24,110 bases of DNA. Origin: a virus. The notes under the pieces were generated by a model. That model worked only from the letters and a program-made list of their open reading frames with translations, searched no databases and was not told the origin of the DNA. How positions within the stretch are numbered: the stretch's first letter is position 1; each line of letters opens with the position of its first letter. Shown here piece by piece: positions 1 through 24,110 of this stretch. The stretch lies in the IMG/VR virus record IMGVR_UViG_3300036715_001109, positions 1 through 24,110 of that record. One strand, 5' to 3'. The position numbers and the translations under genes are program-made.

Positions 1-59
1 GCCGAGCCACCTATCATACGAGATGGGACAAAGCCACGAGGGGCTACTAAGTTTGCCAT
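1..59 (-). CDS. 5' end of a probable head structural protein (partial)
   Basis: Only the first 19 or so codons are in the window; the gene runs off the left edge. It begins with an ATG reading MANLVAPRGFVPSR, preceded by AAGGAG at a good distance. That ribosome site overlaps the stop of the preceding minus-strand gene, so the two are probably translationally linked. The opening (Met-Ala-Asn, then Pro-Arg-Gly-Phe) resembles N-termini of phage capsid and head-decoration proteins, and the position after portal and scaffold is where a capsid gene is expected. This is context and a short motif only; the family cannot be assigned from this fragment. Confidence 0.6.
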   Translation of the reverse strand, partial: MANLVAPRGFVPSRMIGGS

Positions 60-62
60 TTG

Positions 63-563
63 TTAATACTCCTTGCGATACTTACTGTTAAGGGAGGACT
101 TTACGCCTTGCGGTAGGTAACGTCCACTTGAGGGTTCACGTTGCTCTGCAATGATAGATTCTTCACGGGCATCGGCATCTTGGTCGCGGTAGCTGGTTCG
201 TTCTGCCCAAAGGTCGACAGGACACTTCAGCAGGTACGCACGCATTGCAGTGCCATCAGCTTTCTTCCCTACAAAGCGGGAAACTCGTTCGGTAACGTCG
301 TCGTCAGCTACAACTGCAGTAGCAACACCACGACCTAAACCAACTTCTTCCCTTGTAACAAAGGTGAAACCTTCATGCAATAATTGCTCAATCGCTCCAT
401 TATCGTCGTCGTTTTCAAAGAAGAGGTGCATACCAGGTATCTGGTACGGTACAGATAACTTCAGACGAGGGCCGCCAAAATCTGCAGGCCTTGTACGTGG
501 AGCTTCTTTCCGTTCAGCATCTCTTGCAATTGCAACTTCGCCGCGTGTGTCATTAGTAGCCAT
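63..563 (-). CDS. Hypothetical protein in the head-assembly block, 166 aa
   Basis: A 166-residue soluble, charged protein with no signal peptide or membrane segment. The N-terminal 35 residues are rich in Arg, Asp and Pro and look flexible. Residues 36-130 look folded (SVPYQIPGMHLFF, then EGFTFVTREEVGL). The C-terminus is basic and tyrosine-containing (SKYRKEY). The ATG is preceded by AAAGGAAA at good spacing. It sits between the scaffold-like gene and the putative capsid gene, a place often taken by a minor head or capsid-assembly protein, but I recognise no family and infer only a virion or assembly role from context. Confidence 0.85.
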   Translation of the reverse strand: MATNDTRGEVAIARDAERKEAPRTRPADFGGPRLKLSVPYQIPGMHLFFENDDDNGAIEQLLHEGFTFVTREEVGLGRGVATAVVADDDVTERVSRFVGKKADGTAMRAYLLKCPVDLWAERTSYRDQDADAREESIIAEQREPSSGRYLPQGVKSSLNSKYRKEY

Positions 564-604
564 GATAAATGTTTCCTTTATGTTGTAAATGTATCAGTTT
601 GTAA

Positions 605-1567
605 TCAACGTGAGAAGTAACTAGCCAGGAACTTCTCTTTAGTCGTCCAGCCTTCCTTGACGAACTGGCGCATGAGTTCCAGGTCTTCCTTAGGGAGGTC
701 GCGTTCGGTCTTGCCTGCCGCACCTACGCCAGTTTTACCTCCACCAGCCTGCGCGCCACTGCCAGTAGTGCTTGCAGAGGTTGCATTGGCGAGGTTGCTG
801 GTGTTGGCTTCTGTTCGGAAGTGACGTGGAAAGTCCCTGCGCATCAGTTCCCCAACCTTGTCCAGGAAAGCACGACCACGAGCAGCTTCACCAGACTTGA
901 TAAGGTTCTCACCGAGGTTGAGGGCGTACTGACGTAGCTTGGGGTCATCGTTGAACCAAGCATTTCCGTCTTCGACCCATTCCATCAGTACAGGGTCAGT
1001 TTTAGCCACGGCTGCGGCTTGTTCACTGGTTAGTACTGCTGGTGCAGGCTCCTCAATCGGTGCCTTGAGCTCCTTCTGTTGGGCCTTGAGCAGGTCTATT
1101 CGGTCTTCCAGCGCTACAACAGTGTCGTGTTCACCGTAGCTTTGGGCTTCCGACCGCTGTACACGCAGGGCAGCTATCGCAGCCTTGAGTTCTTCATCCT
1201 TACGGGCAATGGTTTCTTCATGGAATTTCTTGAAAGCAGCCTTAGTGCCTTCAAACTCTGCCATTTTCTTCCGCAAAGCCTCTACTTCATTTTCCAGGTT
1301 CTTCGCAAAGCGTTCACCACGTTCGATGAAGGTCTTTGCATCCACCCACTTCTTCGGGTCGCCCTTGAAATGTGCCCTATCTGTCCAGCCTTGGCGAGTT
1401 GCCTGCGCCTCAGCAGCGGCATCGGAGTCATCTGCGCCATCCGATTGGGCTTCCCTAGCGTCAGGGCCTTCCCCTGTATCAACCTCTGCTGCGGCTGCAT
1501 CAATTTCCATCAATTCTGCTTCTATATCAGCGGCAGTACGCTGTGGTTGTTGCAATGGCTCAGTCAT
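605..1567 (-). CDS. Scaffold-like head assembly protein
   Basis: This 320-residue protein has the usual build of a phage scaffolding protein. It has an acidic Ala/Asp/Glu-rich N-terminus (residues 10-60), a GWTDRAHFKGDPKKWVDAKT segment near 60-80, and a long predicted coiled coil with heptad-like Leu/Ala/Lys/Glu (about 88-170). A low-complexity Gly/Ala/Thr/Ser linker follows (255-290), then a short charged C-terminal helical region (ERDLPKEDLELMRQFVKEGW) that could contact the coat protein. Such proteins template procapsid assembly and leave the mature virion. The start has AAAGGA upstream. A 40-bp palindrome lies in the gap ahead of it, so it may have its own control. Assignment rests on composition and gene order, not on a diagnostic motif. 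Confidence 0.75.
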   Translation of the reverse strand: MTEPLQQPQRTAADIEAELMEIDAAAAEVDTGEGPDAREAQSDGADDSDAAAEAQATRQGWTDRAHFKGDPKKWVDAKTFIERGERFAKNLENEVEALRKKMAEFEGTKAAFKKFHEETIARKDEELKAAIAALRVQRSEAQSYGEHDTVVALEDRIDLLKAQQKELKAPIEEPAPAVLTSEQAAAVAKTDPVLMEWVEDGNAWFNDDPKLRQYALNLGENLIKSGEAARGRAFLDKVGELMRRDFPRHFRTEANTSNLANATSASTTGSGAQAGGGKTGVGAAGKTERDLPKEDLELMRQFVKEGWTTKEKFLASYFSR

Positions 1568-1583
1568 AATAAATCCTTTCTAG

Positions 1584-1623
1584 TTTCTCGTGTGTATTAC
1601 ATTGTTGTAATACGCCCTAATAA
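1584..1623. repeat. 40-bp palindromic element, copy 1
   Basis: Imperfect palindrome with core ATTACA-TTGT-TGTAAT (1596-1611) and a right arm ending CGCCCTAATAA. The left arm is the most divergent of the eight copies (TTTCTCG instead of TTATTNG). It fills the gap between the end of the GroES-like gene and the scaffold-like gene, within the minus-strand block. Confidence 0.85.
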
Positions 1624-2004
1624 TCAAACATTTTCCACAGTCGTAATAATATCAGTATCATTCACGAAGCGATACTCCCGACCATCCAAGTGGCTCGTGT
1701 GGAACTTCCCAGTATACTGCCCAACAAGCACTGTGTCGCCGACTTCCGCATAGTCAGTGCTCTTGTCGAACCAGCAATCATGACCGATTTCAACCACAGT
1801 TGCAGTGACAGACAGATTACGCTCTGCTTCCGCTGTTTTGCGCTGGATGATGATACCGCTTTCAGTTTGCTCTTCCACCTGCTGACCCACCAGCAACACA
1901 CGATGGCCAGTAGCGCGAAAGCCACTTTTGTTGCCCTCGTTGTAGCCCTTTGTCGCACGCCAGCCACGGGCTCCTTTTGCTACTGTTTCTTCTAAGTCCT
2001 TCAT
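1624..2004 (-). CDS. GroES-like co-chaperonin
   Basis: The 126-residue product matches the GroES/Hsp10 pattern from residue 33. It opens with HRVLLVG, like the HDRVIVK strand of GroES. A mobile-loop segment follows with Glu-Ser-Gly and a hydrophobic triplet III (51-53), equivalent to the Ile-Val-Leu tripeptide that docks GroES onto GroEL. Then come TATVVEIGHD, VGDTVLVGQYTG, a YRFVNDTDI strand and a terminal IITTVE, each in GroES order. About 30 extra, Lys/Gly-rich residues precede the fold. The stop of the upstream gene overlaps its ATG as ATGA, with GGGGAAA as ribosome site. T4 Gp31 shows that phages can replace host GroES for capsid folding. Location beside scaffold and capsid genes supports that role here, but GroEL partnership is inferred. 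Confidence 0.85.
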   Translation of the reverse strand: MKDLEETVAKGARGWRATKGYNEGNKSGFRATGHRVLLVGQQVEEQTESGIIIQRKTAEAERNLSVTATVVEIGHDCWFDKSTDYAEVGDTVLVGQYTGKFHTSHLDGREYRFVNDTDIITTVENV

Positions 2005-2255
2005 TCTGTTTCCCCTTCCTCGTCAACACCCAGACGGTCTTCAATATCTTCAATCAACGTTGTCAGAACCCGAACACCACCAAGAGCGGCTGCGTTCATC
2101 GCAACAGTTTCCTCGTTAGTTTTTCCGATAAAGGTTTCCCTTGCCCAGGCTTCCATAGCTTCATACTTACTGCTCACTAGCGTGTTCAATAACTCCCCCG
2201 TGACTGGGCTTTCCGCCCAATCCTTTCTCTCTTGTGCTGATATAACTTTTGACAT
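2001..2255 (-). CDS. Small acidic protein of the head block, 84 aa
   Basis: An 84-residue, mostly helical and acidic protein ending in DRLGVDEEGETE. It has no cysteines or membrane segment. AGGAGT precedes the ATG, and the gene begins 5 bases after the portal stop and overlaps the GroES-like start by four bases (ATGA), so it is clearly part of the operon. I do not recognise a family. Genes in this position are usually small accessory head proteins, but nothing in the sequence proves that. Confidence 0.85.
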   Translation of the reverse strand: MSKVISAQERKDWAESPVTGELLNTLVSSKYEAMEAWARETFIGKTNEETVAMNAAALGGVRVLTTLIEDIEDRLGVDEEGETE

Positions 2256-2260
2256 GCCTA

Positions 2261-4468
2261 TTACTCCTGTGGATTAGTTGCAGGGGCAGGTTCTCCACCC
2301 CCAGTTTGTGACGCCGTTGGGGCTTGTTTCCCTTGGGCTTCCTGCTTTGCTTGCATTGCCTTACTACCACTTTCTAAATACTTATGAAGCATCCCCATCG
2401 CCTTGGTAAGTCCTTCACTCTTTTGCTTTGCCGCTGCTATTTGCAATTCCAGCATCGCAATCGCGTGGCCACTCTCAACGCCTTGTGCTTCACTCAATTC
2501 CTTGACAGCTTTTGCCTCCAACTCCTTAACCTTCGCCTCATTCAGCGCAAGTTCCAGTTGCATATTCGCCACATCCAACTGCATACTATCGTGATGCTGC
2601 ATTTTCTTCAAGTCCAGCTCACCTGCTTTAATCTTCAACTCCTCCATCTTAGGATTCGGTGGCGGTGGTACAGCATTCTTCCCTTCTGGGTCTGGGTACA
2701 GGGCATCAATATCCGCCACATCATGCGCTTCCAAAAACGCTACAACAGCTTTGTACCGATTAAACCCTGGCTGACTCGACGCCAGTTGCAACACAATACC
2801 AGCTTTCTCCCTACGTTGTGACGCACTCACGACCTCAGCGCTCGCAGCTGGTGCCACTCTCATACTGTGCTTGGTATAGTCATCAGGCAACAACACTGCG
2901 TCAGGGCCAGAGGTTAGCTCTGCATAGTGCGGGTAGTAAGGAAGGAACACCGCGTTAATGCCCAGTATCTTCCGTAGTTCCTCAGTAAACCCTCGATACA
3001 TGCGGTTGTATATCCCGCTGAACAGCATCATACCTTGTTCAACGGTATTGCGGCTGGTTTCTGCTGGGGTATTCTGCCCAGGGCTAACCCCCGTCATGAT
3101 GTCGGTTGCACCAGAAATCTTTTCACTGTAAGTAACCAACATTCCAAGTAGTTGAAACAACACGCTACTTGGTTCACGCACAGGAAGTGGGAAGATGTTA
3201 TTCTTCAAGTCCGTGCCTGTGGAATCAATAGGCTTCCACTCAAATGGGTCAAAGGAAGTTTTTCCGCCTTTAATCTTCACACCACGGCCAAGGAATCCAC
3301 CAGCTGTTGTCGCCATCGTCCCCGCATCAATCAACTGATTCGTCAGTGTATCGACAGCTTCGTTCATCGGCCCAAGTAACGCGCCAAGACCTAGGCCGTA
3401 CACACCACCATCTGGACTTGGAATGAACAAGTAGCGTGTGTAGTACAGCATAGGAGCAATCCGCACGATGTGATTGTCTTTCGCGCTTTGGAATTTCTCC
3501 GCACGGCGTTCAAGTGAACTTCTCAGATCCGTGTCGTCGGCTGCAAGTGCTTCCTGCTCATACTTCCGCACGATTGCATCATTGCGCCTGCTGATGCTGC
3601 CCTCAGTAAACCTAGCAACAACCCGTAAGACCTGTGCAGTATCATGCCGCACTGACACGATGTAAGGCTCTTTGTAGCCATCACCGTCAAGGTCAATCCA
3701 GCAATGCTGCTCTAGTATCTCGTAAGTGTCATTGGTATCCCCACCAGTTGGACGTATGCCAGTTGCTTCCTGCTGTGTCTGCTGTAACAAGTAGCTCTCA
3801 GAAGGCAGCGTTGGTGCGGCATCCTCCGTCATTTCCAGGAATATCCCTCTGCGGAAGTTCTCCTGTAATTCATTATTTGTCTTGAGGAGTATCTCAGTAA
3901 TCCGTTGTGCCTTATCGATATCCTTGCAATTGTAGTCCAGAATCAAATCCATCGCAGGCACATGACCTGAAATTGTAGCACCAGCAACTGTATCTGGGTA
4001 CGTCTTCTTAAAAGCACTCCCAAGCAGACACGCTGAGAACTTCGCCTGCTCATCGCTATCCAGCCAGTTTTTATCATCCTCAATCAACTGCATGGAGATG
4101 TGCTTGCTAAGCCGCTTCGCTTGAAAGGCTTTCTCCCCCTTGGAATCATTCCCAAGTACTTGCACACTTGCGAGTTGTTTCCCCTTGGTCATAATGGAAA
4201 TACGCGCAAGGAACTGCAACACTGCTATTGTCAGTAAAGGGAACTTCACATTACTACAGTTAGTCCAAGGGAAAGACTTAGTCTCCTTGACTTGCAGTGC
4301 AAGCTTCACCGCATCAGCATGGCGCTCTTCCCAGTCTGCACGGCTACTCCTATCTCTGGCTGTGTTAGTTACTACTTCCATTCCCAGTTTTTGCAAATAC
4401 TCCTTATCCAGAAACTCAGCAATGTTAGGAGATTCCATCAGCTTTTGAATATCATACTTTGTCGTCAT
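2261..4468 (-). CDS. Portal protein
   Basis: At 735 residues this is in the size class of P22-type podovirus portals. It shows the family's early segment KSFPWTNCSNVKFPLLT (about residues 64-80), a central region with YLFIPSPDGGVYGLGLGALL and DTLTNQLIDAGT, and ISGATDIMTGVSPGQNTPAE before a helical stretch rich in Met. These mark the wing and stem regions of such portals. The C-terminal 135 residues are a long Lys/Glu/Ala coiled coil (about 600-690) followed by a Gln/Pro/Gly-rich tail, reminiscent of a barrel extension. The dodecameric portal forms the DNA entry vertex and docks the terminase encoded just upstream. The ribosome site is AAGGGT, and the gene starts 12 bases after the terminase stop. 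Confidence 0.9.
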   Translation of the reverse strand: MTTKYDIQKLMESPNIAEFLDKEYLQKLGMEVVTNTARDRSSRADWEERHADAVKLALQVKETKSFPWTNCSNVKFPLLTIAVLQFLARISIMTKGKQLASVQVLGNDSKGEKAFQAKRLSKHISMQLIEDDKNWLDSDEQAKFSACLLGSAFKKTYPDTVAGATISGHVPAMDLILDYNCKDIDKAQRITEILLKTNNELQENFRRGIFLEMTEDAAPTLPSESYLLQQTQQEATGIRPTGGDTNDTYEILEQHCWIDLDGDGYKEPYIVSVRHDTAQVLRVVARFTEGSISRRNDAIVRKYEQEALAADDTDLRSSLERRAEKFQSAKDNHIVRIAPMLYYTRYLFIPSPDGGVYGLGLGALLGPMNEAVDTLTNQLIDAGTMATTAGGFLGRGVKIKGGKTSFDPFEWKPIDSTGTDLKNNIFPLPVREPSSVLFQLLGMLVTYSEKISGATDIMTGVSPGQNTPAETSRNTVEQGMMLFSGIYNRMYRGFTEELRKILGINAVFLPYYPHYAELTSGPDAVLLPDDYTKHSMRVAPAASAEVVSASQRREKAGIVLQLASSQPGFNRYKAVVAFLEAHDVADIDALYPDPEGKNAVPPPPNPKMEELKIKAGELDLKKMQHHDSMQLDVANMQLELALNEAKVKELEAKAVKELSEAQGVESGHAIAMLELQIAAAKQKSEGLTKAMGMLHKYLESGSKAMQAKQEAQGKQAPTASQTGGGEPAPATNPQE

Positions 4469-4480
4469 AATCTTTACCCT

Positions 4481-5947
4481 TTAATACCCTGTAGTGGTTG
4501 ACCTGCCATTGTTACTGCCTCTATTTGCCCCATGCCCGCGTTCGTACAGTTCATCCTCATCCATAAAGTCTTCCTCTTCCTGCAACGGAAGGCTATCAAA
4601 TCCGCGAGAACACAAAGCAGCACTGTCGAACTGGTCGTCCAAAGTGCTTTCGCTATACCCCGTAAACCGCAGGCACTCATGTTCAAAGTTTGCATACCAG
4701 TCGCCCTCTTTATCAAATTTACATGCGCCAGCTTTCATACGCTTCTGCCAGCTGCGCCCCTTCGTTGCCTTGTCCTTCATCGCACTCAGCGGGATGCAGT
4801 TAAGAAACACCCCACGCTGTGCCATCTCCCTGTTCAGTATCGGCTCGACTGCTTTCCAAATAACCCCATCCTCAACGAAGAAAGCCATCGGGTCATGCAG
4901 TTCCTGTATCTCAAACATTTTGTCGATGATTTCAGGTGTATCCCAGCGCCCCACATGCTGGTCAATGAATTGTAACACGTTCTCGGCTGTTTGCCCAGCC
5001 ACAGTCATTGACGTGCGGTTTGCTTTGTCCTTCTTACTAATGGCAAAGTCAATACCAACACCCAGCCGCATTGGCCGCGCATAGTCCTCACCTTCCATTT
5101 CGTGAAAGTCAGCTTTCCGCAGGTACGCTTCCGAGTTATCAAACGGGTCGTTCAGGTACTCTTGACTATAACCACTGGAATCGAATTGCTCAATGTAACT
5201 CTGCCGCACTGCTCGCAGGGTTTTCTCGTCGTACTGTTCTGGCCAGAGGATGTTGCTGAAGTCATCAAAGGCCGCGTGTGCTTTATAGAACAGGGTTTTC
5301 CAAGTCGGCGCCAGCATCAACCTCGCAAGCAGGGAATCCTCGTGCAGAATCGTCCCGTGAATCCGTATCTTCCCGCCACGGCGAAGAGCTGGGATAACTG
5401 CACGGAAGAACCAGCGGCGGAATTTATCCCTACGTTCTTTGTTCTCCACCTGTTCATCGTCTTCCAAGTCATCGCACACGATAAGGCCAGGCCGTTTCCC
5501 CCGCCACTTCCTACCACGCATCTTCTGACCAGAACCACGCGCGAGAATACGGAACTGATGCCCGTCCTTCATCTCAACGATAATCTCAGTCTTGCTGTTA
5601 GTGACGAATCCTTTTATCTGGAAGTCCTCAATCAGCTCCTCATTCTCAATCAACTCCCTCGTAATATCCCCGAGGTGCTCAATCGCCAGTTCCTCGTTCG
5701 TGGAAATAACAATGATGTAGTCCTCTGCACGGAATAGCGCAGTCGCCAGTGTGAAGTCGTGGGTGAAGGAAGTTGATTTCGCGTGACCACGTGGAGCTGC
5801 TATCCCTGCACGGAGTTCATCCGAGCTGTACAATGCCCATCCTTCCCTATGGAAGTCAGGCGTAGGCTTGGCATCGTCGTATCCCGCGCTCAGGTACGTC
5901 GCAGAGAAAGACTCGATGAGGTCGGAAGTGAGCTTGACTGGCTGCAT
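4481..5947 (-). CDS. terL: Terminase large subunit (ATPase-nuclease)
   Basis: The DNA-packaging motor, 488 residues from the ATG. An N-terminal ATPase carries Walker A APRGHAKST (51-59), Walker B LIVCDDLEDDE (155-165) and a HGT coupling motif (about 197-199). The C-terminal RNase H-fold nuclease has GIDFAISKKD (first Asp at 300), FFVEDG (359-360) and DDQFDSAAL with the last metal-binding Asp (438-441). I chose the ATG at 5947 because it overlaps the small-subunit stop as TGATG. An in-frame TTG one codon upstream is a less likely start. It cuts concatemeric phage DNA and drives it through the portal encoded next. Confidence 0.95.
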   Translation of the reverse strand: MQPVKLTSDLIESFSATYLSAGYDDAKPTPDFHREGWALYSSDELRAGIAAPRGHAKSTSFTHDFTLATALFRAEDYIIVISTNEELAIEHLGDITRELIENEELIEDFQIKGFVTNSKTEIIVEMKDGHQFRILARGSGQKMRGRKWRGKRPGLIVCDDLEDDEQVENKERRDKFRRWFFRAVIPALRRGGKIRIHGTILHEDSLLARLMLAPTWKTLFYKAHAAFDDFSNILWPEQYDEKTLRAVRQSYIEQFDSSGYSQEYLNDPFDNSEAYLRKADFHEMEGEDYARPMRLGVGIDFAISKKDKANRTSMTVAGQTAENVLQFIDQHVGRWDTPEIIDKMFEIQELHDPMAFFVEDGVIWKAVEPILNREMAQRGVFLNCIPLSAMKDKATKGRSWQKRMKAGACKFDKEGDWYANFEHECLRFTGYSESTLDDQFDSAALCSRGFDSLPLQEEEDFMDEDELYERGHGANRGSNNGRSTTTGY

Positions 5948-6522
5948 CAATCGTCACCAACCGCTGAGGCTTGCTCAATTGTTACAGGCTGGTGTACATT
6001 CCTGCGCTGCTTCTCCAATGCCGCTAACAACCTATCTGCGATTGTATCAACATTCCCCACGGGGGTCAATGCAGTTTCCTCTTTCTTCGGCATACCCAGA
6101 CCGAGAGCCTTCACACCAATCTCCGCAGCCTTCACAACCATGAAGTCAGTTACTTCGGGATGGTCGAGCTTGGTGTGCATTACGTTAAGTGAGTGCAGGG
6201 CAAGTGCACGAAACCTCTCTTCCATTGTGGAAGTGATTGTAGGGTCAAGCAGCTGATGCCGAATCGGGTCGAGTGCGTCCTGGAAGCGGTCACTCGCAAG
6301 CAGCGTCAGGAACCATTGGCGTGGTCGCTTGTATTCCTTCGCAACATCAGCTGGGGAAGCGTCTGGGTGCTGTAGTAGATAGTCAATTATACTATCTATG
6401 GTGTAGGATAGAGGGACAGGAGCGGGTGGGTGAGCCAGGGGCTGCGCTTTGTCAACCTCGCTACCGCCAAACAGCTTATCCAACTCCAGCCCCGTACCTA
6501 AGTTAGCGTCAACTGTACTCAC
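5947..6522 (-). CDS. Terminase small subunit-like protein, 191 aa (paralogue 1)
   Basis: Likely DNA-recognition subunit of packaging, lying immediately before the large terminase. A Pro-rich N-terminal extension (about 1-40) precedes a helix-turn-helix-like region (42-78, HPDASPADVAKEYKRPRQWF). A helical oligomerisation-type region follows (ASDRFQDALDPIRHQLLDPT, then EERFRALALHSLNVMHTKL). The middle of the protein is clearly homologous to the next upstream gene. The start is GTG, overlapping the upstream stop as GTGA; the ribosome site is weak, suggesting coupled translation. Position and fold support small terminase. Which of the two paralogues does the pac or cos recognition cannot be told from sequence. 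Confidence 0.75.
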   Translation of the reverse strand: MSTVDANLGTGLELDKLFGGSEVDKAQPLAHPPAPVPLSYTIDSIIDYLLQHPDASPADVAKEYKRPRQWFLTLLASDRFQDALDPIRHQLLDPTITSTMEERFRALALHSLNVMHTKLDHPEVTDFMVVKAAEIGVKALGLGMPKKEETALTPVGNVDTIADRLLAALEKQRRNVHQPVTIEQASAVGDD

Positions 6523-6899
6523 GCGCGCCCACGTCCGTAGCTGGCCATAGCTGCTGAAGCAAGCCCAAGGGCGTCAATCGCAAAGGCAGGGGATTCATCA
6601 GTGCTCAGTTTTTCTTCAATGATAGTCATGGAGTGGATTGCTACGCTGCGTAAGCGTTCATCCAGGGAAGCCGCGACGATAGGGTCAGTGAGTTGTGCCT
6701 TGCGCTGGGCAAGTCGCGCTTGAAACGCATCACTTGCGATTACGCGGGATACCCAGCCTGCGGAGTAGTTAAAGATTTCACCCAATTCAATCGCTGTCAC
6801 AGTTGGCTCAGCCAGGATGAGGTCAGCCATCGCTTCATGCGTGTAGTTGAGGTGCTTGATTGCGGTTGCAGGCGTTGCTGCGGGTTTTGCTGTGTCCAT
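6519..6899 (-). CDS. Terminase small subunit-like protein, 126 aa (paralogue 2)
   Basis: First gene of the minus-strand block. It is homologous to the following gene: ASDAFQARLAQRKAQLTDP here against ASDRFQDALDPIRHQLLDP there, then LDERLRSVAIHSM against MEERFRALALHSL. It has a helix-turn-helix-like segment at about 33-55 (TVTAIELGEIFNYSAGWVSRVI) and a short C-terminus ending YGRGRA. The ATG has GGGAGT upstream. It could be a second subunit of a hetero-oligomeric small terminase, a regulator of packaging, or a recent duplicate. The shared helix-turn-helix makes DNA binding likely in either case. Confidence 0.75.
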   Translation of the reverse strand: MDTAKPAATPATAIKHLNYTHEAMADLILAEPTVTAIELGEIFNYSAGWVSRVIASDAFQARLAQRKAQLTDPIVAASLDERLRSVAIHSMTIIEEKLSTDESPAFAIDALGLASAAMASYGRGRA

Positions 6900-6929
6900 A
6901 ACTATTTACTCCCTATGTCTATGGGGCTG

Positions 6930-6958
6930 AGTGTATGAGAAGAAGCACGGATGGGCAA
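6930..6958 (-). promoter_or_regulatory. Candidate sigma70-type promoter for the packaging genes
   Basis: On the minus strand TTGCCC (6958-6953) is followed, after 17 bases, by TACACT (6935-6930), each 4 of 6 to consensus. It would start transcription roughly 30 bases before the first terminase-like gene. A match this weak can occur by chance. Confidence 0.35.
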
Positions 6959-7049
6959 TAGGGCAGGGTGTGAGGGTGTGGTAGGGACTATGTGGAGTGT
7001 GCAGTTATTCTCGCGGGTAAAGCAATTTCGGAAAAAAAATTAAAAATAA

Positions 7050-7089
7050 TTATTCGCGCGGATTACAGCATTGTAATACACCCCAATAA
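7050..7089. repeat. 40-bp palindromic element, copy 2
   Basis: Left arm TTATTCGCGCG, core ATTACA-GCAT-TGTAAT (7062-7077), right arm ending CCCCAATAA. It lies in the divergent region, about 150 bases upstream of the first packaging gene. Confidence 0.9.
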
Positions 7090-7212
7090 CTAATTACCAG
7101 AGGACAGCAATAGCTAGTATGGGGAGTAATGGAGCAACTGGAGAGCACCAGTGCGGAAAATTTGCAAAAAATCTGATGGTGCATTACACTCATTTGAGAA
7201 GTTTCGCGATTT

Positions 7213-7233
7213 CCCCCCCCCCCCCCCCCCCCC
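7213..7233. repeat. 21-base poly-C tract
   Basis: An uninterrupted run of 21 C followed by a short TC repeat. Further C-runs follow at 7264-7295, so the minus strand carries several G-tracts of four or more within about 35 bases and could form G-quadruplexes. Exact run length is uncertain in any sequencing method and may vary. Confidence 0.9.
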
Positions 7234-7852
7234 TCTCTCTCGTCCTGCTCTGGTCATCCTCACACCCCCCGCCCCCGTTAGCCTCCCCGCCCCCGTGGTA
7301 TCCACACACCTCACCCCCTCCCATCCTGCTATCAGCTCCCCCTCGTTACTGTCTGCTATCGTCGCGTGCGGCTTCGTCATTGTCGCGTCATGGAGTTGTG
7401 TGGTATTCGCGGGTGTGGGCGTGCGCGCTTTAGAAATGGCGCGGGGTGCAATGCAACGCCGTGGTATCCGCCATGCTCTCATGCTATCCGACACACACAC
7501 CCCACACACAACAATGACGGGCTAACCTCTCACCTCTCATTAGTCCATACCCACATGCTATCGGCTTCGCCCACACGCCCCGCCGTTGTGGATTGTTTTA
7601 CCCGAACAAATAACTGAACAGAATAGCAGAATACTACCCCCCTCTAATTCGCGCTATAACGCGCTATGGTGCATTTTCGCCCGTTGGTTATGCTAGGGTA
7701 TCAACTAACCCGCTAGAATATCTTCACAATTGGCATGATATTTGCTACGCGCGCGGGTGCGCGGTGTTAGTAGTCATGGCACGGGGCGCGGCTTTTCTGA
7801 TAGGGTAGAAAACTAACCATGCAAAATAGTTTGATTTATTTGCAAAATACTA

Positions 7853-7880
7853 TTGACAATGAGAAACGATAGACTATAAT
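7853..7880 (+). promoter_or_regulatory. Strong sigma70-type promoter of the early block
   Basis: Perfect -35 TTGACA (7853-7858) and perfect -10 TATAAT (7875-7880) with a 16-base spacer. Immediately upstream, GCAAAATA is repeated at 7821 and 7842, 21 bases (two helical turns) apart in A/T-rich DNA, which could be an UP element or an activator or repressor site. It drives the genes from 7938. Confidence 0.88.
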
Positions 7881-7886
7881 GACTAC

Positions 7887-7913
7887 ATCGGTTAAGTAAT
7901 TGTGCTAACCGAT
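7887..7913 (+). promoter_or_regulatory. Inverted repeat at the start of the early transcript
   Basis: ATCGGTTA (7887-7894) and TAACCGAT (7906-7913) form an 8-bp stem with an 11-base loop. The repeat begins 7 bases after the -10, at the expected transcription start. It may be a 5' stabilising hairpin in RNA or an operator in DNA. Confidence 0.65.
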
Positions 7914-7937
7914 TAACTAAAATTGTGAGGCTCTCAA

Positions 7938-8195
7938 ATGGTAGGATTTATACACTACATCGACGGACAGCCAATGCCAACGCTATCCTATTACCTGAAC
8001 GGCGAAAGGGTCAGTACTATTGAGGCTAAAGAGTATTTTATAAATATGTATGCTCATAATAGTTTGATGGGATATTGTGATGCGGATTCTGTTGATGAAT
8101 ACTGGGAGGGGCGGTATAATGAAACAGGGCGGGAGGTAATTTGTAATCTAACCCATGGGGTGCTAGAAATACGGGCATACTATCACCCTGAGTAA
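7938..8195 (+). CDS. Hypothetical early protein, 85 aa
   Basis: First gene after the strong early promoter. The 85-residue product is acidic and aromatic-rich (nine Tyr, one Trp), with segments HYIDGQPMPTLSYYLNGERV, EAKEYFINMYAHNS and DEYWEGRYNETGR. It has no membrane segment or recognised motif. The ATG follows the shared leader GAGGCTCTCAA, in which GAGG is the ribosome site. Small first-transcribed phage genes often act on the host, but no function can be assigned here. Confidence 0.8.
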   Translation: MVGFIHYIDGQPMPTLSYYLNGERVSTIEAKEYFINMYAHNSLMGYCDADSVDEYWEGRYNETGREVICNLTHGVLEIRAYYHPE

Positions 8196-8243
8196 CATTC
8201 CCCAAATACGCCTAACCTAACTTGGGCGTATTTGGGGAATGTT
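8194..8243 (+). repeat. Intercistronic hairpin, 19-bp perfect stem (cassette copy 1)
   Basis: AACATTCCCCAAATACGCC (8194-8212) pairs perfectly with 8225-8243 around a 12-base loop. The stem begins within the stop codon of the preceding gene. No T-run follows, so it is not a typical intrinsic terminator; a processing or stabilising RNA structure is likelier. TTCCC, then TAAAAGAGGCTCTCAAA and ATG follow, as in copy 2 at 8594. Confidence 0.85.
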
Positions 8244-8269
8244 CCCAACGCATAAAAGAGGCTCTCAAA

Positions 8270-8425
8270 ATGAAAAAACTATCTATTACTGTTCTACACC
8301 CCCTTGGAGTGTACGCCCATGCCATGCGCCGTTGTGGCGTGTATTGTATAGCCCGCCACATGGATAAAGCTGGGCTTGATATATCCTTAGCATTGCGGGC
8401 TGTTCGTATGATTGGGAGTGTATAA
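8270..8425 (+). CDS. Hypothetical small basic protein, 51 aa
   Basis: The start at 8270 is chosen because it directly follows the leader GAGGCTCTCAAA shared with neighbouring genes; a longer frame upstream would run through the hairpin. The product (MKKLSITVLHPLGVYAHAMRR, then CGVYCIARHMDKAGL) is basic, with two cysteines and a short hydrophobic start. It stops one base before the next start codon, so the pair is probably co-translated. Function unknown. Confidence 0.65.
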   Translation: MKKLSITVLHPLGVYAHAMRRCGVYCIARHMDKAGLDISLALRAVRMIGSV

Positions 8426-8426
8426 C

Positions 8427-8594
8427 ATGATTAAAATAGACGAGTTATCCGACCAAGAAGCCGCGCATTTATTTTTTACTCTACTAGATAGGGCTGTGCG
8501 GGCAGACCAAGCCCTATATCACGTGATATTTAATGATAAGGTATTTTGGCGCGTATTTGATACCCTATCTTCTGGAAAACCCCAAGACGAGTGA
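8427..8594 (+). CDS. Hypothetical small acidic protein, 55 aa
   Basis: A 55-residue helical, acidic protein (MIKIDELSDQEAAHLFFTLL, then DRAVRADQALYHVIF). The ATG at 8427 has GGGAG upstream and lies one base after the previous stop. The sequence resembles a small single-domain helical bundle; no known motif is seen. The stop codon is followed at once by the second intercistronic hairpin. Confidence 0.65.
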   Translation: MIKIDELSDQEAAHLFFTLLDRAVRADQALYHVIFNDKVFWRVFDTLSSGKPQDE

Positions 8595-8640
8595 CATTCA
8601 CATAATACGCCTGCTAAAATCGGGCGTATTGCGGGAATGT
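8594..8640 (+). repeat. Intercistronic hairpin (cassette copy 2)
   Basis: Related to the hairpin at 8194. ACATTC/GAATGT (8594-8599 with 8635-8640) forms the outer stem and AATACGCC/GGCGTATT (8604-8611 with 8623-8630) the inner stem, with a 4x4 internal loop. It is followed by TTCCC and by TAAAGAGGCTCTCAAA before the next ATG, so the whole unit of about 75 bases is a diverged duplicate. Confidence 0.8.
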
Positions 8641-8668
8641 TCCCATACTGACTAAAGAGGCTCTCAAA

Positions 8669-9199
8669 ATGCAAAATTCAACCAAACGTACACCAGCTGT
8701 CACCACGACCGTTAACGGTAGCTTGCTAATAGTAACATTCGCAGACGGGGAAACGGCGGCAATTGATACCAATTTACTAGCCGATGATATTCGCGTTACC
8801 GCCATGTATCATGGTCTTAATGCAAAACTCGTTGACGCAGCCGCCATTGGGCGGGATAGCGTGACGGGAAAATCGGCTAGCCTGTCCGAGAAAAAAGCCG
8901 CCGTCTTGGAGATAGTGGAACGGTTGACGGGCGAAAATCCTTCATGGAACAAAATCAGAGAAGGGGGCGGTAATGGCGGTGTTAACAACGGTCTATTACT
9001 TCGTGCGATTATGGAGGTTAGCGGCAAATCATACGAGGAAACTCGCACGTTCCTGCTTAATCTGTCTGCTGAGCAGAAGGCGGCAATTCGTGCCCGTGAA
9101 CGTGTGGCGAATGTTATCGCACGGATGCAACGGGAAAAACTTGCGGCTGTTGATGTATCCGATGAGTTTGATGACTTCCTAGGCGGTGATGACGAATAA
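8669..9199 (+). CDS. Hypothetical phage protein, paralogue of the 10537 gene
   Basis: A 176-residue soluble protein. It is homologous to the 211-residue product at 10537: LLLRAIMEVSGKSYEETRTF here against ILARAMVEVSGKTLDEVKKF, then ANVIARMQREK against APVIARLEAAK. The N-terminal half also aligns (TFADGET against DFVNGES). The C-terminus is acidic with DEFDDFLGGDDE, a tail type that also ends the 10537 and 14777 products (LLxGFM). The ATG follows GAGGCTCTCAAA. An intrinsic terminator follows 27 bases after the stop. The family is familiar among phage hypothetical proteins; its function is not known to me. Confidence 0.85.
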   Translation: MQNSTKRTPAVTTTVNGSLLIVTFADGETAAIDTNLLADDIRVTAMYHGLNAKLVDAAAIGRDSVTGKSASLSEKKAAVLEIVERLTGENPSWNKIREGGGNGGVNNGLLLRAIMEVSGKSYEETRTFLLNLSAEQKAAIRARERVANVIARMQREKLAAVDVSDEFDDFLGGDDE

Positions 9200-9226
9200 C
9201 CCCCCGCCTATCTCACTAACCAATCT

Positions 9227-9251
9227 AGCCCCGCCCCGTGCGGGGCTTTTT
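9227..9251 (+). terminator. Intrinsic terminator after the 8669 gene
   Basis: AGCCCCG (9227-9233) pairs with CGGGGCT (9241-9247) around a 7-base loop, followed by a run of five T. Classical rho-independent form. Confidence 0.88.
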
Positions 9252-9300
9252 GCGTCCGTAGTATCCTCATACTGTCCACAGCCGCCCTGTCATCCTGATA

Positions 9301-9340
9301 TTATGGGGGCGTATTACAATGGCGTAACATGCGCGAATAA
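9301..9340. repeat. 40-bp palindromic element, copy 3
   Basis: Left arm TTATGGGGGCG, core TTACA-N5-GTAA, right arm ATGCGCGAATAA. It lies 50 bases beyond the terminator. TATTAT (9299-9304) overlaps its left edge as in copy 6, but no good -35 precedes it. Confidence 0.9.
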
Positions 9341-9590
9341 CGACCCCGTAGGATGCGCTACAATGCCCTAAAATTCCTAGGCAATACTAACCTATCGCCC
9401 CCATCCGATAACCTCACCATGCCCCGTAGGATGCAAATTAGCCCTATATGCCCATAAAATCACCCCATTAAAACCCCCATAGTTACCACAATCACCCACT
9501 ATCGCACCCGCGCCACTCATGGTAAACTCACCCCAACACAGCCAAACACGCCCACGCACACCTGCCCACGCGCCTGCTAATCCCCCTGCA

Positions 9591-9718
9591 CGTTGCAGGT
9601 GTTTGGTTTTGATTTTCTGGGCGCACGTTGCAGGTTTCTGGTTTTGAAAAGTACGGCGGAAGTTGCAGGTTTCTGGTTTTGAAATTGGGGCGCACTCTGC
9701 AGGTGTTTGATTCTAAAA
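9591..9718. repeat. Four iteron-like direct repeats, 34-35 bp period
   Basis: Repeat units begin at 9591, 9626, 9661 and 9695, giving spacings of 35, 35 and 34. Each carries TGCAGGT followed by KTYTGRTTYTRA; units 2 and 3 share GTTGCAGGTTTCTGGTTTTG exactly. The first unit also forms a palindrome CCTGCA-CGT-TGCAGG (9585-9599). The period is close to 3.3 helical turns, so copies present slightly rotated faces. Such arrays are typical of replication-initiator or partition-protein binding sites. Confidence 0.85.
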
Positions 9719-9869
9719 TTCCCTGAAGAAATCCTCCCCCGCAAGCCATGCCCTATGGGGGGTGAGGCGGTAAACCTATTTTAATGCAAGATTCGCAACC
9801 CGTCAATACAGTTATCCGCGCCCCATCCACAGTAACCAACCCCGCGCAAGCGGCAGAAAGGAATTAAAA

Positions 9870-10292
9870 ATGACCTATCCGACTGAGCTTTCCAAATATC
9901 CAGTGGAGTTCGAGCAGATTGTTCTTCGTGCACACGCCCTTCGTGAGCCGTTGCTGTTGCGCTTCCCAGATGTAAAACACACCCGCCGCTTCCGCAGTCG
10001 CTTCTACGCGTACCTGCGGCTGGTGCGGGCTGCTGACCTCAACAATACACTGGCGCTGGCTGCAGCTTCAGTGACCCTCGCGCTGGCGGATGACCACCTG
10101 TCCTGCACAATTGGGGTGGCAGATGTGATGCAGGGGCTTAGCGTGGAAGTCCAGGTGTTGCGTGGGGTGCTAGGGGCAGGGGTTGCTGGTGCTGCAGTGG
10201 CTGCTGGGGATGCTGTCGTCCCTGCACAGGAGGCTTTGCGTGCGAAGTTGGCTGAGATTCGCAGAAGGAAAGTAGTGGATGCAGCAGGTTAG
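9870..10292 (+). CDS. Hypothetical protein downstream of the iterons, 140 aa
   Basis: A 140-residue helical protein. The N-terminal half is basic and aromatic (LRFPDVKHTRRFRSRFYAYL, residues about 34-53), compatible with nucleic-acid contact. The middle and C-terminal parts are Ala/Val/Leu-rich (VLGAGVAGAAVAAGDAV), then a short basic helix EALRAKLAEIRRRK. The ATG follows AAAGGAA. Its G-rich sense strand and codon use differ from the A/T-richer 10537 gene. Position directly after the iterons suggests it could be a site-binding protein, but no known initiator motif is visible. Confidence 0.75.
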   Translation: MTYPTELSKYPVEFEQIVLRAHALREPLLLRFPDVKHTRRFRSRFYAYLRLVRAADLNNTLALAAASVTLALADDHLSCTIGVADVMQGLSVEVQVLRGVLGAGVAGAAVAAGDAVVPAQEALRAKLAEIRRRKVVDAAG

Positions 10293-10295
10293 GGG

Positions 10296-10335
10296 TTATT
10301 GGGGTGTATTACAATGGCGTAATCCACGCGAATAA
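10296..10335. repeat. 40-bp palindromic element, copy 4
   Basis: Left arm TTATTGGGGTG, core ATTAC-N6-GTAAT, right arm CCACGCGAATAA. It starts three bases after the stop codon of the 9870 gene and lies upstream of the 10537 gene. Confidence 0.9.
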
Positions 10336-10385
10336 CCCTCAGCTACCTCTTTCTGTATTTCTGGTAAAATAATTGCAAATAACAC

Positions 10386-10414
10386 TTGCACCGCTGGGCA
10401 TACTCATCTAATAT
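10386..10414 (+). promoter_or_regulatory. Weak candidate promoter before the 10537 gene
   Basis: TTGCAC, a 17-base spacer and TAATAT, keeping the best conserved T/A and final T of the -10. An interrupted palindrome TGAGT-TAATT-ACTCA lies further down in the leader (about 10493-10507). Only modest agreement with consensus. Confidence 0.3.
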
Positions 10415-10536
10415 CCATACATCGCACAACGAATTGCGAAAAGTTACAAAGGGGTTATCCCAGCACCCTCGCACAATGCGGAAGCTGGTCATTGAGTTAA
10501 TTACTCAGTTATTGTAACATTATCAAGGAGCCTCAA

Positions 10537-11172
10537 ATGAATACAGACGTAGCAGAAGTAGCAGCAAAAAAAACAGTTAAGCCAACCACATACGTTACAG
10601 TCACAATGGATGACGGTCGTGTTGTTGACTTCCCAGGCAACCAGCGCATGAAGAAAGAAGTCATCATCGACGGTAACACTGTTAAGGTTCGCATGGACTT
10701 CGTAAATGGTGAAAGCCGCATCTTTACCGTGGGTGATAAGTTGCTGTTGAAGTTTGCAGGTCACGGCGCATCACAGAAGTTAGGTGATGAATTATCAGGC
10801 TTGACCGATGTCGAAGACTGCGTTATGGCAATTGACGAGCTGATGGACAGATTAAACGCTGGCGAATGGGGTGTTACCCGCGTCAAGGGTGAGTCAATGG
10901 CTGGTTCAAGCATCCTGGCTCGCGCTATGGTTGAAGTATCTGGCAAAACCTTGGATGAAGTTAAGAAATTCTTGGCTGACAAGAACCAGAAGCAAAAAAT
11001 GGCATTGCGTAACCTGCCAACAATCGCGCCAGTTATTGCGCGTTTGGAAGCTGCCAAAACTAAAAAGCCACGCGATACAGCTGAAGCTGACCAGTTGCTG
11101 GATGGTTTCATGGGTTACGCAGTTGCCAAAGACCTTGCAATCCCAGACCCGATGGCAGACATTGCAGAGTAA
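10537..11172 (+). CDS. Conserved phage hypothetical protein, paralogue of the 8669 gene
   Basis: A 211-residue soluble protein. The N-terminal 55 residues are Lys/Val-rich. The core has MDFVNGESRIFTVGDKLLL (53-71) and KFAGHGASQKLGDELSGL (72-89), then a helical region with EVSGKTLDEVKKFLADKNQK and PVIARLEAAKTKKP. The tail motif ADQLLDGFM (184-192) recurs in shortened form in the 14777 product. The gene has its own leader (AAGGAGCCTCAA before the ATG) and its own terminator, so it is probably a separately controlled, strongly expressed transcript. The family is one I associate with phages of Pseudomonadota; the function is unknown. Confidence 0.88.
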   Translation: MNTDVAEVAAKKTVKPTTYVTVTMDDGRVVDFPGNQRMKKEVIIDGNTVKVRMDFVNGESRIFTVGDKLLLKFAGHGASQKLGDELSGLTDVEDCVMAIDELMDRLNAGEWGVTRVKGESMAGSSILARAMVEVSGKTLDEVKKFLADKNQKQKMALRNLPTIAPVIARLEAAKTKKPRDTAEADQLLDGFMGYAVAKDLAIPDPMADIAE

Positions 11173-11181
11173 AAGCAGCCA

Positions 11182-11226
11182 CTCAGCGGTGCAGGTCGTA
11201 ATTGAGCCTCCGACTTCACTGCTGAG
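11182..11226 (+). ncRNA. Candidate 3'-UTR RNA hairpin with anti-leader loop
   Basis: Just after the 10537 gene, CTCAGCGGTG (11182-11191) pairs with CACTGCTGAG (11217-11226), and after one bulged C, AGGTCG (11193-11198) pairs with CGACTT (11211-11216). This gives a 16-bp stem with two G-U pairs. The 12-base loop is TAATTGAGCCTC. An intrinsic terminator follows 13 bases later, the layout of a 3'-UTR-derived small RNA. Nine loop bases (TTGAGCCTC) are the exact complement of GAGGCTCAA, the leader of the 11890 gene. Existence as a separate RNA is inference. Confidence 0.45.
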
Positions 11227-11238
11227 CAGTAGCTTTTC

Positions 11239-11262
11239 AGCCCCGCACATGCGGGGTTTTTT
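11239..11262 (+). terminator. Intrinsic terminator after the 10537 gene
   Basis: CCCCGC-ACAT-GCGGGG (11241-11256) followed by six T. A classical rho-independent terminator. Confidence 0.92.
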
Positions 11263-11276
11263 GTGGGCTGGAGGAA

Positions 11277-11316
11277 TAACTAGGGCGGATTACAGTATTG
11301 TAATACACACGAATAA
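11277..11316. repeat. 40-bp palindromic element, copy 5
   Basis: Core ATTACA-GTAT-TGTAAT, left arm TAACTAGGGCG, right arm CACACGAATAA. It sits between the terminator and the next promoter. Confidence 0.9.
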
Positions 11317-11331
11317 TAAATTATAACTGTG

Positions 11332-11359
11332 TTGCAAACTCGCACGGATAATGTATAAT
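11332..11359 (+). promoter_or_regulatory. Sigma70-type promoter of the replication operon
   Basis: TTGCAA (11332-11337), a 16-base spacer and a perfect TATAAT (11354-11359). It is the best candidate to drive the tightly packed genes from 11414 onward. Confidence 0.78.
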
Positions 11360-11367
11360 GCAAATGT

Positions 11368-11387
11368 TGGGGGTAATCCTATCCCCA
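11368..11387 (+). promoter_or_regulatory. Inverted repeat at the start of the operon transcript
   Basis: TGGGG (11368-11372) and CCCCA (11383-11387) around a 10-base loop, beginning 9 bases after the -10. This is the same placement as the inverted repeat after the 7853 promoter. Confidence 0.5.
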
Positions 11388-11413
11388 GCTAACTAATACG
11401 GAAGGCTCAAATC

Positions 11414-11626
11414 ATGGCAATGATGCAGAAGGACTACAAACTAATCGCTGACTGTATATCAGAACAGCTATTTTACAACATAACCGACGGCTCAGAAGCT
11501 TCAAAAGCAACCAAGCATACGCTTGAGGTTACAGCAAATCTACTTGCCAATATCTTTGAACACGCAGACCTTTCCTTCAACAAGGAAAAATTCATGCAGA
11601 CTGCTATTTCAAGGAGTGCATTATAA
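11414..11626 (+). CDS. Hypothetical small protein, 70 aa
   Basis: First gene of the replication operon. The 70-residue helical protein begins MAMMQKDYKLIADCISEQL and continues with TLEVTANLLANIFEHADLSF. This resembles a frequent type of small phage protein with a start like xKDYxLIAxxI. The ribosome site is GGAAGG in the leader GAAGGCTCAAATC. Its stop overlaps the next start (TAATG). Function unknown. Confidence 0.8.
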   Translation: MAMMQKDYKLIADCISEQLFYNITDGSEASKATKHTLEVTANLLANIFEHADLSFNKEKFMQTAISRSAL

Positions 11627-11796
11627 TGGAAACATTAAAGGACATATTCATGCGCCGTGACGGTATGATTGCTGAAGAAGCTGACGACCTTATCAGCGAA
11701 ATGCGTGATGAAGTAGCTGCAGGTGCAGACCCAGAAGATGTGTTGTATGAGCAGGGACTGGAACCTGATTATATATTTGAACTTCTGGACTTCTAA
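11626..11796 (+). CDS. Small acidic protein, 56 aa
   Basis: A 56-residue acidic protein (METLKDIFMRRDGMIAEEAD at the start, EDVLYEQGLEPDYIFELLDF at the end). The pattern of a helical start, an ADPEDVLYEQGLEPDYIFELL end and this length is familiar from small phage proteins of unknown function. The ATG overlaps the previous stop as TAATG, so translation is coupled. Confidence 0.75.
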   Translation: METLKDIFMRRDGMIAEEADDLISEMRDEVAAGADPEDVLYEQGLEPDYIFELLDF

Positions 11797-11808
11797 CATC
11801 CCTTGTCC

Positions 11809-11870
11809 GTACAGGTTACAGCCTCCCCGCCGTAGCCTGTACCAGCAAGCAATGTTGCTTGATGCGGTAC
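11809..11870 (+). promoter_or_regulatory. Leader with competing stem-loops before the 11890 gene
   Basis: Three segments can pair in two exclusive ways. GTACAGG (11809-11815) is complementary to CCTGTAC (11836-11842). The end of that second segment, GTACC (11839-11843), is also complementary to GGTAC (11866-11870), enclosing a perfect CAAGCAA-TG-TTGCTTG hairpin (11846-11861). The second fold ends 9 bases before the ribosome site. This resembles an attenuator or translational switch; no T-run is present. Not tested for thermodynamic stability. Confidence 0.45.
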
Positions 11871-11889
11871 CAATACAGTGAGGCTCAAA

Positions 11890-12354
11890 ATGAACGCAGC
11901 ACAATTCACAGACGAAGAATTACAAGAAGCAATCGACCTTGACTTCCCGCCAGCAGACGACTTCCTTTCCCTTGACGACCTGCTCTCTGAAGCAACAGCA
12001 GAGCTTGCGTCAGCGGAACGGGCAAAAGCAGCTAAGAAGCTCCTAGCAACCCAGTCAGGTACAATGAGCAAATCACGCAAGGCTTCCTTACAGGGTGAAG
12101 TAGCCCAATACGAAACCAAGCGCAACTGGACGCCAGTTGCTAACGTAGCGATGTTTGACGTGCAGGTTTGCACTTACTGTGGCGCTCGCCATCGCCACTT
12201 CATGGGGATATTGCAGGAACAAACCCACAACACCAGCAAAGTCACCCGCTGGGTGCAGGTAACAAAGGCTGAAAACCTCCCCCAGACTACCAAAGAAAAC
12301 CTTTTCCCAGTGGAGATGTGCGGAAGTTGTTGTTCAACCAAGGGATGGATTTAA
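11890..12354 (+). CDS. Putative zinc-binding protein, 154 aa
   Basis: The start at 11890 is chosen because the leader GAGGCTCAAA precedes it; a GTG 12 bases upstream lies within that leader. The N-terminal 55 residues are acidic and helical (DEELQEAIDLDFPPADDFLS). The C-terminal part has two Cys pairs, CTYCGARHRHF (about 106-116) and MCGSCCS near the end, likely ligands of a zinc ribbon. The product is probably a small nucleic-acid- or protein-binding factor. No specific family is recognised. Confidence 0.75.
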   Translation: MNAAQFTDEELQEAIDLDFPPADDFLSLDDLLSEATAELASAERAKAAKKLLATQSGTMSKSRKASLQGEVAQYETKRNWTPVANVAMFDVQVCTYCGARHRHFMGILQEQTHNTSKVTRWVQVTKAENLPQTTKENLFPVEMCGSCCSTKGWI

Positions 12355-12356
12355 CC

Positions 12357-12488
12357 ATGCGCAGGGGCAATCGCAACAAAAGCTGGAACATTCCCAACTG
12401 GCTTCAGGAGTCCCTGCTGGGACTTTTCCTGGGGTTTCTCTTGGTACTTTTCATCGCCGAAATACTGTACGGCATTTTTTACAGTTAA
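12357..12488 (+). CDS. Small membrane protein, 43 aa
   Basis: A basic N-terminus (MRRGNRNKSWNIPNW) is followed by one hydrophobic segment at about residues 18-42 (LLGLFLGFLLVLFIAEILYG). This is typical of small single-pass inner-membrane proteins with the basic end in the cytoplasm. The ATG is preceded by AAGGGATGG and lies two bases after the previous stop. Function unknown. Confidence 0.65.
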   Translation: MRRGNRNKSWNIPNWLQESLLGLFLGFLLVLFIAEILYGIFYS

Positions 12489-12519
12489 TCATTGTAATCA
12501 CTAACCAAGGAGTAATAAA

Positions 12520-12711
12520 ATGGCAAGGCCTAAGAAGTTAATCAGAACAGTTTACAAAAACATTGCAATCCCTGAAGACCTTGCAGCTAAAATGGAGCTG
12601 GAGCTGTACAGCGAAGTGGAAGGCAAAATCCCTTTTGGAGCGCAGCAAGAGTTTTTCACAGGTCTATTGCGTGAGTATTTCAATAAACAAGCTGGAGGTG
12701 TACAGTCATGA
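12520..12711 (+). CDS. Small protein, possibly ribbon-helix-helix, 63 aa
   Basis: A 63-residue protein beginning MARPKKLIRTVYKNIAIPED, then LAAKMELELYSEVEGKIPFG and a final helix TGLLREYFNKQ. A basic tail, one beta strand ending in IPEDL and two helices fit the ribbon-helix-helix outline of small DNA-binding regulators. It resembles a widespread small phage protein type. AAGGAG precedes the ATG and the stop overlaps the next start (ATGA). DNA binding is an inference from shape only. Confidence 0.8.
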   Translation: MARPKKLIRTVYKNIAIPEDLAAKMELELYSEVEGKIPFGAQQEFFTGLLREYFNKQAGGVQS

Positions 12712-12953
12712 TAGATAAAAAGACCAAGAAAACAATAGAAAAAACTACCAAGCAACTAATAGCCTTCCATCATAACCATGCTATAAGAACCTTGGCGGGT
12801 TTCCAAGCGCAGACGCGTGAGTTGCAATACTATTTGTCCGCAGAAACAGCAAACGAGTTGCAAACGGTGCTAGCAAAAGTGCAGGAGGAGCTGAAATCCT
12901 CAGAAGTCAAAGTTATGGGATTCGGGGAAGGAAGTATAGTATTTAAAGACTAG
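12708..12953 (+). CDS. Hypothetical helical protein, 81 aa
   Basis: An 81-residue protein with a Lys/Thr-rich start (MIDKKTKKTIEKTTKQLIAF), a long helix (LQYYLSAETANELQTVLAKV), and a C-terminus KVMGFGEGSIVFKD that may form a strand pair. It overlaps the preceding gene by four bases. Not recognised. Confidence 0.8.
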   Translation: MIDKKTKKTIEKTTKQLIAFHHNHAIRTLAGFQAQTRELQYYLSAETANELQTVLAKVQEELKSSEVKVMGFGEGSIVFKD

Positions 12954-12965
12954 CCACACCCCATC

Positions 12966-12980
12966 AAGGGAGTATCCCTT
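12966..12980 (+). other. Short perfect hairpin before the helicase gene
   Basis: AAGGGA-GTA-TCCCTT in the 51-base gap ahead of the helicase gene, without a T-run. It could be a processing or stability element; nothing more is visible. Confidence 0.5.
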
Positions 12981-13004
12981 ACAGACAATCTTAAAGGAAA
13001 CAAC

Positions 13005-14297
13005 ATGACAAACCTAGCAGTAGTACCAGTAACACCAATCACCCTAACACCTGAGCAATCAGAAGCCATCAACAGTTTAATGGGATTCCTATCTGACCCT
13101 TCACCAGACTCCCGATTCTTCACCTTAGCAGGCTTTGCAGGTACTGGCAAAACATTCTGTATGCGGGAAGTTGTTGCACGAAGTAAAAACAGCCGCGCAA
13201 AGTTCGCCTTCACCGCGCCAACAAACAAAGCAGCAAAGGTACTCCGCGCTATCACAGGGGAAGCACAGACAATTTTTTCCCTCTTGGGGCTTCGGATTGA
13301 CAAAACAGGGGAATTAAAGCAACTCGTTGTAGGGAAAGCTCCGCCTGACCTGTCCGACTATACAGCAATATTCGTGGATGAAGGTAGTATGGTGAATAAA
13401 AACCTGTTCAAACTCCTGCATGAGAAAGCAATCACTTACGACTTGAAGGTAATCTTCATGGGGGATGCGGCCCAGCTCCCCCCAGTAGGTGAAGCCTCCT
13501 CACCAATCTGGACGCAGGTCGAGAATTCCGCAAGCCTCACCAAGGTAATGCGGCATGATAACCAAATCCTAACCCTTGCTACTGAGTTGCGGGAAGTCAT
13601 GAACGACTTCTGCCCCTCCATTACAATCAAGTCCTCGCACTCGGAAAATCAAGGCGTCTGGAAGGTGGCTAAAAACCTTTTCAAGCAGTCAATCTACGAC
13701 GCTGCAGTCGCAGGTGACTTCTCTGACGGTAGTAAGTCCAAGGTGATTGCTTGGAGAAATGCTAGAGTGTCGGAATACAACATCCTGATACGCAATGCGA
13801 TATTTGGCGCAGCGGCGCAATCACAGCCATACATTAAAGGGGATAGAATTGTAGCCGCTGCGCCATGTATGCGTGGTGACGACCCACTCTTGACGACAGA
13901 CGAAGAAGCCATCGTAGAGGGGGCGATAGAGTGTAATCACCCACTGGAGCCAAAGTACCGTTGCAGGGAATTGTCAGTCCGTACAGAAGCTAACAAACTT
14001 GTGCGGTTGCTGGTACTGCATGAAGACAGCGCTGAACGCTACGCACAAGATAGTGAAAAACTAGCCTATGATGCCAAGGCAACTCCAAGACTCTGGAAGA
14101 AGTTTTGGGAACACAAAGACCTATTCCATGACATCAAGTACGCCTACGCCCTCACAGCTCACCGTTCCCAGGGTTCGACGTATGAAAACGTCTGGGTAGA
14201 TTACCAAGACATCCTTATCAACCGTAATAGAAAGGAGGCATTTCAATGCCTGTATGTAGCCTGCACACGCCCAACAACGAAGTTGATTCTGGCGTGA
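13005..14297 (+). CDS. Dda/RecD2-like SF1 DNA helicase
   Basis: A 430-residue superfamily 1B helicase, 5'-3' by family. All main motifs are present: Walker A GFAGTGKT (43-50), motif Ia FTAPTNKAAKVL (69-80), motif II VDEGSM (124-129), motif III GDAAQLPPVGE (153-163), motif V TAHRSQGST (about 384-392), and motif VI YVACTR (417-422). The length is like T4 Dda and shorter than RecD. It probably unwinds DNA at the fork or origin, or remodels recombination intermediates with the Sak4-like and nuclease proteins downstream. AAAGGAAA precedes the ATG. Its last 52 bases overlap the next gene in another frame. Confidence 0.93.
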   Translation: MTNLAVVPVTPITLTPEQSEAINSLMGFLSDPSPDSRFFTLAGFAGTGKTFCMREVVARSKNSRAKFAFTAPTNKAAKVLRAITGEAQTIFSLLGLRIDKTGELKQLVVGKAPPDLSDYTAIFVDEGSMVNKNLFKLLHEKAITYDLKVIFMGDAAQLPPVGEASSPIWTQVENSASLTKVMRHDNQILTLATELREVMNDFCPSITIKSSHSENQGVWKVAKNLFKQSIYDAAVAGDFSDGSKSKVIAWRNARVSEYNILIRNAIFGAAAQSQPYIKGDRIVAAAPCMRGDDPLLTTDEEAIVEGAIECNHPLEPKYRCRELSVRTEANKLVRLLVLHEDSAERYAQDSEKLAYDAKATPRLWKKFWEHKDLFHDIKYAYALTAHRSQGSTYENVWVDYQDILINRNRKEAFQCLYVACTRPTTKLILA

Positions 14298-14497
14298 AAG
14301 TTCTGAAAGATGTTTGCATTTGCAACCTTTGCGGAAAGGAAATGAACTTCACCATGTCAGAGGATGGGGATAAAGTAACTGGAGTAACCTGCCCTTGCGG
14401 TAACGGGGCGCAGTTCAAGTACACTGATGGAGCTTTGTCTGAACAACGACATTACATAGCAGTTCTGTGGCGTCACTGGAAGAAAGTAGGAATATGA
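14246..14497 (+). CDS. Zinc-ribbon-like small protein, overlapping the helicase end
   Basis: An 83-residue protein with CICNLCGKEM (24-33) and a second Cys pair CPCG (49-52), a typical zinc-ribbon spacing. Charged and aromatic residues follow (HYIAVLWRHWKKVGI). The start is inside the helicase gene and is supported by a perfect AGGAGG (14233-14238), seven bases before ATG, so the 52-base overlap is probably real. It overlaps the following start as ATGA. Likely a nucleic-acid- or protein-interaction module; family unknown. Confidence 0.78.
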   Translation: MPVCSLHTPNNEVDSGVKVLKDVCICNLCGKEMNFTMSEDGDKVTGVTCPCGNGAQFKYTDGALSEQRHYIAVLWRHWKKVGI

Positions 14498-14682
14498 CTA
14501 TCATGCACGGGACTTTGTACGATGAGTACAGGAAGCGGCAAGGGGGTGTGCAAGGACGTGTCCCTACCTCCCCCTTGCCAGTTCATTTCAACCCCCATGC
14601 TGGCAGTGCGGAGGAGCTGAGAAAAGCTGTGAAGTATTTACAGGAATTGATAGCAGTCCTACCCCCACAGTTATGTAAGTAG
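14494..14682 (+). CDS. Hypothetical small protein, 62 aa
   Basis: Starts at the ATG overlapping the previous stop (ATGA), with AGTAGG upstream. The 62-residue product has an Arg/Gly/Pro-rich first half (YRKRQGGVQGRVPTSPLP) and a C-terminal helix (SAEELRKAVKYLQELIAVLP). No family is recognised. It is the last gene before a promoter-palindrome interval. Confidence 0.7.
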   Translation: MTIMHGTLYDEYRKRQGGVQGRVPTSPLPVHFNPHAGSAEELRKAVKYLQELIAVLPPQLCK

Positions 14683-14685
14683 TTG

Positions 14686-14714
14686 TTGCACTCTGGAGGG
14701 GAATTACCTATTAT
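14686..14714 (+). promoter_or_regulatory. Candidate promoter overlapping palindrome copy 6
   Basis: TTGCAC (14686-14691), exactly 17 bases, and TATTAT (14709-14714, five of six). The -10 shares its last four bases with the left arm of the 40-bp palindrome, so a protein on the palindrome would cover the promoter start region. Confidence 0.5.
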
Positions 14715-14750
14715 TAGGGTGTGTTACAAAATCGTAATGCGCCCTAATAA
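14711..14750. repeat. 40-bp palindromic element, copy 6
   Basis: Left arm TTATTAGGGTG, core TTACA-N5-GTAA, right arm GCGCCCTAATAA. It lies 27 bases before the start of the 14777 gene. Confidence 0.92.
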
Positions 14751-14776
14751 CGCAAAACAAACTGAAAGGAAATAAA

Positions 14777-14986
14777 ATGAGCGAAGTAGTGCAAGGAAGT
14801 ATCCAAATCTGGCGTCAGAAGTCCCTGGATGGCACAATCACACTGGACGAGATGCGGCAAGCCATCGCCGCAATCCGTAAGGAACGAGTCCAGGCATCAG
14901 AGAAATCCGCTGTATCCAGAGCCGCAAAAGCAAAAGCCACACCGATTGACGGTGACGCGCTGTTGCAAGGGTTTATGGAAATGTAA
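14777..14986 (+). CDS. Small helical protein with C-terminal LLQGFM motif, 69 aa
   Basis: A 69-residue charged helical protein. The middle (TITLDEMRQAIAAIRKERVQ) is amphipathic, the linker is Lys/Ala-rich, and the end is DGDALLQGFMEM. That end matches the tail ADQLLDGFM of the 10537 product, suggesting a shared short interaction peptide. AAAGGAAA precedes the ATG. The start of this type (IWRQKSLDGTITLDEM) is familiar among small phage proteins of unknown role. Confidence 0.78.
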   Translation: MSEVVQGSIQIWRQKSLDGTITLDEMRQAIAAIRKERVQASEKSAVSRAAKAKATPIDGDALLQGFMEM

Positions 14987-15027
14987 TCACTGCGTTGTTG
15001 CAGTACACTTGAAGGAGTTATAGAGAA

Positions 15028-15426
15028 ATGAAAGTTACACATACAGTAAACGCAACCGTACACCTCAGATTAAATGCAGAAGGTACCCCCAGATTCCTTA
15101 TAACTACTTCCCCTGGGATGGAGGTGTTTTACGGGAAGTTCCATTTTGTTTTCCCCCTGACAATTGAATACGACTACCGAGAAGCTATTATAGGTGAAAT
15201 TGACGCGCTTCAAAAAGAAATTAAAGCGTTCGAAGACGCAGCTGGAGTTAAAATGTCGTATTTAACTGAAGAGGAACGTAAAATTCTTTTAGAGCAAAGT
15301 AAAAAAACGTCCCAATCCCTTCAACTAATTTTGGATAGCTTGCCAGTTGAACACACCCCACAAGCTTGCGCCTCCGCCCAAGAGCCTTGCCCTATCCATT
15401 CCCCCGAAGGAGCCTACCAGCTATGA
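15028..15426 (+). CDS. Hypothetical protein, 132 aa
   Basis: The N-terminal half looks beta-rich (TVNATVHLRLNAEGTPRFLI), and the centre is a charged helix (IIGEIDALQKEIKAFEDAAG). The C-terminal 25 residues are Cys/Pro-rich and probably unfolded. AAGGAG lies upstream of the ATG, and a short ACTGC/GCAGT hairpin (14989-15004) sits in the gap before it. Its stop overlaps the nuclease start (ATGA). Not recognised. Confidence 0.78.
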   Translation: MKVTHTVNATVHLRLNAEGTPRFLITTSPGMEVFYGKFHFVFPLTIEYDYREAIIGEIDALQKEIKAFEDAAGVKMSYLTEEERKILLEQSKKTSQSLQLILDSLPVEHTPQACASAQEPCPIHSPEGAYQL

Positions 15427-16475
15427 GTAAAGACCAATACGGAAACTTCCGCCCAATGTTTCCCCACACAATTGACAGCACCATCCTATCAACCTTCCGT
15501 GCCTGCCCTCAGAAATTCCTGTGGCAGTATGTCGAGCATTGGAAATCCCGCAGCCCTTCCGTCCACCTAATTGCAGGAGGGGCTTTCGCCAGTGGCATCG
15601 AAGCCGCCCGTAACGCTTTCTACGTTGAAGGGCACTCCGCAGAAGACGCTGAAGCCCTTGGCCTAATCGCGCTACTGGCTCACTACGGCGACTTCGTTGA
15701 CCCAACAGGCAGTGCTAAGTCCCCCGAACGTATGGCAGGGGCATTGGAGTTTTACTTCTCGCAATACCCCTTGGGTGCTGATGGTGCAGAGCCAATCACC
15801 CTTGCAAATGGTCAGCGTGGAATTGAATTTTCATTTGCAGAACCACTGGCAATCAATCACCCTGTTACAGGTGACCCACTCCTGTACACTGGCCGTTCAG
15901 ATATGATAGCGGAACGTGCAGGCGGCATCTACATCTACGACGAGAAGACAACCTCCTCACTCGGTGCAAGCTGGGGTCGCCAGTGGGAAATGCGCTCGCA
16001 GTTCACAGGATACATCTGGGCAGCCCGTAAGCAAGGCATTGTCACGAATGGGGCGATTGTCAGGGGTGTAAGTATCCTCAAGACAAAGTACGACACGATG
16101 GAAGTACAAACCTATCGCGGTCAGCATGAAATTGACATATGGGAAAAACAAGCCCTGCGTGATATCACACGGATGAAGCAAATGTGGGAAGAAGGTTACT
16201 GGGACAGAAACCTGGACAATGCCTGCAATGACTACGGTGGATGTTCCTTCACCCAAGTATGCAAATCACGTGAACCAGCTGACTGGCTACCAGTGAACTT
16301 CGAGAAGCGCGTCTGGGACCCTTTGCTTCGCCGAGAAACTTCAGTGGCCGACTACGAAGCCTCTTGGGGTCACGTCCGTGATGCTGATGAACCACCTGCA
16401 CAAGGCCTAGCACCAACTCCAACTGGTAACGGTGACGACCTTATGCAGGAACTCACTGGCATGGGAAGTTTCTAA
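15423..16475 (+). CDS. PD-(D/E)XK nuclease with Cas4/AddB-like cysteines
   Basis: A 350-residue nuclease of the RecB/Cas4 type. It has STFRACPQKFLWQY at the start (23-36), GRSD (157-160), the catalytic YDEKTT (172-177, Asp-Glu-Lys) and QFTGYIWAA (193-201), the family's motif order. Four cysteines (C28, then C268, C274 and C280 in NACNDYGGCSFTQVC) are placed as in proteins that hold a 4Fe-4S cluster near the nuclease site. The start at 15423 gives ATGA overlap with the preceding gene and has AAGGAG upstream. It probably processes DNA ends for phage recombination along with the helicase and Sak4-like protein; the iron-sulfur cluster is inferred. Confidence 0.88.
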   Translation: MSKDQYGNFRPMFPHTIDSTILSTFRACPQKFLWQYVEHWKSRSPSVHLIAGGAFASGIEAARNAFYVEGHSAEDAEALGLIALLAHYGDFVDPTGSAKSPERMAGALEFYFSQYPLGADGAEPITLANGQRGIEFSFAEPLAINHPVTGDPLLYTGRSDMIAERAGGIYIYDEKTTSSLGASWGRQWEMRSQFTGYIWAARKQGIVTNGAIVRGVSILKTKYDTMEVQTYRGQHEIDIWEKQALRDITRMKQMWEEGYWDRNLDNACNDYGGCSFTQVCKSREPADWLPVNFEKRVWDPLLRRETSVADYEASWGHVRDADEPPAQGLAPTPTGNGDDLMQELTGMGSF

Positions 16476-16477
16476 CC

Positions 16478-16837
16478 ATGGCCAAGTCCTTGCCCTACCT
16501 CCGCCACTTCTTCCTCGGAAGTAAACACCTAGGAACTGGTGAATGTGCTTACCAGCAATTCCACGGGCACAATGAACCGCCGCAGTCACTACTATTCATG
16601 TGCCCTGTGTGTGGTGAAGTCTGGGCAAGGCTTCCAGTAATCTCTATTGCTACTGGAAAAACCATGCGCTGGGCAGCTTTGCACATACCCTGCGCCCTGC
16701 ACCCAGAGGGGCGGTTACTTCCAGCAGGTAGCCTTTCTGTGGACTGGGTACAGGGCTTAGTCGAATCCATGCCTGATGAAGTTGTCAGATTGGAGTTCCA
16801 AACTCTTATGAAGCATTACCAAGGAGAACTATCATGA
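16478..16837 (+). CDS. Small zinc-ribbon-like protein, 119 aa
   Basis: A 119-residue protein with MCPVCGEVWARLPV (41-54), one CxxC pair, and further single cysteines (C23, C72) that could complete a zinc site. The C-terminal half is helical (WVQGLVESMPDEVVRLEFQT). It starts two bases after the nuclease stop and overlaps the next gene by four. This CPxCGEVWA arrangement occurs in phage hypothetical proteins; no activity is known to me. Confidence 0.8.
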   Translation: MAKSLPYLRHFFLGSKHLGTGECAYQQFHGHNEPPQSLLFMCPVCGEVWARLPVISIATGKTMRWAALHIPCALHPEGRLLPAGSLSVDWVQGLVESMPDEVVRLEFQTLMKHYQGELS

Positions 16838-17025
16838 TGCTTTGGGTATACGGTGCAGGGCTACTAGCCATTGGTGTATGGTTTGTAGGGCTTCTAGCCA
16901 TGTACGCAGTTCTAGGGGCTTTCAGCAAATGGGAAGCCAACGTCATGCGCAAGCACTATGACGAAATAGAAGCTGTTGAAATTTTACGACAATCACTTAA
17001 CTCACAAAGGAATCACAATGACTGA
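16834..17025 (+). CDS. Small membrane protein, 63 aa
   Basis: Residues 3-31 form one long or two short hydrophobic segments (VYGAGLLAIGVWFVGLLAMY), followed by a charged cytoplasmic-type tail (KWEANVMRKHYDEIEAVEIL). AAGGAG precedes the ATG, which overlaps the previous stop. Its end overlaps the Sak4-like start by eight bases. Role unknown. Confidence 0.75.
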   Translation: MMLWVYGAGLLAIGVWFVGLLAMYAVLGAFSKWEANVMRKHYDEIEAVEILRQSLNSQRNHND

Positions 17026-17893
17026 ACTTACCCAACAACCAGCTACGGCTACGACTACGGCTGAAAACAAATCCCTACTCCCAGGCCCTAACGTCCTCTT
17101 GATGGGGCCAGCTGGTACGGGCAAAACCCACAGCATTGGGTCGCTAGTTGATGCTGGCGTGGAAGTCTTCTACCTAGGCCTAGAGCCTGGACTGGAATCA
17201 CTCCTTGGTTACTGGACTGACAAGGGCAAAGAAGTCCCAGCTAACCTCCATTGGCATCAGTTAGCCGCGCCTCGTGCATCCTTCCTGGATATGATTGACA
17301 GTGCGACGAAGATAAACACTATGGGACTGGACTCCCTTGCCAAGATGTCCGACCCCAAGCGTTCTAACCATAACCAATTCATCAAGCTCCTGGAAGCTCT
17401 CAATGACTTCCCAGATGACCGCACTAATACCAAGTTCGGCTGTGTTGACACATGGCTACCGAACAGGGCAATCGTCATGGACGGTATGGCAGGGCTTTCC
17501 CGTGCCGCAATGTCACTTGTTGTGGGGGGGAAGCCAGTGAAGAACCAAAGCGATTGGGGCATTGCAATGGATACAGTCGAGCGCATCCTCCGTATGCTCA
17601 CAGACAATTGCCGTTGCATGTTCGTCCTTATCGGTCACGTTGAACGGGAAACTGATGCAGTCCTTGGTGGTGTTAAAATCTCCCTCTCTGCCCTTGGTAA
17701 CAAACTTGGGCCGAAGATAACCCCTATGTTCTCTGACGTAATCCTCACAGTTCGTGAAGGTGCTAAGTTTACATGGTCAACTGGAAGTGCGCTTGCCGAT
17801 ACCAAGACTCGCAATCTGCCAATCGCTGAGGGTATCTCCCCTGACTTCGGATTGATTGTGAAGAAGTGGATTTCTCGTGGAGGTGCGCTATAA
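17018..17893 (+). CDS. Sak4-like RecA-fold ATPase
   Basis: A 291-residue AAA_24/Sak4-type protein: a RecA-core ATPase that in phages supports single-strand annealing or strand exchange. Walker A is GPAGTGKT (30-37) after a strand NVLLM. Walker B AIVMDGM carries Asp155, and a sensor-like VLIGHVERE lies at 203-211. The first 24 residues are a Thr/Ala-rich flexible tail. The start at 17018 is chosen for its AAAGG ribosome site; an in-frame TTG upstream lies inside the preceding gene. Neighbouring helicase, nuclease, SSB candidate and polymerase fit a recombination-dependent replication set. Confidence 0.87.
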   Translation: MTELTQQPATATTTAENKSLLPGPNVLLMGPAGTGKTHSIGSLVDAGVEVFYLGLEPGLESLLGYWTDKGKEVPANLHWHQLAAPRASFLDMIDSATKINTMGLDSLAKMSDPKRSNHNQFIKLLEALNDFPDDRTNTKFGCVDTWLPNRAIVMDGMAGLSRAAMSLVVGGKPVKNQSDWGIAMDTVERILRMLTDNCRCMFVLIGHVERETDAVLGGVKISLSALGNKLGPKITPMFSDVILTVREGAKFTWSTGSALADTKTRNLPIAEGISPDFGLIVKKWISRGGAL

Positions 17894-18213
17894 TGGATGA
17901 ACTTCAAGTCGTCGTCAACATGGTGAAGACCATACCAACACTTGCAGTCTGGGTATTGGCAGGTCTTTTGCTCTACAAGGTCACTGTAATCGGGTCAATC
18001 TTTGGGATATTGAAGCTCCTCATAAACAGAGCCTTTGAGTGGCACACAAAGCCTAAGCAACTTAAACTCTATGACAGATGTATCAACATAGAAACTTACA
18101 ATGCACTGGAAGTGCAAATCAAACGTCTTAGTACTTCTAGCTATATTCATATGTCAGATGTGCGTAAGCTGGAAGCATGGCTGGACACCGTAAGGGAGGG
18201 GGAAGGTAAATGA
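17893..18213 (+). CDS. Membrane-anchored hypothetical protein, 106 aa
   Basis: Starts at the ATG overlapping the Sak4-like stop (TAATG) with GGAGG upstream. Residues about 10-45 are strongly hydrophobic (IPTLAVWVLAGLLLYKVTVI, then a second stretch IFGILKLLI). The rest is a charged, helical cytoplasmic-type domain (YNALEVQIKRLSTSSYIHMS). One or two membrane spans are likely. Unknown function. Confidence 0.75.
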   Translation: MDELQVVVNMVKTIPTLAVWVLAGLLLYKVTVIGSIFGILKLLINRAFEWHTKPKQLKLYDRCINIETYNALEVQIKRLSTSSYIHMSDVRKLEAWLDTVREGEGK

Positions 18214-18395
18214 CTTCAATCAAAACAATGTTACTCCAGCTAGAGGGTCTACTAGGCACAAAAGACCTTAATGACTGGGAATACAATTTTGTGGACTCCA
18301 TGATGGAGAAGTCACAACGAGGTGGGGTTACCGCAACACTCAGTAGTAAGCAGGTGGAGGTCATAGGCAAAATCTGGTCAAAACATTTTGCCTAG
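18210..18395 (+). CDS. Small hypothetical protein, 61 aa
   Basis: A 61-residue protein: MTSIKTMLLQLEGLLGTKDL, then LNDWEYNFVDSMMEKSQRGG and LSSKQVEVIGKIWSKHFA. The pattern of a WE...F helix followed by LSxKQxExIxKIWxKHF is familiar from phage proteins as a small helical module, sometimes as the end of larger proteins. A GGAGG-rich ribosome site and ATGA overlap support the start. Last gene of the operon before a promoter-bearing gap. Confidence 0.8.
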   Translation: MTSIKTMLLQLEGLLGTKDLNDWEYNFVDSMMEKSQRGGVTATLSSKQVEVIGKIWSKHFA

Positions 18396-18424
18396 CTCAC
18401 TAACTACAGTTATTAAAATAGTAG

Positions 18425-18483
18425 TTGCAAACTGAAAAACCCTATGTAATCATAGCCTCACTCGCACAAAACACCGTGTGAGG
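18425..18483 (+). promoter_or_regulatory. Possible promoter and 5' hairpin before the 18547 gene
   Basis: TTGCAAACT (18425-18433) repeats the -35 region of the 11332 promoter. The expected -10 position has only TAATCA. An inverted repeat CCTCAC/GTGAGG (18456-18461 with 18478-18483) follows at the place where the other two promoters carry one. The 151-base gap otherwise shows nothing. Confidence 0.33.
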
Positions 18484-18546
18484 ACTAGCAGTAAACCGTT
18501 GCTCTTAACCCTTAGCTCTTTAGCTTAACTTTTAAAGGAAATCAAA

Positions 18547-18993
18547 ATGTCATTCGATGCTCAAGCTTTTTTAGATTCTTCAGTTGTAGGCGCTAACGAT
18601 ACCAAAGTTGTTCCAGTTCCAGTAGGTGAATACATGGGTATCATTGAAAAAATCGCACCACGTCAATGGCAGTCAAAAGATGGTACATCCTCTGGTGTTG
18701 CATTGGACATCTTCTGGCTGGTTGAAGATGAAAACGTCAAGCAATACCTTGGCCGTGAAACAGTAACATGCAAGCAAGGCCTGATGTTGGATACCACTCC
18801 AGCTGGCGCTTTGGATATGTCCAAAGGTAAAAACATTGGCCTTGGCCGTCTGCGTGAAGCTGTTGGCGCAAATGACCCTTCAGCACCATTTTCGTTCGGA
18901 ATGTTGCCAGGTTTGTCTGCTAAAATCAGCGTTTCACACCGCATCAATGGCGAAGACACATTCGCTGAGGTAAAAGGTGTAGCTAAGCTGTAA
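18547..18993 (+). CDS. Putative ssDNA-binding protein (DUF669-like)
   Basis: A 148-residue, beta-rich protein. PVPVGEYMGIIEKIAPRQWQ (23-42), then DGTSSGVALDIFWLVEDE and a final SAKISVSHRINGEDTFAEVK give the alternating strands of an OB-fold-like protein. The layout resembles phage DUF669-type ssDNA-binding proteins encoded beside recombinases and polymerases. A helical segment with GLGRLREAVG lies between. The gene has AAAGGAAA, a possible own promoter and its own terminators, as expected for a protein needed in large amounts. No diagnostic active-site motif exists, so the function is inferred from outline and neighbours. Confidence 0.65.
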   Translation: MSFDAQAFLDSSVVGANDTKVVPVPVGEYMGIIEKIAPRQWQSKDGTSSGVALDIFWLVEDENVKQYLGRETVTCKQGLMLDTTPAGALDMSKGKNIGLGRLREAVGANDPSAPFSFGMLPGLSAKISVSHRINGEDTFAEVKGVAKL

Positions 18994-19025
18994 GCTCTAA
19001 ACCGTAACTTGTAGTCTGTACCAAG

Positions 19026-19057
19026 CCCAGAGGACTTTCTTCTCTGGGTGTTTTCCC
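19026..19057 (+). terminator. First intrinsic terminator after the 18547 gene
   Basis: CCCAGAG (19026-19032) pairs with CTCTGGG (19042-19048) around a 9-base loop, followed by TGTTTTCC. The T-run is short, so efficiency may be partial. Confidence 0.65.
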
Positions 19058-19116
19058 TAACTGAACGCCTTTTGGCCAGTGCTTATACATGAAAATCTTA
19101 ATCAAACATACAATAC

Positions 19117-19150
19117 ACCCAGTCAGCTACTTTGCTATCTGGGTTTTTTT
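19117..19150 (+). terminator. Second, stronger intrinsic terminator
   Basis: ACCCAG (19117-19122) pairs with CTGGGT (19139-19144), with an inner AGC/GCT stem, followed by a run of seven T (19144-19150). It comes 25 bases before the methyltransferase gene, which therefore depends on readthrough or on a promoter not seen here. Confidence 0.88.
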
Positions 19151-19174
19151 ACGTCTATTCAAAAAGGAAGCTGT

Positions 19175-20548
19175 ATGCAAATCGTAGATTCCAAGAAACT
19201 AATTATAACAAAAGACAGACAGCGGAAGGAATTCTCCCCTGAAGCCATTGGGGAACTGTCTGAAACAATTCGCAGCAAAGGCCTCATGCACGCTGTTGTA
19301 GTACGGGAAACTCCTGAAGGCCTAGTCCTCGTTGCAGGTGAGCGCAGGTTAAAAGCGATTGAAGATATGGAAATGCTGGGCGGTAAGCTCCGCTACAACG
19401 GTCAAGACATCCCTTCTGGCTTTGTCCCTTATGTCACCCTAGGGCAACTCACACCACTGCAAGCTGAGGAAGCCGAACTCGACGAAAACTTGCACAGAAA
19501 GGATTTAACTTGGCAGGAAAGTGCGGCGGCTATGGCAAAGCTCCACCGTATCCGTTCACAGCAAGCTCAGGAAGAAGGTCGCATCCACACGGTAGCTGAT
19601 ACTGCAATGGAAATCAAAGGGCGTAGTGATGGTTCATACCAGGACTCTGTCCGCAAAGACTTGATTGTAGCAAAGCACTTGGACAACCCTGAAGTAGCGA
19701 AAGCGAAATCCGCGGAAGAGGCCTTCAAAATCCTCAAGCGCCAAGAAATAACTCAAAAGAACATCGAACACGCTGCCACTGTAGGTAAGACATTTTCCTC
19801 CTTCCTGCACCAAGTTCACAACGTCGACTGCTTGGAATGGATGGCAACTTGCCAAGCTGAGCAATTCGATGTAATCCTCACAGACCCGCCCTATGGCATG
19901 GGTGCTGACACTTTCGGTGATGGGGGTGATGGCAGACTTGCTAACAACGAACACCACTACAAGGATGACTACGAACACTTCCATGCCCTTATGACTAAGT
20001 GGACTGCACTATCCTATCGTGTGGCAAAGTCAGAAGCCCATGCCTATGTTTTCTGTGACTTGGACAACTTCCACGAACTCAAAGCTATGATGCAAGCAGC
20101 TGGCTGGTACGTTTTCCGCACTCCGTTTGTCTGCACTAAACCAAACTCTGGCCGCGTACCACTCCCCTTCGAAGGTCCTCGTCGCCAGTACGAACTCATC
20201 CTGTACGCAATCAAAGGTCACAAGAAAATCACAGCCATCTACCCAGATGTCATAACTACATTCCAAGATGCAGGCCTCCAACATGGCGCGCAGAAGCCAG
20301 TTGCGCTGTATGAAAACCTGCTTACGCGTAGCGTTCGTGCTGGTGACAGCGTGCTTGATTCCTTCGGCGGCAGTGGAACTCTCCTCCCTGCCGCGCATAA
20401 CTTAAAGTGCAAAGCCACTGTGCTTGAAAAGTCCCCTGAATACTACGGGATTTGCCTCAAGCGTCTAAATGCCCTGACAGATGGCTCACCAGCACTTGAC
20501 GGTGAAGCTCTTGGCAATGAGTTGAAAAACTTACTAGGAGGACTCTAA
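19175..20548 (+). CDS. ParB-domain / DNA methyltransferase fusion
   Basis: A 457-residue fusion. Residues 1-110 are a ParB/Srx-like domain: SPEAIGELSETIRSKGLMHA, then AGERRLKAIE (GERR at 55-58) and ENLHRKDLTWQE. Residues 111-205 are helical, like the ParB middle domain. Residues 212-440 are a methyltransferase with catalytic DPPYGMG (237-243), GAQKP (371-375) and the cofactor loop FGGSGT (397-402). DPPY ahead of the SAM-binding motif is the beta-class order, giving N6-adenine or N4-cytosine methylation. The start has AAGGAAG upstream. The stop overlaps the polymerase start (TAATG). Phages use such enzymes against host restriction; no cognate restriction gene is present. Confidence 0.9.
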   Translation: MQIVDSKKLIITKDRQRKEFSPEAIGELSETIRSKGLMHAVVVRETPEGLVLVAGERRLKAIEDMEMLGGKLRYNGQDIPSGFVPYVTLGQLTPLQAEEAELDENLHRKDLTWQESAAAMAKLHRIRSQQAQEEGRIHTVADTAMEIKGRSDGSYQDSVRKDLIVAKHLDNPEVAKAKSAEEAFKILKRQEITQKNIEHAATVGKTFSSFLHQVHNVDCLEWMATCQAEQFDVILTDPPYGMGADTFGDGGDGRLANNEHHYKDDYEHFHALMTKWTALSYRVAKSEAHAYVFCDLDNFHELKAMMQAAGWYVFRTPFVCTKPNSGRVPLPFEGPRRQYELILYAIKGHKKITAIYPDVITTFQDAGLQHGAQKPVALYENLLTRSVRAGDSVLDSFGGSGTLLPAAHNLKCKATVLEKSPEYYGICLKRLNALTDGSPALDGEALGNELKNLLGGL

Positions 20549-22944
20549 TGCCAATAATGCCAGTCGGCCCAACTAACGCCAAGATTGCGCTTGTGGGCGA
20601 GTTCCCGCATGAACAAGACCTTCTCCGAGGTCAGCCTTTCTGTGGTGGCCCAGGTATGGAACTTGGCCGTATCCTTAATGAATCAGGACTCTCCCGTGAA
20701 GAGTGCTTCATCACAATGGTCTGCAATGACCGCGTACCACGTAGTCGAATCGAAGGCGTCATCGCCATGAAGAAGAAAGACATCGGCACTGCGCACGTCT
20801 TGTACAATGGGAAGTGGGTATTGCCTCAAGTCGTGGAGGGCATCGAACGCTTGAAGCAAGAACTAGAACTGCTCAAACCCAATGTCGTCTGCACTTTTGG
20901 CAATCTCGCTCTCTGGGCACTCACAGGGCAATGGGGTGCGGGGAGCTGGAGAAGCTCCGTCATGGAGTCAACACTAATCCCTGGGTTGAAAGTAATCCCT
21001 ACAGTTAGCCCTGCGTTGCTGCTATCTCAGTGGTCACTGCGTCCATTGCTGGTGCATGACTTGAAGAGAGTGAAAAGGGAAAGCAGGTTTGCAGGAGTTA
21101 TTCGCCCGAATTACAACTTTGTAATACGCCCGAATTACGACACCGCCCTTACCCAACTAAACGGGCTAATCCAGCTTGCAGATTCCGCAGCCGCAACAGG
21201 GGTGAAACTCAAGCTCGGGGCTGACATTGAAACACGCGCAGGTCACATTGCTTGTATCGCTTTCGCATGGACTCCCCACGATGCTATCTGCATACCTTTG
21301 ATGTCCAGCACCAACCCAGAAGGTTATTGGAGTGCAGAAGAAGAATCCCAACTCGTCTTCCTGATGTGCAAGTTAATGTCCCTTGTTACAATCATTGGGC
21401 AAAACTGGAACTACGATGCTCAGTACATCTACCGCCACTGGCACTTCCTCTGCCCTGACGTACAAGACACAATGATTCAACAGCACTCTTGCTTCTCCAA
21501 CCTTCCAAAGAACCTGGCCTTCCTCTCCAGCATGTATTTGGAAGACCACCTCTACTGGAAAGACGACCGCACGAATTGGACTGAAGGGCCAAAGGGTGAA
21601 GGTGAAGATGTGTTCTGGAAGTACAACTGCACAGATTCCATGCGTACACTTGGCATCCACGCTGTCCTTGAACAAGTCGTCATCGGAATGGGGATGCAGG
21701 AAGTCAACCGCTTCCAGCAATCCCTAGCACCTGTCGTGCTGCAAACAATGATTCGAGGCATCCGTGTTGACCTTTCACAACGGGAAAGCTTCTCACAGGC
21801 ACTTCAACAAGCCGAAGCCGAGCGCAAGCAATGGATGCTGGATGTCCTTGGTCATGAGGTCAACATCAAGTCCCCTAAGCAGATGCAAGAACTCTTCTAC
21901 CAAGAACTCAACCAGACGGAAGTCAAACATCGTAACGCAGAAGGGGGCATGTCCGTCACAACAAATGACGAAGCCCTGCATCGCATTGCTCAGCGTGAAC
22001 CTATCCTTGACCCGCTGTGTAAGAAAATCTCTGAACTCCGAAGCATTGGTGTTTTCCACTCCACCTTCATCCAAGCACCCCTTGACATCGACGGGCGCAT
22101 ACGAACATCCTTCAACATCTGCGGAACTGAAACCTACCGCTTCGCCAGTAGCAAAAACGCATTCGGCACTGGCCTCAACATGCAGAACATCCCCAAGGGG
22201 GGCGATACTGAAAATGGTGGCCTGACCCTTCCCAATGTCCGTAACATCTTCATCCCTGACCAAGGCCACACGATGTTCGACATTGACCTGGACAGTGCAG
22301 ACTTACGCATTGTGACTTGGGAAAGTGATTGCAAATGGATGAAAGACCACTTCGCCAATGGCCGCAAGCCCTACATTGAAGTCATGCGGGAATACTACCA
22401 CAACCCCAATATGACTAAGCACTCCCACCCACGCGAGTACGGTATGTTCAAATCCCTGTGTCATGGCACGAACTACCTCGGAACAGCAGATGGTATTGCC
22501 CCCCGCATTGGTCTGCTTGTCCACGAAACCGAACGCATCCAGAAATGGTACTTCGGCTTAGCCCCAGAGATAAAGGCCTGGCAAGAAGATATCAAAAAGC
22601 AAGTATCTGGCCGCCGCTACGTTGAAAATGTCTTTGGCTATCGTAACTACTTCTTCGACAAAATCGAAGGTACAATCTTCAACCAAGCTGTCGCATGGAT
22701 TCCGCAGAGCAGTGTGGCTTGCCTAATCAACCGTGGGTATGTCAACATTGCGAATAACCTACCTGAAGTTGAAGTCCTTCTTCAGGTGCATGATTCCTTG
22801 GCTGGCCAGTTCGACTCCCTCCACGGTGACTGGGCTTTGCGCCGCATTGCCGAGGAATGTGAGATTGCCCTGCCGTATGATGAGCCGTTAATTATCCCAG
22901 TTGGCGTGGTTAGTAGCAAGGTTAGCTGGGGTCAATGCGGGTGA
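20548..22944 (+). CDS. UDG-like domain fused to family A DNA polymerase
   Basis: A 798-residue replicative polymerase. Residues 10-170 are a uracil-DNA glycosylase-superfamily domain (LVGEFPHEQD at 15-24, GQPFCGGPG, FGNLALWAL at 117-125, TVSPALLL at 152-159). The usual His of the HP motif is Ser154, so activity is doubtful. Residues 222-370 are the 3'-5' exonuclease: D226/E228, N286/D290 and Y359xxxD363. The polymerase domain has motif A DIDLDSADLRI (578-588), motif B KSLCHGTNYLG (635-645) and motif C QVHDS (746-750). No 5'-3' exonuclease is present. Residues 184-197 are encoded by a 40-bp palindrome. Start overlaps the methyltransferase stop. Confidence 0.93.
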   Translation: MPIMPVGPTNAKIALVGEFPHEQDLLRGQPFCGGPGMELGRILNESGLSREECFITMVCNDRVPRSRIEGVIAMKKKDIGTAHVLYNGKWVLPQVVEGIERLKQELELLKPNVVCTFGNLALWALTGQWGAGSWRSSVMESTLIPGLKVIPTVSPALLLSQWSLRPLLVHDLKRVKRESRFAGVIRPNYNFVIRPNYDTALTQLNGLIQLADSAAATGVKLKLGADIETRAGHIACIAFAWTPHDAICIPLMSSTNPEGYWSAEEESQLVFLMCKLMSLVTIIGQNWNYDAQYIYRHWHFLCPDVQDTMIQQHSCFSNLPKNLAFLSSMYLEDHLYWKDDRTNWTEGPKGEGEDVFWKYNCTDSMRTLGIHAVLEQVVIGMGMQEVNRFQQSLAPVVLQTMIRGIRVDLSQRESFSQALQQAEAERKQWMLDVLGHEVNIKSPKQMQELFYQELNQTEVKHRNAEGGMSVTTNDEALHRIAQREPILDPLCKKISELRSIGVFHSTFIQAPLDIDGRIRTSFNICGTETYRFASSKNAFGTGLNMQNIPKGGDTENGGLTLPNVRNIFIPDQGHTMFDIDLDSADLRIVTWESDCKWMKDHFANGRKPYIEVMREYYHNPNMTKHSHPREYGMFKSLCHGTNYLGTADGIAPRIGLLVHETERIQKWYFGLAPEIKAWQEDIKKQVSGRRYVENVFGYRNYFFDKIEGTIFNQAVAWIPQSSVACLINRGYVNIANNLPEVEVLLQVHDSLAGQFDSLHGDWALRRIAEECEIALPYDEPLIIPVGVVSSKVSWGQCG
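21098..21137. repeat. 40-bp palindromic element, copy 7, inside the polymerase gene
   Basis: Left arm TTATTCGCCCG, core ATTACAA-CT-TTGTAAT, right arm CGCCCGAATTA. It is read in frame as VIRPNYN-FVIRPNY between the UDG-like and exonuclease domains, producing a near-exact repeat of VIRPNY. Same length and centre as the intergenic copies. Confidence 0.92.
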
Positions 22945-22964
22945 TTTTGCGGGTTTGCGTGGAT

Positions 22965-23026
22965 GAGGGAAAAATAAGAGGCGAAAATCCGCATTATATG
23001 GGGCATGGTGCGATTATTTTACCCTC
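22965..23026. repeat. Inverted repeat after the polymerase gene
   Basis: GAGGGAAAAATAA (22965-22977) and TTATTTTACCCTC (23014-23026) are complementary at 12 of 13 positions. A related GAGGTAAAAATAATGCG follows in direct orientation at 23047-23063. The gap of 238 bases between genes otherwise contains only the promoter and palindrome listed below. Confidence 0.6.
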
Positions 23027-23100
23027 ACCTATACCATCCTATCAACGAGGTAAAAATAATGCGTCATACGGCGTTACTCACACAGTTATTAGATAGGGTA

Positions 23101-23129
23101 TTGCTAACTGTGGTATGTTAGGGCATTAT
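23101..23129 (+). promoter_or_regulatory. Candidate promoter overlapping palindrome copy 8
   Basis: TTGCTA (23101-23106), exactly 17 bases, and CATTAT (23124-23129), each four of six. As at copy 6, the last four bases of the -10 lie within the left arm of the palindrome. Confidence 0.45.
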
Positions 23130-23165
23130 TAGGGCGTGTTACAATTTTGTAACACGCGTGAATAA
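23126..23165. repeat. 40-bp palindromic element, copy 8
   Basis: The most symmetrical copy: core GTTACAA-TT-TTGTAAC, arms TTATTAGGGCG and CGCGTGAATAA. It ends 17 bases before the next start codon, so any promoter for that gene must overlap it or lie upstream. Confidence 0.93.
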
Positions 23166-23182
23166 CTTTTAAGAGGCTTAAA

Positions 23183-23788
23183 ATGGATAATGAATTTAAC
23201 TTAGAACGGACTATCGCTGGCGAACCAATTGAAACAGAAGCTGGAACACCAGTTGAGTTTGTTGCTTACCGACCTACTGCAAAGGCGGGTAAACAACTAA
23301 TTGTGCAGGCTGGGAATGATATATTTACATACTATAAAAACGGAAGCTACCACGATACTGTTATGGGTTGTGCCTATGACCTTCGCATGAAGTCAGTAGT
23401 GAAGCAAATAGACTGGGCTAAGCTACCCATCGATACACGCATCACCCTTGGTCTCCGCACAGGGGAAAGTGACCGCTATTTCAGTTCGTTTAGCTATGGT
23501 ATGGTGAATTTTTATAGAGACGGTACAAACTCGAAGACCGCACAGCGTAACTCATCCATGCTGAGTATTAACCCAAGTAATGTGCAGATAGCACCAGACA
23601 ATCCGTGGGCGGTATTACTAGGCGGCAATTGTCCTATCCCTGATGGGCTTGAGTTTGAGTACATGACGTCCAATGACCCAGGACGGATAATAACATCTAC
23701 AAAAAGCGCAAGCGAGTATATATGGACTAATTATTCTGTTTACGCATACCGACTAACTGGAAAGGTATTGGACGGGTGGGAGCTATGA
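23183..23788 (+). CDS. Hypothetical protein, 201 aa
   Basis: A 201-residue, beta-rich soluble protein. Its start (FNLERTIAGEPIETEAGTPV, then EFVAYRPTAKAGKQLIVQAG) resembles a module found in phage hypothetical proteins of the type FxLExAxAGExVxTxxG. The remainder holds many Tyr, Asn and Ser (YYKNGSYHDTVMGCAYDLRM; SDRYFSSFSYGMVNFYRDGT). No catalytic motif is visible. The leader GAGGCTTAAA before the ATG belongs to the shared leader family, and palindrome copy 8 lies immediately upstream. The stop overlaps the next start (ATGA). Confidence 0.83.
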   Translation: MDNEFNLERTIAGEPIETEAGTPVEFVAYRPTAKAGKQLIVQAGNDIFTYYKNGSYHDTVMGCAYDLRMKSVVKQIDWAKLPIDTRITLGLRTGESDRYFSSFSYGMVNFYRDGTNSKTAQRNSSMLSINPSNVQIAPDNPWAVLLGGNCPIPDGLEFEYMTSNDPGRIITSTKSASEYIWTNYSVYAYRLTGKVLDGWEL

Positions 23789-23895
23789 GGGATTTGCTAC
23801 TTCTCTTATTCACCCTGTTTATGCTTCTTTTTTCCGTGGCGATAACATTTTCCCCTGTGATAATCCTTGTGCATTTTGCACTTAAATACTGGTAG
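23785..23895 (+). CDS. Tiny membrane protein, 36 aa
   Basis: MRDLLLLLFTLFMLLFSVAI followed by TFSPVIILVHFALKYW: almost wholly hydrophobic with a short charged start, so a single-pass membrane peptide. The ATG overlaps the preceding stop, with GGTGGGAG as ribosome site. Function unknown. Confidence 0.6.
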   Translation: MRDLLLLLFTLFMLLFSVAITFSPVIILVHFALKYW

Positions 23896-23906
23896 AGGTG
23901 AAGATT

Positions 23907-24110
23907 ATGAGTGAGATTAAAAGATACCGTACATCTGATGATATAGGTGTTAATTTGTGTGTTGTATGCGGAAATCCTGTACAGTACGGAAGTCGTCACC
24001 ACATGTGTGGACAAGATGTAAAAAGGAGAAATGAAATGACAAACTGTTTTGACCAAGACCCAAACGAACAAGCACGCATAAGCGGTGCTGATTTTTCGGC
24101 CATGTGCGAT
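23907..24110 (+). CDS. Putative zinc-finger protein, 3'-truncated by the window
   Basis: The frame is open from the ATG to the window edge (68 codons). It contains CVVCGNPVQYGSRHHMC (18-34), a CxxC pair followed by HHxxC, likely a zinc-binding knuckle. Gln/Asp/Asn-rich sequence follows. AGAGGTGAAG precedes the start, 11 bases after the previous stop. An internal ATG in the same frame at about residue 44 has AAAGGAG upstream, so a shorter second product or later start is possible. Confidence 0.65.
   Translation, partial: MSEIKRYRTSDDIGVNLCVVCGNPVQYGSRHHMCGQDVKRRNEMTNCFDQDPNEQARISGADFSAMCD

Follow-up and report, generated by a model that had tools for sequence, protein, structure and literature searches.

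The 40-bp palindromes that recur in the window, the whole stretch of 24,110 nt of phage DNA analysed here, are probably the recognition (loading) sites of the phage's own ParB-DNA methyltransferase fusion (ParB-MTase), and as judged from sequence comparison they would form a dispersed network similar to parS or OB sites. The computations support a site that is symmetric half by half, words specific to each genome, orthologous placement, independence of the structural gene module, association with ParB-MTase, and covariation of its residue 154 with column 17 of the site. The network may serve in methylation, gene control or DNA organisation.

Palindromic sites in the window and in related phages

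The eight copies reported in the preliminary description are all present, each exactly 40 bp long and with TTACA-N5-GTAA in common. A palindromic PWM, built from 52 seeds including the window's own copies (the site PWMs used for the window scan, the relatives, the polymerase copy and the arm analysis are all in-sample), scores them at 44.7-58.6 versus -7.2 for the next-best place in the window, and 200 first-order Markov simulations reached no more than 2.9. The family is thus far from chance, and neither scan nor simulations gave the chance-level occurrence that had been named as grounds for abandoning its reading as protein binding sites.

Gene-boundary placement was also borne out, as seven copies lie between genes (gene calls here and throughout are those of a simple custom caller). 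The PWM, with the gene calls for the first, third and fourth copies, places site 1 (1584-1623) between the minus-strand genes 1624-2004 and 605-1567, site 2 (7050-7089) upstream of two minus-strand HTH genes (5947-6522 and 6519-6899), site 3 (9301-9340) downstream of gene 8669-9199, site 4 (10296-10335) between 9870-10292 and 10537-11172, site 5 (11277-11316) downstream of 10537-11172, site 6 (14711-14750) 26 bp ahead of the start of 14777-14986, and site 8 (23126-23165) 17 bp ahead of gene 23183-23788. Site 7 (21098-21137) lies within the plus-strand CDS of a DNA polymerase A with an N-terminal UDG-like domain (20548-22944), where it is retained through synonymous codon choice. By eye, a terminator-like hairpin is found just before site 5 and a TTGCAA-16-TATAAT promoter-like pair just after it. 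The two HTH genes are labelled terminase-small-subunit-like here, without any Pfam match. A flank logo of 155 oriented sites shows a weak symmetric extension past the 40 bp, with purines at -1/-2 and G at -3, mirrored on the opposite side.

Comparison with 19 contigs picked among polymerase relatives, counting sites that score above 25, showed that the family is kept in 18 of them (34-48 kb), rather than being lost in relatives as its refutation had been imagined. These contigs carry 11-16 copies in the same frame with a TA core that hardly varies, at a density of roughly one per 3-4 kb; two contigs (G006 and G015) apparently have repeated ends, where a site is possibly counted twice. Each genome has its own arm word while the sites occupy orthologous gene boundaries. 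Two genomes without the group's structural gene families still have sites of their own word, 11 in G021 and 8 in MW202489 (the latter picked by eye among 12 candidates). The persistence of the sites where structural genes are replaced indicates that the binder is an early gene.

In 17 genomes the two arms of a site resembled each other no more than did arms taken from different sites of that genome (z -3.0 to +0.5), so that the compensatory variation previously suggested did not hold. As the two arms vary independently, the element is a symmetric DNA site and not an RNA hairpin, and by its shared half-site with independent arms it appears, like ParB-parS and KorB-OB loading sites, to be a palindrome for a symmetric DNA-binding protein. 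Conservation in the relatives and the concerted change of words also favour the earlier suggestion of sites for one dimeric phage protein, as a genome-wide operator or a ParB-like site.

The ParB-methyltransferase fusion as candidate binder

The proposed binder is a fusion of 457 aa encoded on the plus strand at 19175-20548, identified by Pfam and PHROG matches and linked to the sites by covariation. Pfam gives ParB_N (1.2e-9) and N6_N4_Mtase (2.2e-24) on the longer ORF 19079-20548, PHROG matches were also obtained, and the protein contains GERR at residue 55, ENLHR at 104, an HTH from about 139 and DPPY at 237. HMM matches place a ParB-family protein on the same replicon as the sites in 19 of 20 site-bearing records, the lone exception being a 34-kb contig (G027). 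Neither ParB-MTase nor such a site was found in G031 and OQ067476, and the Microcystis phage PP438425 has ParB-MTase with no 40-bp site family found.

Sites sharing the core are also found in other phages with a ParB-MTase. From at least 600 stretches listed, 80 ParB-MTase loci were kept, and in a de novo screen of 68 loci among the matches listed 34 passed, of which 28 have the TA core (15 of the 28 on previously unseen contigs), while 34 failed, 12 of them under 10 kb. The screen, which requires information exceeding that of two shuffles by 3, is not specific. With width 40, Mana, MW202796, OQ067476 and PP438425 also pass, on coding-like repeats in which inspection by eye showed no TA core, as does OP947158 through a palindrome of its own; with width 30 or 24, so do EBPR podovirus 3, MW202796, MW202554 and OK172329. 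Among those passing on coding-like repeats are some phages that lack the fusion.

The closest link between protein and site is residue 154, in the window a Ser (codon 19634-19636, plus strand) in the ParB recognition helix (GRSDGSYQ). Among 356 columns compared in 35 non-redundant phages, none predicts site column 17 as well (z 8.2, next 5.3), with Ser paired with C in 14/14, Gly with A in 4/4 and Ile, Val or Asp with T in 6/6 (Fisher Ser vs C p 1.6e-6, relatedness ignored). The 35 were thinned from 51 rows retained out of 62; left out were rows with fewer than four sites and the weak loci L196, L198, L208 and L214, the last four of which stayed in the hold-out. This set and the 17-genome set below consist of related phages, non-redundant at 95% or 90% ParB-MTase identity, and their statistics were calculated without a tree. 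The rule for residue 154 and column 17 was fixed before further loci were fetched, and in the hold-out (22 loci among the matches listed) it applied to 9 of the 20 rows whose base was clear, predicting 8 of them correctly (rank 8/336), one Ser (L209) lying in an uncertain alignment. The match of HTH residue and site base is strong in the 35-phage and 17-genome sets and moderate in the hold-out. Together with the independence of the arms, this covariation argues for the fusion as the likely binder, which the preliminary description had named as a candidate.

When the columns of 13 early families from 17 genomes were scored, one in ParB-MTase came out on top for five (8, 9, 10, 11 and 17) of the seven site columns tested, with 60 shuffles each and with ParB-MTase supplying 466 of the 3478 aligned columns; columns 12 and 14 were best predicted by other proteins. 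For column 17 families 14, 9, 0 and 12 reached z 7.3, 7.1, 7.1 and 6.9, versus 8.9 for ParB-MTase. Of the further pairs in the hold-out, residue 107 with column 11 failed and residue 252 with column 8 was not rankable. Arg254 (codon 19934-19936, plus strand), in the methyltransferase loop after DPPYG, covaries with column 10 in a manner that is suggestive only (12/16, rank 24/337, Fisher p 0.12). Whole-protein distance correlation singled out no binder in two analyses, partial correlations being 0.06 for ParB-MTase and 0.25, 0.23 and 0.22 for families 12, 26 and 0 in one, and 0.33 for ParB-MTase and 0.62 and 0.54 for families 19 and 0 in the other. In a sliding-window distance scan a polymerase segment (0.68) ranked above the ParB HTH (0.55).

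Possible functions and alternative readings

A ParB-MTase dimer would sit on the dyad, its ParB HTH contacting the RTTAC/GTAAY core, and the outer word would be read by another surface, perhaps the methyltransferase loop around residue 254. The ParB domain may then act as a nucleotide-gated clamp that loads at the site and slides, thereby placing the methyltransferase, or a KorB-like roadblock to RNA polymerase, over the DNA between sites. Even spacing would give coverage of the whole phage genome, and the private word would keep ParB-MTase off host DNA and other phages. Spacing is on average more even than that of random gene boundaries (mean percentile 0.10 in 17 contigs), and in 10 of the 17 the largest gap does not exceed the 5% level.

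With this same binder, the purpose may be transcription control, a serious possibility although short of an even one, in which clamps loaded at dispersed operators would silence nearby promoters early or late; KorB on RK2 is a precedent for such control (PMC11790492). The placement of the sites is consistent with this, since 39 of 155 in tandem gene pairs begin 0-4 nt past the stop codon upstream and an end 15-39 nt ahead of the next start is found for 76 of 195 oriented sites, and so are the TATAAT-like hexamers enriched inside the site (44 in one 10-bp bin, a peak ascribed to words like the one in G018) and, mildly, at its left edge (12 hits over 10 positions vs about 4, partly the site's own TTATT). 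However, no -35 peak was seen in 155 oriented flanks, and neither a downstream -10 peak nor a fixed downstream promoter spacing in 195, and an operator linked to host promoters at fixed spacing was rejected on these grounds. Sites also occur at convergent gene ends (23/241) and within genes (26/241), and their even spacing also speaks against promoter control. Nor is an orientation bias relative to transcription general, as the flip test gave p<0.05 in only 3 of 19 genomes (in the window the GGG arm is upstream in 7 of 8 copies, flip test p 0.26), and the oriented stoperator was rejected as a general reading. At sites 6 and 8 of the window a TTGC..-N17 pair can be fitted by eye to the left edge.

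Self-marking of the phage genome by ParB-MTase is a more tentative suggestion: the clamp would load at about a dozen evenly spaced private sites, slide, and so spread methylation along the whole phage genome and only there. The loading site, rather than the methylated motif, would then confer specificity, and private words would separate co-infecting relatives.

It is unlikely that the sites are instead operators of another early regulator governing a genome-wide regulon. The main rival binder, also named in the preliminary description, is a small ribbon-helix-helix-like protein (RHH-like; 12520-12711, plus strand), which would act as a multi-dimer repressor or activator. It also tracks the sites, with HMM matches in 18 of 20 site-bearing records and none or at most 19 bits in five relatives without the 40-bp family (G031, PP438425, MF497422, OQ067476 and OP947158), and the sites are mostly intergenic, as operators may be. 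The two exceptions are G001 and G027, contigs that stop within the region concerned or do not include it. One of 14 members matches RHH_1 (E 7.7e-4), and the structure model predicts two helices (19-29 and 39-60) with no strand in the monomer; its Foldseek search, however, gave no PDB match below E 7.6. Tandem RHH dimers are expected to have a short repeat within the half-site, whereas none is seen in the half-site here, and the best column of this protein for site column 17 reaches z 4.4 versus 8.9 for ParB-MTase. Two further candidates were rejected; their best z values for column 17 were 4.8 and 5.5 (the early paralog pair 8669-9199 and 10537-11172) and 4.6 and 5.4 (the HTH pair 5947-6899). 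The HTH pair also travels with the sites. The paralog 10537-11172, the sole one searched, gave PDB sequence matches no better than E 1.2, and its model (mean pLDDT 80, pTM 0.47) had no PDB fold match at E<=0.001.

Improbable, too, is that ParB-MTase at these sites serves the segregation or folding of replicating phage DNA. The ParB-type domain and the dispersed sites would suit such a purpose, and dispersed centromere sites are found in N15, but PF13614, the ParA fold searched for as the partner in ParABS partition, occurs in 0 of 19 records while 14 of 14 control genomes were positive. The tyrosine integrase PF00589 was likewise found in none of the 19, where contigs may be incomplete, and no polymerase relative was detected in a bacterial genome collection by a search that reaches close relatives only.

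RNA hairpins acting as terminators or RNase processing sites between genes are very improbable and were rejected, as the palindromic and mostly intergenic sites show arm pairing that is not co-selected and if anything avoided (arms re-paired within genomes, no covariation of paired columns), and lie beside genes of both strands and also within genes. A spreading palindromic (REP/RPE-like) mobile element, raised earlier, accounts for the fixed length, the dispersal and the one window copy within a gene, yet is equally implausible and was rejected, since orthologous places hold differing words and the polymerase protein stretch is also present in site-less relatives without insertion (an alignment check that covered the polymerase copy only).

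Known systems and significance

OB operators are dispersed over plasmid RK2, and KorB, which reads them, is not known to have a methyltransferase. The replicon here differs in being a phage, without detected PF13614 ParA or PF00589 integrase, whose word changes from phage to phage. With parS of ParABS the sites share a palindrome proposed to be read by a ParB-type HTH, and the GERR and ENLxR motifs of ParB-MTase presumably imply clamp logic; they differ from it in the lack of PF13614 ParA in 19 records, the genome-wide sites and the C-terminal methyltransferase. KorB, a ParB-family CTPase clamp, loads at operators on one replicon and acts at a distance, as suggested here, although OB is 16 bp rather than 40 bp and KorB acts together with KorA (PMC11790492).

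Cluster A mycobacteriophage stoperators are similar in their 20-30 dispersed sites per phage and diverging cognate specificity, but are 13 bp long, oriented with transcription, and belong to temperate phages with an immunity repressor (PMC6550527). ESAS of cluster K mycobacteriophages are imperfect inverted repeats near gene starts, with a consensus that is subcluster-specific and conserved by gene family, but have 17-bp arms, a variable spacer and mostly a link to the 13-bp SAS of the non-structural half (PMC3203893, PMC12699233). SPBRE of SPbeta is a repeated intergenic element bound by one phage protein, MrpR, but has a 15-bp motif, a tyrosine-recombinase-like repressor, a location in promoter regions and a temperate prophage as its replicon (PMC10516654). 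Fusions of a ParB-CTPase to an N6_N4-methyltransferase, the same domain combination as here, are frequent in phages, and the part of that account available gives no DNA target for them (PMC12704722), whereas one is now proposed.

The sites thus represent a candidate target sequence for ParB-methyltransferase fusions, with about a dozen sites per genome and a residue-base rule that can be tested across many phages. The differing words offer a natural set of candidate orthogonal ParB-site pairs. If clamps carry the methyltransferase from dispersed loading sites, a whole genome would be marked or regulated in a novel manner.

Dispersed 40-bp palindromes in the window and its relatives

The preliminary description had placed eight 40-bp palindromes sharing TTACA-N5-GTAA in the window, most of them at gene boundaries, and both their positions and this placement are confirmed: seven of the eight are intergenic, and the remaining one (site 7, 21098-21137) lies within the DNA polymerase A gene (20548-22944, +). 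When checked against chance frequency, a palindromic matrix built with the eight window copies included scores these at 44.7-58.6, compared with -7.2 for the next-best place in the window and a top score of 2.9 in 200 Markov simulations. A degenerate pattern search of viral contigs gave 46 stretches and a search by polymerase relatives 57 loci, and 19 contigs of 34-48 kb were analysed whole. Conservation in relatives is likewise evident, as 18 of the 19 contigs have between 11 and 16 of these 40-bp sites. The lone exception is G031, a contig with a 36% identical polymerase, in which none of the 40-bp sites was seen.

The sites have a constant frame: both ends are AT-rich (TT/AA in most genomes), the core is (A/G)-(T/G)-TA, and six bases form the centre. 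The word in the arms differs by genome; the window, for instance, has GGGCGTATTACA, G018 has CACCCGCATTAT, G015 has ACCTCACATTAC and G016 has GTAGGAATTAAT. Despite the different words, identical gene boundaries are occupied in many genomes. These are the boundaries preceding the family of window gene 605-1567 and the HTH/terminase genes, those around the early paralog pair, and the one that separates the helicase family (13005-14297) from the family of 14777-14986. Such use is not universal, and some genomes skip some of the boundaries. Within called genes, which cover about 89% of the sequence, lie 26 of 241 sites.

Site 7 encodes the protein sequence VIRPNYNFVIRPNY. Relatives without this site have the same polymerase protein stretch with no insertion, and sites at its position occur only in nearer polymerase relatives. 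The DNA word is under selection on top of the protein, since its score of 45.9 exceeds those of all 20,000 random synonymous codings (mean 17.1, maximum 40.5). The polymerase also carries a fused N-terminal uracil-DNA-glycosylase-like domain.

A candidate binding protein

The binder of the sites is most likely to be found among the early genes, because G021 and MW202489 keep these genes and 11 and 8 sites, respectively (the 8 selected by eye out of 12 listed), while the head and tail gene families of the group are absent. The proposed binder is the ParB-DNA methyltransferase fusion (ParB-MTase) encoded at 19175-20548 (+), in which a ParB_N domain and a ParB-type HTH are combined with an N6_N4 methyltransferase. 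It is present in 19 of 20 site-bearing records, and in G031 and OQ067476, both without it, no 40-bp site of this type was found. At least 80 loci with a ParB-MTase were fetched (five of 80 already in the set), and the 68 new ones that were 6 kb or longer were screened for sites de novo. Half of these (34/68) passed, 28 of the 34 with a TA core in 60% or more of their half-sites; 15 of the 28 are on contigs new to the set, and two more loci have the TA core without passing.

The small ribbon-helix-helix-like protein encoded at 12520-12711 (+) is a rival whose presence tracks the sites about equally well (18 of 20 site-bearing records), but it predicts site column 17 less well (z 4.4). In a comparison of 13 early families across 17 genomes, a column of the ParB-MTase is the top predictor for five of the seven tested site columns (8, 9, 10, 11 and 17), other proteins predicting columns 12 and 14 best; for column 17, families 14, 9, 0 and 12 are close behind (z 6.9-7.3 versus 8.9). 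Distance-based scans did not single out the ParB-MTase.

In 35 non-redundant phages, residue 154 of the ParB-MTase, in the recognition helix, ranks first among 356 columns as a predictor of site column 17. Ser occurs with C (14/14), Gly with A (4/4), Ile, Val or Asp with T (6/6), Ala with T (3), A (3) or C (1), Asn with C (2) or T (1), and Thr with C (1). The Ser/Gly/Ala rule was derived from 14 genomes and recorded ahead of fetching new loci. In a hold-out of 22 loci the learned rule was right in 8 of 9 predictions (rank 8 of 336), a result that moderately supports residue 154. Residue 254, which lies in the loop following the methyltransferase motif DPPYG, is also among the best-predicting columns and hints that the methyltransferase half may read the outer word; its hold-out association is suggestive (12/16, rank 24 of 337, p 0.12; 22 loci). 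Residue 107 was not supported by the 22-locus hold-out.

Other palindromes and early-region features

Desulfofustis phage OP947158, with a distant ParB-MTase (86 bits), has nine copies of another palindrome, ~25 bp long and of the form GCTATGTCCCAA-N-TTGGGACATAGC, six of the eight gaps measuring 4-8 kb, and Vibrio phage MF497422 has CAATCG-N6-CGATTG in four copies, one intragenic. Microcystis phage PP438425 has a ParB-MTase, yet no site family was found in it. Alcaligenes phage OK172329 has a terminase related to that of the window and no ParB-MTase match; in its early half a different palindrome occurs in nine copies (25203-46741) that are similar in sequence to TCCTAAYRTTAGGA. EBPR podovirus 3 (JF412296) has repeats of TCAGATGCGGCCGCTTGTATCTGA that carry a NotI site and resemble cloning or assembly scars.

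In the early region of the window, 8218-8257 and 8616-8655 are two copies of GGGCGTATT-N2-GGGAATGTTCCC, followed by a shared GAGGCTCTC, and include a half-word of the 40-bp site. The products of 8669-9199, 10537-11172 and 14777-14986 and their orthologs have by eye a common C-terminal acidic-hydrophobic tail like DxDALLxxL, which may serve for docking to one shared partner; a motif resembling it, also seen by eye, lies near the N-terminus in 11878-12354. Two neighbouring HTH paralogs per phage (5947-6899 and orthologs) adjoin the large terminase, and G021 and MW202489 retain a single relative despite lacking the large terminase family of the group. G003 encodes (23409-25736, -) an ATP-grasp-like protein with, by eye, an intein-like insertion (775 aa versus a median of 439 in relatives).

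Possible functions of the sites

With 17 related contigs treated as circles, the sites are on average more evenly spaced than gene boundaries picked at random (mean percentile 0.10), and in 10 of the 17 the maximum gap does not exceed the 5% level, G005 being an exception (0.64). Neither a fixed promoter spacing relative to the sites nor a general orientation was found. Like the stoperators and ESAS, the sites are dispersed with diverging words; their fairly even, unoriented and genome-wide coverage fits a network of clamp loading sites better than a classical operator set. The ParB-family clamp KorB of RK2 is described as able to silence promoters up to 1.5 kb distant (PMC11790492). An RNA reading, under which same-site arms would outmatch arms re-paired within the genome, is rejected, as is the partly compensatory variation described in the preliminary description, since in 17 genomes the arms of one site match no better than those of different sites (z -3.0 to +0.5); the sites appear to behave as two independent half-sites for a symmetric protein.

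Searches of 19 records found neither a PF00589 integrase nor a PF13614 ParA. In phages, fusions of ParB with a methyltransferase are described as frequent, with anti-defence or host interaction as suggested roles (PMC12704722), and none of the open-access literature matches listed reports dispersed sites for them. In the phages studied here, columns 15-16 hold a TA that hardly varies and is a candidate target of methylation, and the methyltransferase half of the proposed binder suggests that the phage genome may be marked.

Follow-up and report, generated by a model that had tools for sequence, protein, structure and literature searches.

A palindrome within a phage DNA polymerase gene is a member of a dispersed, lineage-specific set and probably a double-stranded DNA recognition site rather than an insertion

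We conclude that the palindrome lying in frame within the family A DNA polymerase gene of an uncultured phage truly belongs to a set of such sites found across the genome, and that it was created and kept by substitution. Comparison of sequences across the phage family indicates that it is probably a recognition site read as double-stranded DNA and that it was not inserted into the gene.

Results

Palindrome copies in the window

A 42-bp imperfect palindrome occurs eight times in the window, a virus record of 24,110 bp (IMGVR_UViG_3300036715_001109); seven copies are intergenic and one is in the polymerase gene (Table 1). The polymerase copy has the length and centre of the intergenic copies, as the preliminary description had claimed, and this holds for all seven. 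Scored on a matrix built from those seven, which themselves score 49.7-56.6, it reaches 47.3, against a top score of 7.0 in dinucleotide-preserving shuffles of the window (n = 60), and the best window position outside the palindrome family scores below 0.

Table 1. Palindrome copies and other features of the window.
Feature	Position	Strand	Description
Copy 1	1583..1624		Intergenic, between the stop of gene 1624-2004 (-) and the start of gene 605-1567 (-)
Copy 2	7049..7090		Divergent region upstream of small-terminase-like genes
Inverted repeat	8194..8243		22 nt, near-perfect, 6-nt loop
Copy 3	9300..9341		Intergenic, after gene 8669-9199
Tandem repeat	9585..9718		~30-nt unit (GCACGTTGCAGGTTTCTGGTTTTGAAA-like) in four copies, 34-35 nt spacing, non-coding gap
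Copy 4	10295..10336		Intergenic, 2 bp past gene 9870-10292
Copy 5	11276..11317		Intergenic, after gene 10537-11172
63-aa protein	12520..12711	+	Weak candidate for the reader; encoded by all of the checked genomes that carry the element
Promoter-like repeat	14667, 18406, 23082		ACAGTTAT...TTGCA
Copy 6	14710..14751		Intergenic, 26 bp ahead of gene 14777-14986
ParB_N-methyltransferase	19175..20548		Fusion of a ParB N-terminal domain with an N6/N4 DNA methyltransferase; adjoins the polymerase gene
Polymerase gene	20548..22944	+	798-aa family A DNA polymerase; UDG-like domain at the N-terminus
UDG-like domain	20548..21040		Uracil-DNA-glycosylase-like domain, fused N-terminally to the family A polymerase
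Copy 7	21097..21138		In frame inside the polymerase gene, codons 184-197, peptide VIRPNYNFVIRPNY
Copy 8	23125..23166		Intergenic, after the polymerase gene, 16 bp ahead of ORF 23183-23788

Other repeats and genes of the window were also recorded. The promoter-like repeat lies 44 bp upstream of the palindrome at two of its three occurrences, within the window only at copies 6 and 8, with the left end of the palindrome at the expected -10 place. Palindromes similar to the 22-nt inverted repeat occur in the relatives G001 (35484) and G002 (627), apparently as a second conserved palindrome type. Among genes 8669-9199, 10537-11172, and 14777-14986, we noted a paralogous pair per genome (OG5) and a similar C-terminal L-L-x-G-F-M motif in small proteins that are otherwise unlike.

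The polymerase copy is not an insertion

The UDG domain of the polymerase (PF03167, Pfam) spans residues 5-164 (E 2e-17). Around the copy, the AlphaFold model of the protein (mean pLDDT 88) predicts two helices, at residues 162-178 and 197-215, with a beta strand between them at 190-192; the second helix leads to the exonuclease sheet at 222. In this model, the copy covers the last part of the linker and extends into the exonuclease domain's first strand, so that its earlier placement exactly at a domain linker is approximate.

We aligned the window polymerase with 50 homologues from IMG/VR and found residues 184-197 present without a gap in 50 of 50, with five extra residues and none missing at the site in L025, L027, L029, L031, L032, L036, L042, and L053. 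Most homologues retain RxxYxF(x)(I/V)RPx(Y/F) at the protein level, and the DNA palindrome is absent from them. The copy first described at 21098-21137 is real and in frame (V184-Y197), but the claim that it was inserted fails. In-frame insertion of a mobile palindromic element, either a MITE or one of the Rickettsia type, would account for dispersed copies of equal length with one in a gene; it is refuted by the lack of a gap in homologues and by the peptide being kept without the palindrome, an insertion of 13-14 residues being evident against none of the 50 homologues, and we consider it next to impossible.

A family-wide set with lineage-specific spellings

In an uncultured phage family, a 42-bp four-box palindrome recurs 5-16 times per genome: most of the long relatives (~38-48 kb) contain 11-16 copies, with shuffle maxima near zero, and partial loci contain 5-6. 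In most lineages, the framework comprises four AT-rich boxes, RTTAY-N8-RTTAC-N6-GTAAY-N8-RTAAY; a first core pattern with an N4 spacer returned few matches, and the N6 spacer proved correct. Bases 1-5 of the half-site match the bases 13 bp further in at 0.62, compared with 0.14-0.35 for other shifts.

The N8 parts, together with the inner boxes in some lineages, vary by lineage but are consistent across the copies within a genome and across the two arms. Spellings include GCGCGGATTAC in G004, TGCGCACATTAC in G017, ACACCCGCATTAT in G011, TAGTCCTCATTAC in G013, GGTAGGAATTAA in G015, GACCGCGATTAAT in L053, and CGCCGGGAGTAA in G012; L108 has an AT-rich version. MW202489 (W01) harbors a degenerate set of seven copies, and no such palindromes were found in the more distant relatives W02 and G018. 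In the window, G001, and G002, one arm of a copy is usually of the GGG type and the other of the CGCG type, and the coding strand is G-rich; this coding-strand asymmetry is confined to that lineage and absent in the others. Gene calls on the relatives were made by a simple script, the contigs may be incomplete, and the relatives are non-independent samples. A literature search of incomplete coverage returned no account of these palindromes.

Terminase relatives (53-66%) were also identified in five contigs, L107-L111, binned with bacterial MAGs (Acidobacteria, Saccharibacteria, and Pseudomonadota), and L108, the bearer of the AT-rich version, is one of these.

Genomic positions and spacing

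The element lies ahead of the orthologue of window gene 605-1567 in all 12 sampled genomes holding that gene, and other borders are shared under different spellings, before another gene in 12 genomes and between two structural genes in 9-10. These orthologous borders across lineages favor vertical inheritance over the hopping that had been proposed for the element, and they tell against a mobile element, as does the single lineage spelling common to all copies of a genome. Among 171 mapped copies, 123 have co-directional genes on either side, 17 have divergent ones, and 15 convergent ones; the ends of contigs account for 9, and the remaining 7 fall in called genes. Six of these seven are the polymerase site, and intragenic copies thus occur only at the same polymerase codons, bar one doubtful gene start, which again does not fit a mobile element. 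The doubtful case, in G007, lies 88 bp from a called start and is improbable as a second intragenic copy; the G011 homologue starts after its own element, and the G007 start codon is probably misplaced.

Co-directional copies mostly fill the narrow space that separates a stop codon from the following gene's ribosome-binding site, and no common promoter motif was seen in the sequence upstream of the copies. Spacing is somewhat more even than random (combined P 0.003, uncorrected for relatedness among genomes that are not independent), and close pairs 50-540 bp apart exist. The gap between the outside copies measures 5.4-15.5 kb in lineages with the polymerase site versus 5.1-6.8 kb in those without (one-sided P 0.011, a post hoc test).

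The polymerase site exceeds synonymous expectation

Protein-level constraint might suffice if the peptide repeat RPNY...VIRPNY yielded the palindrome by chance, and the peptide is indeed conserved in homologues without the palindrome. We scored the polymerase site on a per-lineage matrix built from intergenic copies only and compared it with 20,000-50,000 synonymously recoded versions of the same peptide. Eight sampled polymerases lie beyond synonymous expectation, with P of about 2e-5 or less in seven and 3e-4 in one. The window site scored 47.6 against 46.0 for the best of 20,000 recodings, and the site exceeded the best recoding in L004 (52.3 vs 52.2), L010 (40.6 vs 39.5), L019 (39.7 vs 38.0), L039 (38.0 vs 36.8), and L053 (41.3 vs 35.7); L038 scored 34.8 (P 2e-5) and MW202489 26.8 (P 3e-4). 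The families of L019 and MW202489 rest on few intergenic copies (2 and 6, respectively). In nine other lineages, the site is at recoding expectation (P 0.08-0.95), with no trace of the palindrome.

The coding site also carries the spelling of its own lineage. The L053 site scores 41 with its own family matrix and below 8 with the other 14, those of L019 and L039 also score highest with their own families, and the window and L004 sites reach their top scores with the window/G001 families; for L010, the G001 and own-family scores are equal within 0.5. L036 and L053 have the palindrome in their own, very different spelling with the RP residues lost (peptide LFTRDYKFLIAVNN in L053). In L019, V-T in place of the usual V-I gives the GTAAC form of one of the two known intergenic copies, which is suggestive only. 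Codon identity at conserved residues, compared between the window and L009 clades, has its whole-gene peak in intervals starting at residues 176-181, which overlap the site.

The recoding tests, the own-lineage spelling, and the L053 and L036 palindromes retained despite loss of RP all speak against protein-level constraint as the sole cause, which we judge very improbable. Since the coding site beats its recodings and follows the spelling of its own genome, it is a genuine member of the genome-wide set. The fallback offered in the preliminary description, namely that the gene may contain a regulator's binding site, holds to the extent that a trans-acting factor would read the DNA at a coding site that tracks the spelling of its genome. 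In a polymerase tree made before L038 was recognized as a carrier, the carriers do not form one clade, so the site, as judged from this tree, would be either ancestral with repeated losses or repeatedly gained.

What reads the sites

The copies of each genome change together, which indicates that one factor reads them all. Palindromic sites placed just ahead of the ribosome-binding site of the next gene would also suit an RNA element, that is, intergenic hairpins that are processed (RNase III sites, as in T7) or that regulate translation. However, the arms within one copy are no more alike than the arms of different copies (combined z = -3.9), and this lack of hairpin-type arm matching makes double-stranded DNA a likelier target than RNA. 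Copies also occur between convergent genes, and we regard an RNA element as unlikely.

We searched the phage gene content for a reader of double-stranded DNA. The 63-aa protein of Table 1 has a weak match in W02 (E 0.002) and is absent from G018; its AlphaFold model (mean pLDDT 82) has two helices after an extended N-terminus, and no Pfam, PDB sequence, or Foldseek match confirmed a ribbon-helix-helix (RHH) or other DNA-binding fold for it. The ParB_N-methyltransferase fusion is present in all 17 genomes compared and is also encoded by W02, a genome without these palindromes. When protein divergence was compared with site divergence across relatives, no gene stood out as the reader. That result would suit a DNA-binding protein of the host, with the lineage spellings reflecting different hosts. 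Spellings turn over at 60-75% polymerase identity, however, which is arguably more than usual for host regulators, and a host reader seems an improbable explanation.

Discussion

The reader would be a sequence-specific protein that binds double-stranded DNA and is probably encoded by the phage, and the four short boxes suggest a dimer of two-box readers or four subunits. Reader and sites may have drifted together in each lineage, so that every copy within a genome is spelled alike. A conserved, pre-existing stretch of the polymerase gene would have been tuned to match by mostly synonymous, sometimes amino acid-changing substitutions and would thereafter have been kept in step with the other copies.

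The bound protein may serve as an operator and elongation roadblock at transcription-unit borders, in the manner of stoperators. Such a role is our best single guess for the function, tentatively held, with genome organization next, and a roadblock in the coding strand would, by way of speculation, attenuate the polymerase message. A transcriptional role is at odds with the 15 copies between convergent genes, where an ordinary operator controls no gene, and the even spacing, together with a polymerase site where the surrounding gap would be large, points to spacing rather than transcription.

Genome organization would have the bound protein bridge or mark phage DNA for folding, segregation, or packaging, similar to MatP/matS or ParB/parS. 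It would accommodate copies in co-directional, divergent, convergent, and coding positions, as well as the more even spacing and the tendency of the polymerase site to fill large gaps, and a ParB_N-methyltransferase fusion is encoded beside the polymerase. However, the signal from spacing is weak and in part post hoc, some copies form close pairs, most are confined to the small space separating a stop codon from the ribosome-binding site that follows, and W02 encodes the ParB-methyltransferase without having the palindromes. We consider this role possible but doubtful. To a similarly doubtful degree, the sites may constitute a four-box addressing or genome-organizing system of a lytic family, with a reader of a new protein family, a specificity that changes by lineage, and selection rewriting polymerase codons and amino acids.

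No PF00589 integrase was identified in 15 relatives, so a lysogeny repressor as in the stoperator phages is not indicated. No polymerase relative was found in bacterial genome contigs either, and a temperate repressor seems less likely on these two grounds; the terminase relatives occur only in MAG contigs, three of them of 30-45 kb.

The polymerase site offers a clean case of overlapping codes, with a DNA recognition site in an essential coding sequence repeatedly tracking the changing specificity of its reader, and the lineages without the site provide natural controls. Orthologous positions spelled differently in many lineages form a natural data set for specificity change in a multi-site DNA-binding system. 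The sites probably chart the regulation or architecture of a phage family on which we found nothing experimental.

Several known systems share features with the set. T7-type phage promoters are dispersed and change in concert within a lineage with one reader, a single-subunit RNA polymerase, and the sites described here are likewise dispersed and change in concert; unlike those non-palindromic promoters, they are palindromic. The single-subunit phage RNA polymerase (PF00940) was absent in 15 relatives and the window record and was found in the T7 control, and we rejected promoters of this type on that ground. MatP/matS and ParB/parS comprise dispersed palindromic DNA sites, some inside genes, with one reader protein; they are shorter than the 42-bp sites and belong to other organisms. 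Rickettsia palindromic elements also place a palindrome in frame inside a gene, but they are insertions absent from homologues, whereas none was inserted here.

The SPBRE of Bacillus phage SPbeta is a 15-bp motif found at about ten prophage promoters and bound by MrpR, a tyrosine-recombinase-like protein (PMC10516654). No reader of that kind was found here, but, as with the SPBRE, which is bound by one phage regulator, the element is repeated at several intergenic regions of the phage genome. Cluster A mycobacteriophages (L5, Bxb1) carry up to ~30 dispersed stoperators per genome, often in short intergenic spaces, with a lineage-specific consensus that drifts with the phage (PMC6550527, PMC9283540). 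Stoperators are asymmetric 13-bp sites bound by a monomer and oriented with transcription in temperate phages (PMC6550527, PMC9283540), whereas the sites described here are 42-bp four-box palindromes without a general orientation, and no integrase was found. In common with stoperators, they are multiple and dispersed with a genome-specific consensus, and a variant of the dispersed phage operator/stoperator networks is the best label for the set.
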